Under the pieces are notes generated by a model that saw only the letters and a program-made list of their open reading frames with translations, searched no databases and was not told where the DNA came from. A stretch of DNA of 64,000 nucleotides from Siphonodentalium dalli. Its lineage: Eukaryota; Mollusca; Scaphopoda; Gadilida; Siphonodentaliidae. This document shows positions 1 through 64,000 of the stretch, in pieces. How positions within the stretch are numbered: the stretch's first letter is position 1; each line of letters starts with the position of its first letter. Position numbers and translations under genes: made by a program. The DNA is taken from contig CP136063.1 of assembly GCA_032622095.1 (NCBI GenBank), forward strand, positions 72,209,980-72,273,979. Direction: 5' to 3'.

Positions 1-171
1 TGGTAAAACAAACGATTGTGAGCAAATTCTAAAAACGTTTTACTGAAATAAATACACATAAAAATTGTTTTCCCAATATTTTAATGCACAACTGCACAAT
101 GAAACCTCACCAATAAATGTAAAAAAGCTTATTATGTTCTCTTTAAATGATAACCATGAAAAGTTTGGAAA

Positions 172-352
172 GTAATTGAAACAGTAATTGAATTACATGC
201 TATATATCAAAGTAATTAAGTAAATAATTAATTAAGTAACTAATTACTTTCAAGTACTTGTAATTGAGAAATGAAATGACTCAATTACAAATTACTCTCA
301 ATTACTTGAGAAAAAGTAATTAATAACAGCCAATTACAATTACAAATTACTC
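172..352. repeat. AT-rich low-complexity tract of agtaattg/caattact words
   Basis: The words agtaatt and aattact recur here in both orientations, so the tract can fold on itself in many registers. It resembles degenerate AT-rich transposon termini or simple low-complexity DNA. No gene is seen in it or in the preceding 170 bases. Confidence 0.6.
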
Positions 353-672
353 CATCACTGACTGGTAATCCATCCGAGGAGTGCATGGGCATTTTTTGGA
401 GAATCTCAGCGGGATAGAACAATGAAACAATGAATGGTCATGTTCCGTTTCCATCGCCTAATTTTTCCTGCGTCATGTAGAAGGAGAAATAATTTAGGTC
501 AATAAATACACGGAATACCTATCTATATATTGAAATTCCATCCCTATATATATATAAATTTTCAAACTGGATTCCATTTGTAAATTCTATGGCTGATAAA
601 TTTCGCAAAGATTATCGACCTATTTTCATCATCGGAACCGGACCATGTCTGAGTTTAGTGTGCATGTCATTT

Positions 673-710
673 GCAGAATGAGGTCCACAGAGGGTGAATT
701 TAGTGATGCT
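673..710. repeat. Extra solo copy of the neighbouring MITE arm
   Basis: This stretch repeats, with one mismatch, the right terminal arm of the element at 720-1021 (both read gcagaatgaggtcc at the start and gtgaatttagtgatgct at the end). It forms a foldback with the adjacent left arm. Confidence 0.7.
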
Positions 711-719
711 ATCCGGCGG

Positions 720-1021
720 GCTAGCATCACCAAATTCACCCTCTAGTCGCCTCATTCTACATGGCCTCATCTGCTATGGGAGACATAGAATCAGATTGGT
801 GTTCCCAAATGATGAATATTGTAATTTACATCCATTGGGGACCTCGATTATACAATGTGTCGTCTGCCAATTTGGGGATATAGATAAACTAAACTGAAAA
901 ACAAATATAATCTATGTGAAGAAGTTTCTATATAAATTTGATAATAAAGACACTTTCGATAGAATTAAGATGAGGCCTAAGCAGAATGAGGTCCCCAGAG
1001 GGTGAATTTAGTGATGCTAGC
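720..1021. mobile_element. Non-autonomous TIR element (MITE) of about 300 bp
   Basis: The left arm (720-772) and right arm (968-1021) are inverted repeats of about 52 bp beginning gctagcatcac. They share blocks reading aaattcaccctct, cctcattct and ggcctcatct. The interior has no coding capacity. The superfamily is not identified. It lies just upstream of the glutamate receptor exon, probably in its last intron. Confidence 0.7.
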
Positions 1022-1283
1022 CCGCTTTTTATTGTTGCATTTTCAGGAATTTAATGGCTAACTACTAACGTCCTTTATTTGTTCATGATACCGAATAATC
1101 GGAATCCGATTTAGAAAAGTTCTAGTACTAGAATAGGTATTTCGTCTTCATTTAATGTCCTTGTAAATGTATTTCACGTATTTGTCGACTTGTTTTAATC
1201 ACCGGAACAGGAAGGGCGTTAGCCTAGAGTAGAGATTCGTGGCATGATCTAATGTAATGTATATGCTACTGTTTTTTTTCCAG

Positions 1284-1656
1284 TATATTGTCGATGCAAG
1301 AGGCTGGCTTGATTAAACTTTGGTTGAAAAAATGGATGCCTTCCTCTGAGGGTTGCCTCAAGGCCGAAACAACGAAAGACGCCACTACGTTAGGGATGGA
1401 CAGCCTAGCCGGACCGTTTCTAATATTCGCTGGAGCAGCCATAGTCGCAAGTGTTTGTTTGATTTTGGAAATCGCGTTGAAGCGAAACATTAGGACGCCT
1501 TGCTCGGCCGGCGCTAACATATATGCCGATGATAATATACAATCTGGAACGGATATGATCACAGATATAACATATATGACAACCAGCTTACCCGAACTTG
1601 TCATTGACCAAGAAATGAACCCCTCAGTTTTGACGACAGAACCTCATGACAAATAA
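1284..1656 (+). CDS. Ionotropic glutamate receptor, C-terminal exon (partial gene)
   Basis: Terminal exon of a ligand-gated cation channel of the iGluR family, which works in the plasma membrane. An acceptor (tttttttccag) precedes 1284; the first base completes a codon begun in the previous exon. The 123 residues start with ILSMQEAGLIKLWLKKWM, matching the end of the S2 ligand-binding lobe (family pattern I-x-x-L/M-Q-E-x-G-x-L ... K-W). A conserved-type cysteine follows at exon residue 24. After the linker comes a hydrophobic helix at about residues 41-61 (LAGPFLIFAGAAIVASVCLI), which is M4. A basic stop-transfer segment (ALKRN) follows, then a cytoplasmic tail of about 55 residues rich in D, T and S. 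The stop TAA is at 1654-1656. Ligand-binding S1, the pore and M1-M3 lie upstream of the window. Kainate/delta-like versus other invertebrate subtypes cannot be decided from this exon. Confidence 0.88.
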
Positions 1657-1657
1657 A
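1652..1657 (+). terminator. AATAAA polyadenylation signal overlapping the receptor stop codon
   Basis: The hexamer AATAAA contains the TAA stop of the receptor exon, so cleavage guided by it would leave almost no 3' UTR. A second AATAAA at 1984-1989 is an alternative that would give a 3' UTR of about 330 bases. Confidence 0.45.
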
Positions 1658-2009
1658 GATTTTATATATCGACATCCAGAATTAATTTTTTATAGAGCCA
1701 TGGATATACATATCATTATGTATAAATCAGTTATACTTAATCATAATTATGCTATAATTATGTAATTCCACCCGATCCGCATAGAATTATCAGATATAAA
1801 TACGTAATGACGGAAATTCTTTACCATCTATAGATACGTAAGTGTGGACCGTATACGCCTATCGAGCCCACTATTACCATTTATATCTCTTAATGATGAT
1901 CTGATCACGGGCCCACCATTATGACATATAGAACACTAATTGTAACCTAACAGCGTTGGCTATGCGGCTATCTATACATATATAATAAAACCTAACGAAT
2001 ATAAAATTG

Positions 2010-2105
2010 AGTGGGTGTATATTACCCCTGATCAAGTGGTCCTGCTAATATGTTATGATGCTGGAGGTCCTGCTGAATTGCTATGACGTCGGTCGGGCAA
2101 ATACA
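2010..2105. repeat. Solo arm of the 40.3-41.4 kb TIR family
   Basis: The stretch contains acccctgatcaagtggtcct, gctaatatgttatgatgctgg and a further gctatga word. It matches the arms of the element at 40278-41437 (for example gctatgatgctggtgggtcc). Only one arm is recognisable here. Confidence 0.6.
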
Positions 2106-2144
2106 TACTGTGAGAGGGCAACCAACTGGTCGCTATATATACAA

Positions 2145-2885
2145 TTTTAAAGTTCAACTTGACTTCTCAAGATTTAGCTATCGCCATGAGTTCATGTCCG
2201 TCCTCCGTGTGTCCGTCAACAATCCCCATTAGCATGGATGATATATGCGCTACAGGTCGCACCTTTGGTCTGGTCGTTATGAAATTCGTCATGGTTGTTG
2301 ACATTGACATGTAGATGAGAAATTAGTCATTTTGGGGTAAATCCAGGTAAATCGACAAGAAAACATGACCAACAGCCACCATCTTGAATTTCACAATTCA
2401 ATCAATTGGCCACGCAGGCCGTATATACCATTTGTGTGATTATAATGAAATTTGTCATGGATTTTGACATTGCCATGAAGAAGAGAACGAGTATTTTTTG
2501 CGTCAATCGGCAAAAGAGCATGGCCGCTATCGGCCATCTTGTTTTTGAGTATTAAGAAATGTAAATACATAAGCACGGTGCACGGGCTACATGCCGTACC
2601 CTATGAAAATTGTCATGGCTGATTACATTGACATTTAGATGTAAACGAGTCATTTTGGGGTCATTTCACACCAAAAATATGGGGGCCAGCGACCATCTTG
2701 GATTTCAAAGTTCAATCCATTAGCAGAAGACACGCCGGAGTGTTCGTCTGATTATCATGAAATTTGTCGTGGAATTAATATTGACTTGTGGATGAGAACG
2801 AGTCATTTTGGGGTCATTCAGCCATAAAACATGGCCGCTGGTGGCCATCTTGGATTTTACTCTTTTTATGACTAAATTCGCATGC
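2145..2885 (-). mobile_element. Family A pearl/Helentron-like element, 3' end and first core repeats
   Basis: Read on the minus strand, this is the 3' part of a family A element. The degenerate terminal hairpin (agttcaacttgacttctcaa) is followed by the word catggcgatag-like and a purine/pyrimidine tail, then by about four core units. Each unit carries the words aaatccaagatgg, catgttttt, aaaatgactcgttctcatc and aaatttcatgat. Long open frames across it are repeat translations, not genes. Confidence 0.75.
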
Positions 2886-4565
2886 TACAGGTCGTAGCAT
2901 TACAACCGGCTGTTACAATATTAATTTTCCCACAAAACTTCTCCCACAAAATGGTAAATTAGGTTTTAAAAAATGTATTTTTTTTCGGGCGGTATAGAAA
3001 AAAGGCATTGAAATGCTGCCGCTAGGCTTTAGGGAGTGCGCGAGAGGGGTCGTGTAGACCCTTCTCGCAGGTGGGGGTCCGGGGGGCCTCCCCCGGGAAA
3101 ATTTTGGGAAAAGTAGAAGCTTGAGAAGCATTCTGAGCATATTTCTGAGTAGCATTATGCGAATGTTAATTGGACCAAAATTAAAACAATATTAGTCCGA
3201 GAGCTGATAGGACACCCCTGCACCCCATGATTCAAATTCACCCCACTAATTTTCTTCTTTATTAGTCCCTCAACGTTTAAGCAATGTTAGACCGGAGTGT
3301 TCGTCTGATCATCATGAAATTTGTCGTGGAATTAATATTGACTTGTAGGTGGGAACGAGTCATCCTGGGGTCATTCGGCCATAAAACATGGCCGCTGGTA
3401 GCCATCTTGGATTTTACTCTTTGTATGACTAAATTCACAGGCTACAGGTGGTAGCATTACAACCGGCTGTTACAATATTAATTTTCCCGCAAAACTTCTC
3501 CCACAAAATGATAAATCAGGTTTTTAAAATGCTTTTTTTTCGGGCGGAATAGAAAATAGAAAAAAGATATGGCGCCGCTAGGCTTTAGGGAGTGCGCGAG
3601 AGGGGTCGTAGACCCTTCTCGCAGGTGGGGGTCCGGGGGGCCTCCCCGGGAAAATTTTGGGAAATGTAGAAGCTTGAGAAGCATTCTGAGCATATTTCTG
3701 AGTAGCATAATATGCGAATGTTAATTGGACCAAAATTAAAACAATATTAGTCCGGGAGCTGATAGGGTAACCCTGCACCCCATGATTCAACTTCACTCCA
3801 CTAATTTTCTTCTTTATTAGTCCCTCAACTTTTAAGCAATGTTAGGCCGGAGTGTTCGTCTGATCATCATGAAATTTGTCGTGCAAGTTAATATTGACTT
3901 GATGGTGGGAACGGGTCATTCTGGGGTCATTCGGCCATAAAACATGGCCGCTGGTAGCCATCTTGGATTTTACTCTTTGTATGACTAAATTCACATGCTA
4001 CAGGTGGTCGCATTACAACCGGCTGTTAGAGTATTAATTTTCACACAAAAGTTTTCCCACAAAATGATAAATCAGCTAGGTTTAAAAAATGCATTTTTTT
4101 CGGGCGGAATAGAAAGAAAGAAAAAGAAATGGCGCCGCTAGGATTTAGGGAGTGCGCGAGAGGGTGGTAGCATTACAACCGGCTGTTACGGTATTAATTT
4201 TCACACAAAACTTTTCACAGAAAATGATAAATCAGTTTTTAAAAATGCATTTTTTTCGGGCGGGAATAGTAACGAGGTAAAAAAAAAATAGCGCCGCTAG
4301 GTTTTAGGGAATGCGCGAGAGGGGTCGTAGACCCTTCTCGCATGCGGGGGCCCGGGGTGTCCCCCGGGAAAAATTTGGAAAATGTAGAAGCTTGAGAAGC
4401 ATTCTGAGCATATTTCTGAGTAGCATTATGCGAATGGTAATTGGACCAAAATTGAAACAATATTAGTCCAGGAGCTGAGATAGGGTATCCCTGTACCACC
4501 GTGATTCAACTTCACCCCACTAATTTTCTTCCTTATTAGTCCCTCAACTTTTAAGCAATGTTTGT
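2886..4565 (-). repeat. Higher-order tandem repeat, unit about 556 bp
   Basis: The anchor cattacaaccggctgtta occurs near 2898, 3455, 4011 and 4171. The first two intervals are 557 and 556 bp. Each full unit joins one family A core repeat to a roughly 400 bp module containing a GC-rich stretch (agtgcgcgagaggg, then g/c-rich gggtccgggggg and cccggg) and a stretch around agaagcttgagaagcattct. The third unit is cut after about 160 bp and restarts with the anchor, the mark of an internal deletion by recombination. Confidence 0.85.
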
Positions 4566-4671
4566 ACGAAACAAAGCGTGTCAGAACAGTCACCAGGCAT
4601 GATGAGATGGCGTCCAACATGGACATGTTTTTTTTCATAAGGATGCAAATTAGTGAGAAAATTATATATTT

Positions 4672-6266
4672 GTATCTCAACTTTACTTTGTAAAGTTTGA
4701 ACTATTGCCATGGCCTGGTATCCGTCGTCTGTGTGTGCGTGGTGTCAACAATACAGCCTACGTGCAATACCTTTATTCGGATCATTATGAAATTTGACAC
4801 AGCTGTTGACATTGACATTTAGATTAGAACGAGTCATTTTGGGATCATTCGGGGAAAAACATGGCCGCCAGTGGCCATCTTGGATTTAAAATTCAATCCA
4901 TTAGCACAGGCTACAAGTCGTACTGTTCGTCTGATCATCAATTTGTCATGGGATGTTTAAATTGACATGTAGATGGGAACGAGTAATTTTGGGGTCGTTC
5001 CTCTAAAAATCTTGGATTTTACTCTTTGCATGACTAAATCCTTTGGCACGGGCTACAGATCGTACCTTTGGTCCGATCATTATGAAATTTGTCATTGCTG
5101 TTGAAATTGACATGTAGATGGGAACGAGTCATTTGGTAAAAAAAACATGACCGCCAGTGACCATCTTGGATTTCAAACTTCAATCCATTAGCACGGGCTA
5201 CAGGCCATACTGCTTGTCTGATTATCATGAACTTTTCGTAGATATTAATATTAAGATGTAGATGGGAACGAGTCATTTTGGGGTCATTCGGCCATAAAAC
5301 ATTGCCGCTGGTAGCCATCTTGGATTTTACTCTTTGTATGACTAAATCCTTTGGCACAGGCTACAGGTCGTATCTTCGGTCAGATCATCACTAAATGTGT
5401 CATGGATGTTAACATCGACATGTAAATGGGAAACGAGTTATTTTGGGGTAATTCAGCAAAAAATGTGGCTGCCAGCGGCCATATTGGATTTCAAAATTCA
5501 ATCTTTTATCATGGGCTACAGACCATACTGTTTGTTTGATCATCATGAAATTTGTCATTTATATTAACATTGACATATAGATGGGAATGGGTCATTTTGG
5601 GGTCATTCGGCCATAAAACATAGCTGCTGGCAGCCATCTTGGATTTTACTCTTTGCATCACTAATCCTTTGGCATGGACTACAGGTTGTAGATTTGGTCG
5701 GACCATCATGAAATTCTTCACGGATATTGACAATGACATGTAGATGGGAACGAATCTTTTTGGGGTCAATCGGCCATAAAACATGGCCGCTGGCAGCCAT
5801 CTTGGATTTTATTCTTTGCATGACTAAATCATTTGGTATGGGCTACAGGTCGTACCTTTAGTCGGATCATCATGAAATTTGTCTTGGCTGTTAACATTGA
5901 AATGTACATGGGTAGGAGTCATTTTTGGGGTCTTTCGGCATAAAACATGTCTGTTGGCAGCCATCTTGGATATTTGCATGACTAAACCATTTGGCACACC
6001 CTACAGTGCACTTCCCTCATCCGATCATCACCAAACTTCATATTAAACTTGATATTGATCTACTAGATGGAAGCTTTTACATATTTTTGAATTTCATTGG
6101 ACAACATAGCCGTCAGCAACCATCTTCGATTTTACTTTATGTATCTCATGGTGATAATCTAGTATTACTTAGCCCTTTCAACTTTCCGCATTCCTAATCG
6201 CTCCATTGACTGTAACACATGAAATTATTCCCTTTCCAAATCGAGCTACAGTACCATTGACACTTT
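4672..6266 (-). mobile_element. Complete family A element, minus orientation
   Basis: Both ends are visible. The 3' end (low coordinates) has the hairpin aactttactttgtaaagttt preceded by ctca, a tail with a gtgtgtgcgt-type microsatellite, and ccatggc. The 5' end (near 6266) reads, on the minus strand, aagtgtcaatggtactgtag, followed by a degenerate subterminal repeat. Between them are about nine core units of about 160-190 bp, each with atccaagatgg, ggccatgtttt, aaatgactcgttcccatcta and aaatttcatgatgat. It has no coding capacity for a transposase. Confidence 0.8.
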
Positions 6267-6555
6267 GATTTGTGAAGCAGGCTGCTTCTAGAAGCAAAGA
6301 TATAATAGTGCCTTTTTAGGTTAATATTGGAACTCTCCATCAAAGAAAGCCGCCAAAATGGCAGCAGGAAGTGGAAAATAAGGAAGAAAATTATTGTGGC
6401 GAGGTTAAATCACTGGCGATCAGGGTTACACTATCATCTCTCGGATTATATTCATTGTCATTAACATTTTCGAGCAATGTACTGCGAATCCACCAAACAG
6501 TATAACTGAAGTCATCTTGGAATATAGTTTTTACATGACTAAATCCTCAACATGG

Positions 6556-6722
6556 CATACAGTAATGCTCTAATTAATCGACTCCTCAACCACAACAAAA
6601 TTATGGGTAACTTTTCGCTTTCTGATAAATTGCAACAAGCCATATTTCCGACTAAATCCTGAAAAGTTACCCATAATTATGCTGTGGTTAAGGAGTCGAT
6701 TAATTAGAGCATAACTGTATAG
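6556..6722. mobile_element. Foldback MITE with near-perfect 60-bp arms
   Basis: The arms 6556-6618 and 6660-6722 are inverted copies sharing ctctaattaatcgactcct, then accacaacaaaattatgggt with one or two mismatches, and gttaccc...ttttc. The loop is only about 42 bases. The outer ends atacagt and actgtat also pair. Confidence 0.85.
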
Positions 6723-6739
6723 CCATAATTTTCAAAACG

Positions 6740-6990
6740 ACCAAATTGTGTATGAAGATAGATAACTCTAAAATCAAGTGGCTTTGTGTTGATAATAAAG
6801 CCAATTTTTAAAGAACATGTTGATAATACATTTTTGGAAAGTTTATACCACAATTGACAGTGGTTTGAATTATTTTGTTGTAATTAATGGATTCTGATAA
6901 CTAAAGTGTATTTTGAAGAAATATTGTTGTTGTAATGTGGTAATATGGGGACCATCTGATCAGCATGAGTACCTTTGAAAATACTAGTGC
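6740..6990 (+). repeat. Family H dispersed repeat, right part
   Basis: The words gataactctaaaatcaagtgg, ttgataataca, ttgacag, gattctgataac and atggggacc...gagtaccttt recur in the same order at 39360-39574, and some recur at 11380-11600. The right end aligns with the TIR (gagtaccttt) of the full copy at 11112-11597. Confidence 0.65.
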
Positions 6991-8470
6991 AGCAAATTAA
7001 CAGATGCCTGCTCCAGATATACATGTATGGCATAATGGCAAATTGTTATATGATAAATATCAATGATGAGTGAGTACGTGTGATCATTAAATTTGCCTAC
7101 TATATATTGTACTATGACGTAATCATTCATCATACAGATGTATAGCCTAAGGGCCCTTATTTATAATCTATGTCCCTATATTGACATCTGTATATACATC
7201 ACCTCCACCCACCCTGATCTTAACAACAATCCATATATACATGATACATTTCATGGCAGTATATACTACCATATCCTGATCCAAAACGGGTATTGCATGC
7301 ATTAGTTTTGATGGAATAATGAAGACAAACTAAAAACAATATAATAAAAAAAAGGATTTTATTACTTCATCAAAGTATTGTATTATTCAATATTCAACAA
7401 CATCATTCAAGTTGATAAAGAAGAGAGAACAATGTAATTTAGTCATTGATCTCAGTATTTCTTAATTTGTTAAGACCTAAGTGCAGTACAATGAAATGTA
7501 TTAACTTTTTCAAAACATCATTGCATTTTGAAGCCTGAAATTATGCTTACTTCTGTTACATTGCGGTCGATTTCATAATATCAAATTATGTACATTATTA
7601 AACTTTTATGTAAATATGGTATTTAACAAGAATGTCAAGATTTGGAACAGCAAATCATACACTGAAAATTGATTGTTATTTTCTATACTTCGGTAAAGCG
7701 GTATATCAGAAAAATATATTGAACATAATTTAGTCATTGATAAGGGTTCCCTTCGATCATACATTTCCATTTCATTCAACTTGAAAATCAGTAACCCACA
7801 TATCTGTACATCATGAGCAGTAAATTCATTTTATATGTTGAATGTGTTAATTGTATAACTTAATTAAAGTCTTTATTCATTTTAAAAGCAATTTAGAAAT
7901 GTAACCATTCTAATATGAGTGAAGATTCGGCATAACTACCCATAGCAACATGGTCATCTTCTAACCTGTGACCACAGCGAAGGTGGTCTTATGGTCATAA
8001 TGGTGTATAATAATCTAACTTTCATGTTAAATTACATATAGAAAATTCCGGTTTATTAGGACTAACATCTTTTTTTTTACATTTAGCTGATAGTCGAAGT
8101 GTTCTGTAATGCACTCAGCAGTCTCAGCTAAATCCATCTTATGTGCAGTCAATTGATTTTGCCCATAACAATTGAATGCACCCTTATTCAAACATTGTGT
8201 CCTGTTAATATTCCCATCACTATTAAGTGTTTATTTTTATTGTAGATGGTCCTATATTACTTATTAGTTAAACAGTTCTTACACAGAATGTCTCACGATA
8301 TATAAGCAATTTTAAATTTACAAATTACCAGGTATAAGTGATAGAATTAATTCAATTTACAACCACGTGGTTTTGATTATGTTATTTAGAATATTTTCTC
8401 CGGAATATGCTGATGTCACTTTGTGAGGTCATAAGTTTAAAAATATGTGAACGCTGCAGTAAATGACTCA
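6991..8470. other. No gene seen; AT-rich intergenic or intronic DNA
   Basis: I see no splice-bounded open frame, no RNA gene and no repeat with a second copy that I could recognise in this stretch. Confidence 0.5.
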
Positions 8471-8472
8471 TT

Positions 8473-9757
8473 AAACTAGAGGTGTGACTGTCCCAATGGG
8501 ACCAAGGATACCCCCTGTGTTTTTAAAATACTAAGATGTTTCACATGTCAGTAAACATTTAGTTAAAATAATAAAATAATAGTTGCCATTCCAGGTGCAC
8601 AACCCTAACCCTAATCTTAAACATATTGACCAAAAAATATAGGAATAAAAGCTTGGACAAAATTATGCACGTCGAAAAAGGGGAATTACTCCACAAAAAA
8701 GTCGGACAGACATCGTAATCGCAGGTGCACAGGTTCCCATGGTACTAAAAAAATTCTAAGTTCAAAAGGGGGGATAACTCCACCAAAGAATGTCGGACAG
8801 TAGTCATAATCGCAGGTGCACAGGTTCCCATGGTACTAAATATCTGTGCCAAGTTAAACAAAAATTGACCTAACAATGTAGGAATAAAAGCTCTGACAAA
8901 ATTATACATGTTGCAAAAATGTTCTAAGTCAAATAAGAGGTGCGCACTCGAGTGCTAGCATACCCCCACCATGTCAAATTCAACCCGCATTATCCGTAAA
9001 CCCAACAAAAAAGATTTTTAACTTTAAAGAAAAATTTGGACTAATAACATCGATATGGTGTCACAAGAAGCTTGTACAGAAAAAAATATTCAAATTGGTT
9101 CATATTTGTTAAAGTTATTAAGTCGGACAGAATTTTATAAGTCAAAATAAGTCGAAAATGAAGTGTAATATTACGAAAAACAGTCTGAGTCAATCCCTAG
9201 CCGCACCATGTAGAGAGGATATTATGAGAAGCATGTATACCAACAATTATTGAAATCGGTTCATATTTGTTAAAGTTATTAAGTCGGACAGAATTTTCTA
9301 AGTCAAAATAAGTCGAAAATGAGGCGCAACTTAAATATAAAAGTCGGACCGAACCGCAATTAGCATCATGCAGTCCTAAGGAGATTGCATACAAACAATT
9401 AATGAAATCGGTTCATAGTTGTTCGAGTTATGAGGTCGGACAGACGGACAGATGGACACACGGAGGGAGAAAGCGTGACGGACAGATGTAGTCAAACCAG
9501 TATAGCCCCCATTTTCTTCGAAAGTGGGTGTATAAAAAGGGGGGGGGGGATAACTCCACAAAAAATGTCTAACAGCAGATGCACAGGTTCACATGGCGGT
9601 TAATGTCTGTGCCAAGTTTCACTGAAATTGATTTAAAAAACGACTGAGAAAAACTCCGGACAAATTTTAGTCCACAGACGGACGTACGGAAGAGCTGACT
9701 GAGCCTGACTCCAGTATACCCCCCTAACTTTGTTGTGGTGGGGGGGGGGTATAATTA
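8473..9757 (+). mobile_element. Family B pearl/Helentron-like element, interrupted by family C
   Basis: The 5' end reads aactagaggtgtgactgtcc with the small palindrome gtcccaatgggac, then the subterminal ggatacccc. The core has units of about 185 bp with taggaataaaagct, ggacaaaattat, ggataactccac and cgcaggtgcacaggttccca. The element is split at about 8932, where family C (8933-9538) is inserted, and resumes at 9539 with ggggataactccac. The tail has gacggacgtacgg, then the hairpin around tatacccccctaac...ggggggtataa. The same family is intact at 32375-33158. Confidence 0.8.
8933..9538 (+). mobile_element. Family C pearl/Helentron-like element, nested in family B
   Basis: The 5' end has agaggtgcgcactcgagtgc (palindrome gcactcgagtgc), then the subterminal gcatacccccacc. 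Core words are ggttcatatttgttaaagtt, attaagtcggacagaattt and aagtcgaaaatgag. The tail has gtcggacagacggacag, then a hairpin of about 33 bases around tatagcccccat...aaagtgggtgtata, ending in aaaaa. A second copy is at 27928-28500. Confidence 0.8.
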
Positions 9758-9918
9758 CTGCTTTCAATTGACAACTGATGTGGTTTTCAGAACAAATATG
9801 TCTTCTGTGGAATAAACCCATTTATTGTTGCAATTGTGATATTTGATTACATTTAATTGTGGTTTTATGTGAGCTGGTCACTAACGCATAAACTATGTAA
9901 AACAAATGGTAATGGGAT

Positions 9919-9985
9919 GTTCTTGTACTAAAACTAGCATCTTGCTATCCCAATATTTTAGCTGGTTTTAGTACGAACAGACACC
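9919..9985. repeat. Small inverted repeat
   Basis: The words tcttgtactaaaactagc and gctggttttagtacgaac are inverted copies with a short spacer that contains a second pairing (tgggatgt/atcccaata). It is the size of a remnant foldback element. Confidence 0.55.
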
Positions 9986-10490
9986 CGGAAACCAAAATAA
10001 TCGTCAAACTATAAGTCAACAAGGACTATAAACTCCAGTTAAAATAGGCCGACGGAACCCAAATTCTAACTTTACCTATATTTTCATATGAGTAATCCAT
10101 TTTCTAAATTTGAAAACAATCAGATAACTGAAACTAAAGTTATCACCAGGGAACCATAAATAATTGGCAAAGTCAACAAGGACCATAAACTTCGGCAAAT
10201 ATGGGCAGCCCAAATCCATGTAATCTACATACAAAATTTGAAAACAGACAGACAACTAAAGTTATCATCCGGAAACCGAAACTATCGACAAATTCTAAGT
10301 CGACAAGGACCATAACTCTGGCAAAACATAATGGGTGGAACCAAACTTGACCTGTATTTTTGGCTAGTAAACTCACTTACATTATTTCAATCCATTCAGT
10401 TCAGATTTACAGAAGATATCATCCGGAAATGAAAATTGAGTACAAATTCCAACAAAAAAGGCCATAACTCTGGTGAAAATTGGCCGGCTG
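9986..10490 (+). repeat. Family D-related core repeats (degenerate)
   Basis: About three degenerate units carry ggaaaccaaaat, gtcaacaaggac, cataaactc, ggaacccaaa and gttatcatccggaaa in order. They resemble the family D core but lack its two ends. A related fragment is at 18055-18232. Confidence 0.65.
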
Positions 10491-11111
10491 AATGAATTGG
10501 CACCTTGTGACACATACAAGTATGCCACACGATATAGTATTTATGTAAAATATGCTGGCTTTTTATGATTGTGCAACATGTCATATATAGCTACTGATTT
10601 TGTCATTAATGACTGAAAGTTTTTGGGCATACATGAACCTTCAACAATATTCTAATAGATTACTTTGACATCACATAAGCTTACAAGTAAATACCAGATG
10701 GGAGTCTCATAAGCTTTTTCATTGAAAAATATAAATGTTTATTTGATTGAAATTTAACAAAACTACCATGCCCATATGATTACCCCGAAAATATTTAAAA
10801 GTTGAAATATGTGATGTGAAAAAAAAATCTAGTTATACTGATCTAACCAAGCCAATCAGTTCAGTGCATTTATGAAAAGAAAATGCCAAACTCGGAACTA
10901 ATTGCAACAGTAGTTTTCTTTCCATGAATAAGTATATAAGCCCATTATAAACAATTAACATCTTAAAAACCAAGAAAAGGAAAATAGAAAAGGGAAAAAA
11001 TCAAGTTCTTATGTCCTATTTTGTGGTAGTGCATGTATTTCAAAATACCATCTTGATTACAGAACAGATAGCAGTATTTTTTCAAGTGATATGCTTCTAG
11101 GTTTGTAAATT

Positions 11112-11597
11112 AAAGGTACTCAATCCGAACAGAGGGTCCCCATCTCAACAGACTCCAACAACAACAAACCGATCAGAGGGTCCTATACTACTATTCTTTG
11201 GCTTTGGGGGTAAAAAATATTTGATTCGAGTCGAGGAACCCATCAAACAAAGCTCAGAGTTATTAGATATTGATTTTTGAAATTTGTTATTTACTCGAGA
11301 TGAGTACTAATAATTGCCTTCAACTGCCGTAATCTGCTCGGGATGTGTACACCAAAATCTATTCAAACAGACAAGGATGGATAACTCTAAAATCAAGTGG
11401 TAATAATAACGCAATTTTGACTGAGTTCTGGGCCAGAAAGTATTCCCGATAATGAAAAATAATTGATTTCTAAAATCGATATCTAACAAATCTGAGCTTT
11501 GATGGGTGACTTCCTCGACTCGAATCAAATAATTTTGACCCCTGAAGCCATTGAAATAGTAATTGAGAGGAGTTTTATCGGATTGAGTACCTTTAAG
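11112..11597. mobile_element. Family H TIR element, about 485 bp
   Basis: The ends are inverted: aaaggtactcaatccga at 11112 and tcggattgagtaccttt at 11577-11594. The interior has a second inverted pair (gattcgagtcgaggaaccca and tgggtgacttcctcgactcg). Related copies are at 6740-6990 and 39154-39574, and a fragment is near 31640. The ORF at 11307-11528 is inside it. Confidence 0.75.
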
Positions 11598-11920
11598 TTG
11601 TTCTACTATTATTGTTTACCACAATTTCTTGATAAAATGTCTGGATCCCTTGTCTGAACATGAAGCAGTCTGGGCAAATTCTATCTATTTTAGACAGCAT
11701 GTGATGCAATTTTTTTCCAATTAGCAAATTTGCCGAAGATTAATTAGGAAATAAATATTTTTTAATTATATTAATTAGTTGCGTACTGAGCTTACATCAG
11801 CTGCATCATTTCTGAGTATGATTATCTCTATTAGTGAATAAAGAACACAACCATATATATGCGACACCAAGTTGGACACTAATATTAAGCATGTGCTGTG
11901 TTGCAACTTGGTTGGCTGAT

Positions 11921-12030
11921 TTAAAGTGATGTGAAACACTCCGGTTTGGTAATAAAATAGAAATAGAGAATAATCTTGCTCATAGCACTCAAAGTAGTTA
12001 TTTTTACGAATATTAATTCAAATTTCCAGC
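11921..12030 (+). repeat. Family I dispersed repeat
   Basis: The stretch carries aaagtgatgtgaaacactcc, aaatagaaatagagaataat and cttgctc...caaagtagtt. The same words appear in reverse complement at 31825-31918. The two copies are about 20 kb apart. Confidence 0.65.
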
Positions 12031-13784
12031 ATACACACAATAATTTTGATTAAATGCAATGACTCTCGATGGCAAAATAATTTGCGTTAGTTTATCGCCG
12101 ATTGTTCCGTCCAAATCGAGATGTAAATATTTACAATTATGCATAGTTTAGAGGATGATATCTATGGAGTGGTATGGTCGATTTCTTTGAGATTTTCGGC
12201 GATGTTAGTAGAATGCTACATTGCCACAGTTGGCATAGTGCCTGAGTACTAACTAACAAGTCCACAATATGTCTTTAACAAAACTTGAAGACAACATTTG
12301 TATCATGTCATTACAGAGGCACCAGGAATGCTATCATTAAGTCTATGAGTTGGTCCACTTTCAAACATAATTACATGTTTTTCAGGCAGGTCTTAACTTT
12401 TTTCAGTATTTCTTCTAGTCGATATTAAACAATATAAGCATGTTCTGACATACTGACCAACAGTCCCACTGGGTTATGTGTGCATTAATTACAAACAAAC
12501 ATTTTTAATGACACAATGTGACACAAATATAAAATTGTCACACAATTATTTGCAAATATCGCCTGCCCTCGGAGTCTTTTACACCAACCAGTGGTCACTA
12601 CAATGTACAATCATATTTTCTTTTAATCAGGGTTCGTGGTACAGATTGTCAATTAGCAAATTGCTATAAAAAAAAATTATTTGCAAAAAAAAACCCAATT
12701 TGCAACAAAAATTGCCACCTACCTTTTTGTCTATTGGAAATTGAACCCCATGGGGCATATAATGACGAACCAAAGCCAGACGCTTTGGGTCGTAGATAGA
12801 CTACATCTGATTTGTCACCAATTATTATCTAATACGACAATGTTGTTTTGAATTTCGGGGAGCACGAATGTCGCACAGTAGATCGGTGGGCTTAACACGT
12901 TCACTGCCGAAAACCAATGGGTAATTCCATCCTGTATGCCAACATGGAATTTGATGTTTTGCAGATAGTAGTTGATATTTTACGTATGTATGAGTAATGA
13001 TTCGACCAATATCGGGTTATATGAAGCTGAAACATGTTATAAGGCTACTACGAGATAAAGTTTTATTGGACTGTAGACACAGATAATTATTTTTTGCTCA
13101 GTGGGAAGGGCATCTAAAGGTATCATATCCATTTCCAAACCTCTCCTACATATATGAGGCTATAAAAATGTTTAGAAGTTTTACTAGTCTAGTGCTCTGA
13201 CTAATTCAAGATAACAATATTTGGTATTGAACCTTTCAATTAATCTGAATTGTGAATCTTTCTAGATTGAACTGTCAGTGACCCAATGGAATGCAGAATA
13301 AACAAATTTGAAGAAAAAAAATTCCCTACCTACCTAGGTTAATTATTTTGCACCATGTAACCCTAAACACAGGTATTTTTTTGGGCCTAATAGGAACAAC
13401 CATATGCATGCATGCATCATTGCAAAATTTACTCAAAACACTCTACTGGGCATTTTGTTTGAGTCACTGGTGTAAACATGTCATTTGCATTATAAAAACA
13501 TCAACATCAAATATACAACGTGATTCATAACTAAAATATTTCAATACAAATTGATCATACTGCATTAGAATGAAGAATATCAGCTGAGCCTTAGTCTTGT
13601 TGAAAAGGACCATGATTCAAAATGTAAAATGTCTTTGAAGGTCCCACCTTCCATCATTCCTCAGCTCCTGAAAAATATAGAATTGAATAGATATATGTTT
13701 TGTTTCAATACAATTAATACTCGAAAGTATGGAATTTATTTATTTGGAAAAAATATCTAATTTGAGAAATTAAATAATCATATT
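12031..13784. other. No gene seen
   Basis: Only A-runs and short AT-rich words are seen. The frames at 12478-12669 and 13348-13530 lack splice signals, domain signs or composition that would support coding. Confidence 0.5.
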
Positions 13785-13786
13785 TA

Positions 13787-13990
13787 GGCCAAAAAAAAAA
13801 AGTCTTTTGGTTCTCGGGCAATTTATTTTTCAAATCAATGAGGGGGGGGGGAGGGTTTTATCTGCGCGTATTAAGCATGGACAAAGATACCTTCCTCTTT
13901 CTAAAAAAGTAAAAAAGGTCTCTAACTTATTTAACTTGTCGACCCATATGTTATGGTTGTCAACATTCCATTCAGTTCATATCATATAAC
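13787..13990 (+). repeat. Family L terminal fragment
   Basis: The stretch matches the left end of the TIR element at 34289-34955: taggccaaaaaaaaaa, ttttggttctc, ggcaattt, tttcaaatcaatgaggg, then gggagggttttat and caaagataccttcctct. No right arm is recognisable nearby. Confidence 0.65.
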
Positions 13991-14034
13991 ATACATGTAT
14001 AAGTTATCACCTGGAAAAAAAATTAAGCCCAAAT

Positions 14035-15273
14035 TTAAACAAGAGCATGCCGTCGGGGCGTGGGCACAATATGCCCTTTCTGGAGTAAAGTGGGGCACGG
14101 TTTAATTCATTCGTTTGAAACATGGTTCAGTTCACTCGATTCAATATAAAGTTATCATCTGGAAACTGCATATCAGGTAAAATCTGAGTCGAAAAAGGGG
14201 CATAACTCAGTCAAAATCATGTGGACAAAACCCATATTCGAACTTGTTCTGTATTTTGGGGTGGTAAACTAACATACCCGGTACCGAATTTGGTTCAGTT
14301 CACTCGATTCAATCAAAGTTATCATCCGGAAACCGCAAATCAGGTGAAATCTAAGTTGAATAAAAGGTTGTTAGACCTCATGTCCGCCGTCTAAGCGTTG
14401 GCTTGATACGACCGTTGTTTGCGCATAAAAATTGGCATGGCGGAACCCGAAATCGAATTTGATCTGTCTTTTGTGCTAGTAAACCTACATATACCAAATA
14501 TAATATCATTCAGTACACATTTACTAAAGTTATCATCCGGAAACCTCAAATTGGCAAAAATTCTAAGTAAAAAAGGGACATAACTCTGGTGAAAATTGGC
14601 GGGCGGAACCCGAATTCGAACTTGATCTGTGTTTTGCTGGGAGAAAGACACATACCAAATTTGGTTTAAATGTGATTAACTCTACTAAAGTTATCATCCG
14701 GACACCAACTTTTGGGGTTTTATATGTCGGGTCGGCGGACAAAAAAGGGCTATAACTCTGGCAAAAATTATCGGATTAAACCGAAATCCAAACTGAGCTG
14801 TTTTTGATATAAGTGATCCACAAAAAAACGGGTTTTGCATATAAACAATCAAAAATCAAGTTATCATCCGGAAACCAAAAAACAAGAAAAACTTAATTTT
14901 CTATGTCGAAAAATGGGCATAACTCTGCCAAAAATGGTCGGGCAGAACCCAAGTTCGAATATGACTTGTGTTTTGCTTCGAGAAAGTAATATACCAAATT
15001 TGGTTTGAATCCGATTAACTCTACTAAAGTTATCATCCGGAAACCAACTTTCAGGGGTTTTCTAAGTCAAAAAAGTCAAAAAAGGGGCATAACTCTGGTG
15101 AAAATTGGCGGACGGAACCAGAATTCGAACTTGACCTGTCGTTTCTGCTAGTAAACCCACATACCAAATTTAATTTGGTTCACTCTAACTAAAGTTATCA
15201 TCCGGACGGACGGCGGACCGACAGACAACCCATTTCCATAATACGACCTTTTTTCAAAAGGGCGTATAAAAAG
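14035..15273 (+). mobile_element. Family D pearl/Helentron-like element, long copy
   Basis: The 5' end reads aacaagagcatgccgtcggg, then the subterminal aatatgcccttt. Several core units carry ccaaatttggtt, cagttcactcgattcaat, aaagttatcatccggaaacc and gggcataactc. The tail gacggacggcggaccgacag leads to the terminal hairpin (atacgacctttt...aaaagggcgtat) and aaaaa. The 5' subterminal word and the 3' hairpin share the complement tacgccctt/aagggcgta. Confidence 0.82.
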
Positions 15274-15275
15274 CG

Positions 15276-15455
15276 ATTGAAGCTCTGGTTAAAATGGGCT
15301 TCCTGGACCTCTATAGCATTTAGTTCAAGAACTACATGGGTTATGATCCGGAAACCAAAGGTTCACAGAAGGACATCTGATGGCAAAAGAGACATGGATG
15401 GATGGAGAGACTGATTACATAATACAGTTTTTCAAATGGCATTGGTGTATAAATG
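15276..15455 (+). repeat. Family D-related 3' fragment
   Basis: The stretch carries ctctggttaaaatgggc, gttatgatccggaaaccaaa, a gatggatggagaga tail and a degenerate end (ataatacagtttttcaaatg, then gtgtataaatg), directly behind the full family D copy. Confidence 0.55.
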
Positions 15456-15863
15456 TTATTAGTATAATTATTCCACACCCATTGACATAAGGCACTTGTG
15501 TTCAATGGAATCCCAGCTATTGAATGCATAGTATTGTATACCTCTACAACTATTTTTGTTGACATTGTCGCCAAGTAAGATGGCTTAAATAAGTTCAATA
15601 ATCTGCTTCTGGTGATGCCCCGATCATTACTGGTTATTCATCAGACATAAATCACAATAGAGGTAGCTATAGTATCAACGAAGGTGACAGTCATTGATTA
15701 TCTGACACAACTGTGTAGAATAAATACAAACACAACTTGTATCATAATCTCAAATCATTTATCAAACTTGTTGCGGATATTTCTCTTTCGTGAAATATAT
15801 CCATGCATCATCCACAATTCATTCGATAAAAGATTCTTGATTACGGGTCAGGCGCACATTTTG

Positions 15864-16756
15864 CCAAAATTTCCTGGTATTTCAAAATGGATTCTGTCTA
15901 TGTATACCAGACTTTCATTTTTAGAAAATGTAGGCGCGCATTGTCTCGCTCGCTGGGTTTTGGGCCCAGGCGCGCAGTTTCTATCAAGATAAAATAAACA
16001 GCGGATTGCCGGAAACACATTCATAAATGCCGTGTAAATTGAATTACCGGTAGTTTACATGTAACTCACGATCGATGTCCAGTGAATCTCTTTGATGGTT
16101 TAACACTGCTTAATCCACTATCCATAAGCACAAGTGAATGTCACACACTATGTTTTATATTGTACATGCTCCTATATTAATTGTAATTCATAATTATTAA
16201 TAAAGAATCAATTTAATACTCCGATTCCATGCTGACAGAATAATATCAATATCTCCCGGCCACGTGGTCTCGCTTTGATTTTCCAGAAATTTATGTGACG
16301 TCATAAGCCATACATATAAATCATTCAAATGTATTTTTAGCTTAAACGAATCATCCAGACAGATAGTGCATTCGACACCGTGTGACCTCAAATAATTTAC
16401 TGGTGTCGGTAATCAAACATCGGGCGGGTTGATTGACACCGCACTGTGAATGGAAAGTTGTGGAATTGGTAACTAGGTCGCGGCACCTTTGATCTCGCGA
16501 CACATCATACAGGCATTCTCGCAACGCGCTAATAAAACGGAAAATGGGACACATTATTAACCAATCTTGTCTGGGTAGACACTAAAAATAGCGTTATCAG
16601 GTTCGGCCAACTTCGCTCTCTGTATTTGGCCTAGGTGTGCAATCGATCGCTCGCTGGTTTTCAATTTCAGGCGCGCGATGGTGCGCAAGAGCGATCGCGT
16701 GCCTCAAAAATGAAAGTCTGGTATACAATTTTCTCAAAATCTGGTAGGAATTTCTC
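15864..16756. mobile_element. TIR element of about 0.9 kb with CpG-rich arms
   Basis: The left arm (15864-15935) carries aaatttcctggtat, gtataccagactttcatttt and ggcgcgcattg. The right arm (16680-16756) is its imperfect inverse (aaaatgaaagtctggtatac, ccagattttg, ggaattt). Both arms contain a ctcgctcgctgg-type word and gcgcgc words. I see no transposase gene between them. Confidence 0.65.
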
Positions 16757-16759
16757 TGT

Positions 16760-17925
16760 GAAATTTGGTTTAAGTGATAATTGTTGCACAATATTTCAGA
16801 ACCATCGACCAATTTGATATTATAACCTCATTTACTTGACTTTTATGCCATATGGCATGAAAAAGATTTAAAATTTCACTGTTTTCATGTGTCAAGAACT
16901 TCTGTAAAAATAGTTTTTTTTCAAAAGTGCATTTCATATATCCATGAGACCATATCTCAAGATCATGAGACTTTATTATACTTAATTTAATGATTATTTT
17001 CATTAAGAAAGAAAAGTACCCCATAAAAAATTATCAATATTTGAGGATTTTCATGCCATGGCTGTTGATCAATGAACAATTGGGCTGAGATGAGTTGTGG
17101 GTCATGGGTTCACAATTATTCTAACAGTTCTGGGTACCAAAAGGGGTGAAAATTAAATTAATATTTTCAACCTCTCAAATGTTTTATGTTATAATACATT
17201 GTTTTGTTGTGTCTTAATAATTGCTCAGAACACAATGAAGATGACCATATATATGTGAAATTCAAGATTGTTTTGCCAGATAGATCCAGAGAATTTTTTT
17301 TTTGAAAATCTCTTGCATTTTTGACTGGATTTATGCAAAATATGTATCTCCCCTTTAAGAGGCATGTTGTGTTCTGTCAATATATACCATACACTAGTAC
17401 TGAATTATTCAATTAGATTATACGCACTTGTAAGAGAGTTGCTATCTGTTCCTTTCTTTCTATCACTCCGACTCATGTGATAATGCTAGATAGTCCAAGC
17501 TAACATGTGAATTATGTCATATTCGGAATAACTGAAAGATTAAAAAAAATACAATCTATTAATCTCTTGGCTGCTACATGTGAGTACAACAGGCCCATGG
17601 GGAAAATTACTAAAATACCAATATAGACTATACCAGTATGAGTACGGACCTACTACAGAATACAGTTGCTCATTATTCAAAACAGGAATTAAGAAATTAG
17701 TACATGGGAACAATTGTATCTGGATGTTTGATAAAGTGTATGATGTTCCAGGATTGTGAATGAGAAAAGCCATTTTACGGAGTCAGTGATAATGTTTTTC
17801 GATATTGCTGTTATATTTTTCGAAGTACATGATCGAACTATAATGTCAATGGCTTTGCACACAACATCATTCAGCAGTGAAGAAGTTAATAATATAAGTC
17901 ATTAATAGGTTGTTTCCATATTGGC
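16760..17925. other. No gene seen
   Basis: AT-rich DNA without a supported exon. A single arm (ggcccatggggaaaattact at about 17592) matches the foldback at 55058-55168. Confidence 0.5.
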
Positions 17926-17927
17926 CG

Positions 17928-17992
17928 AGTTATGAGGCCGATGTCTGCCATATGGGCCGAAGGCTAATATGACAGACCGAGGCCTCATAACT
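17928..17992. repeat. 65-bp hairpin with long arms
   Basis: The arms agttatgaggccgatgtctg and its near-inverse cagaccgaggcctcataact flank ccatatgggccgaaggctaatatg-like sequence that also pairs (catat/atatg). Transcribed, it would form a stable stem. Origin unknown; possibly a small foldback element. Confidence 0.7.
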
Positions 17993-18054
17993 TGTTTATG
18001 AAAAAAAACTTATGCTAACCGGTAGAGATGGTGAAACTGTTTTCCTGCCGGTGA

Positions 18055-18232
18055 GATAACTAAAGCTAAGCTCTCCCACGGAAACCAAAATAAAGGTCAA
18101 ATTATAAGCCAACAACGATCATAACTCTGGTAAAAAAGGGGGATGGAACCAAAATTTGAACTTTACCTGTATATTCATGAGTAATCGATATACAAAATTT
18201 GAAAATAATCCGATAAAAGGTCATACCATCAA
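18055..18232 (+). repeat. Family D-related fragment cut by the following palindrome
   Basis: The words ggaaaccaaaataaaggtca, ataagccaacaacgatcata and actctgg...ggatggaacc match the degenerate units at 9986-10490. The match stops where the palindrome begins at 18233. Confidence 0.6.
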
Positions 18233-19879
18233 TACCGGTGTAACATGTCATCTCCCCCCCCCAGGATATCTCCCCCCCCTAGGATATCTCCCCCCCACCC
18301 TGGATATCTCCCCCCCCCCATGTACGACTAAAAAAATAATTTCACTCATATGATATCGTTTGGTTCTGAAATGGGCAGAATTTTTTTTTTTTAGATTAAA
18401 TTGGTTTTTTTATTAATTTTTTTTTTATTTAAAAAAAAAAAGTGACAAAATTATTTTTTTCACGAATTTGATTGTCTGTTCATGAAATGTTTTTTAAATT
18501 CAATTTTCCTTTTTTTTTTTCATACGTCCAGGCTTGGATATCCCCCCCCCCCCCCCCCCACCCCGCACCTACATGACAAAAAAATCATCTTATGGTTTTA
18601 TCGCTTATTTTGCTTTATATAGTAATGAAACAGCGAGAAATTAGCTTCTCCAAGAGAAAGTTGTTTGTTTTGCTTTATATAGTCATGAAACAGTGAGAAA
18701 TTAACTTCTTCTGAGAACAAGTTTTTTGAGTCAGGGTTTGGGATGGGGGGGAGATGTCCAGGTCAGGATATCTCCCCCCCCCCCACCCAGCACCTACATG
18801 ACAAATAAATCATTGTATGGATTTATTGCTTGTTTTGCTTTATATAGTCATGAAACAGCGAGAAATTAACTTCTTCTGAGAAAAAGTTTTTTGAGTCAGG
18901 GTTTGGGGTGGGGGGGGGGGGAAATGTCCAGGTCAGGATATCTCCCCCCCCCCCCCCCCCACCCAGCACCTACATGACAAAAAAATAATCTTATGGTTTT
19001 ATCGCTTGTTTTGCTTTATATAGTCATGAAACAGCGAGAAAGTAAAGATTATTTTTTTGTCATGTAGGTGCTGGATGGGGAGGGGGGGGAGATATCCTGA
19101 CCTGGACATCTTCCCCCCCACCCCAAACCCTGACTCAAAAAACTTGTTCTCAGAAGAAGTCAATTTCTCGCTGTTTCATGACTATATAAAGCAAAATAAG
19201 CGATAAAACCATAAGATGATTTTTTTGTCATGTAGGTGCTGGGTGGGGGGGGGGAGATATCCTGACCTGGACATCTTCCCCCCCACCCAAACCCTGACTC
19301 AAACAACTCTTGTTCTCAGAAGAAGTTAATTTCTCGCTGTTTCATGACTATATAAAGCAAAATAAGCGATAAAACCATAAGATGATTTTTTTGTCATGTA
19401 GGTGCTGGGTGGGGGGGGGGAGATATCCTGACCTGGACATCTTCCCCCCCCCACCCAAACCCTGACTCAAACAACTCTTGTTCTCAGAAGAAGTTAATTT
19501 CTCGCTGTTTCATGACTATATAAAGCAAAATAAGCGATAAAACCATAAGATAATTTTTTTGTCATGTAGGTGCTGGGTGGGGGGGCGGGGGGGGGGGCGT
19601 GGTGGAATATCCAAGCCTGGACATTTGAAAGAAAAGACAAAAATTGAATTAAAAAAAAACATTTTTCTGGCCAATGAACAGACAATCAAATTCGTGAAAA
19701 CAATAATTTTGTCACTTTTTTTTTTTAAATAAAAAAATTTAATAAAAACTAAAATTTAATCTCAAAAAACATTTTTCTGGCCATTTCAGAACCAAACGAT
19801 AACAAATGAGTGAAATTATTTTTTAGTCGTACATGGGGGGGGGGATATCCAGGGGGGGAGATATCCTGTTACACCGGTA
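18233..19879. mobile_element. 1.65-kb near-palindromic element with poly-C/poly-G tracts and tandem arms
   Basis: The ends taccggtgtaaca and tgttacaccggta are exact inverses. Left-arm blocks recur inverted in the right arm: ccatgtacgactaaaaaa, tttggttctgaaatgg, gtgacaaaatta, aatttgattgtctgttca, and the long unit with cacctacatgacaaa, ttatggttttatcgctt, gctttatatagtcatgaaac, agcgagaaattaa and gagtcagggtttgg. Within each arm this unit is tandemly repeated, with a period of about 165-185 bp (anchors at 18758 and 18928; inverted at about 19091, 19255 and 19422). The units are joined by C or G runs of 8-19 bases. The centre is near 19040. Confidence 0.85.
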
Positions 19880-19884
19880 CCAAT

Positions 19885-20640
19885 AATTATGTATCATACT
19901 ATTATATTATTATTATAATTCATAATTATTCAGATTAAATAAATAATCTCCGCTAGGAATTTCTGGACATTTGGCCTTCCAGAGTTCTGGCGCCCACACC
20001 AGTAACAGGTTTCAAATCCCACTGGATTGTTCCCTGATCCTAATTTATTATAAAAAAAATTTAAGAAATGAATGTAGTTTGAGCATGTTCTATTGAGGAG
20101 TATTGCACTGTGGCCCATTGGAGCATATTAAAGTACACTAACAAACTATATTTATTTCATAATTTTCTTCGTCTGGGATAATCATTTCCTTCAATTTGCC
20201 CATTGCAGGCCGACATTAATTAATAAAATCCACCAATGTTTGTCATGAATGTCTGCTTTAATTGTGTTTGAAACTAGGAATAATCACTTACATTTTACAG
20301 CCAGCAGTTCCAAAACCTATATGTCTGTGCATAGAACTCTATTAAACTGCATGCATATACACCATTCTGAAAGGATAAGGGCAAATACATTATTTTGGAA
20401 TGAAATTATGTATGTAAAGTACAAATAACTTGGGTCATGGTGTTGATATGCTATGTTGAAAATGATATACAACAATCTATTTGTTATTTAAAGGGAGACT
20501 ATACCTAATTCCAGCCAGTTATGGTGCCATCTCTTATACTCAAGTTCAACAGAACTGATCCAATCTGTATATCCGTATATAATATAAAACCCATGTCTGT
20601 TATACGACCCAATGTGCTTTGAGCAATTAGTAATAGGTGT
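19885..20640. other. No feature recognised; probable intron or intergenic DNA
   Basis: Nothing here carries a convincing coding or repeat signal. If the exon at 20661 is real, its upstream intron lies here. Confidence 0.4.
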
Positions 20641-20660
20641 GCATTGTGTTGATTTCATAG

Positions 20661-20889
20661 CGATGAAGACACCGATGTGCTAACCAGTTTGACAAAACTG
20701 TTTGACCCTCTTTGCTCTGACAAACAGAAGCAAAAACATTCAAAGTCACTATTAAAATTACAACAAAGAATGAATGGTTGTGACGTAAAAAAGCCGGACG
20801 ATTTATTATACAACAATGGTTCCTTCTTTATCCTTGTTACTATTGGCCTACATATGTGGTTTCATTTCATAATTGTGCTTTTTAAATAA
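20661..20889 (+). CDS. Probable terminal exon of an unrecognised protein with a C-terminal membrane helix
   Basis: An acceptor (gttgatttcatag) ends at 20660. The open frame begins with one base completing a split codon, then DEDTDVLTSLTKLFDPLC. A lysine/glutamine-rich stretch (KQKQKHSKSLLKLQQR) and a polar linker follow. The last 20 or so residues are hydrophobic (FFILVTIGLHMWFHFIIVLF), followed by a lysine and the stop TAA at 20887-20889. A polyadenylation hexamer overlaps the stop. The composition (charged N-terminal part, one helix at the very end) suggests a tail-anchored or single-pass protein, but I do not recognise a family. No upstream exon was found, so the gene start is unknown. It could also be a chance frame of 76 codons. 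Confidence 0.45.
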
Positions 20890-20890
20890 A
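20885..20890 (+). terminator. AATAAA hexamer overlapping a stop codon
   Basis: The hexamer contains the TAA that ends the candidate exon at 20661-20889. It supports that exon being terminal, but hexamers are common in AT-rich DNA. Confidence 0.35.
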
Positions 20891-20945
20891 AATCATGTCA
20901 TATACCATAATAAACCTGTTATTGCTGCAATGGATTGATTTGGGC

Positions 20946-21054
20946 TTCGCATCATGTCCAGTTGAAGAGTTTTGATCGCTGATCAAACTCGACGCCTGCG
21001 GCGGCTTATTTGTTACGATGATCTCACCTCTTCAACTCGACGTGATGGTTCGCC
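20946..21054. repeat. Small foldback, about 110 bp
   Basis: The words cttcgcatcatgtccagttg plus aagag and ctcttcaactcgacgtgatg are inverted copies around a CpG-containing centre (actcgacgcctgcggcgg). It is locally more GC-rich than its surroundings. Confidence 0.55.
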
Positions 21055-21180
21055 TTGGCAGATAAATTCACTGCAGCGATAACATGTATGCATCGATTAT
21101 TACAAGGGGAGGAGACAATTAGAAATGCATAGCGAGATCTCAGATTCAGATCAGATCACAAAACTCAGACAATTGGTAAA

Positions 21181-22304
21181 CTCAGTGAAGCTAATGGGGT
21201 CATTGTCGTAACGTTTTATACATAAATGCACACCGCGAGATTGAAATGTTGCCATAAATAATTGCTGTCTGCTTCAATTCATAACTATTTTTCTTCCGAA
21301 GTTCTGATAGTCATTCTTTTTAATATCACAATGTCAATGACGAAACTGCAATAAAATTGATCATCGGTAACATATTGATCGTATATTAAACAGGGACCGA
21401 AAGAACTGCATGGTTGTTTGATCGATGAACGGAAGAAAATTAACTTACAAAAAATATCAACACGTGTGAATTTATTTAGAAAATACTACGACAATGGCCC
21501 ATCACGGGGCTATTTTGGCAATCAAAATATGTAATTACTAGACCTGAAACAATCATTGGATACGCCCCTGTATTCTACATGTATATACCTTAATTTTGAC
21601 CTTTGACATTGATACTAGTGTCGAAGGTCATAATTAAATAGTACTCAAGATTCATGAACATTTCCCACAATACCTTGATCCATATAAAAGCGTTTCGCGC
21701 CCAAATCTCATTCATATCGACTCGACATTTCGAACTGTCAACATTGGCAAATTTTTTTTCCCACCCTCCCATCCCTATATATATTAAACTGCGGGAGGCA
21801 TTATTATTCCTTATATAAATGGTAATAGGCTTACATATAAGATTAATGTTGAGATAATTTCGTTTGTATAAAGCCTTAGACTAACATGTAAAAGCTTAAA
21901 GTGGGTTTGAATGAAACATAATGATATCTAGTATATGGCTATGAATTGAATAATTTATTTTATAATTTATTATTGTATAGTCAGATAGCTATCTGTGATA
22001 GCGAATAACTTCATGTTTTGTAAAGCGGTTGAGAATCACAATCATTATCATAATTCATGGGTATATGGATGAGTGTATGTGCAATAGTGAGAGTAAGGAG
22101 AGTGTAAGTATTCATATTTATTCATATGTTATTATTGGAGATTTTATCTCAATAAATAATATTATTGCCAAAGTAGTCTTGTTATTACACACCTGAAGTC
22201 CTATATATCTTAAGTGAAGGGTTTGGTAATTTGACACTACGCGAGCCTGAGACTGGTGTGCATTTATGTAAAACGTTACGACAACGACCCCATTAGCCTC
22301 AGTG
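21181..22304. mobile_element. TIR element, about 1.1 kb
   Basis: The left arm carries ctcagtgaagctaatggggt, cattgtcgtaacgttttata and cataaatgcacacc. The right arm (22255-22304) is the inverse, with ggtgtgcatttatg, aaaacgttacgacaacgacc and ccattagcctcagtgaactc. No transposase frame is visible inside, so it is probably non-autonomous. Confidence 0.75.
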
Positions 22305-22309
22305 AACTC

Positions 22310-23095
22310 TCTTTATCATGAAACACAATTTCACAAGTCAAATGTTCACCTTCAATCACAAACTGACAAACTTACAAAAGTCATGATACCTAGTATTATT
22401 ATCAAAAGTACGACGAAATTATGTGACTTAATTAGGTTCAAATTTATGAGTCGAATATCACCACCATTGAGCTATAATAACACATACTCACCCGTCATGT
22501 ACATTCTTTGGTTGGTTGGAAACAAGTTGCCACCCAGTCAGTATGTGTTCATCACCTCTGTGGTTAATATCGTCAATTTTATAATAACAGTTTCTAAAAA
22601 TTCGTGTGAAATTTTCAGCTCCATGTGTACGCAAAATGCGTGACGTATTGCACAAGCCGGTTATAAAATTTCAGCTTATTTCCTAGTTTTGAGAACGAGA
22701 AAATTTGTTTTACTAAATAAAATTGCAATGTGTGCCTTCTAAAGTTAAAGACCTACAAAATGTTATATATATAAACAAGTTAATATGATTTATATATATA
22801 TAAAACCCATAAAAAGTTACTAAATGCTATACTAATCTATTGCATGTGTCATAGTTAGGCCCATATATACAGGATTACAGGTAGCGACATGCAATATACA
22901 AACTTGACTTCGTGCAAATGCGTGTATCTCGATCGCCATAGGGCTACATTTATACATATGTGTAGCTCAAATTTAATAGGCCTATCGCCATATATAATTA
23001 AAAAATAATCTACATAGGCATATAGTCCCCATGGTGCCGACAGATATTGCTGCTTATGGCCTAAATGTGTGCAATGTGATATCAAGTTATAAAAT
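22310..23095. other. No gene supported
   Basis: The open frame at 22302-22643 has no acceptor, domain or start context I can support and may be chance. Short tata runs occur near 22768 and 22790. Confidence 0.4.
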
Positions 23096-23097
23096 GT

Positions 23098-23965
23098 ATC
23101 TATATGGGACTGGGGTAGCTATAGGCCTACCAGTATATGTAGGCCTACCTCCAGCTCTACGCAAATTAATGCAGTAAATAGACTGCCTGGCTATGATTGT
23201 GCAGATAGGCCTACAAGTTTTGCAATTTTTCGAATCATCATCCATGCTTCAAGTTTGCATGTCTATAGGCCTATCGTCCCGCGGCTCGCGGTTCCATGAT
23301 TGTATATTGACGAGGACTGTATATAGCCTACCTATAAAATGAGACGGTTCCTCGAAGACAGTACTGTTAAACCATCGACGTATATTATAATATAGATCGA
23401 TGGTTAATTAAACCAACAAACTTGTCCCCCAATCCCTTGTAAATTGAGTTACAATAAATATGTTTAAACCAACCAACTAAAGGCAAACTAATGGGCTGAC
23501 GCCCGATGCGATGACAATAGGGGCCTATGAGTTTATATTGAAAGGTCTTGTGATATTAATATAATTTATATTTTCTAAAACCACGCCTTTTTATATCAGA
23601 GAAATGTAAGCACGGACTCAGTATAGGTCTACATATAGTGCCATTGCTTCAAATGCGCTTATAATTGCTTCAGTGAGCGTGAAAAAATTATCATACTGTA
23701 CATGTAGGCCTACCGGTATATATAGGTATGTACATTATTTACAAGTTAGTGTGCAGATGCAAATATAAAGGCACAATAAAGCTAAATTATATACACACAC
23801 GATGGCCTATATATGTATAGGGCTATAGGCCTATATAGGCTACCTTAGCTAATGCAATGCCAAGGGTGTCGCCATGCATGCATGATTTTTCGACCCATAG
23901 GACTATATAGATGCAGGTGCTGCGATCCCTCGACGTGACACGCAGGGTGGCCAAAGCTATAGCCT
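23098..23965. repeat. Cluster of AGGCCTA-type palindromic words
   Basis: The words taggcctac, ataggcctat, gtaggcctacc and ggcctatat recur more than a dozen times in about 870 bases with irregular spacing. The core AGGCCT is self-complementary. This is a local word enrichment and not a regular tandem repeat. Confidence 0.6.
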
Positions 23966-24092
23966 ACATAAGTAGGCCTATACTATGACCTGGGCTTGCT
24001 GACCATTGCAGATATCCCAACTGTAGACTGTGGTATGCCATAATAATCATCACGACTGAAATATCCTGTGCCCCGAGTACTTATAAGTTAGG

Positions 24093-24164
24093 TCATGTCA
24101 TGAATCTCTACTATAGCTGTCAAACGACCGTAGACAAAGTTGAGATTCATGGCATGATCTACTT
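24093..24164. repeat. Short inverted repeat
   Basis: The words gtcatgtcatgaatctc and gagattcatggcatgatc are inverted copies about 25 bases apart. A related word (gagattcgtggcatgatcta) occurs at about 1231, next to the receptor exon. Confidence 0.55.
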
Positions 24165-24544
24165 ATTAGTGTTAGATAAAAACCACGAAATTCATTGTGC
24201 GTATCTGCACGTGCACATACCGTTAGTGACATGTTATAAACTTAGTGAACAACTCAACTCATTGAACTACTATACGCCATATGCAAATCTAGGTCTATAC
24301 TGACAATGTCATGACAATTCGAATGCGAGGCTGGCACATCGCTCGACTATAGGCCTATATATTATGCTCATCATCGCACCTGTTTCCTGTCAATATACAT
24401 GTATAATTATATATATATATATATAAATTTTTTTTAAAGTAGAAACTCTCCGCTGAGGTAGGTGACTGCTGACGTGAAGATTGGAATAGTTTGAAAATTA
24501 AGACAGGTACCGGTATCCGTTCATTGTTGAATATTTATTACGCA

Positions 24545-24722
24545 ATATTTGTGCTTAATCGCAAATAACCTCTATGATTTGGGCTTAAGCGCAAATATTT
24601 ACGCTTAAGTGTAAATCATTTGTGCTCAAGCGCAAATCATTTGTGCTCAAGCGCAAATCATTTGCCCTTAAGTGCAAATTATTTATGCTTAAGTGCAAAT
24701 AATTTCCACTTAAGCGCAAATA
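24545..24722. repeat. Minisatellite, about 21-23 bp palindromic unit
   Basis: About eight degenerate copies of a word close to atttgtgcttaagcgcaaat, itself nearly self-complementary, are spaced about 21-23 bases apart. A single further unit (gtgcttaagcgcaaat) occurs at 25296-25311, so the two sites may be the ends of one element. Confidence 0.8.
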
Positions 24723-24744
24723 AAAAATAATATTCATTGATTCC

Positions 24745-25195
24745 CCCCTGAATTAATTTTAATTGACACAGGCCTAAACACATCACTCAAGTCTATATAA
24801 ACCCACCATATGAGGGAAGCAATCCCCCAGTAACCCCTAGATCCCTTTTATGACCATGGAAAAGATATAGATCTGTGCAGGATATGTCTTATTTATAAAA
24901 TATACTAGATCTCTGGGATGGAGACACAAATTCTTGGAGACAGGGATGCTGATAATATGAAAATATGTTTCCCCCCCTATTTCAAGTCAGTAAGTACACC
25001 ATAAAAAGGAAGCAAGCCCCCTGTAACCCTTAGTTCCCTTTTTATGGCCATGGAAGTGATATATATATATATATCTGTGCAGGAGATGTCCCTTTAATAA
25101 CATATACTAGAGCTCTGGGAGTGAGGCACTAATTCCTGGGATACCAGGGACAGATATGCTATGCATATGTAAATGTTTTTTTCTCTTCAAATTCG
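24745..25195 (+). repeat. Tandem duplication, period about 194 bp
   Basis: The block carrying ggaagcaatcccccagtaac, cttttatgaccatgga, gatatagatctgtgcagga and tactagatctctggga (from about 24799) is followed by a diverged copy starting at about 25008 with the same order of words. It sits between the palindromic minisatellite and its solitary unit. Confidence 0.75.
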
Positions 25196-25329
25196 AGTCT
25201 GTATGGGGCTATTACTATGAGCCCATAATAATATACTATGAGATGGACTCAATCATTCACAATCAGTGGGAAGTAAGGGAATGTTAGGTATTTGTGCTTA
25301 AGCGCAAATAAATAATAAATGTGAAAAGG

Positions 25330-27590
25330 GCCTCCCAGAACTATTAGGGTTTGTAATAATATAATCTAATTTAATTTGATTTTAATTTGGAGTGTCATGA
25401 TTGAATTCTTCACCGAGTCGAATGGGTTTTCGGGGACGTCCAGCATGGATTTAGTTGGTTCATCATCCTGGTCCCGAACTCATTGACTGGAGTGGAGTTA
25501 CCTTCACCGTAGGTACCTAGCTACGAAGTATCCGAGTATCTTCACCCACCCTAGGAATTGCTAGAGTTAATTGGCACTCTTCAATATGGCCAATGGAATA
25601 TAATTCACAACTCCTTATGAATTTTAGGGGTGCGATTAATTTGACACCATATCCAAGATATCTTCACATGTTCCTGAACAAACTCTCATTTCTTATTGAC
25701 ATGTCCAGGTTATACAATCTGGATACTATCAGGAGATCGATGTCCCACAATTCATTAAATCTGAGATAAACAAATTTAATCAGTAAACAGCCCTGACATA
25801 GTTTGTCAACTATGAAAGCATAATTAGCTTTTTCCCTGTTGACACACTCCAACCCTTTGATAACTGGATATTAAATTTTGCCAATGAGTAGTCAACTTGA
25901 GGAATGTTAAGATTTGAGTTCTTGTAATCTGACATTCCCTATAAAAGAAAATCCTTTTATTCTTTATTTGCAATTACAATAACACCTCGCATGAATGCGA
26001 ATATGAATGCTTATGACAAAAGTGGCTTAATTGTAACTTGCGTCAGGACCCATGCCCATTTTAAGAGGTAAATACAGAATACAACTGTATTATTGAAAAT
26101 ATATTGTTATTTCATATTGCTCAAGGCTAGTGGCTCACAGTGTCAATTAGATAGGAGTGTACAATATGTGAAATTTTCTTTGTTTAATAAAATAAGAGCA
26201 GCAGATACCAAATTAAGATATTACTATTTTTTAAACTGCTTCAATATTCATAGTTTCTGTCCGTGCAGCATTAAATCTTTATTTAGTATATGAGGGTGCA
26301 CACCAACAAGACGGTTTGGAACTAATTTCTGATAACCAGAGCTCAAGGTTTTTAGATAACCCATGAGAAGACATATTCAATAAAGCAAGATACTCTAATT
26401 CAAGATAAATTTATTGTGTAAGATTTGTATACAAAATTTTAAAAACAACATGGGATTCAGCAACAATATGATATATAATATATAAATAACTGAAAAAATT
26501 AAGTTCCTCCCTCATATAATAGACAGTATATCCAATCGTATTGATAATTTGCATAAATTGAGAGCATGAAAATGTAACACATTGTGAGAGTTAATTAACC
26601 AGAGGGTTTTCTAGCTTTCTGTCAGAATATTGCTTGTGAAAATTGGGTACAGAAAGATCTACGCATGTATAACTACCATCCCGATAAAACACAATGAACC
26701 AATAATAAAATGCTAGGCTCTTATCAAGTTCAAGAAAATCCCATGCAGCAATAAGTCTATGACACTTTAATAATCACTGATCACCCAATAACCCATAAAC
26801 ACAAGTGTTAGACCGAGTCTCCTCAGCCTGGGAAATCAGTTGGATTGATACTGTTTTTGACCGAGTTACTTTTCTATAACAGACTTTACGCCCATAATCG
26901 AGGGAGGGAGTTATCTTGCTGGCATGTCTTCAGATTAAGTCAATTAGCGCTTTGTGCATATGAACATAAAGGGCATTCTTTCCCAAGCATGATGATATAA
27001 AACAATCGTATATCAGAAGTTTGTTGAATGTCAAAGCAACAAGATTTAACTAAACAAACCATTGTTTTCCAGAGAATTTGAATGTGTCACATTATCAGAA
27101 AATGTGTGTAAACAATATAATAATCTATCAAATCTTCACTTAAATTCTTTTTTCTATCATAGTAATTGATACATCAGTATGAAGACAGATTAATCGTGGA
27201 CATGTCAGATGACTAATCACATTCAACAGTTCACATGCATATCCAGGCTCCACATGTAAATATATAGAGTACGACTTTTTAATGAAAGTCTGTTATAGAA
27301 GAAATTCTGTTATAGAAGAGCAATAGCACTTGACTGGGTCCAAAAAGACATCAACACAACTGATATCTCAAGCTATTGTGGACCGACAAGTCTTGGTCAA
27401 CACGAGTGTAAAAGTTGAAAGTGTGATTTTTCAAAATGGTAATTTTTTCGATCAAGTAACATTCAAAAGGTTATAAAACATTGGGATAAATAAGTCCCAC
27501 AATATGCTGCACTTTAATAATACCATGTTTTCAATTTGCTATAAATTTCAATATGATCAGATGAATAACATAGGAGATACAGGACAGATA
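25330..27590. other. No gene seen
   Basis: AT-rich DNA without a supportable exon. The frames at 25664-25852 and 26093-26293 lack any supporting signal. Confidence 0.45.
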
Positions 27591-27729
27591 ATTGGATGAA
27601 ACCCATATTTGAACTTGGCCTGTATCTTTTGCAAAGAGACACACATACCAACTTTGGTTCAGTTCAAATAATCCAAACAGGAGCTATCAGTTGGAGAAAA
27701 AAAAATTGTGAAATTGGGCAAATAGAAAG

Positions 27730-27830
27730 TCGAACAAGAGCACGTCGCGGTCGGAGCGTGGGCATAATACGCCTTTTCTGGAGTAGAGTGGGGCAAGGTT
27801 TAATTCATTTGGTTGAAACCTTTGACTTAA
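27730..27830 (+). mobile_element. Family D 5' end fragment
   Basis: The sequence gaacaagagcacgtcgcggt, then gcgtgggcataatacgcc, ctggagtagagtgggg and aaggtttaattcatt match the first 100 bases of the family D copies at 14035 and 59967. The match stops before the core repeats. Confidence 0.75.
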
Positions 27831-27927
27831 GATGAAATAATAAAAAAAATAAAACACAATAACTTCAAGTGTGGTATTTATGACTGAAAATCCCCCAAAA
27901 AAACTTTTAAATATTTATTTTCAGACA

Positions 27928-28500
27928 AAACGAGAGGTGTGCACTCGAGTGCTAGCATACCCCCACCATGGCAAATTCAACCCGCATTATCCGTAAACCC
28001 AACAAAACAGATTTTTAACTTTAAAGAAAAATTCGGACTAATAATATCGATATGGTGTCACAACAAGCTTGTACAGTACAAAATTATTCAAATTGGTTCA
28101 TATTTGTTAAAGTTATTAAGTCGGACAGAATTTTCTAAGTCAAAATAAGTCGAAAATGAAGTGTAATATTACGAAAAACAGTCTGAGCCAATCACTAGCC
28201 GCATCATGTAGAAAGGGTATTGTGAGAAGCATGTATACCAAATTTTTTTGAAATCAGTTCATTTTTGTTAAAGTTATTAAGTGGGACAGAATTTTCTATG
28301 TCGAAATAGGTCGAAAATGAGGTGTAACTTTAAAGTCCCAAGGAGCTTGCATACCAAAAATTTTAAAAATTGGTTCATAGTTGTTCGAGTTATGAGGTCG
28401 GATGGACGGACGGACAGACACAGAGGGAGAAAGCATGACAGACGGACGCAGTCAATCCAGTATACCCCCCATTTTCTTCGAAAGTGGGGGTATACAAAAA
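27928..28500 (+). mobile_element. Family C pearl/Helentron-like element, intact copy
   Basis: The 5' end reads aacgagaggtgtgcactcga with the palindrome gcactcgagtgc, then the subterminal gcatacccccaccatgg. Core units carry ggttcatatttgttaaagtt and cggacagaattttct. The tail is gatggacggacggacagaca. The terminal hairpin (gtatacccccc...aaagtgggggtatac) is followed by aaaaa. It gives the full length of the family, about 570 bp. Confidence 0.85.
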
Positions 28501-29888
28501 TCCTATAACTCTGGCAAAAATGGTTGGATCGGACTCAAATTCGAACTTGACCTGCAAAATCATGTAGGCAGAACCCATATTTGAACTTGATCTGAACACC
28601 AAATTTGGTTCAGTTCACTCAATACAATCTAAAGTTATCATCTGGAAACTGCATATCAGGTAAAATCTAAGTCGCAAAAGGGGTATAACTCAGTCAAAAT
28701 CATGCGGACAAAACCCATATTCGAACATGATCTGTATTTTGGGGTGGTAAACTAACATACCAAATTTGGTTCAGTTCACTCGATTCAATCTAATGTTATC
28801 ATCCGGAAACCAAATGCGGACGGACAGATGGACGGACAACCCATTTATATAATACTAGCAGGTTCCGAGACACTTGTGCTGCATTTGTACCAAATTTCGT
28901 CGAAATCAGCAAGTTTTACCCGATTTGACCTTGAATTGACAATTTTGTAGGTCAAGGTCATGATTTGACCTGTCCAAAACACTCACCGGACAAAAGTACA
29001 GAAATCCGCCAGTTTTACCCAATTTGACCTTGAATTGACCAGTTTGAAGGTCAATGTCACATCGGGGTCACGATTTGACCCGTCCGTGACACATTCGGGA
29101 CAAATGTACCCATACATGTAGGTAGCAAGTTTGGGCTCAATCGGTTGACCCGTCCCAAGTTGACCACTTTGCTTCCATAGAATTTTAACAGTGTATCGAA
29201 AATAATATTTAAATTTTAACATAGGATTTCGCATTCAAATCGATTTATGTCGATAAAACTCTTATTTTTCAAAATTTCAAGCTGAGACTTCGTGTGACTG
29301 CGTGTAATGCTTATATATTCTTAAAATGACACAGTCCAACACGTAATTATGTTTTAGATGGAAGAAATTAAATTTTTTCGATGCTAAATTTTAACATAGG
29401 ATTTCCCATTAAAATCGATTTATGTTGATAAAACTCTTATTTTTCAAAATTTTAAGCTGAGACTTGGTGTGTATGTGTGTAATACTTATATATTCTTAAA
29501 ATGACAGAGTCCAACACGTAATTATGTTTTTGATGAAGAAAATTAAATTTTTTCGATGGTAAATTTCGAGCGATAACGTTGCGTTGAATTGTAAACAAAC
29601 AATCTTTTATAGCGACGCGTCATATACAAACGCTCATTAAATTATCACTTGATTAACCACTGCAGTGCCGTTTTTTGTGACAGAGTGGAGAACGGGTGCT
29701 CTGAGCTTCTCCAAAACGCTGCGACGACCATTCCCGTGGGATTTGACCTTTAGATAGGAAGTTTGGTCTCGATCGGTCAACCCGTTTTCGATTCTATAAA
29801 GTACACACACACACACACATATATTTATATACGGAAGTCTCAAAATATATTGGAGACAACCTTTTTTTCAAAAGGGCGTATAAAAAAG
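28498..29888 (+). mobile_element. Family D element split by a family G insertion
   Basis: The core and tail of family D run to about 28852 (gacggacaacccattt, then ataata). The missing 3' hairpin (ctttttttcaaaagggcgta, then taaaaa) appears only at 29857-29888. The intervening kilobase is a family G element. The start lies directly against the end of family C at 28500 and lacks the family D 5' end, which may be the fragment at 27730. Confidence 0.75.
28853..29856 (+). mobile_element. Family G dispersed element inserted in family D
   Basis: It begins tactagcaggtt and ends with an (AC)n run and caaaatatattggaga; a second copy at 37127-37811 begins and ends the same way. Inside are repeated tgaccttgaattgacc and cgggtcacgatttgacccgt words, and a tandem duplication of about 206 bp (anchors taacataggattt near 29186 and 29392). 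The superfamily is not identified. Confidence 0.7.
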
Positions 29889-30280
29889 GGCCTTAACTCA
29901 TGTAAAAATAATTGGACGGAACCCATATTCGAACTTGGTCTCTATTTTTAACCGGGAAGCACAAATACCAACATTGGTTCAGATAAAATAATACCCACTA
30001 GAGTTACCGACAAGAAAACAAAATGTTAAGAAATTAGGCAATTTCTAAGTCGAAAAAGGACCGTAGCTCATTTAAAAATAATATGACGGAACACATATTC
30101 GAACTTGGTCTGTATATTTTAGCTGGGAAAAACACATACATAATTATGTTCAGATAATCCAAGCTGGGGTCAACGGTCAGAAACAAGAACAAATTAACAG
30201 ACAGATGGATGGACAGACAGAGGGACAGACCGATTACGAAATACAACATTTTATTTTTCAAACAGGCATATAAAAAGCAT
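29889..30280 (+). repeat. Family D-related tandem units
   Basis: Two degenerate units carry taaaaataat, gacggaaccca/acatattcgaacttgg and tctattttt/tgtatatttt. They end in gacagatggatggacagaca and a weak 3' end (aatacaacatttt, then aggcatataaaaa). Confidence 0.65.
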
Positions 30281-30651
30281 GTGACTGATCAGAATTACTA
30301 TTTCTGCAAGAACCATTTTCTCTTTCATGTATATAGGTGTCAATGCCTCAGATTAAATGTAGTCACTTTGAAACAAGGAGCATTGCTATAACTTTCAAAA
30401 CTGGAATCTGGAAATACTAGCTGGAATGCTTTAGAAAGTAGCAAATTGCTAGATGCAGTTGTGCAAAAACAAAGAAATATATGCAAGTGAATGAACACAA
30501 GGGTGGCTCTTGATTTACAAAATGACACTGTCATCAACAAAATCTAGAGTTAACACCCAGTTCAAAATTGTGCATGAAGATCTAGCTGTTTGTTTGATTA
30601 CAAGGTATGGTGTATATAAATATAAAAATCATATGATAATATATTTTGCAG

Positions 30652-30837
30652 ATTTTAAATTGTCTATCAGAAAAGCCTCCAAACATTGGCTTGATTCTTC
30701 TTTTTCTGCAAAATATAGCAATGTGTCAATACAAGGCCTTCCAGATTTTCTGTATCACTATGTCACCAGTATCGTCCCAGGTGAAGATTATTCTTGCTGA
30801 CATTCACAGTTCAGAAGATAAAGTTGATCCTATCTGA
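30652..30837 (+). CDS. Weak candidate exon or gene fragment
   Basis: An acceptor-like atattttgcag precedes an open frame of 61 codons starting ILNCLSEKPPNIGLILLFLQ and ending SEDKVDPI at a TGA. A possible donor (cccag followed by gtgaag) lies at 30781. The translation looks protein-like, with a hydrophobic patch and several cysteines, but I cannot assign a family and no partner exon was found. It could equally be chance or a decayed fragment. Confidence 0.2.
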   Translation: MLNCLSEKPPNIGLILLFLQNIAMCQYKAFQIFCITMSPVSSQVKIILADIHSSEDKVDPI

Positions 30838-30839
30838 AA

Positions 30840-31824
30840 GTAGAGGTAACTGTAAACAGTATTTAATCCATATAATTCATAAAGTAATTATGGTACAATA
30901 TAATAACAAGTTACATGTATGGTATGGAGGGGATTCAACAACAAGCTGATAGCTTATATGTGTCTTCGCCAGTTATGGTGTGACCGAGCCCACAGCGTGA
31001 GTGTGCTTGGACTAAGTGCGATGTATTCCAGACAATTTGATGTTCACAGTTGGCTTTATTTTTATTTTTTCTCACATTAGCTCACGTAGCGGGCTCGTTC
31101 AATAGGTGTGACTAAGTGAGACTAAGATTTGGTATTTGCAATACAGTTGGTATTAGAAAAATTTATATCAGACCAATGGGAGAAAAAGGGGGAATTAGAT
31201 AGTAATGTTTCAGATAGAAGATAATTTGAAGATATGTGGATAATCTGATGTAGATATAATGATTTTGATGAGCCATAACTATGATATATAAACTTCACAA
31301 CTATTTTGACATTATATAATATGAATTAGAACAAATATTAATTTTCTTTGAATAAATAACAAATAAAAGGCTGCTTGGCCACATGACAAAAGTGGCTTAA
31401 AATTTGTTTGGCAGGTGGCTTTTTACACACTTACACATATTTATTTAGAAAAAATTATTTTAAAACTGATTTCATCATGAGGGGTCTAAATACCATGACA
31501 AAGCAGGACTTGGTTGTCACAAAACCATGGTTAACTGTATTAGAACCAGCTTCCCAATTGTTGGTCTGCCTATGATGTTGAATTTGCTATATACATTACT
31601 GATTGGCTCAATTTTGGACCCCTACAATATCTGAACATTAAAGTTACTCATCCCGACGCAATGGTCCCCATATCATCAGATTCCAACAATAACACAATTT
31701 TTTGAAATGCTGCTTCAGAATTGATTTATTGCCTGAAAATAATGCTAACAACAGTCAACTACTAGTATAGTATGAGAGTCATTGTATTTAATTAATGTAT
31801 AAGAATGATGGCGTGTGTTGTTAA
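30840..31824. other. No gene seen
   Basis: Apart from a short family H-like word group near 31640 (aaagttactcatcccgacgc, then atggtccccatatcatcaga) nothing stands out. Confidence 0.45.
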
Positions 31825-31918
31825 TTTGGATTAATATTCATAAAAAAAAACTACTTTGAGCAAGATTATTCTCAATTTCTATTTGATCACCTTACTGGGG
31901 TGTTTCACATCACTTTAA
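31825..31918 (-). repeat. Family I dispersed repeat, inverted copy
   Basis: The sequence is the reverse complement of 11921-12030, with the words aactactttgagcaagatta, ttctcaatttctattt and tgtttcacatcacttt. Confidence 0.65.
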
Positions 31919-32374
31919 CCACTTTTATTGACAGATTTTGTACACATGTCATTGGTATTTTTGGTAAAAATGATGCAAATTGGAAGAAAGGCGTAGCATA
32001 AATCGGAAATACGACAAATCCTTGAGTACAGGCTAACACACTGTGAATATGTATGCTATTACCTCACCATGGCATGTTGATCATTAGTATGACCAGAGGA
32101 TGTCTTTTGACATTATCCTGACATTGTACAAAACATGATTTACTTGACTATTTTTCTTTGATAGTTATTTAGAACCGGCACTCGTACAAGGTGTGTACAG
32201 CTAGAAAATCATAAGTTTGCTAAATCATTGAAGAAATAAAAAAAGTGATGAGATTCTGCATGTGTGAATCAAAGTTGATAACAATCTACTGTAACAGAAG
32301 CCAATGATAATGTATAATAACTCTAAAATACAGATAGCTTAGAATATGATGAGTTTTAGTGTGTATTTCCTCAT

Positions 32375-33158
32375 TAAACTAGAGGTGTGACTGTCCCAAT
32401 GGGACTACGGATACCCCCCTTTTTAAAAAATACTAAGATGTTTGACATGTCAGTAAACATTTAGTTAAAATAATAAAATAACAGTTCCCATTGCAGGTGT
32501 ACAACCATAACCCTAATCTTAAACCTATTGACCGAAAATTGTAGGAATAAAAGCTTGGACAAAATTATGTATGTTGCGAAAAAAATTCTAAGTCGAAAAT
32601 TGGGAATAACTCCACACAAAAAATGTCGGACAGACGTCATAATTGCAGGTGCACAGGTTCCCATGGTACTAAATATCAGTGCCAAGATTAAAAAACATTG
32701 ACCGAAAAATGTAGGAATAAAAGCTCGGACAAAATTATGCATGTTGCAAAAAAAGTTTCTAAGTTGAAAAAGGGGGATAACTCCACCAAAAAATGTCGGA
32801 CAGATGTCATAATCGCAGATGCACAAGTTCCAATGGTACTAAATATCTGTGCCACGTTTTTAAAAAATTGACCAAAAAATGTAGGAATAAAAGCTCGGAC
32901 AAAAGTATACATGCTGCGAAAATTTTCTAAGTCGAAAAAGGGGGGATAACTCCAAAAAAAAAAAGTCCGACAGACGTCATAATCGCAGGTGCACAGGTTC
33001 CCATGGTGGTTGATGTCTGTGCCAAGTTTCACGAAAATTGATAAAAAAACGACTGAGAAAAACTCCGGACAAATTTGTGTCCACGGACGGACGGACGACG
33101 GACGGACAAGCTGACTCCAGTATACCCCCCCTAACTTCGTTGCGGGGGGTATAATTAT
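32375..33158 (+). mobile_element. Family B pearl/Helentron-like element, intact copy
   Basis: The 5' end reads aactagaggtgtgactgtcc (palindrome gtcccaatgggac), then the subterminal ggataccccc. Four core units of about 185 bp carry gtaggaataaaagct, ggacaaaattat, aagtcgaaaa, ggataactccac, and gtgcacaggttcccatgg. The tail is ggacggacggacgacggacg. The hairpin tatacccccccta...cggggggtataa closes it. Overlapping minus-strand open frames here are repeat translations. Confidence 0.85.
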
Positions 33159-33389
33159 CTGTAACAGCAATGGTAGTATACTCGAGTTGCCTTATATTAA
33201 TGTCTTAGTATTAAAACAAAAGAAAACATTACTTGAAGCAGTCTGCGTGAATGTCCTGGTAAATGCCATAATTGGTCAAAGTTGGACTCGAGAAGTAAAT
33301 ATATGTTTAGGAGATTTACTGATAGCATGTCCATTTTTCGCAAGTTGTTATTTATTATTTGATTGCCGAAAGTGCCAATAATACAATGA

Positions 33390-33742
33390 ATTCAAAAGTC
33401 AAACCCATATTCGAACTCTATCTGTATTTTGGCCTGAGAAATTCACATAGCAAATTTGGTTCCATCCAGATAAAAAATGTTTGAATTAAGGCAGCATGCG
33501 TCAATTCTAAGTCGAAAAAGGGCCATAATTCTGAAGAAAAAAAAGACTCAGGTCAAACCAATATTTTAACTCGATCTGTATTTTGGCCTGAGAAACCCAT
33601 ATACAAAATTTGGATCCGTTCGGATTTAAAATATTTGAGTTATTGCATGATGCGTAAAGTGTCTACAAACATACGGACAGACGAACGAATGACGAGTGGT
33701 CAATCCAGACGTCGACACTATGGTATGGGTACACATAAAAAT
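33390..33742 (+). mobile_element. Family E element, 3' part
   Basis: Core words cccatattcgaactct, atctgtattttgg and gtcgaaaaagggccataa are followed by gacagacgaacgaatgacga, gtggtcaatcc and a shortened end (actatggtatgggt, then acataaaaa). The family E 5' end is not present upstream. Confidence 0.7.
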
Positions 33743-33850
33743 GGAATCCACCAACAAAAATGTATGACCATTTATCACATTGAGTTCTGGCATTGTTTAT
33801 ATAGTCAGTACCACAATATGGTGGCATGTATGCAGTCTGTTTGAAAAGAT

Positions 33851-34260
33851 AATGGAAATCCTAACGGATGTATATCTCTATATCTCTAATGAAATTAGTT
33901 TCTGTTTTGAAGGGATTCCTTCCATTTAATTGGAGGGCGGTGCAGACTATGCACGATTCATTGGTTATTGGCATAGCAGATCACTTCACAGATCAGATAT
34001 CATGCAATAACTTGTTGACAATTTTCCAATGCAATGTAAAACTCAACTACTGTTGAATCAGTCAATGATATTCATGACTGATTATTCTTTCGCATCTTAT
34101 AACTATTTTTAAATACTATGATTCTCACAAACATTTACTATGCCAGGAAAGCACTCCAAATTTGGAAACGGTTTATTACATCGTGTTGGGAATGCTGTGT
34201 TATCATATAAAAGAAATATAATTTACTAATCTAGAGACGTTCATCCGTTAGGATTTTTAT
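33851..34260. mobile_element. TIR element, about 410 bp, short arms
   Basis: The ends gaaatcctaacggatgtat and catccgttaggattttta are inverted over about 15 bases. The interior is AT-rich and non-coding. The short arms make this call less secure than the other TIR elements. Confidence 0.5.
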
Positions 34261-34288
34261 TGGCTTTTCAAAGAGACGGGCATGCCCT

Positions 34289-34955
34289 TTAGGCCAAAAA
34301 AAAAGAGTTTTGGTTCTCTGGCAATTTTTTTTTCAAATCAATGAGGGAGGGAGGGTTTTATTTTTATTTTTTACTGCCCATAGTTAGCATGAACAAAGAT
34401 ACCTTCCTCTGTCTAGTAATAACCAGAAATGTAGAGGGAACTTTTAGGCATATAAACTCATTTAATCTTACATAAAAATTACATTGTACTATCAGTCTAA
34501 GACTGGGATTACCTAACACCATACAATGCCCCTGACATTCAATATTGTTATTGTTTTCTAAAAGCTGATACCTCCCCATTCTAATATGTGATCCTGAATT
34601 CAATCCTGTGCCTTTCAATTGTATGGAGTTAAAATTAGTGTAAGTTAGATCACAATGACTAATTGTAAGAAGAGCATGAGGATCAGCTAATCATTTTCTT
34701 AATTGCAGTCATCTACTTCATGTTGTAAGCCTGCAAGTTACTTTATAACACATTACATGTTAGAGCTCAATGCATGCTAATATTCAACACATATCTCATA
34801 TCTACTATGGACATGTTTATGAAATACAAATTTTTTTTATTATTTTTTGTTAATTTTTAATATTTGTATTTAAAAAAAAATTTGTCATAACATCAGGCAT
34901 TGCAATAAAAAGGCCTAATCCGGTCCTGAGAACCAAAGCCCTTTTTTTTGGCCTT
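34289..34955. mobile_element. Family L TIR element, about 670 bp
   Basis: The left end taggccaaaaaaaaagagt, then tttggttctctgg, is the inverse of the right end (cctgagaaccaaagccc, then ttttttttggcctta). A second left end is at 13787. The ends resemble in style those of 36102-43307 and 60662-61972 (ggcc followed by an A-run, then a ttggttc or tttgtttcc word). Confidence 0.7.
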
Positions 34956-34959
34956 ATAC

Positions 34960-35180
34960 ATTATCAGCTTTCACCTACCATGTCTTGAATAATATCTTGA
35001 CCAAACTCTGGTTACTTTCTTTATCATTTGTTGTCATCATCCCTGATTTTAATAGAACAAGAAATTATGAATACATGTACTTATATAATTGTCATACAAA
35101 ATGCTAAGGTATGATCACCTGAGCCCATATTTAGAATGAGATGTCAATTTGTTCATAGTGACGTTGACCATATGATTGGA
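34960..35180 (+). repeat. Family K dispersed repeat
   Basis: The words ataatatcttgaccaaactc, tggt and caatttgttcatagtg recur with variation at 48309-48590 and 49850-49990. Function and class unknown. Confidence 0.55.
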
Positions 35181-35435
35181 CTGCTGGAATATGGCAGCAT
35201 ATGTCACTTTGGTGTAGTTTTAATATAGCATTTACATGTATCAAGTAGAGCACACATAAACGATACAAGATTTGCAATCTGACGACTTAATATAACTTGT
35301 TATTATTGTATTGATAACATAGTGTAGGTATTACATACATATAATGTTTTTATGGTATTAAAAAAAAATTTGGCACCCACAAAGCTATTAAGCCCCAAGA
35401 TAGTCAAGACAAGAGAACAGATTTCCGAGTCATTA

Positions 35436-35590
35436 AATAATTTTCATTATAATTACCATGCTGTTTACATTGTTCATAGAGCACACAAGTGTATTTTGCA
35501 CTCTTCCAAGGCTCAAATTCATCCTTTTGTTGCACATATTCTGTTGAGTATAATAAATGGCTGGATTTAGTTTGCAGTACCCACTTATAG
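35436..35590 (+). repeat. Family J dispersed repeat
   Basis: The words tttcattataatta, gtttaca, gtgtattttg, caaattcatccttttgttgc and atattctgttgagta recur in order at 55955-56120. Confidence 0.6.
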
Positions 35591-36310
35591 TAAAAGCGAT
35601 TGATACATATAACTGTTGGTAAAAGTACTCTTGAATCTCATAAGCTTTAAATAGAAAGGGTTCAAATGGATATTGGTTCAATGTTCATGCATTTCAATCT
35701 ACCTAAATCGTCCTGTACATCTACTCTAGCACATATTCACTTGCAGACGGCCCCGTATCAGGATTCCGACTTTACAATTATACCAACCAACTAATTCGCT
35801 CAATTTTTCTAACCTAACAACCAGGCAAATTTGAGTAACTGTAGACACCTAATTTATGGTCTAATCATGCTCAAACTACAGTTTCACTAAATAAGCAAAC
35901 ATATATTGAAAACAATGCCAAAAATTACACTTATAAAATAAGTTGTTCCAATTAGATATGTTGTTGCATATTTTAGTTATATTCTTGTAACATGAGTTTT
36001 TTTTGTTTTAACAATGTTTATAAAAACGATCAATGTGCAGTTTTAAATCCAATGTGATGGGGCTCAATGAAACAAAACCCTTTTTTTGATTTGCTCTGAT
36101 GAGGCCTAAAAAAATTATACGTTTGTTTCCGCTAACGGACTGAAAAAAAATTGGGTAGGTAGGTAGGCAAATCTTTTTTTTTTCTTTTATCTTTTTATTT
36201 TTTCAGGATGCAATTCACTGTGTCATATTTAAGGAAATTTTAGACATTACAGGCCATATTATTGCTAATTTGCTTATCCCATAAAGATATAACAAAAACA
36301 CAATCTCAGG

Positions 36311-36650
36311 GAGATATAACAAGGCTAAAATGGAACAATAACTTTCATTTTATAGTCAGATATATATATACACTGTAATTATTGTAACGTTCACTTCCCG
36401 TAGGGTCTTTCGACAACTGGGGTCAAACCGGAAGCAGTGCATTTGGCACAGATCGGGGTAACTGTTTTATAACATTTCCGTAATGCAGGTTTAACTTCTG
36501 CGTCAAACTCCCCACATTATTGTTGGCAGGAGATATAACAAAGCTAAAATGGGACAATAACGTTTTATCGTCAGATATATACTGTTTTATAACATATCCG
36601 CAACGCAGGTTTCACTTCTGCATCAAACTCCCCACATTATTGTTGGCAGT
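36311..36650 (+). repeat. Tandem duplication with unequal copies
   Basis: The words gatataacaaagctaaaatg, tcagatatata, ctgttttataaca and caaactccccacattattgt occur twice. The first copy (about 219 bp) has an extra CpG-rich segment (ttcacttcccgtagggtctt) missing from the second (about 120 bp). Confidence 0.7.
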
Positions 36651-36685
36651 TGCGGTGCATATTCCCGGGGCCGCAGATGCATAAG

Positions 36686-37014
36686 GGTGACCAGTGACTT
36701 CGTCCCACTGCGATCTCATCCCACCAATTTTTGTCCCGAAGAGGTGACCTCGTCCCACTTGTCGCCGTTTGTCGGTGATCTCGTCCCGGTGGTTGTTTTT
36801 AATTTAAGATCGTATAAACTGATACTTCATAAATAAAATATATTATTTAATATCATGACTTGTTTACTACACTGTTTTGGGTATAAACGTTGACCAGAGT
36901 TCACGTGACACGTATGTTTACTTTGTTATCAACACTGGGACGACATCACCGACGACTGGGACGAGATCACCCATAAAATCGGAACGAGGTCGCCATTTTG
37001 GGACGAAGTCACTA
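36686..37014. mobile_element. Inverted-repeat element with gtgacctcgtccc words
   Basis: The left arm (ccagtgacttcgtcccac, cgatctcatccc, aggtgacctcgtccca, gtgatctcgtccc) is inverted at the right (gggacgagatcacc, ggaacgaggtcgcc, gggacgaagtcactag). Each arm itself repeats the word gtgatctcgtccc about every 30 bases. The insertion splits a gcataag unit. Open frames across it on both strands are not genes. Confidence 0.7.
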
Positions 37015-37126
37015 GCATTCTGCATAAGACACTGTGTGGTGGATGGGATGGTCGGCGGGCGCTTATATATATTATTATTGTGGGCCGTTGCAGACACTCT
37101 ATGGCGCATAAGATACATTATATATT

Positions 37127-37811
37127 ACTAGCAGGTTAGCCCGCCACTGGCGGCAATCGTCAGAAACATGACAATTTTTATTTTTTTAATTTATTTTTGT
37201 AATTAATTTTTAAATTTAATTAGTTAATTGTGCCTTTTTAATTTACTGGCTTTTTAAATTTTGTTTTTCAATTTGACCCTGAATTGATCATTTTCAAGGT
37301 CAAGTCGGGGTCACAATTTAACCCGTCCATGACACTTCCTGTAGGTAGCAAGTTTGAGCTCAATCGGTTCGAGTCTATAAAGGACACACACATATATATC
37401 ATTTGTGGGTACCCGTTTCAAGGTGAAGATCACCTCGGGCGGAAAAACTGACCCGATGAAAATGTCCCCCGTTCCTAGGAAGCCCTAAGTACGTAAGAAT
37501 CACACAGAAGCGAGTTCCATTTCGAGCGATAACGTAAACAAAAGCCGTATGCGAAAGCCGAAGGGAATAAAGAGCGTTAACCGGTTAACGAACCCAAATA
37601 TGGAAGATATAAGGAGCGTTAACCCCACAGTGCCATTTTTTGTAACAGAGTGGAGAATGGGTGATCTGAGCTTCTCCAAAACGCCGCGACGACCATTCCC
37701 GTGGGTTTTTATCCTTAGATGGGAAGTTTGAGCCCAATCGGTGCAGCCGTTTTCGAGTCTATAGAGGACAAATATACACATATATTTACGTAGTTCTCAA
37801 AATATATAGGA
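37127..37811 (+). mobile_element. Family G element, second copy
   Basis: It begins tactagcaggttagcccgcc and ends with cgagtctatagaggacaa, then tacacatatatt, ctcaaaatatataggaga. The words tttgaccctgaattgatc and tcggggtcacaattt are shared with 28853-29856, as are agcttctccaaaacgc and gacgaccattcccgtggg. It is inserted in the gcgcataag array. Confidence 0.7.
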
Positions 37812-39153
37812 GATTATTGTGGGCGGTTGCGGCGCATATTCCCAGAGCCACTGGCGCATAAGACACTATGGGTGGTGGGTGGGCTTATAAATACTGTATA
37901 TTATTATTGTGGGGGGGGGCGGTTGCAGACGTATTCTGGTGCATGCGGCGCATACGACACCACTCATGAGTGCCCAATAAACATACGTGCGGACTGCGGA
38001 ATAATAGTATGTGGTGGAATTTTTAGGAAAATTTCGTGGTAAAAATATGAAACTGACTGTTTGTGAACATTTGTCAAAAACTCAATAGCCCAAGCTGAGT
38101 TAAGTAGCTAGGAGGAATCTTCTAAGATGAATTGCTGAGGCTTTTGGAGGACGTGTATTGGTGTGAGTCACCGAGCTTCTAATTTCTAAAAAAAAATTAA
38201 TAACTTTGAAAAAAAGTTTGCTTTTAAAAAAATATTTGTTCTAAATTCAATAAAATTTAATTGAATTCAATTAGATAAGTGGAAACCCTATATTTGTTAG
38301 ACCTGAAGGTTTAAAGCTGCACTGAATCAAGCCCATTATGACTATGATAAAAACGATGTATATGTACCACGAAAATGGGAAACTTGTTCATTATAATGAC
38401 ATTATTTGACACTATTCAACGTACCAATATGAAATGTTCGTAGAAATACATGTTAAGCTGTGGTTAAATAGTTAATGTATTAATATTCTAGTGGTGAAGT
38501 CATCAATAACTAATGGATTAACCCATTCTCGGATGGTAAGCGTGAGAAGGAACCCCAACCGGGAAGGTCCGATTTACGCATGCGCACAAATCTAACAGGA
38601 TGGTCTTTCGTCGCAGGCTATCCAGCATTAACGGTGCGCGGATATCAACAAAGTTTTGAAGATGCCGATTTGAACTTGAAAAGCTGAATACTGAAATAAC
38701 TGAATGTTCAATAACATTAACAATCGGTTATAAATCACGATCTATTTAGAGCATATGTATTCGACCAACCATGATTAAATAAAATAAAAGTTAGATACTT
38801 ACATTAATTTGGCACATTGTTAATGTTATGCCATTTCAGTCGACGAGTGAGTCAGTGACAGTAACATTGGTGAGGATTTTTAATTTAAGACTTCTCATCA
38901 CTTCACGGTCTTTGAAAAGTGAAGTGGGGTTGGTGTGTGACACTGTTAAATGACTGTCTAATCTCCAACTTTGGTAAACAATGTCAACAACTGGAAATTT
39001 GTACCTGACACAAGTACACCTTTGCCTTTGGCTTTGGAAATTTCAGACCAAAAACAGATCCAGATACTGAAAGTAGTTGAAACTGTTCTGAATCTGAAAC
39101 TGATAGCTTGAATTTCCAAACAGTATTTAACTTAGTGTAAAATTTGTTGTTTT

Positions 39154-39574
39154 AAAGATGCATAATCCGAATTAATGCTCCCAGATGACTATTTCTTTGG
39201 GGATTTATTGAGTTGAGAAACCCACCCATCAAAGCTCAGGTTGATCAGATATCGATTTTTGAAATTTGTTATTTCTCGAAATGTGTAATTATTTGTGGCC
39301 CAGAAAATATTCGTCAAACCAACGGTCTTGGACAAAACTGCGGATGAAGCAGTGGATGAAGATGGATAACTCTAAAATCAAGTGGTAATATGGCCAAATT
39401 TTGTTGAACAACATGTTGATAAATAACACATTTTGGGAAATGTTATACCATAGTTGACAGCCGTTAGCATTATTATGTTGTAATTGATCGATTCTGATAA
39501 CAAAAGCGTATTTTGAAGAAATGTTGTTCAGTTGTAACTTGTTGATATGGGGACTCGGATTGAGTACCTTTAAG
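39154..39574 (+). repeat. Family H element, diverged copy
   Basis: The copy starts tttaaagatgcataatccga and ends actcggattgagtaccttta. In between are cccatcaaagctcag, agatatcgatttttgaaatt, gataactctaaaatcaagtg and gattctgataac, the same series as the other family H copies. The left TIR has decayed. Confidence 0.65.
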
Positions 39575-40277
39575 ATTAAGACAAAAAGTATGAAAATGTT
39601 TAAGTACCATCTGTAAAATGTCTACCAAAGTGTTCAGGGGGTGGGGGTGCCAATGAAAACCCTCTATCTACACCAACATCCCTATACTAGAGTCACTGAA
39701 TGTAAACTGTTTGAAAATGAATGGTGGCGTGGGGGATGGAGGGGTTACGTGTAATGGCAAATTTGGCAATAAGTAACTCAGACATGTGTTACCGGTAGCG
39801 TAAGTGTAATACAAGTACTACAGCAGTAGCATGTATGGGATGCTTTTTTCATATATATACTTTATTTGGGCTTCAGTGCACTGTTCAGTCTAAAAAAAAA
39901 TAGTAATGATTCTGGTAACCCACCGCTACTAATTTAGACCTCTGCCCCAATTTAATTGCCCCCGCCCCCCCCCCCCAATGTACTAATCACCAAGCTCAAA
40001 TTTCTTGTCACAGTCTTTTATCTCTCGTTTAAATTACGTACCAGCTTGATCAACATTATAAAATTTCTTTATCTTAGTTACATCTTTAATTCTTCATACA
40101 TTCTGATAGACCTCATATTGGCTATTTTTGTTGAGCTGGGACTTGTTTGTATTTTTTTTTGTGGACCGTTTTATATTTTTGCTTAACCAAGCTTTGGCTA
40201 ATTGAGTGTAAATTGATACACAGAAAAGTACCTAGGATATATGGTAACTTGAGACCAATCATATACAAAATATAACT

Positions 40278-41437
40278 ACAATCTCACCTCTGGTTAGTGG
40301 TTAAGTAGTCCTGATAATTTGCTATGATGCTGGTGGGTCCTGCTTTCTATGATGCTGGTATGCAAACAAATGATGTCAATATTTGAAAAAGTACTGTTTA
40401 ATACGTTCAACTTATCTTGTTGTTATTTTCATGATCTTTGGTTTATCTGAACAAAACGAGGAAAAGCCATTATACATGTATGTATAAAACATTCAAAAAC
40501 ATGAACCGGTGCTGTATATTGTAATATATGTTATTAAAGGCTGTATTATTTGTAACAAGCCGACCATATCTGAGATATCAATTCCTGTCATTTTGTAAGC
40601 ACCAGCACAGCCATTATTAAAATATTTAAAAATTGTCATGTTCTTGGATGTTTCATACGAACTCTGTCTTTTTTTCAAATCGCTCTGGCCCAACACTGTG
40701 GAATTTACAACTTTAGAAAACACTAGCTGGGGTTTGAGCTGATAATAAACACGCTTCGTTGATCATCTATGTTAATATAATTTATTAGTCCCTGTTATGT
40801 CATCTGAGGTCAAAGGTGCCTATCTCATGATATTCCCCTGGTCAGGTGACCCATGTATACAAATTTTCCTACATATCGTCTAAGCTGATTTTATTTATTG
40901 CTTATAATTATATGATATTTAATAAAACTTTTAAGTTCCCCTTTATGGTCAACAGCACTGTCGGCACCTCTCCAATGGTACCCCATGGGTCAATTTACCC
41001 CTGCATACATATTTTCAGTGACCATGGTCCAATCATTTTAGGGATATGATTAACTATTTAATTAAAATTGTTTATTATTTCCCCTGTAAGTCGTCTGATA
41101 CCAGCAGACTTAAACCTATGTAACAATTTTCAGCTCCATGGGTCCAACTGTTTTAGGTACAGGTATGTAATTAATTATTTAATTAAATTTAATCATGAAT
41201 ACTTAGTGCCCTTTTAAGACATCTGATCATTATCTGATTATGATGTCAATGGAAAATATTCTGATTTAATTGACAAACAAAGAAACAGAATTGGTTGGTA
41301 TTAGTATAGATACCAGTACTTTTTAACAGCATCGGTTTGCCCTACCACTAGGCTACCAGCATCATATCAATTCATCAGGATCCACCAGCAGCATAGCAAA
41401 TTAGCAGTACCACTTAACCAGGGGTGAATACTCCATC
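40278..41437. mobile_element. TIR element of about 1.16 kb
   Basis: The left arm (40278-40372) carries cacctctggttagtggttaa and gctatgatgctggtgggtcc. The right arm (41334-41437) is its inverse (tccaccagcagcatagcaaa, then accacttaaccaggggtga). Each arm internally repeats gctatgatgctgg. A solo arm is at 2010-2105. The interior holds a degenerate tandem repeat and no transposase. Confidence 0.75.
40785..41260 (+). repeat. Degenerate tandem repeat inside the TIR element
   Basis: Blocks with cccctgttatgtcatctgag-like, ttatttattgc, catgggtcaattt and tatttaattaaa words recur about three times. The ORF at 40846-41049 is an open path through these units. Confidence 0.45.
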
Positions 41438-42454
41438 TATTGAGGAACATACCCAGCGTGTGCTTATCCCAGACATCAGCAGTGTCTGGGCCATACAGGG
41501 ACATAAGGAAAGAAACAAATGGATTACACAATAATTTGCCTTCATTTAGGCTTCATTTATAATTTCCAATACCTAGAATAATATGCTATAATGTATGTGT
41601 TTGGTTGATGTTCTAGGCTTATTTTCAGGTGCATGTGCCATCCCAGACAACCCCAATTCATTTGAAGGGGAATAACAATGTGCATTAGTTGAATCTTGCC
41701 TACAAATCTATGAACATTTTTAATCTAATGTTATGGAATGTATTCTTATTTATAGCCACACATACTCACATAGTGTGGGAACTTTTAAGTTGTTACATAC
41801 TGCATTATAACCCCCAAAACTTGAAAACTACTACATGTATCTTCTTTATTTGCTTTGCAATCAAGTTACCCCATAGCCAAGGAGGTTTTTTAATATCAGT
41901 ACCAATTGCACATTAAATACAAAAATAAAAGGGTTCTTAAACTATCAGGGTGTATACAGATGACATGTACTAGTAAGTCAAGAGAAAGAAATCTGCAAAT
42001 TTTGAAATGATTTGGCACCTCTATTCGAGATAAAAATAATGCGATAAGAAATTAGAGCTGAGCTGAGTACAATTTTAAATATTTTTTAGCGGGGTGGGGG
42101 GGGGGGAAATACAATTAGTAGGGGTGGATATCTGAATATAAATAGGGGCTGGTGGGTTACAGTAAACAAAGGCCTTATTATTATATATATTTTTTTTTAA
42201 ACAACATGATTAAAAAAAGAAAATAATCAAAGAAAATGACAAAATTTTATATTATTAGATTATTTTATCTTAGCATTTGGATCTTAATTAGCATTTCTGA
42301 TTTAAATGATTGTGCCAATTCACTTAATCACCGCGACTGACAATTCAATGTTCCAGGATGCGTTCACTGTGGACTGGGGTATACTATAAACTAAACCTAT
42401 AACTTATCATTTATTCATTATTTTGAATTTACCTTTTTTAGTGTTTATCCGTTT

Positions 42455-42476
42455 TATCACCCCCCCCCCCCCCCCA
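42455..42476. repeat. Poly-C tract
   Basis: A run of about 17 C in AT-rich DNA. Similar runs lie at 39961-39976 and 58972-58986. Confidence 0.8.
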
Positions 42477-43796
42477 ATCAATCCGACACCTCAGCATTGC
42501 TCCAACACCACTATTTATTCCATGCCATTGTTTGAGATCGTATGCATAAAACGCCATCAATTTGGATAGACTGCCATAGGCCTAAATAATTCCGATAATT
42601 TAGCTGCCATAGTTTTTAACATTGTAATGAGTGTTACAGTGCTAAAAATAGACTCAACGAAACAATCACAAATTTCGCTGCAAAATGTTCATTTAATCTA
42701 AATCTACGGCGACTTACGGTAGCATATATAATCCATGTAACGACATATTCACTGGTCCATGTTGCATCTAGATCCTATTATATAATTATTTTATTATATA
42801 GACTAATTCGTATGTTTTAATCGCTCATTTTCGTCATGTTTTGAACTTGAAATGACAGCGCACTCAATCACATTGAATGTGACGTCACAAATTATTCGGT
42901 CAAGGTCATAAATCCAGACCTTCCCGGTTGGGGTTCCTTCTCACGCTCACCTTCTCGGATATAGATATGTTTTGTCAAAGTTCAAATAAATTTTGAATGA
43001 AAAAACGTACCGCAGTTATTTCATACGCTTTGACAATTTCATAGCGAAACGATACAGGAAGTATGTCTTGCACACTCGTCTGCTGGTAATTCCAACAAAT
43101 TAATTAATAATAATTACAAATTACAATGGAATTATGCCTAATTTGTTTTAATTACCAACAACAAAAATATCAATGTTGGTTTTCTTCCCAATATAATAGA
43201 GATTTAGATATTTAAAAAAAAAATCTCAAAATAAAAAGTTTAGAGTCGGCGGTTTAAAATAGGGTCGGTCGGGTTAGCGGAAACAAACGTATAATTTTTT
43301 TAGGCCTGATACAAAGTAGTTTGTCGAAGTTGATTATTGTATAGCATCTTTGAAATTAGTTTCTCACACAGTTATAAAGTCTACTTTCCTCAAATATATG
43401 TAGGTGCTGATTGGGGTAAAATTGTTTACTACCCAGTCACAAACAAATAAAACGTTGATCCCTACAGAATTACAGATGCTCAGACTGTGTCATGAATACA
43501 ATATATGCATGATATTGAATATCATGCAAATTTAGATATATGTAATAGCCCTGACATGAACATGTATTTATCAGTTTGGTAGCTTCCAGGATATACCCGG
43601 TAGTAGTAGCCTGAATGATATTTATCATAGCACAACAGGGATTTGTGTTAGGGATCTGCAAATCGGCGATTTTGCAGCGAATCAAATCTCGATATCGAAT
43701 CTCCTTCCTGATATCGACATCGAATCGAATCTCGAATCGAATCAGCTAGTGATTGACATTGTCGACCATTGTGTCTTTCAGTGTATCATGACAATG

Positions 43797-44628
43797 AAAG
43801 TGTCAATGACACTGTAGCTCAACTTGGAAAGGGAATAATTTCATGTGCTACAGACAGCTACAGTCAATGGAGTGATTAGGAATGTGGAAAGTTGAAAGGC
43901 CTAGTTATGCAAAGAGTAAAATCCAAGATGGCTGCTGGCGGCCATGTTTTTGGCCAAATGACCCAAAAATGACTTGTTTCCCCATCTACATATCAGTGTT
44001 AACATCCATGTCAAATTTCATGATGATCCAACCAAAGCTGCGACATGCAGCCCATGCCAAAGGATTTAGTCATACAAAGAGTAAAATCCAAGATGGCTGC
44101 TGACAGCCATATTTTTTTGCCAAACAACCCCAAAATGACTCGTTCCCATCTACATTTCAATATTAACATCCACGACAAATTTCATGATGATCCAACCAAA
44201 GCTGCGACCTGTAGCCCGTGCAAAGAATAAAATCCAAGATGGCTGCTGGTGGCCATGTTTTTTGGCCGAACAACCCCAAAATGACTCGTTCCCATCTACA
44301 TGTCAATATTAACATCCATGACAAATTTCATGACGATAAGACAAACAGTACGACCTGTAGCCTGTGCTAATGGATTGAAATTTGAAATCCATGATGACCA
44401 CTGGCAGCCATGTATTTTTGCCGAATGACCCAAAGTGACTTATTCCCATCTACATGTCAAAATCCATGACAAATTTCATAATGATCCAACCAAAGGTACG
44501 ACCTGTAGCCCATGCTAAAGGAAATTGTTGATGAGTCACTCACACACACACGCAAACACACCCACGGACGACAGATACCAAACCATGGCAATAGCTCAAA
44601 CTTTACAAAGTAAAGTTGAGCTAAAAAA
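43797..44628 (+). mobile_element. Family A pearl/Helentron-like element, compact copy
   Basis: The 5' end has aaagtgtcaatgacactgta (palindrome gtgtcaatgacac), then the subterminal gtagctcaactt. About four core units follow with aaatccaagatggctgctgg, ccccaaaatgactcgttccc, aaatttcatgatgatccaac and cgacctgtagccc. The tail is an (AC)n-like run with cacggacgaca. The 3' hairpin aactttacaaagtaaagtt runs into gagctaaaaa. This copy defines both ends of the family. Confidence 0.88.
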
Positions 44629-44634
44629 CTGCAA

Positions 44635-45500
44635 AAATTCTCTAGATACTATATAGCAATGCTAATCTCCTTAAACATCCGTTGTAACTTTTGTTTTGTT
44701 TTGAAAAATCATGACATTGGCGAGTCACTCTCAGTCTCATGGAGGGTTTTGGATATGTTGCATTGCATTTCTATCTAGCTGTGTCATGGCGAATATGATG
44801 CAAGAAGTGATAGTAAGACACTTGAAGACAATTCATTCAACGTATCACAAACCCCATGGAATGGAAGTCACTTTAATAAAGATAATAAAGAGTTGACACA
44901 AGTGAACATGGATTCACCGTTTAGCTATATGATTGTTGTAGTCCGATACCAATGGTAGTTATCTGTTAAACTGTTCACACCACAATAGGTCAAACACCTA
45001 CATCACATATTCACAGTACCTGTCTTGACAGAGGGGGTCCCAGAAAACAGACAAAAGTTACAAGTGTTAAATGTTATTACTAGTAACAAGATTCAACGCA
45101 TAGAAACTTGGTGCAACGTGCTCGATTTATCGGGAAACAGAAACTGAAAGTAGGAAATTTATAGGAATTCTGCCAGCAGTGTTGCAGATAACTCGTCGCA
45201 CATGATAACGCCTGTTTAAGAATGTAATAGACTGTTTGTTTTAAGGTCTCTAACTGTTCATTCCAATCTATGTTTTGTCGCTCATAACGGTAGCTGAGAT
45301 TGAATTTTATTCATATGATTATAATCTGAATTGGATATATGAAGTTCTAAACATAATGTAATCAAATGAGTTCCGCATCTAGCAATCACGCACCGTGTAT
45401 ACAATATAGACAGTGTCGATACAGATTACAAATATACGCGGCGAATGATCAGCGTCACAGGTTGCGATCGAAGCAATAATTTGCATAAGCACGTCTACAT
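44635..45500. other. No gene seen
   Basis: The short frame at 44711-44896 has a hydrophobic stretch but no splice or homology support. Nothing else is recognisable. Confidence 0.4.
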
Positions 45501-45874
45501 GTACGTCTGTATACACCCGTCAGTAAGCCCGAGGGCTCATGCATGTTTTTGCTCAAAAAGTGGGTACTGGGCTTACTCACGAGGACCGTCCCGTGCAAAA
45601 ATTCAGTTAGCCTTCAGGTGCCAACCTACCATCATGTTTTATACCAATACCATATTTTTTTTATTGAATAAGGATAATAATGTGTTTTATTTATATTATT
45701 AAGATAAAATCACAGGATAATAACCAGAAACAGTGATAGATAGATCTACACATTTTGGATCAATTTGAATAAGGTTGTAAATGTTTGTATTAATTTGTAA
45801 AACAATAGGGCTGTATGATCAGTTCACAAGTTAATGTAGCTACACTAATGCTTACTAATCAAGTAATTTCTTAT

Positions 45875-47486
45875 AACGAGAGGCCGATCGTGAGATGTTT
45901 AACCCATACCTTGGCGATAGTGATCAGCTAGTTTCAGTTCAGACACGAAAATCCATAAGCCATAACTCTGTTTAAAATATAAAAAAATGGATCAAACCCA
46001 AATTCGAAATCTATCTGTATTTTGGGCTGAGAAACTCACATACAAAATTTACATACATCTCAATAAAATGAGATATATCAGATGAAAGGTATTTCTGCTA
46101 AGTATAAAGAATGTTGTGAATTAAGGGTTCATTTAACCACAAAAATCCATACAAGTGGAGCTCCGTGGTCCAGTGGTTAGCGCGTTGGACTTGTCTTCGC
46201 TGTCAACACAGCGAGGCGAGTTCGCGGCTGGCTGGCGGTCTGTTATGAGTTTCCACACAGCAGTGGCTTGGCTGACTTGAGCGATGTGCAATTGTTGGAT
46301 TGTACACTGTTTGAATCTCGCGCCAAGTTGTGACCCTTGAGCAAGGTCGCTCGTACTGTGTCTGCTTTGCACCACCCATGCATTACAAGGGTACCTGATA
46401 ATGAGCAGTGAAAGATCTTGTCAGTATGCTAGCCATATGGTATCCTCGCATACTCCCGGCTGTACCTCCCCCTGTCCCCGGGGAGCAGTAGATGGTTACT
46501 GAATGTTCAGGCTCATCAGGGTAATAATTGTAAAACTTTGAGCGCTTTGGGCCTCATGGGAAAGGCGCTTTACAAATGCTATACATTATTAAAGGGATAT
46601 AATAGGAGAATGATTACATGAAAAATATACAAAAGCATAAATTGATGACAAGGGTTAACAATTTTAACTCAATAAAATTAGGTACAGGTATGTCACTGGA
46701 ACATTGCATTGATAAACCAGAGAGCTGTATGGAAATACAATAAACAACAGATGGTTCTCTGTCCAATTACACCTTCCACTGTGCCCTGACAATATGATGG
46801 CTAAAAATAACTGTAATTTCCAATAATACAAGTTAATCTACAGTATTCTCTCTCAGTGCTAACTGATATCACCAGTGTTAGCTGCTATGGTTCTACATGA
46901 TAAGCATAAAAATATCGAATCTGTTCAACCCTTAGTTAAAAAGGGCCATAACTCTGGTATAAAAAACAGGATCTAACCCATATTCAAACTTGATCTGTAT
47001 TTTGAGTTGAGAAACTCACATACCAAAGTTGGTTCCTATCAGACGATAACTGGTTGATCTATCGAAGCATGGATAAATTCTATATCAAAGGGCCATAACT
47101 CCATTAAAAATAATCTGATCAAACCCATATTCGAACTCGAACTGTATTTTAGATAGAGAAACTCACATACCAAATTTGGTTCTCATCAGATAATTTTTGT
47201 TTTTAGTTATCGTAGCATCCATGAATTCTAAGTCGAAAAAGGGCCATGACTCCGTAAAAAAAACTCGGATTAAACCCATATTCGAACTCGATCTGTATTT
47301 TGGTCTGAGAAACTCATATACAAAATTTGATTCCGATCAGATAGAAAATATTTGAGTTATCGCACCATGCGTAAAGTGTCTACGGACAGACAGAGGGTCG
47401 GACGGACAGACGGACGAATGACGAGTGGTCAATCCGGACGTCAACATTATGTTTACCATACTATGGTATGGGTAAACATAAAAACA
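45875..47486 (+). mobile_element. Family E pearl/Helentron-like element split by a SINE
   Basis: The 5' end reads aacgagaggccgatcgtgag, then the subterminal gatgtttaacccatacc. Core units before and after the SINE carry gccataactctg, cccaaattcgaa or cccatattcgaact, atctgtattttg and gagaaactcacatac. The tail is ggacagacagagggtcggac. The hairpin gtttaccatactatggtatg, then ggtaaacat, ends in aaaa. The same family is uninterrupted at 57418-57900. Confidence 0.8.
46157..46591 (+). mobile_element. tRNA-derived SINE, about 435 bp
   Basis: The head resembles a tRNA: ggagctccgtggtccagtgg, then ttagcgcgttgg, an A-box-like segment, followed about 40 bases on by gcgaggcgagttcgcggc as a B-box-like segment. 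The 3' end (gagcgctttgggcctcatgg, then gaaaggcgctttacaaatgc) is of the kind shared by many marine-animal SINEs. It ends near an att repeat. I could not define a target-site duplication. Transcription would be by RNA polymerase III; reverse transcriptase would come from a LINE elsewhere. Confidence 0.75.
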
Positions 47487-48308
47487 CAACAGTGTGATGC
47501 AGGTGAACTTACATCCTCCTCTGCATTATCAAAGGATACTACAAAAACACCAAGTCATTGCTCCACATCCAATTGGATTTACTCTGATAGAGGTGTGAAC
47601 AATAAGTGGCACATCCTTTGATTTTATTGATATAGTACCTCTTTGACAGACCCAACAACTAAGAATAGAATAAGATATGTATAATTCACAACGATATTAA
47701 CACAAGTGTATACTATTATACATCTTTATTATTTAAGAAAAACTGGAACAAATAATAGTATCTTCTCCTATTCTACAGGATAGATACATGATTGTATTCA
47801 CCTTCCAAATGCTCAAAAATGGGGGTGGGCTTATCTACGAGAACCACCCCATGTTTTGTTTAGGGGAAAAACCCAGACTGGGCTTATCTTTGAGGATGGG
47901 CTTACTGACGGGTGTATACAGTATTCTGCTTTAATTTTTATGAGCTCAGGTCATTTGGCATGTGTTATTTAGATGCAAAAAACGAAACTACACCGAAGTA
48001 TAACACCGATTCAAAAATATCTGAATCAGCGGATCTCGAATCGGGTGCCTGATATCGACATCGAATCGAATCTCGATTATTCGCAGGTCCCTAATTCGTG
48101 TATCCCAACCAATTCACAATTATACATTCTAATTTGAATCAATTAAATATCCCCTACATGTAACTTGGCAGTGCCCTATATAAAATGAATTCTCAAATAT
48201 GCTCTTGTATCTACACAGGCAGTAAATGTGAAGGATGGTTACATGTAAGCAAGAACAATGCTTCATTAACTTTTTCTATCCAAACATTATGTTAAGATTT
48301 TCTATATA

Positions 48309-48590
48309 CCTAATTTTTTTTCAGCTCTGTCTGGAAAAATATCTTGATCAAATTCTGGTCTGTGTCTTTATTATCCATTGCCATCTACATGTATGATATG
48401 TATGAACCCTGATGAGAATGAAAAAAAAACAAATTATTCATTTACTTATCATCTAAGGTTCGAACCCTGACATGGGTAAACAAATATTGGGATAAATTTT
48501 CAAGTGCGATCTGAGTTGAGGGACATTTCAATGTGCCATTCCGATCGATAAGAAATGAGAATTTGTTCATGCTCACTGAAGCAAGCACAC
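48309..48590 (+). repeat. Family K dispersed repeat
   Basis: The words ttttcagctctgtctgg, aatatcttgatcaaattctg, tattatccattg and gaatttgttcatg are shared with 34960-35180 and partly with 49850-49990. Confidence 0.55.
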
Positions 48591-48889
48591 TCATACTGTG
48601 TCTGTGATTATAAATACCCTAGTACCAGTAATTGTATGGTCAGATACAATTGCAGAGCTAGTGCATTGTGTTGTTCCAATATAATGGTAGATGTGTTCTG
48701 TGTCAATATTCAAACCCATGTTCAGACTAATATGGTTCCCAACTCTGGGCGAAAGGTATGGACATCATGATTATTCCTATGAACGATGAACTGTTGATAA
48801 AGCCGACAACTGATTACCATTTCCGTTGTTGATTATTTCGGATGTCAGACAATGCAGGGTATAATTGCATACCGTGTTTGAACCTACAA

Positions 48890-49800
48890 CATTTTAATCA
48901 ACGATGTTACCCGAACTGCGTCAAATTGAGCCAAAAATGGTAAGGCCTGTAGTCTGTGTTAACGGATTGATTTTTGGCCACTGACCGCCATGTTTTTTTG
49001 CCGAAAGGCCGCTAAAATGACCCGTTCCCAGCTACATGTTATGACAAATTTCAAAATGATCTGACCAAAGGACTTGTAGCACGTGCTAGTGGGAATTGTC
49101 GGATGTACACATGCACACACAGCATATCATGGTCAGAAAACAGGGTTCCCCAACATATCTCTGTATTCATCCCTATCCCTTTTATTGGTTACCCCCGAAG
49201 CGACATATGATGTTTGGTGATGACCTGATGAGGGATGTGGTCTGTAGGGTGTGTCAAAGGATTTATTCATCTAAAGAGTAAAATCCAAGATGGCTGCTGA
49301 CTGCCATGTTTTTCTTAACAGATTTCAGATAAAATTGATGGCTCCCATCTATAGATCACCCTGATGATCCATGTGAAATTTGGTGACGATCAGATGAGGG
49401 ATATGTTCTATAGGGTGTGCCGAAGGATTTGGTCAAACAAAGAGTAAAATTAAAGATGGCGGCAATGTTTTTCATAAAAAATCCTTCAAAATTTTATAGC
49501 TCCAAGCTAGAGGCGATCCTAAACATGCCTGTACATTATCAAAACATTTCTTCAATAAATGTGGAATGCAAAGTGTGCTGATGGATTTAAATTTGAAATC
49601 AAAGTTACTGCTGGCGGCCAAGTTTTTCAATGAAATTCGGAAAAAATTGATGGTTCCCATCTACATGTAGAGGTCTCACTGTTGGGTGTGCCAAAGGAAA
49701 TTGTTGATGGATGGATGGATGGACTGACGGACAACGGATACCAACTCATGGCAATAGCTCAAACCTCTGAAACCTGACTTTGTCAAGTTGAGCTAAAAAT
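48890..49800 (+). mobile_element. Family A element, diverged copy lacking a clear 5' end
   Basis: Core units with ggccactgaccgccatgttt, aaatgacccgttccca and tgacaaatttcaaaatgatc start near 48945. Two units around 49260-49480 have aagatggctgctgactgcca. The tail is a gatg repeat (gatggatggatggatgg). The 3' end is ctcatggcaatagctcaaac, then agttgagctaaaaat. Confidence 0.7.
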
Positions 49801-49849
49801 TATTCATTTATATTACTGTATCCACATATCATGATAGACATTATGTATA

Positions 49850-49990
49850 CCTTATCAGTTTTCAGCTATCTCTGGGATAATATCTTGATCAAATTCTGGT
49901 CGCTCACATTATTATCCATATATATATATATATAATGTAGCACTTTGAGTTCCAGGATCCTTAATGATAATGAAAACAAAATTATGAATA
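49850..49990 (+). repeat. Family K dispersed repeat with a TA microsatellite
   Basis: The words tcagttttcagct and taatatcttgatcaaattct match the other K copies. A (TA)n run of about 16 bases follows at 49918-49934. Confidence 0.55.
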
Positions 49991-50233
49991 ATCCTTCACT
50001 AATCATACAATAATAATCCTTGTACACAATAATCCAGAGTAAATTCCAAGACGGTGGCCATTTTTTAAACAAATTTGAATTTTTTTTATGGCTCTGATCT
50101 GGTTGTCATACTGAAGATCTATATTAAGTTTGGTGACAATCGGATAAGGGCTTGCAGGATGTGCCAAAGGATTCACCATGGAAAGTGTAAAATTCATGAT
50201 GGTCACCCCAAAGAACCATATGAAGTTTGAATT

Positions 50234-52760
50234 AAAGTGTCAATGACACTGTAGCTCAACTTGGAAAGGGAATAATTTCATGTGTTAAAGTCAATGGAGT
50301 GATTAGGAATGTGGAAAGTTGAAAGGTCTAGTTATGCAAAGAGTAAAATCTAAGATGGCCGCTGGCAGCCATGTTTTTTTGCCAAATGATCCCAAAAAGA
50401 CTCGTTCCCATTTACATGTCATTATTAACATCCAGTACAAATTTCATGATGATCTGACAAATGATACGACCTGTAGGCCGCGCCAAAGGATTTAGTCATG
50501 CAAAGAGTTAAATCCAAGATGGCTTCTGGTGGCCATTTTTTTTGGCCGAATGACCCCAAAATGACTCGTTCCCATCTACATGTCAATATTAACATCCTTG
50601 ACAAATTTCATGATGATCAGACAAGCAGTATGACCTGTAGCCCGCGCCAATGGATTGAATTTTGAAATCCAAAATGGTGGCTGGTGGCCATGTTTTTTGC
50701 CGAATGACCCCAAAATAACTCGTTCCCATCTACATGACAATGTCAACATTCATGACACATTTTATAAAGATCGAACCAAAGGTACAACCTGTAGCCCGTC
50801 CTAATGGATTGAATTTTGAAATCCAAGATGGCCGCTGGCGGCCATGTTGTTTGTCCGAATGACCCCAAAATGACTCCCATCTACATTCCAATTTCAACAG
50901 CCATGACAAATTTCATGATGACCAGACTGAAGGTACGACCTGTAGCCCGTGCTAAAGGATTTATTTTAGTCATACAAAGAGTAAAATCCAAAATGGCTGC
51001 TGGCGGCCATGTTTTTTTGCCGAATGACCCCAAAATGAATCGTTCCCATCTACATGTCATTGTTAACTTCCATGAACAAATTTATGATGATCCGACCAAA
51101 GGTACAACCTGTAGGCCATGCCAAAGAATTCAGTCATGCAAAGAGTAAAATCTAAGATGGCTGCCGGTGGCCATGTTTTTTGGCGGAACAACCCAAAATT
51201 ACTAGTTTCCCATCTACATGTCAGTATTAATATCCATGACAAATTTCATGATGATCAGACAAACAGTACGACCTGTAGCCTGTGCTAATGGATTGAATAT
51301 TGAAATCCAAGATGGCCACTGGCGGCCATGTTTTTTTCCCGAATGAACCCAAAATGACTCGTTCCCATCTACATTTCAATGTCAACAGCTATGAGACATT
51401 TTATGATAATCCGACCAAGGGTACGGCCTGTAGGCCGTACCAAAGAATTTAGTCATGCAAAGAGTAAATCTAAGATGGCTGCTGGCAGCCATGTTTTTTG
51501 GCCGAATGACTCCAAAATTACTCGTTCCCATCTACATGTCAATGTTAACATTCATGACAAATTTCATGATGATCAGTCCAAAGGTACGACCTGTAGCCCG
51601 TGCTAATGGATTGAATTTTGAAATCCAAGATGGCCACTGGCAGCAATGTTGTTTGTCCGAATGTCCCGAAAATGACTCGTTCCCATTTACATTCCAATTT
51701 CAACAGCCATGACAATTTTCATGATGATCAGACTAAAGGTACGACCTGTAGCCCGTGCTAAAGGATTTAGTCATACAAAGAGTAAAATCCAAAATGGCTG
51801 CTGGCGGCCATGTTTTTTGACCCCATCATAACTCAATACCAACTACATGTCAATATTAACATCCATTTCAAATTTCATAATGATCCGAAAAAAGATACGA
51901 CCTGTAGACTGTGGTAATGGATTGAATTCCGAAATCCAAGATGGCCGCTGGCTGCCATGTTTTTTTGGCCGAACAACCCAAAATCATTCATTCCCATCTA
52001 CATGGCATTGTTAACATCCATGACAAATTTCATGAAGATCCGACCTGTAGCCCGCGCCAAAGGATTTAGTCATGTAAAGAGCAAAATCCAAGATGGCTGC
52101 TGGTGGCCATGTTTTCTGGCCGAATGACCCCAAAACGACTCGTTCCCATCTACATGTAATTTTTAACATCCATGACAAATTTCATGAAGATCCGACAAAA
52201 GCTATGACCGGTAGCCCGCGCCAAAGGATTAGTCATGTAAAGAGCAAAATCCAAGATGGCTGCTGGCAGCCATGTTTTTTGTCCGAACGACTCCAAAATC
52301 ACTTGTCAATGTTAACATATATGACAAATTTCATGATGATCAGAGGAACAGTACGACCTGTAGCCCGCGCCAATGGATTTAATTTTGAAATCCAAGATGG
52401 CCACCAGCAGCCATGTATTTTGACCCCAAAATGACTCATTCCCATCTACATGTCAATGACAACATTCATGACAAATTTCATAAAGATCAGACCAAACGTA
52501 CCACCTGTAGCCCGCGCCAAAGGATTTAGTCATGCAAAGAGTAAAATCCAAGATGGCTGCTGGCGGCCATGTTTTTGGCGGAATGACCCCAAAATGACTC
52601 GTTCCCATCTACACGTCATTATTAACATCCATGACAAATTTCATAAAGATCAGACCAAAGGTACGACCTGTAGCCCGCGCAAAAGGAAATTGTTGACAGA
52701 CACACACACGACAACCCATGGCAATAGCTCAAACTTACAAAGTAAGTTGAGCTAAAAATA
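50234..52760 (+). mobile_element. Family A element with an expanded core array (about 15 units)
   Basis: Both ends match the compact copy at 43797: aaagtgtcaatgacactgta with gtagctcaacttgg at the start, and ccatggcaatagctcaaact, then agtaagttgagctaaaaa, at the end. Between them run about 15 units of about 155-165 bp, against about four in the compact copy. Units alternate between two versions of the joining segment (caaaggatttagtcatgcaa versus ctaatggattgaattttgaa), so part of the array is a two-unit higher-order repeat. Open frames up to 113 codons across it are repeat translations. Confidence 0.88.
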
Positions 52761-53517
52761 ACGGCTCCTATCTGAGGTCACCCTGAAGATCCCTGTGAGT
52801 TTGGTGATGATCCGATGAGGCAGAAGGCATGTAGGGTGTGCCGAAGGATTTAGTCATACAATGAGTAAAATCCAAGATGGCTGCTGGTGGCCATGTTTTT
52901 CAATAAATATCGAAAACAATTTATGGCTCCAATCTAAAGGTCAGTCAAAAGTACCATATGAAGTTTGTTACAAAGAGATGAGGGATGAGGGACCTGTAGA
53001 CCGTGCCAAAGAATTTAGTCATGCAAAGAGTAAAATTCAAGATGGCTGCTGGCGGCCATGTTTTTTTGCCGAATGACCCCAAAATGACTCGTTCCCATCT
53101 ACATGTCATTGTTAATCTCCCATGACAATTTTCATGATGATCAGATAAACAGTACAACATGTAGCCCGTGCTAATGGATTAAATTTTGAAATCCAAGATG
53201 GCATCTGGCGGCCATGTTTTTTAGCCGATTAACCCCAAATGACTCGTTCCCATTTACATGTCATTGTTAATATCCATGACAAATTTCAAGAAGATCTGAC
53301 CAAAGGTACAACCTGTAGCCCGCGCCAAAGGATTTAGTCATGCAAAGAGTAAAATCCAAGATTGCTGCCGACAGCCATCTTTTTTGGCCGAATGACCCCA
53401 AAATGACTCGTTCCCATCTACATCTCATTGTTAGCATACATGACAAATTTCAAGAAGATCTGACCAAAGCTACGACCTGTAGCCCATGCCAAAGGATTTA
53501 GTCATGCAAAGAGTCGA
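52761..53517 (+). mobile_element. Family A units, truncated copy
   Basis: Four to five further core units follow directly after the end of the preceding element. The stretch lacks the 5' palindrome and breaks off inside the motif gtcatgcaaagagt at 53516, where unrelated sequence begins. Confidence 0.75.
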
Positions 53518-54040
53518 TTGATCAGAATCTTTATTTATTTTCGAATAGCGGTTGCTGCTATTTAGTTCAGTCATGAACGTAGTGCGTATCCTTCTGAAAG
53601 CAGCAATCTGCGAAAGCGGTCATGTTGACCTAGCTGCTATTTAACTATTCTGACATTTTGAATGAGGTTTTGGCCATGTGACGGTCATGCGACAAGCAAA
53701 ACATGCGTGTTGCCATCGTCACGAGCCGGATTTTCCAGGTGAAATCAAACTCAGTTTGATCGGTCAGATTAAATCGAATCCGACAAAAACCGGCCCAAAG
53801 TGTGGGCGCACCCGATCCCGGTTGTCCCAGATTTATCCGGCAGCCGAGATCGTGTGCGCCGACACTAAGTTGTATTGATTTTTCGCCACTTCACAATCAC
53901 GGGCATTCACGATTGCCAGACCTGCTAGGCCTATATTTGAGTTCCACCGAAGTTCTGTATCTGTAGATACATGTATTACAGTGCAGGAACCAATTCTGGT
54001 TGTAGACGACACACTGGTCCAGGTGCTACCACGGCCGAGT
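53518..54040. other. CpG-richer stretch without a supported gene
   Basis: The part at 53690-53870 is richer in CG (cacgagccgg, gggcgcacccgatcccgg, gtgtgcgccgacac) than its surroundings. A frame of 66 codons (53678-53878) has no splice or domain support. It could be a promoter-side CpG patch of the gene that follows, or part of an older repeat. Confidence 0.35.
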
Positions 54041-54044
54041 AACA

Positions 54045-54640
54045 TTATAACCCTGTGGTGACTCCAGTAGCATTCTTTAACGTGCACACACCAAGGCATG
54101 TACACGGGTCATGCAGCCATTAAATTAATGTCCGCACCCGATCGGACAGCGTGGCTGCACCCACGACAACATACCTATTACCTGGACAAGTGTTGTAATG
54201 GGGGGGGGGAGAGTCAGCATTTTGCAATCAGATCTTTATTCAGTGATCTCGAATGAGACTTTTCAGCCTGACAAACTTGGTATCTGACCGAGTTCTGATT
54301 TTTGTCAGAATACCCTGCCCAGGTTCAAGTTGCAATCCCCGGTCCGCTAGCACGAGAGACCAATACGCTACCTCTCGGCTACCGACTTCCTAGTCCAACA
54401 AATTAGATTATTCGGGTTAAGATATATTTTCATATTTGGACATTTACGATTATCTTGACCTTTCTAAGGGATTAACTTCATTAAGCCCAATTTAAGGCCA
54501 CATAAATCATTTATTAAATGTCCAAATATTAAAATAGGTCTTAATCCGAATCGTCTAATTTGTTGGACTACCGACTTCCCAGTTGGTGAGCGTTCCGTAT
54601 CATCCGTCAGATGGAGGTGGGGCGAAATCAGAGCGGGTCG
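54045..54640 (-). mobile_element. tRNA-like SINE on the minus strand, split by a MITE
   Basis: Read on the minus strand, agtcggtagccgagaggtag, then cgtattgg, resembles an A box. The segment gaccggggattgcaactt, about 35 bases on, resembles a B-box region. Further down are catgacccgtgtacatgcc, then ttggtgtgtgcacgttaaag, a 3' motif I associate with SINEs of marine animals. The head is interrupted by the 180-bp element at 54391-54570. The outer limits are uncertain. Confidence 0.45.
54391..54570. mobile_element. 180-bp MITE with 9-bp target duplication
   Basis: The ends tagtccaacaaattaga and tctaatttgttggacta are inverse, and the arms continue to ttatttggacattt-type words near the middle. The direct repeat ccgacttcc flanks it at 54382-54390 and 54571-54579. 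A 9-bp duplication is typical of Mutator-like elements, while hAT elements make 8 bp; the class is inferred only from this. Confidence 0.8.
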
Positions 54641-54752
54641 AGAAATCGTTACAAAATTCGCCCAATCCCACAATGCAATATTCAGCGTCTTCGTTGTTAA
54701 GTGTATCTAAGATACGTAATTATAGTTTGCGTTGGCCAAAAACCAAACAACA

Positions 54753-54876
54753 ATGACGGCCGAAAACTTTCATAGGATAAATTTCAATGACATTGCTAAA
54801 TTTATCCAAGCATATGAAAAGAGAACAATTTCGAAGTTTTCCGGGTGGAAAACTGAAAAAGGCTTTTCTGAAGGAT
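54753..54876 (+). CDS. Candidate first exon of the SWIM zinc-finger gene
   Basis: An ATG with A at -3 (caacaATGa) opens 41 codons: MTAENFHRINFNDIAKFIQA, then YEKRTISKFSGWKTEKGFSE and G. A donor (GGAT followed by gtatgt) at 54877 leaves one base of the next codon. The pattern of an amphipathic segment, a tyrosine and a K-rich stretch resembles N-termini of animal SWIM-type proteins as I remember them (a weak resemblance). An in-frame TAA follows shortly after the donor, as expected if this is an exon. No linking exon (start phase 1, end phase 2) was found between here and 57246, so membership in the same gene is an inference. Confidence 0.35.
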
Positions 54877-55057
54877 GTATGTTGTTGTACATTTGCTAAT
54901 AAGAATTTTGAGTTATGTCCCATTGATTGAATTAACTCAATAACTGTCACAGACTCACACTCTGACACTGGCAATTGAAATTGAATGCAAATGTATTCTC
55001 AGTCACAAGGGATGGTTATGGCTTAAGCCTTGAGTATCATTTATGGGATTATTCACG

Positions 55058-55168
55058 AGGCCCCTGGGGAAAATTACTAAAATACCACTATAGACTATAA
55101 AAGTGGTATAGACTAGTCTATAGTCTATAATTGTATTTAGCAATTTTGTTGTTTTCCCCAGGGGGCCT
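55058..55168. mobile_element. Foldback element, about 110 bp
   Basis: The arms aggcccctggggaaaattac and ttttccccagggggcct are inverse. The inner part, tatagactataaaagtggta against tagactagtctatagtctat, pairs as well. A solo arm is at about 17592. Confidence 0.75.
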
Positions 55169-55169
55169 G

Positions 55170-56635
55170 TGCAGCGTGCTCACACTCACAGTGACAGTGC
55201 TGTGGTATTAAAACTATTAATAATATAAAAATATTAATAGTATTATTATTATAAATTTAATTATTCATTTATTGCTCAATATTTACTAAATTACTACTGA
55301 AAACATTATATTCAATAACATTGTGACTGCAAAGCCCATTGTGAATTTTGACTGTCAAATATTTCGAGGGGGTGGGGTGTCAATATAAATTATTATAATT
55401 AATATACTGGTATAAAGCCTTTAAAGGCCTACCCGGTATGGCATATTAGAGTTGTCTGTTGGTGCAATTGAATACCCTATTTTCAATTTTTGTGTGATGA
55501 CTCAGTACTTCCCCGGGGTCATGGGGTAGAGTGGGTCACCCATTGGAATTCAATAACATACCCCATAACAACAACCGAAACAGTTATTCAACCCGTATAC
55601 AGTCTTTGTCGACACTTAGTGCTCAGATTCCTCCTTTTTTCACATAAAAAAATTTAATATGCTTGCTTCACGTCATATGTGCTTGGGACATCTTATGAGC
55701 ATCACAAGAATCCATAGATGAGGCAACTCATCGATGGTATGGAGTTATCTCCACTCCACCCCAGTTTCCCCTACATGTCAATTGTAAGACCAGGTCAACA
55801 GGACAGTTGTTGGATTTGTTTTGGTGTAAAAAATAACTGATATTCATTGTTAAAATACTCATGAACCAAGTGCTATACGAGTATGAACATTTTGATGCAA
55901 ACAACATGGTGGGCTAATTATAATAATGAATATATGGCTGGAGTCATATAATTTCATTATAATTAGAATGTCGTTTACAAATTACATCATTTATACTAAT
56001 AGAGCGATTTCATGTATTTTGTCCCAATACATGGCTCAGTCAAATTCATTCATTTGTTGCATATATTCTGCTGAGTAAAAAGGTGATGGTCCCATAAATA
56101 ACACGATTTAGTGTACACTACCCCTTTAAACTTAAAGTGATGCTATCATATTTTACTATAGATTTTGATATTAATCTGTGGGTTTTGACAATTTCCAACA
56201 ACTTCTAAGGCAATGAATTAGCAAAGTATAGAAAAGGGGTTAAAGATGATACATCTCTTGCAAGTTTTGTATAATTTCCTGGGTATAAAATAATAAATAT
56301 GAACTTTATCTCATTTTTATTATTTTATATACAAGAAAATGTATAAATGGTATTTAGGAAGGTTAAAAAAAAATATGGGGGGGGGGTCCCAGGGGGACTA
56401 ATGAGCGCAAACAAACAAAATGTATTTTTATATTTTTATTTAATTACATAACTATATATATATTACATAAAATAATATACTGACATACATTTTACGTACT
56501 GAAAAAAATAAAGTCAAAACAAATGGAAATCACTAAATAATGAATTGTAAATAAATGTTATATAATACAGTACCACACAAGAGCTGGGCTATGACCAGTG
56601 TTTTCACCCTGCCCACCCCCTCCCCCAAATTTTCA
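55170..56635. other. No exon found; a family J repeat lies inside
   Basis: I searched this part for an exon joining 54876 to 57246 and saw none. Family J (55955-56120) and an A-run/G-run stretch near 56366-56395 are the only recognisable items. Confidence 0.4.
55955..56120 (+). repeat. Family J dispersed repeat
   Basis: The words taatttcattataattaga, gtttaca, catgtattttg, attcattcatttgttgcata and tattctgctgagtaaa parallel the copy at 35436-35590. Confidence 0.6.
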
Positions 56636-56639
56636 ATTT

Positions 56640-57234
56640 CAATAGTATTACGGGTGGGGTGAATTATCTGGCCAGCGCCTCAAGGGAAAGTTCTGCCCAA
56701 ATTTTAAATTTAACTGTATTATGGGAGAGTTCTGACCAAATTTTGAATTTAACTGGTAGGGTGAATTATCTGGCCAGCGCCTCTACAGAGAGTTCTGCCT
56801 AAATTTTGAATTTAACTGGTATTACGGGTTCGGTGAATGATCTGGTCAGCACCTCAAGGGAGAATTCTGCCCAAATTTTCGATTTAACTGGTAAACTGGT
56901 ATTACGGGTGGGGTGAATGATCTGGCCAGTGCCTCAAGGGAAAGTTCTGCCCAAATTTTAAATTTAACTGGTATTATGGGTGGGGTGAATGATCTGGCCA
57001 GCGCCTCAAGGGGGACTTCTGCCCAAATTTTCAATTTAACTGGTATTACGGGTGTGGTGAATTATCTGGCCAGCGCCTCAAGGGAGAGTTCTGACCAAAT
57101 GTTTAATTTTCAATAGTATTATGGGTGGGGTCACACTGGGGTGAATTATCTGGCCAGCGCCTCTACAGAGTTCTGCCCAAATTTTCAATTTTCAATTTAA
57201 CTGGTATTACGGGTGGGGTGGGGTGAATTATCTG
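56640..57234 (+). repeat. Minisatellite of about 70-75 bp units abutting a splice acceptor
   Basis: About nine units, some shortened, carry attacgggtggggtgaatta, tctggccagcgcctcaaggg and agttctgcccaaattttcaa, then tttaactggt. The last unit stops 12 bases before exon 57246, so the repeat supplies the intron right up to the pyrimidine tract. The frames at 56846-57116 on both strands are translations of the array. Confidence 0.88.
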
Positions 57235-57245
57235 TCCTTTTATAG

Positions 57246-57383
57246 ATACATTGAGGAAAACACAAAATTTTCAAGTGAAAGAAGCTGGTATGACCAGACC
57301 GTACCAAGGTGGCTGTGGGAGAGACCGAGACAGTTTGTTACTCACTGCATCAAGAAAATGGATAAAGCAAAAAAGTTCAAAAG
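57246..57383 (+). CDS. SWIM zinc-finger protein, exon before the finger
   Basis: Internal exon of the SWIM gene. The acceptor is ctttttatag and the donor AAAAG followed by gtaaat. The exon begins with the last base of a split codon and ends two bases into one. In frame with the SWIM exon it reads YIEENTKFSSERSWYDQTVP, then RWLWERPRQFVTHCIKKMDK and AKKFK. The pattern (aromatic/basic, WYDQTVP, RPRxFVxHC) is typical of the segment just before the SWIM finger in animal proteins of this kind. A second frame is also open across the exon but would hit a stop at once in the next exon. A minisatellite lies immediately upstream, and a family E element lies in the following intron. Confidence 0.72.
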
Positions 57384-57417
57384 GTAAATGGCCATAATAA
57401 AACAAATCTTCAAACAA

Positions 57418-57900
57418 TGAGAGGCCGATCACGATCGGCAGATGTTTAACCCATCCCTTGGCGATAAATAATTGCTATGATCAGAACCATAATCTAGAGT
57501 TTTGATGTCGATTTATAGAGTATGCTGTACTAAAGTAGTATAGACAAATGTACATAATAACACAAATTATTTGAATTTATGGGTCAAAAGAGAAGGGTTA
57601 ATATACATGTAACATCAAAACTATAAATGTTCGAGTTATGGCAGAATGCGTCAATTCTAAGTCGAAAAAGGGCCATAACTCTGTAACAAAACCTAGGATC
57701 AAACCCAAATTCGAACTCGATCTGTATTTTGGGCTGAGAAACCCAAATACAAAATTTGGTTCCAATCGGATAAAAAATGTTTGAGTTGTTTGTCACATTA
57801 CTCGTAAAGTGTCTATGGCAGACAGACGAACGAACGACGAGTGGTCAATCCGAACAATGACACTATGTTTACAATACTATGGTATGGGTAAACATAAAAA
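57418..57900 (+). mobile_element. Family E pearl/Helentron-like element, intact intronic copy
   Basis: The 5' end reads atgagaggccgatcacgatc with the palindrome ccgatcacgatcgg, then the subterminal gatgtttaacccatccc. A core with gtcgaaaaagggccataact and aaattcgaactcgatctgta follows. The tail is gacagacgaacgaacgacga. The hairpin gtttacaatactatggtatg, then ggtaaac, ends ataaaaa. It lies in the SWIM gene intron between 57383 and 58094, in the sense direction. Confidence 0.85.
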
Positions 57901-58093
57901 TAGGCTATTCAATAATTGAACACAAAAGAGGTACCTCATTTGACTTCTTGGTCTATAAAATAACCGTTTAATCATAGCCTTACATATTTCTGAAAGGGGA
58001 AAATTGTTTCGCCAATATCTTGATTGTTTCAATTCTCTACAATAAAGGTGTGGTACCTATGTGTGACTGACCCAAACGATGAATTATTTGCAG

Positions 58094-58365
58094 TGAAGAT
58101 GTGATCCATGAAATGGACGACACCTACTTAGTAAGGAGTGAGCAGTTCTCAGATGTCTGGTATAGAGTGATAATGGGAAAGTATGAAAATGAGCTAAGCT
58201 GTACCTGCTTCTACTGGGACAAGAAGCGTTTGCCATGCAAACACCTGTTTGCAGTCACCACACACCATGAAGAGTTCTTGCCAGAATCTTATCTCAAGAA
58301 TATCTACTTTAACCTGGATTCGGATATAGTTTCAACAAGTGCCACCAATATGGATCCAATTACTG
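58094..58365 (+). CDS. SWIM zinc-finger protein, finger-encoding exon
   Basis: This exon carries the SWIM zinc finger. The acceptor is attatttgcag and the donor TACTG followed by gtaagg; it starts with one base closing a split codon and ends with one base of the next. The 90 full codons read EDVIHEMDDTYLVRSEQFSD, then VWYRVIMGKYENE and the finger SCTCFYWDKKRLPCKH, which fits C-x-C-x9-C-x-H (family CxCx(n)CxH), followed by LFAVTTHHEEFLPESYLKN. SWIM fingers bind zinc and occur in ZSWIM proteins and in MULE transposases, with DNA- or protein-binding roles. No MULE transposase domain is seen in the window. The alternative that it is a domesticated or decayed transposon gene cannot be excluded. 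The donor serves two possible downstream exon sets. Confidence 0.88.
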
Positions 58366-59069
58366 GTAAGGCCAAATAAAAAAATATGTTCGGTTCTCAG
58401 TGACCGCCGCGTCCCAAAAATATGTGCGCATTAAAGCTTTTTATTGTCATTCCAAAATAAATATATATAAACATGTATCCCGCATTCGAAATGACATGTA
58501 TTGTTTTCTGATGACAGATGTTCTATAATAAAACATGTATTAAATATAAATAATTTGTCTTGTTCTATCCTTCACATCCCTGCCACAGAGATGTATAAAA
58601 CTGTTAAATACCACGCCCTTCCTGTATTTTAACAAACATTTTTAGGAATAATTTAAACCAAAAAAAACCTGCCTCCCGCATGGTTAAAATGTATAATAAA
58701 AAAATAAATATAAAAGCCTGCCTCTCTCATGGCTTAAAGTGGTAATAAATACTAAAAATAAATACCGCCCTCGCCTCATCACTTTGAAAAAAAATTTGCT
58801 TCAGAACCAGATATTTTTTTATTTGGCCTAATAGTGTTGGTGGAACTACAGTAAGACACCACAGCCCTCACATTTGGACACCACACCCCTCACATTTGGA
58901 CTTTACCTACTGACCAAATGCAAAGTTTCACTAGCAGTTGTGACAAAATAAAAAATAACCCAACGTGAGCCCCCCCCCCCCCCCCCAATAATATTGCATC
59001 TATTTTGAGCCATTTCAGCTGCGAAAATAATCAAACAAACAAACTGCACTAAAATGATATTTCTTTTAG
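58366..59069 (+). other. Intron of the SWIM gene with a poly-C tract
   Basis: AT-rich intron. A C-run of about 15 lies at 58972-58986, and no element with both ends is seen. The word tatttggcctaatagtg at about 58822 recalls the ends of family L. Confidence 0.55.
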
Positions 59070-59202
59070 CTCAAACAGATCACAGTTCAATCATCGACAC
59101 GCAGAGAGATGATCTGGTTTATATTGATGATCACGGGCAAGACATTGAAATAGTTGATAGCATTAAGAAATGCAGACGCACTGAGTGCCTTGATTTGTGC
59201 AG
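59070..59202 (+). CDS. SWIM gene, 3' set A, penultimate exon
   Basis: Acceptor tttcttttag and donor GTGCAG followed by gtatgt. Its entry phase fits exon 58094-58365 exactly. It encodes about 44 residues: QTDHSSIIDTQRDDLVYIDD, then HGQDIEIVDSIKKCRR and TECLDLC, an acidic linker leading into a helix. Together with the next exon it makes a complete C-terminus. No domain other than this SWIM-adjacent region is recognised. Confidence 0.7.
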
Positions 59203-59562
59203 GTATGTATTATTTTATCATGCAAATGAACAGCAATTTAGGCCTAAAAATAGAGATGGGGAATGTCCCTGGTAATAGCTAAGAATTGCAGATTAACATG
59301 GCACTGAAGTGTAAATACTAGTATCTGCATAGTTTAAAAAATTGAAAAATATAATTTAGGAATACAAGCTTTGGGCAAAATTGCACACAAGTCAATTCCT
59401 ATATATCTGGTTATACCCCTCCCAATATAACTTTGTTACGGTGGGGTGCAAAGATATTTCCGATCTGGCTTCAAAACCTAAAATATGTGAAGGTCTATGA
59501 AATCTTATAATTTGAACTGCTTACAACCTTTGAAATGCTTATACAAGCGTAAAATTTTTCAG

Positions 59563-59839
59563 AGAGATAGTCAGCAAGCTGCATTTATGCCAAGACGTCC
59601 ATGTCATCAACAGCCAGGAAAATGCACTGGAAAGTATCAACCACGACATTGGAGCCAGTCTTCCAAAACAATGTGGGCTAACTCTGTTACCTCCATCGGC
59701 CGCACGGAATGTGCACATCTCTGATAAAGGCATACCTAGAAGGAAGAAGAAGGATAAATTTAAGGGCCGGGTTGGGATTCGAGTAGAAATGGCAAGGAAA
59801 AGAGAAAAGGCAATGCAAGAAGGCGAGTCCTACATGTAG
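59563..59839 (+). CDS. SWIM gene, 3' set A, terminal exon
   Basis: The acceptor is aaatttttcag. The first base completes AGA, then the frame reads EIVSKLHLCQDVHVINSQEN, ALESINHDIGASLPKQCGLT, LLPPSAARNVHISDKGIPRR and KKKDKFKGRVGIR before ending at TAG (59837-59839), 91 full codons. The early part looks helical. The end is strongly basic (RRKKKDKFKGR, MARKRE), fitting a nuclear or nucleic-acid-binding tail. A second acceptor two bases downstream would switch frame to a shorter open path. No AATAAA is visible before the family D element at 59967, so the polyadenylation site of this set is unknown. Confidence 0.7.
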
Positions 59840-59966
59840 ATTGTAAAACAATATTAATGCTAGTTATTAATGAGAGACACCGTGTGATTATATTGATAGA
59901 TTTTAACGAAAGAATTAGAATTTACTTGTTTGCTCAAACTTATTTGAACAGTACTAGTAAATGACT

Positions 59967-60478
59967 AACAAGAGCACGCTGTCGGGGCGTGGGCACAATA
60001 CGCCCTTACTGGAGTAAAGTGGGGCAAGGTTTAATTCATTCGTTTGAAACTTGGTTCAGTTCACTCGATTCAATCTAAAGTTATCATCTAGAAACAGCAT
60101 ATGAGGTAAAATCTGAGTTGAAAAAGGGGCATAACTAAGTCAAAATCATGCGGACAAAGCAGATATTCAAAATTGATCTGTATTTTGGTGTGTTAAAGTG
60201 ACATACAAAATTTGGTTCAATTCACCAATTCAATCTAAAGTTATCATCTGGAAACCGCAAATCGGGTAAAATCTAAGTCGAAAAAGGGGCATAACTCAGT
60301 CAAAATCATGCGGACGAAACCCATATTCGAACTTGATTTGGTGTGGTAAATTAACATACCAAATTTGGTTCAGTTCACTCGATTCAATCTAAAGTTATCA
60401 TCCGGAAACCAAATACGGACGGACGGACAACCCATTTCCATAATACGACCTTTTTTTCAAAAGGGCGTATAAAAAAAA
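59967..60478 (+). mobile_element. Family D pearl/Helentron-like element, intact copy
   Basis: The 5' end reads aacaagagcacgctgtcggg, then the subterminal cacaatacgccctt. Core units carry cagttcactcgattcaatct, aaagttatcatctgg and cgaaaaaggggcataactca. The tail is gacggacggacaaccc. The hairpin atacgacctttttttcaaaa, then gggcgtat, ends in an A-run. It lies between the two alternative 3' exon sets of the SWIM gene. Confidence 0.85.
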
Positions 60479-60550
60479 TTATACTGAATTTTTCCACAAA
60501 AAAATTTCATTAATATTAAAGTACATTTCTAATATAATCTTTCTCAACAG

Positions 60551-60634
60551 GCTTGATTACTGGGGAAGACTTGGCGATACCTGATGCAATAAGCAATAAT
60601 ACAAATGGACCAACAAAGCCAAAGCTTTTTAAAT
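60551..60634 (+). CDS. SWIM gene, 3' set B, first exon
   Basis: Acceptor tctcaacag and donor AAAT followed by gtaagt. Entry and exit phases are both 1, so it fits directly behind exon 58094-58365. The 27 full codons read LITGEDLAIPDAISNNTNGP, then TKPKLFK, a polar linker. A transposon-like insertion fills most of the following intron. Coding status rests on splice sites and on the continuity of frame through the next three exons. Confidence 0.55.
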
Positions 60635-60661
60635 GTAAGTAGTCCAGACTATTACAAACTA

Positions 60662-61972
60662 AGGCCTAAAATTTTTTTTATTTGTTTCCTATTACGGTGC
60701 CAAAAAATTCCAGGTAGGGTTTTTTTTTTTGGTAATATTTTTTGATTTTTTCCCCGAACAGTTAAGTACATTAATGCTTACTCTTTATACTTGTGTTAAG
60801 GCTGTCCATGTATATTTCAAGTAAACAGCTAATGTAGCACAATAATATGATAAGTATTGTCAATGTGAACAAACAAATGCCTCCCAGGCACTCAATTATG
60901 CAGCTCTCTTGTAATTATTCTCTCAGTTTAGATTGTGGTGGCACATCTTCCTCAGAGCACAATATTGACATATAAACAGGCCCAAGATGAACACCATAAT
61001 AGGGCTTGTCTATTACTTTATAATAACATAACTTGTATGATATTAATTCAAACCTCACTTAAATATTTGGTCAAACACCTGAGGACCCAAGACATATCTC
61101 ACATGCGCCTCAGACACATTGCACAGGGTGTAAATGTTCCTCAGACACCCCTCAACTGCACTGAAATATAAAGTCCCACACCACACTGAAAATGGTACCA
61201 CAGGCCACACCGTCAACTTAAATGACTGAGGTACCACACTTCAGCATTCAAATTGGCCCCAACTTTGAAGTTCCTTATACACACTGGCATATGCATGCTT
61301 GTAAGTTTGATACACCCAAACAAACCAGTAGATAATTTCATGTGCATTTTTAGTGCCCATCCCAGAAGGGTGTTTGATATGGTAGATATGCAGTCATCTT
61401 TATACTGTCTGTATACATACTAGTAACTATGCATGAACACTATGAATCCTTGATTGGGTGGGGAGAGGAACTTTAAATTCTGATATAGAATGTCTTCTAT
61501 ATGTATATTGCTCTATAACAGATAAGACTTCTTCCCACAAGATATGGGAGTTGAACAAACAAGATTACCACAGGCAGGTTTTAAAGACTGCAGATTTATT
61601 GGTGAGATTGGGATTCATCTGCAACCACAAATGGACATGTACTCTAGGGATCCAAATAAAAGAAGGGTGCGGAATAAACATAGGGGGTGGAAAATATCCC
61701 AGAATCAAATAAGAGTACTAGTAGGGGGCGGAATAAAAGTAGGGGTTGGAAAAATTAAGGCTATTTTCTAAATATGATTTTTAGTTGTGTTCCACAAATT
61801 CCATCTAAAATTATTGCTGCTTAAAGTAAACATAGTATATATTTAACGACATAGATGTGTTTACATGCATATTACATGCATAAAAGGTTGAAATTTGAAA
61901 AAAAAAGTCCAGGTCGGCCCAATTTGGGCAGGTCGGTCGGGTAACCGGAAACAGATGTTTTTTTTTTGGCCC
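60662..61972. mobile_element. TIR element, about 1.3 kb, within a SWIM gene intron
   Basis: The left end aggcctaaaattttttttat, then ttgtttcctattacggt, is the imperfect inverse of the right end (ggtaaccggaaacagatg, then a T-run and ggccc). Both inner sides carry ccaggta/ccaggtcgg words. The ends resemble those at 36102 and 43307. Frames at 60935-61237 and 61458-61771 lie inside it and have no recognised product. Confidence 0.55.
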
Positions 61973-61996
61973 AAGAGTCAATCACGATTGAAGGTG

Positions 61997-62143
61997 AACA
62001 GAGGCCGATCGTGTGCAGATTTTAACCCATCCCTTGGCGATAGTTAATTTCTTTGATCGGAACCATAATCTAGAGCTTTGATGTTGAATTATCGACCAAA
62101 AAATTAACAGACTACATACCTTTTTTGGAAAAGGGCGTAAAAA
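61997..62143 (+). mobile_element. Family E 5' fragment with a D-like 3' hairpin
   Basis: The start acagaggccgatcgtgtgca, then ttttaacccatcccttggcg, is the family E 5' end. After about 100 bases the sequence ends in a D-type hairpin (accttttttggaaaagggcg, then taaaaac). It may be a chimera of two families or a fusion of two fragments. Confidence 0.55.
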
Positions 62144-62177
62144 CAGATATAAATTAATTGCATCCTATATTTCACAG

Positions 62178-62246
62178 CAATTGATGACAGATGCACAGGA
62201 GATGCGTTCGATGCACAAGGCGATGTCGAAACTCCAGATAATGCTG
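62178..62246 (+). CDS. SWIM gene, 3' set B, second exon
   Basis: Acceptor tatttcacag and donor TGCTG followed by gtgagt. It is 69 bases long, phase 1 in and out. In the frame set by the neighbouring exons it reads IDDRCTGDAFDAQGDVETPD, then NA, an acidic linker. A second frame is also open throughout (beginning QLMTDAQEMRSMHKAMSKLQ), but it leads to a stop early in the next exon, so I prefer the first. Confidence 0.5.
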
Positions 62247-62610
62247 GTGAGTTTATATTTACATCACCATTATGATCAGAGTTTAAGTACACAGGGGCAA
62301 ATATATTAGTGTTGAAACGATTTGTCGATTGCAACAGATTGCAAGGTTGATTTAAAAACAAAAAATTAAATATAAAAATTGTTGAATTTAAATCAGATAT
62401 TGTTTTTATTTAAAATGATCTTTTTTCCAAAATTTTGAAAATATGTAAAAACAATACTTTTCAACAGTTTCAACACTACTAGTAACATTTTTGAATGGGA
62501 ATATCATGCAAAAATTCAGGGTGAAAGTTATAACTTATATGTATATTGTTGAACAGTGACAAAGCTGAGAGGGACATATCAATTTTTTCCTATTTGACCT
62601 GACATTTCAG

Positions 62611-62757
62611 ATATATTGCCAGACCACTTCAGAAAAGTAATGTCTGAAATCAGGAAGAAAACCATGGCTACAACTGCATACCAGATAGATCAGCTGACTA
62701 ATGAAAAGCCCGAGATGACTAGGAGTGAGCTAATACTGAGTCTCTCCAAAATGCAAG
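62611..62757 (+). CDS. SWIM gene, 3' set B, third exon
   Basis: Acceptor ctgacatttcag and donor TGCAAG followed by gtagta. Phase 1 in and out, 48 full codons: ILPDHFRKVMSEIRKKTMAT, then TAYQIDQLTNEKPEMTRSEL and ILSLSKMQ. It is basic and probably helical. In position and character it is the counterpart of the helix in exon set A, with no obvious residue-by-residue identity. Confidence 0.6.
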
Positions 62758-63298
62758 GTAGTACATGTTTAAACTTTTGTAACCCCACACTTTAATTTTC
62801 TCAAGTTTTATAGTACATGTAGTATGTCATACCTTTAAAATTGGGCAGCCGGCCTAATTTAGCACATGCACTTCCTTTGATATGCAGACATTATCTTGTA
62901 TCCATGTACTATCTGAAAAAAAATTACAAAACACATTGTTAGTAAACAATATTATTACGACAGGGCTCTTTAAATATTTCGGCGAGAATCCAAATCTAGA
63001 TTCTCATATTAAAATAATCTTGCAAATAACCCTGTAGTGTATGACTGCATTCGATTTCATTGACATCCCTTGCATTGTGTAATGCCACCTAAAAAAAATA
63101 ATTTATTTGGTTTTATTCAGTACCAGTACTGTGACTGGTATTCAAATGTTTTTGGTTCCAACAATTGTAATAGCTACCCTTGAAATTCGAAAGGGGGTAT
63201 TGGTATAAATTTGTGCTCAGATCCAGTGCATTATATTAATCAAATTCTTAACTTTACACAAGCATTATTATTAAACTGCAAACAATATTTGTTTACAG

Positions 63299-63363
63299 AC
63301 AACACAAGAAAATCTAACAGAAAACGCCAGACCAAATCATTTGGACCAGAATTTGTTCGCTGA
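63299..63363 (+). CDS. SWIM gene, 3' set B, terminal exon
   Basis: The acceptor is tttgtttacag. Two bases complete a split aspartate codon, then NTRKSNRKRQTKSFGPEFVR and TGA (63361-63363). The basic end (RKSNRKRQTK) parallels the basic end of set A. The frame is continuous from 58094 through 60551, 62178 and 62611, giving about 257 residues from exon 57246 onward in this arrangement. Confidence 0.6.
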
Positions 63364-63644
63364 AACCAGCGAAGTTGAAGACGACCACAAAGAAATCGGA
63401 AATTTAATTACCAATTTAAATAAATATATTGATCAATGATCACCTACCTTCTCACTTGGGTCTCTTTTCTTTCACCAAAACATGGATGTCAAGTTCCGAG
63501 CAGGTGGATCAATATTATGAAATTCACCCAACTCCAATTTCACTCTGCATCATTGCTGGATCATATCCATGTACATGATTTTGAAGTCTCTGCAAGCAGC
63601 ATCAAATTACCCAAAATGCATCTGTACCGATATGCTGAAAATTA

Positions 63645-63650
63645 AATAAA
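63645..63650 (+). terminator. AATAAA polyadenylation signal for SWIM set B
   Basis: The hexamer lies 282 bases past the set B stop codon, a normal 3' UTR length. It supports 63299-63363 being a real terminal exon. The frame at 63436-63645 would be 3' UTR. Confidence 0.5.
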
Positions 63651-63659
63651 CAAGTCAGA

Positions 63660-64000
63660 AGATTTCTTTTGGAGACAAGAAATGTTTAACTAAAAACACA
63701 ATAAGTTTTTAATTACTTGTATCGGTAAGTTTATAGATACTAATCATTAACCCTTTGGAGAACATCTGTAACGTCATATATACTATATCACAAGTAAATT
63801 TAAGGTCAACGTCATATAGCAATAATTATTAACAAGTTTGGGTCAAAATGGTTCAATAATATTATAATAAAAGGTCAGCAGACCACAGTGTCCCCCGACA
63901 ACATGGCAAGTCGATGCTGCTTTGTTAAAGAAATTTTAAAAAAATGTTGAAATGTTCTAAGTCGAAAAGGGTTAATAACTCCATAAAAAAAATATTAGCT
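63660..64000. other. No gene seen; start of a family B-like repeat at the edge
   Basis: The last 50 bases (ttctaagtcgaaaagggtta, then ataactccataaaa) resemble family B core units and run off the window. Confidence 0.45.

Follow-up and report, generated by a model that had tools for sequence, protein, structure and literature searches.

The five repeat families A to E in the window, the whole stretch of 64,000 nucleotides of Siphonodentalium dalli analyzed here, are very probably HINEs, that is, non-coding, non-autonomous Helentron-type rolling-circle elements, and the plan that they have in common is the real and already published DINE-1/Pearl/HINE architecture. The HINE features looked for were largely present: subterminal inverted repeats (subTIRs), a 3' palindrome, a hairpin, a T-rich target (seen in B and C), and no coding capacity. 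The orientation used here (the reader's) is the reverse of that in the literature, where the AAYnAGAG terminus is written CTCTnRTT and forms the 3' end, the 5' end is the one with the hairpin, the GGAC microsatellite appears as GTCC, and insertion "within A and A" becomes "within T and T." An earlier sequence-only reading had located all five families correctly; their edges, set here by aligning copies and ambiguous by one or two A's at each end, moved slightly (Table 1).

Table 1. Probable HINEs of families A to E and related fragments in the window (reader's orientation)
Feature	Position	Strand	Parts
Family A HINE	43793..44628	+	Start AATGAAAG; palindrome AGTGTCAATGACACT; word TAGCTCAACTT; ~3 core units of ~146 bp; hairpin end AAGTTGAGCT, then A's
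Family B HINE	32377..33152	+	Start AACTAGAGG; palindrome GTCCCAATGGGAC; word ATACCCCCC; three 170-bp core units; GGAC microsatellite; hairpin end GGGGGGTAT
Family C HINE	27929..28493	+	Start AACGAGAGG; palindrome GCACTCGAGTGC; word ATACCCCCAC; GGAC microsatellite; hairpin end GGGGGTAT
D-C-D span	27733..28855	+	D pieces 27733-27819 and 28598-28855 flank the C element at 27929..28493
Family D HINE	59967..60470	+	Start AACAAGAGC; palindrome CACGC..GCGTG; word ATACGCCCTT; GGAC microsatellite; hairpin region end GGGCGTAT
Family E HINE	57416..57895	+	Start AATGAGAGG (AACGAGAGG in other copies); palindrome GCCGATCACGATCGGC; word ATGTTTAACCCAT; hairpin end GGGTAAACAT
Second B copy, C nested inside	8474..9752	+	B 8474-8931; C 8932-9533; B again from 9534
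D copy carrying B/E-like core units	14038..15272	+	
E start and E/D core arrays	45875..47484	+	E start AACGAGAGGCCGATCG at 45875
A copies with long core array	48940..53514	+	~20 units of ~164 bp at 50322-53514
A fragments and core array	2245..6266	-	No other minus-strand family match in the window reaches E 1e-4
E terminal fragment	62000..62095	+	

Shared architecture of the five families

All five window copies have the terminal octamer (AAYnAGAG, in the form AATGAAAG in A) and internal core sequence. They carry a palindrome (stems of 5 to 7 bp) no more than 36 bp from the start, the AAYnAGAG terminus (in HINEs it is expected 8 to 35 bp from the 3' end), and a hairpin (stems of 7 to 10 bp) inside the last 62 bp. 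In every family the two ends are joined by an exact complement: TAGCTCAACTT in A (11 bp), ATACCCCCC in B (9 bp), ATACCCCCAC in C (10 bp), ATACGCCCTT in D (10 bp), and ATGTTTA in E (7 bp). When these three paired measures (palindrome, hairpin, complement) were scored on 4,000 random window segments with ends outside HINEs, they were jointly matched in 0/4,000 segments for A, B, and C and in 1/4,000 each for D and E. Taken singly, some measures are weak, namely the 5-bp palindrome of D (P 0.26), the 7-bp exact word of E (P 0.27), and the hairpin of D (P 0.10). In D, a T/A stem makes the best perfect hairpin; the arm that bears the word, ATACGACCTTTT, has a single mismatch in its pairing with AAAAGGGCGTAT (by eye). 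A GGAC-type microsatellite had been read in all families; counts of such tetramers in the last 160 bp make it clear in B (6), C (5), and D (4) and degenerate in A (1) and E (1). A coding check of the five copies yielded 20 stop-to-stop ORFs of at least 50 aa, none of them in D and the longest of 154 aa, and no Pfam match at E 0.01 was found among the 10 longest.

Across the genome, the ends of aligned copies coincide with the palindrome and the hairpin, as the sequence-only reading had proposed. All 17 B copies, in 17 different flanks, begin with AACTAGAGG and end with a G-run hairpin and [GT]AT, followed by AA. C copies start with AACAAGAGG (9/10) or AACAGGAGG (1/10) and end with GGGGGTAT (10/10), although they are partly non-independent, one flank being common to 4/10. 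The 10 D copies, which have only two distinct flanks and are therefore non-independent, all start with AACAAGAGC and end with GGGC[AG]TAT. The hairpin end GGTAAACAT was found in 10/10 E copies, and the E start was seen in only 2/10 loci. Family A had been set apart from a general start AACnAGAG; the octamer stands, as AAYnAGAG, but A has a constant start of its own, AATGAAAG in 14/15 copies and AATAAAAG in one, and its ends read AAGTTGAGC[TC] in 11/11.

The families had also been called unrelated in sequence. This holds for A, which has nothing significant in common with the other four, but not for B, D, and E: one core motif is common to these three, weakly present in C, and absent in A; within 3 mismatches this motif has 47,474 genomic matches, versus 1 for the reversed control. 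D and E have a common stretch of 114 bp at 74% (E 2e-14), and B shares stretches of 25 to 34 bp at 85 to 93% with D and with E. The likeness of B and C is limited to stretches of E 0.001 or worse, and the subterminal ATACCCCC is common to both.

Rep-PIF1 genes and the search for an autonomous partner

The genome contains at least 151 PF14214 (Rep) matches. Candidates for an autonomous partner were the 14 near-full-length ones (90 to 111 bits) among the PF14214 matches listed; DNA from 10 of these was examined (those at C1:61.52M, C3:158.73M, C2:85.25M, and C8:107.31M were left out), comprising 13 kb at each of five Rep loci (Hn1 to Hn5), up- or downstream extensions for four, and pieces of five partner copies. 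The order OTU-DUF6570-Rep-PIF1 was found in all four long ORFs scanned. A C-terminal Exo_endo_phos domain was matched weakly, below the Pfam cut-off, in 3/4 scanned ORFs (Hn1, E 0.0064; Hn2, 8.4e-4; Hn3, 6.3e-5), and no endonuclease domain was found in the two Hn5 ORFs scanned. Rep motif 2 has the published Helentron form RG-S-P-HxH at one of the five loci (RGSPHLH, Hn5 only) and reads RGAKHWH in Hn2, Hn3, and Hn4; Hn1 gave zero matches to the motif-2 search pattern.

All five families are represented by fragments beside Rep genes, and the 13 kb of Hn5 searched contained no family match. Among the loci examined, no Rep element with two ends matching any family could be delimited. Homology mostly ran to the end of the stretch compared, with Hn3 and Hn4 alike over ~22 kb without a clear end; two pieces of 1.3 kb each (L091 and L095) had no match to Hn3, L095 lying beyond the Hn3 stretch compared. 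Considered as the elements' own ends, but rejected, were a 32-bp A-like 3' end immediately preceding the Rep exon of Hn1 and E-like 3' ends on the upstream side in Hn3 and Hn4, since all of these are of the 3' type yet precede the Rep gene.

Within the HINE reading, a single Rep could mobilize all five families by way of the hairpin and the octamer and not the subterminal word. The families are alike in layout and terminal octamer and different in their subterminal words, and fragments of all five lie beside Rep genes, as such a Rep would lead one to expect; against this, the loci examined held no Rep element with matching ends, and in the account of HINEs in PMC4067079 a family is defined by an identical subTIR of at least 11 bp and partners share the HINE's ends, so that one Rep per family is equally possible. 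We regard a single Rep as doubtful. The earlier proposal of one machinery that reads structure is therefore unproven, since no Rep element with family-matching ends was delimited, and with the octamer conserved, ATACCCCC common to B and C, and the core common to B, D, and E, a reading of structure more than sequence is not shown.

Insertion sites

The window B copy reads CTCATTA[B]AATTATC. Two further copies of the host repeat lack the element; one has the empty site CTCATTAAATTATC (L001), and the other differs by one substitution more (L002). The C copy nested in B reads AAGTCA[C]AAAAAGGGG, compared with AAGTCGAAAAAGGGG in B copies. A B copy nested in B (L006), compared by eye with the window B, agrees with it save for one A in the run and one substitution. 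In these three empty sites, which represent families B and C only, insertion is precise and within an A run (inside AAA); a target-site duplication of fixed length, which would have spoken against Helentron-type insertion, was looked for in them and none was found.

That result weighs against the possibility that A to E are MITE-like cut-and-paste elements, in which a DDE transposase would bind the inverted repeats. Such elements would fit the short non-coding bodies and the complementary words close to the two ends, and according to PMC7492417 and PMC2374699 Pearl and DINE-1 used to be classed among the MITEs. The complement, however, is subterminal and at one end lies inside a hairpin, the three B and C empty sites lack a duplication, and head-to-tail junctions occur (see below), which together make a MITE-like origin highly improbable.

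The 3' end of canonical Helitrons is CTRR. Derivation of A to E from canonical Helitrons, which insert between A and T (PMC5876387), is less probable still: Rep ORFs of canonical size (~1,600 aa) are common among the matches listed, but A to E end in AAYnAGAG and ..TATAA, their insertion sites are inside AAA, and each end has a hairpin or palindrome close to it.

If A to E are HINEs, a Rep-helicase(-endonuclease) supplied by Helentrons would nick at the CTCTnRTT and subterminal-repeat ends and peel off one strand, with the terminal palindrome or hairpin probably marking where copying stops. The strand would be joined into a T-rich target (an A run in the reader's orientation) without duplication, and the central tandem units and the GTCC/GGAC microsatellite would travel as passengers.

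Orientation and clustering of neighboring elements

Another AAYnAGAG start follows within 16 bp of 4 of 57 hairpin ends, versus 0.11 expected (B, 3/17; E, 1/10; C, D, and A, 0/10 each), and an A-A head-to-tail junction was seen in one further locus (L052). Of five B copies, each on a different contig, one has no neighboring fragments; those around the others are all co-oriented (10/10), as are all 17 merged family fragments between 8.4 and 64 kb of the window. AACnAGAG words that lack any family match are also present on the minus strand, three in the window and one in L106. At the Rep loci examined, overlapping family matches lie in the orientation of the Rep in 142/142 cases at E 1e-3 or better and in 178/179 at E 0.01.

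On contig C1, orientation was compared for the first 100 places listed per search, two of the searches giving nearly identical places, with same-strand loci less than 3 kb apart merged before pairs of core-motif and A loci were counted, and the following figures hold for that one contig and among the matches listed. Core-motif loci less than 50 kb apart agree in 38/46 pairs, a co-orientation that is lost beyond 50 kb; a SINE-like control word agrees in 9/10 such pairs. Family A runs opposite to the other families over 3 Mb, agreeing with core-motif loci in only 3/15 pairs less than 50 kb apart (C1, 0 to 3 Mb); the SINE-like word has no place among the matches listed in that stretch and therefore provides no control for it. 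Availability of A runs versus T runs does not account for the orientation bias in the window (runs of 3 or more outside HINEs: A, 1267; T, 1194). We do not claim a replication-fork signal, given the loss of core-motif co-orientation beyond 50 kb, the equal short-range co-orientation of the SINE-like word, and the opposite orientation of A and the core motif in C1 0 to 3 Mb.

HINEs of different families might chain in one orientation, the Rep-bound strand being joined preferentially at or near an exposed CTCTnRTT end of an existing HINE or Helentron, or to single-stranded DNA of fixed polarity, an idea that we consider unlikely. The abutting starts and the co-orientation around B copies, in the window, at the Rep loci, and among nearby core-motif loci are compatible with it; the agreement of the SINE-like control word and the opposite run of A on C1 speak against it. 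If it were true, clusters would lengthen in head-to-tail fashion, irrespective of family, and be carried along with giant host units.

Comparison with known systems

The likeness to Pearl and DINE-1/HINE elements noted in the sequence-only reading is right, most HINE features examined being present; ends coincide with the palindrome and hairpin, and the empty sites of B and C lack a duplication. Like the HINEs described by Thomas et al. (2014, PMC4067079), A to E have subTIRs, a palindrome near the 3' end, no coding capacity, microsatellites or tandem repeats in some copies, and, in B and C, a T-rich target without target-site modification. They differ from that account in that an autonomous partner with matching ends was not found among the Rep loci examined here, and their 3' subTIR starts ~22 to 34 bp from the terminus (by eye), compared with 38 to 60 bp for the mite elements in that paper.

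With DINE-1/INE-1, as portrayed by Yang and Barbash (2008, PMC2374699), they share a partial inverted repeat beside the 5' subTIR, a GTCY microsatellite (clear in B, C, and D), variable central repeats, TT insertion, and a 3' stem-loop, whose sequence varies between species there; the Drosophila melanogaster subTIR is ATACCCGTTACTC, compared with ATACCCCC in B and C. Unlike DINE-1, for which that paper describes one consensus per species, several families with different subterminal words occur here in one genome. The Cg_HINE elements of the Pacific oyster (Vojvoda Zeljko et al. 2020, PMC7492417) likewise have central repeats (~160 bp in Pearl), GTCY/GTCC microsatellites (compare B, C, and D), and an oligo-T target; the likeness of A to E to Cg_HINE, Pearl, DTC84, and MgE is one of described features. 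The eleven oyster Cg_HINE elements in that paper follow a common plan, some of them having no related module, and their autonomous partner was left unresolved there.

To these, the present analysis adds five HINE families that are abundant in a 2.2-Gb genome and whose ends are well defined, with direct empty sites for two of them. One shared core motif, present at ~47,000 places when up to 3 mismatches are allowed, is carried by elements that differ in their end sequences. With Rep loci and adjoining family fragments now located in this genome, the question of the autonomous partner is directly testable.

Layout of the five repeat families

Genome-wide DNA searches with one copy of each of the five HINE families (non-autonomous Helentron-type elements; Table) were run against the 2.23-Gb genome, in whose nine contigs the window is C3:72209980-72273979, with the best 40 of 2,500 to 11,007 first-look candidates scored per family. 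They gave at least 42 matched stretches for C, 46 for B, 76 for A, 45 for D, and 82 for E; judged by these match and candidate numbers, all five families are abundant. Our alignments of copies and their flanks cover 17 loci of B, 10 each of C, D, and E, and 20 of A, together with the A copy in locus L002. Not all copies are independent: two distinct flanks occur among the ten D copies, and 4 of the 10 C copies have one in common. Elements start with AACTAGAGG in B (17/17 copies), AACAAGAGG in C (9/10), and AACAAGAGC in D (10/10); the E start, visible in only 2 of the 10 loci, is AATGAGAGG or AACGAGAGG. A begins with AATGAAAG in 14 of 15 copies, and the edge set for it by the sequence-only reading had left the element's first four bases outside. 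In every family a palindrome lies at most 36 bp beyond the start, and the opposite end is a hairpin region holding the complement of the subterminal word. When 4,000 random window segments with ends outside the HINEs were scored for palindrome, hairpin, and complementary word, all three measures were jointly equalled by one segment for D, one for E, and none for A, B, or C; singly, the weak spots were the D palindrome (P 0.26), the exact E word (P 0.27), and the D hairpin (P 0.10). The earlier proposal of one element plan across five families is thus borne out by rereading, copy alignments, and random segments, and the common layout is real.

The same proposal had called the families unrelated, which holds for A and fails for B, D, and E, whose cores have sequence in common. 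The core word AAGTCGAAAAAGGGGCATAACTC of these three occurs at 1,208 exact places genome-wide and at 47,474 with up to 3 mismatches, nearly equally on both strands; its reversed control has 0 exact places and 1 at up to 3 mismatches. C is weakly related to the other families by its core and has ATACCCCC near its ends in common with B.

Insertion sites

Two other copies of the host repeat lack the B element found in the window, and comparison with these empty sites places the insertion in an AAA run with no bases lost and none duplicated. The C element within the B copy at 8474-9752 likewise splits GTCGAAAAAGGG without loss or duplication, and a B element within B (locus L006), compared by eye, agrees except at a single A of a run and at one substituted base. 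The empty sites cover B and C, with none here for D, E, or A; target-site duplication, named beforehand as the contrary result, is absent from them. Read on the other strand, these insertions lie within TT and leave the target unmodified, as in the published descriptions of HINEs and DINE-1 (PMC4067079, PMC2374699).

Orientation and chaining of copies

From 8.4 kb to the end of the window, all 17 merged family fragments are on the plus strand; the minus strand carries four, all of family A, at 2.2-6.3 kb. Five 10-kb stretches around B copies, from five contigs, contain 10 neighbouring fragments (zero in one stretch), and all 10 are co-oriented with B. The first 100 places listed for the word AGTCGAAAAAGGG, all on contig C1 and merged to 74 loci, form 25 orientation runs against 37.3 expected (P 0.0025); pairs less than 50 kb apart agree in strand in 38 of 46 cases, and about half agree beyond 50 kb. 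A tRNA-like SINE word used as control agrees in 9 of 10 pairs below 50 kb, and this equal short-range co-orientation points to local duplication. On C1:0-3 Mb, 24 A loci lie on the plus strand and 4 on the minus strand, the numbers for B/D/E-type core loci being 1 and 10, and just 3 of 15 A-core pairs below 50 kb agree; genome-wide, unlike here, both words are nearly strand-balanced. Because the SINE control agrees too and these A-core pairs disagree, we place little weight on co-orientation. Another element starts within 16 bp after the hairpin end in 4 of 57 cases against 0.11 expected, and these adjoining ends support short-range chaining of elements.

Other repeats and open reading frames in the window

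Table. Window coordinates of reference copies, inserts, and exon-like ORFs
Feature	Position	Characteristics
Family A	43793-44628	
Family B	32377-33152	
Family C	27929-28493	
Family D	59967-60470	
Family E	57416-57895	
7.2-kb insert	36103-43306	perfect 34-bp terminal inverted repeats (GGCCTAAAAAAATTATACG...), flanking TGA 3-bp duplication
433-bp insert	46158-46590	tRNA-like beginning (GTGGTCCAGTGGTTAGCGCG)
Exon-like ORF	58083-58379	SWIM zinc finger, E 1.2e-7
Exon-like ORF	59534-59836	Pfam scan without match

The 7.2-kb insert is absent from the copy in L002 and looks like a cut-and-paste DNA transposon. The 433-bp insert is missing in two other host-unit copies, and a 14-mer of it occurs at 874 genomic places; it is probably a SINE. 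ARAGORN found no tRNA genes in the window, which also holds no stop-to-stop ORF above 167 aa. D (95%) and E (99%) each have a close second copy at C3:199.77M, no more than 3.4 kb apart, and their standing together there makes it likely that the stretch with both exon-like ORFs was duplicated. Separately, 15300-24000 is a piece of a giant dispersed repeat followed to about 51748; pieces of it recur at 24 other places among the matches listed (81-100% identity, mostly 92-99%), and the match was traced as far as window position 51748 in the copy at C1:110.8M and 50055 in that at C5:70.9M.

Candidate autonomous partners

A genome search with PF14214 gave at least 151 matches (150 scored of 457 candidates). 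Among those listed, fourteen span nearly the whole domain, each at only 90-111 bits, and 11 of these sit in ORFs of 1,835-2,864 aa. Each of four long ORFs scanned has OTU, DUF6570, Rep, and PIF1 domains, to which three of them add a weak C-terminal Exo_endo_phos match. Among five Rep-PIF1 loci taken as candidate Helentrons (Hn1-Hn5), RGAKHWH stands in the Rep motif-2 region of Hn2, Hn3, and Hn4 and RGSPHLH in that of Hn5; a pattern search for it in Hn1 gave no match. Fragments of all five families surround Hn1-Hn4 and their partner copies, and family match rows, which overlap and are not independent, keep the orientation of the Rep ORF in 142/142 cases at E ≤1e-3 and 178/179 at E 0.01; a smaller search added one match of family C to Hn4 (E 0.009) in the opposite orientation. 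Outer ends of the Rep loci were not found: Hn3 and Hn4, for example, are alike along the greater part of the 23-kb stretches compared. The check proposed as decisive was for a Rep element with ends matching a family, and at 10 of the 14 candidate loci none was delimited. A shared transposition machinery that recognises structure more than sequence, as suggested in the earlier proposal, is a possible reading of the common plan.

At Hn1 (L021, C1:214414000-) and Hn3/Hn4 (C2:5.30M, C3:300.74M), a ATGCCGAAGA start follows an apparent splice acceptor (..TTTCAG). An A-like (Hn1) or E-like (Hn3/Hn4) 3' end lies upstream at a distance of 20 to about 210 bp, within the would-be intron; the long ORF of Hn3 and Hn4 opens only further downstream than the ATGCCGAAGA start. 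In Hn5 (L029/L030, C3:265.65M), the Rep-PIF1 ORF, with its classic Helentron motif, precedes a further ORF that encodes a full TatD DNase domain (E 2.5e-37).

Comparison with known elements

The five copies hold 20 ORFs of at least 50 aa, and the ten longest gave no Pfam match. As first drawn, with the AAYnAGAG start at left and the hairpin at right, the elements are the reverse complement of the published HINE/DINE-1 convention. INE-1 likewise ends in CTCTTGTT.

HINEs have subterminal inverted repeats (subTIRs) close to both ends and a palindrome that lies 8-35 bp from the 3' end; some copies also carry microsatellites or tandem repeats, and the targets are T-rich and left unmodified (PMC4067079). 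DINE-1 combines a GTCY microsatellite and central repeats of variable kind with a stem-loop at the 3' side and, adjoining the 5' subTIR, a partial inverted repeat (PMC2374699). The oyster study describes eleven elements of such plan, some unrelated in every module, and identifies no autonomous partner for them (PMC7492417). With the plan confirmed in A-E, the likeness to HINE, Pearl, and DINE-1 elements first drawn from sequence alone was apt, and A-E are five new families of this already known kind.
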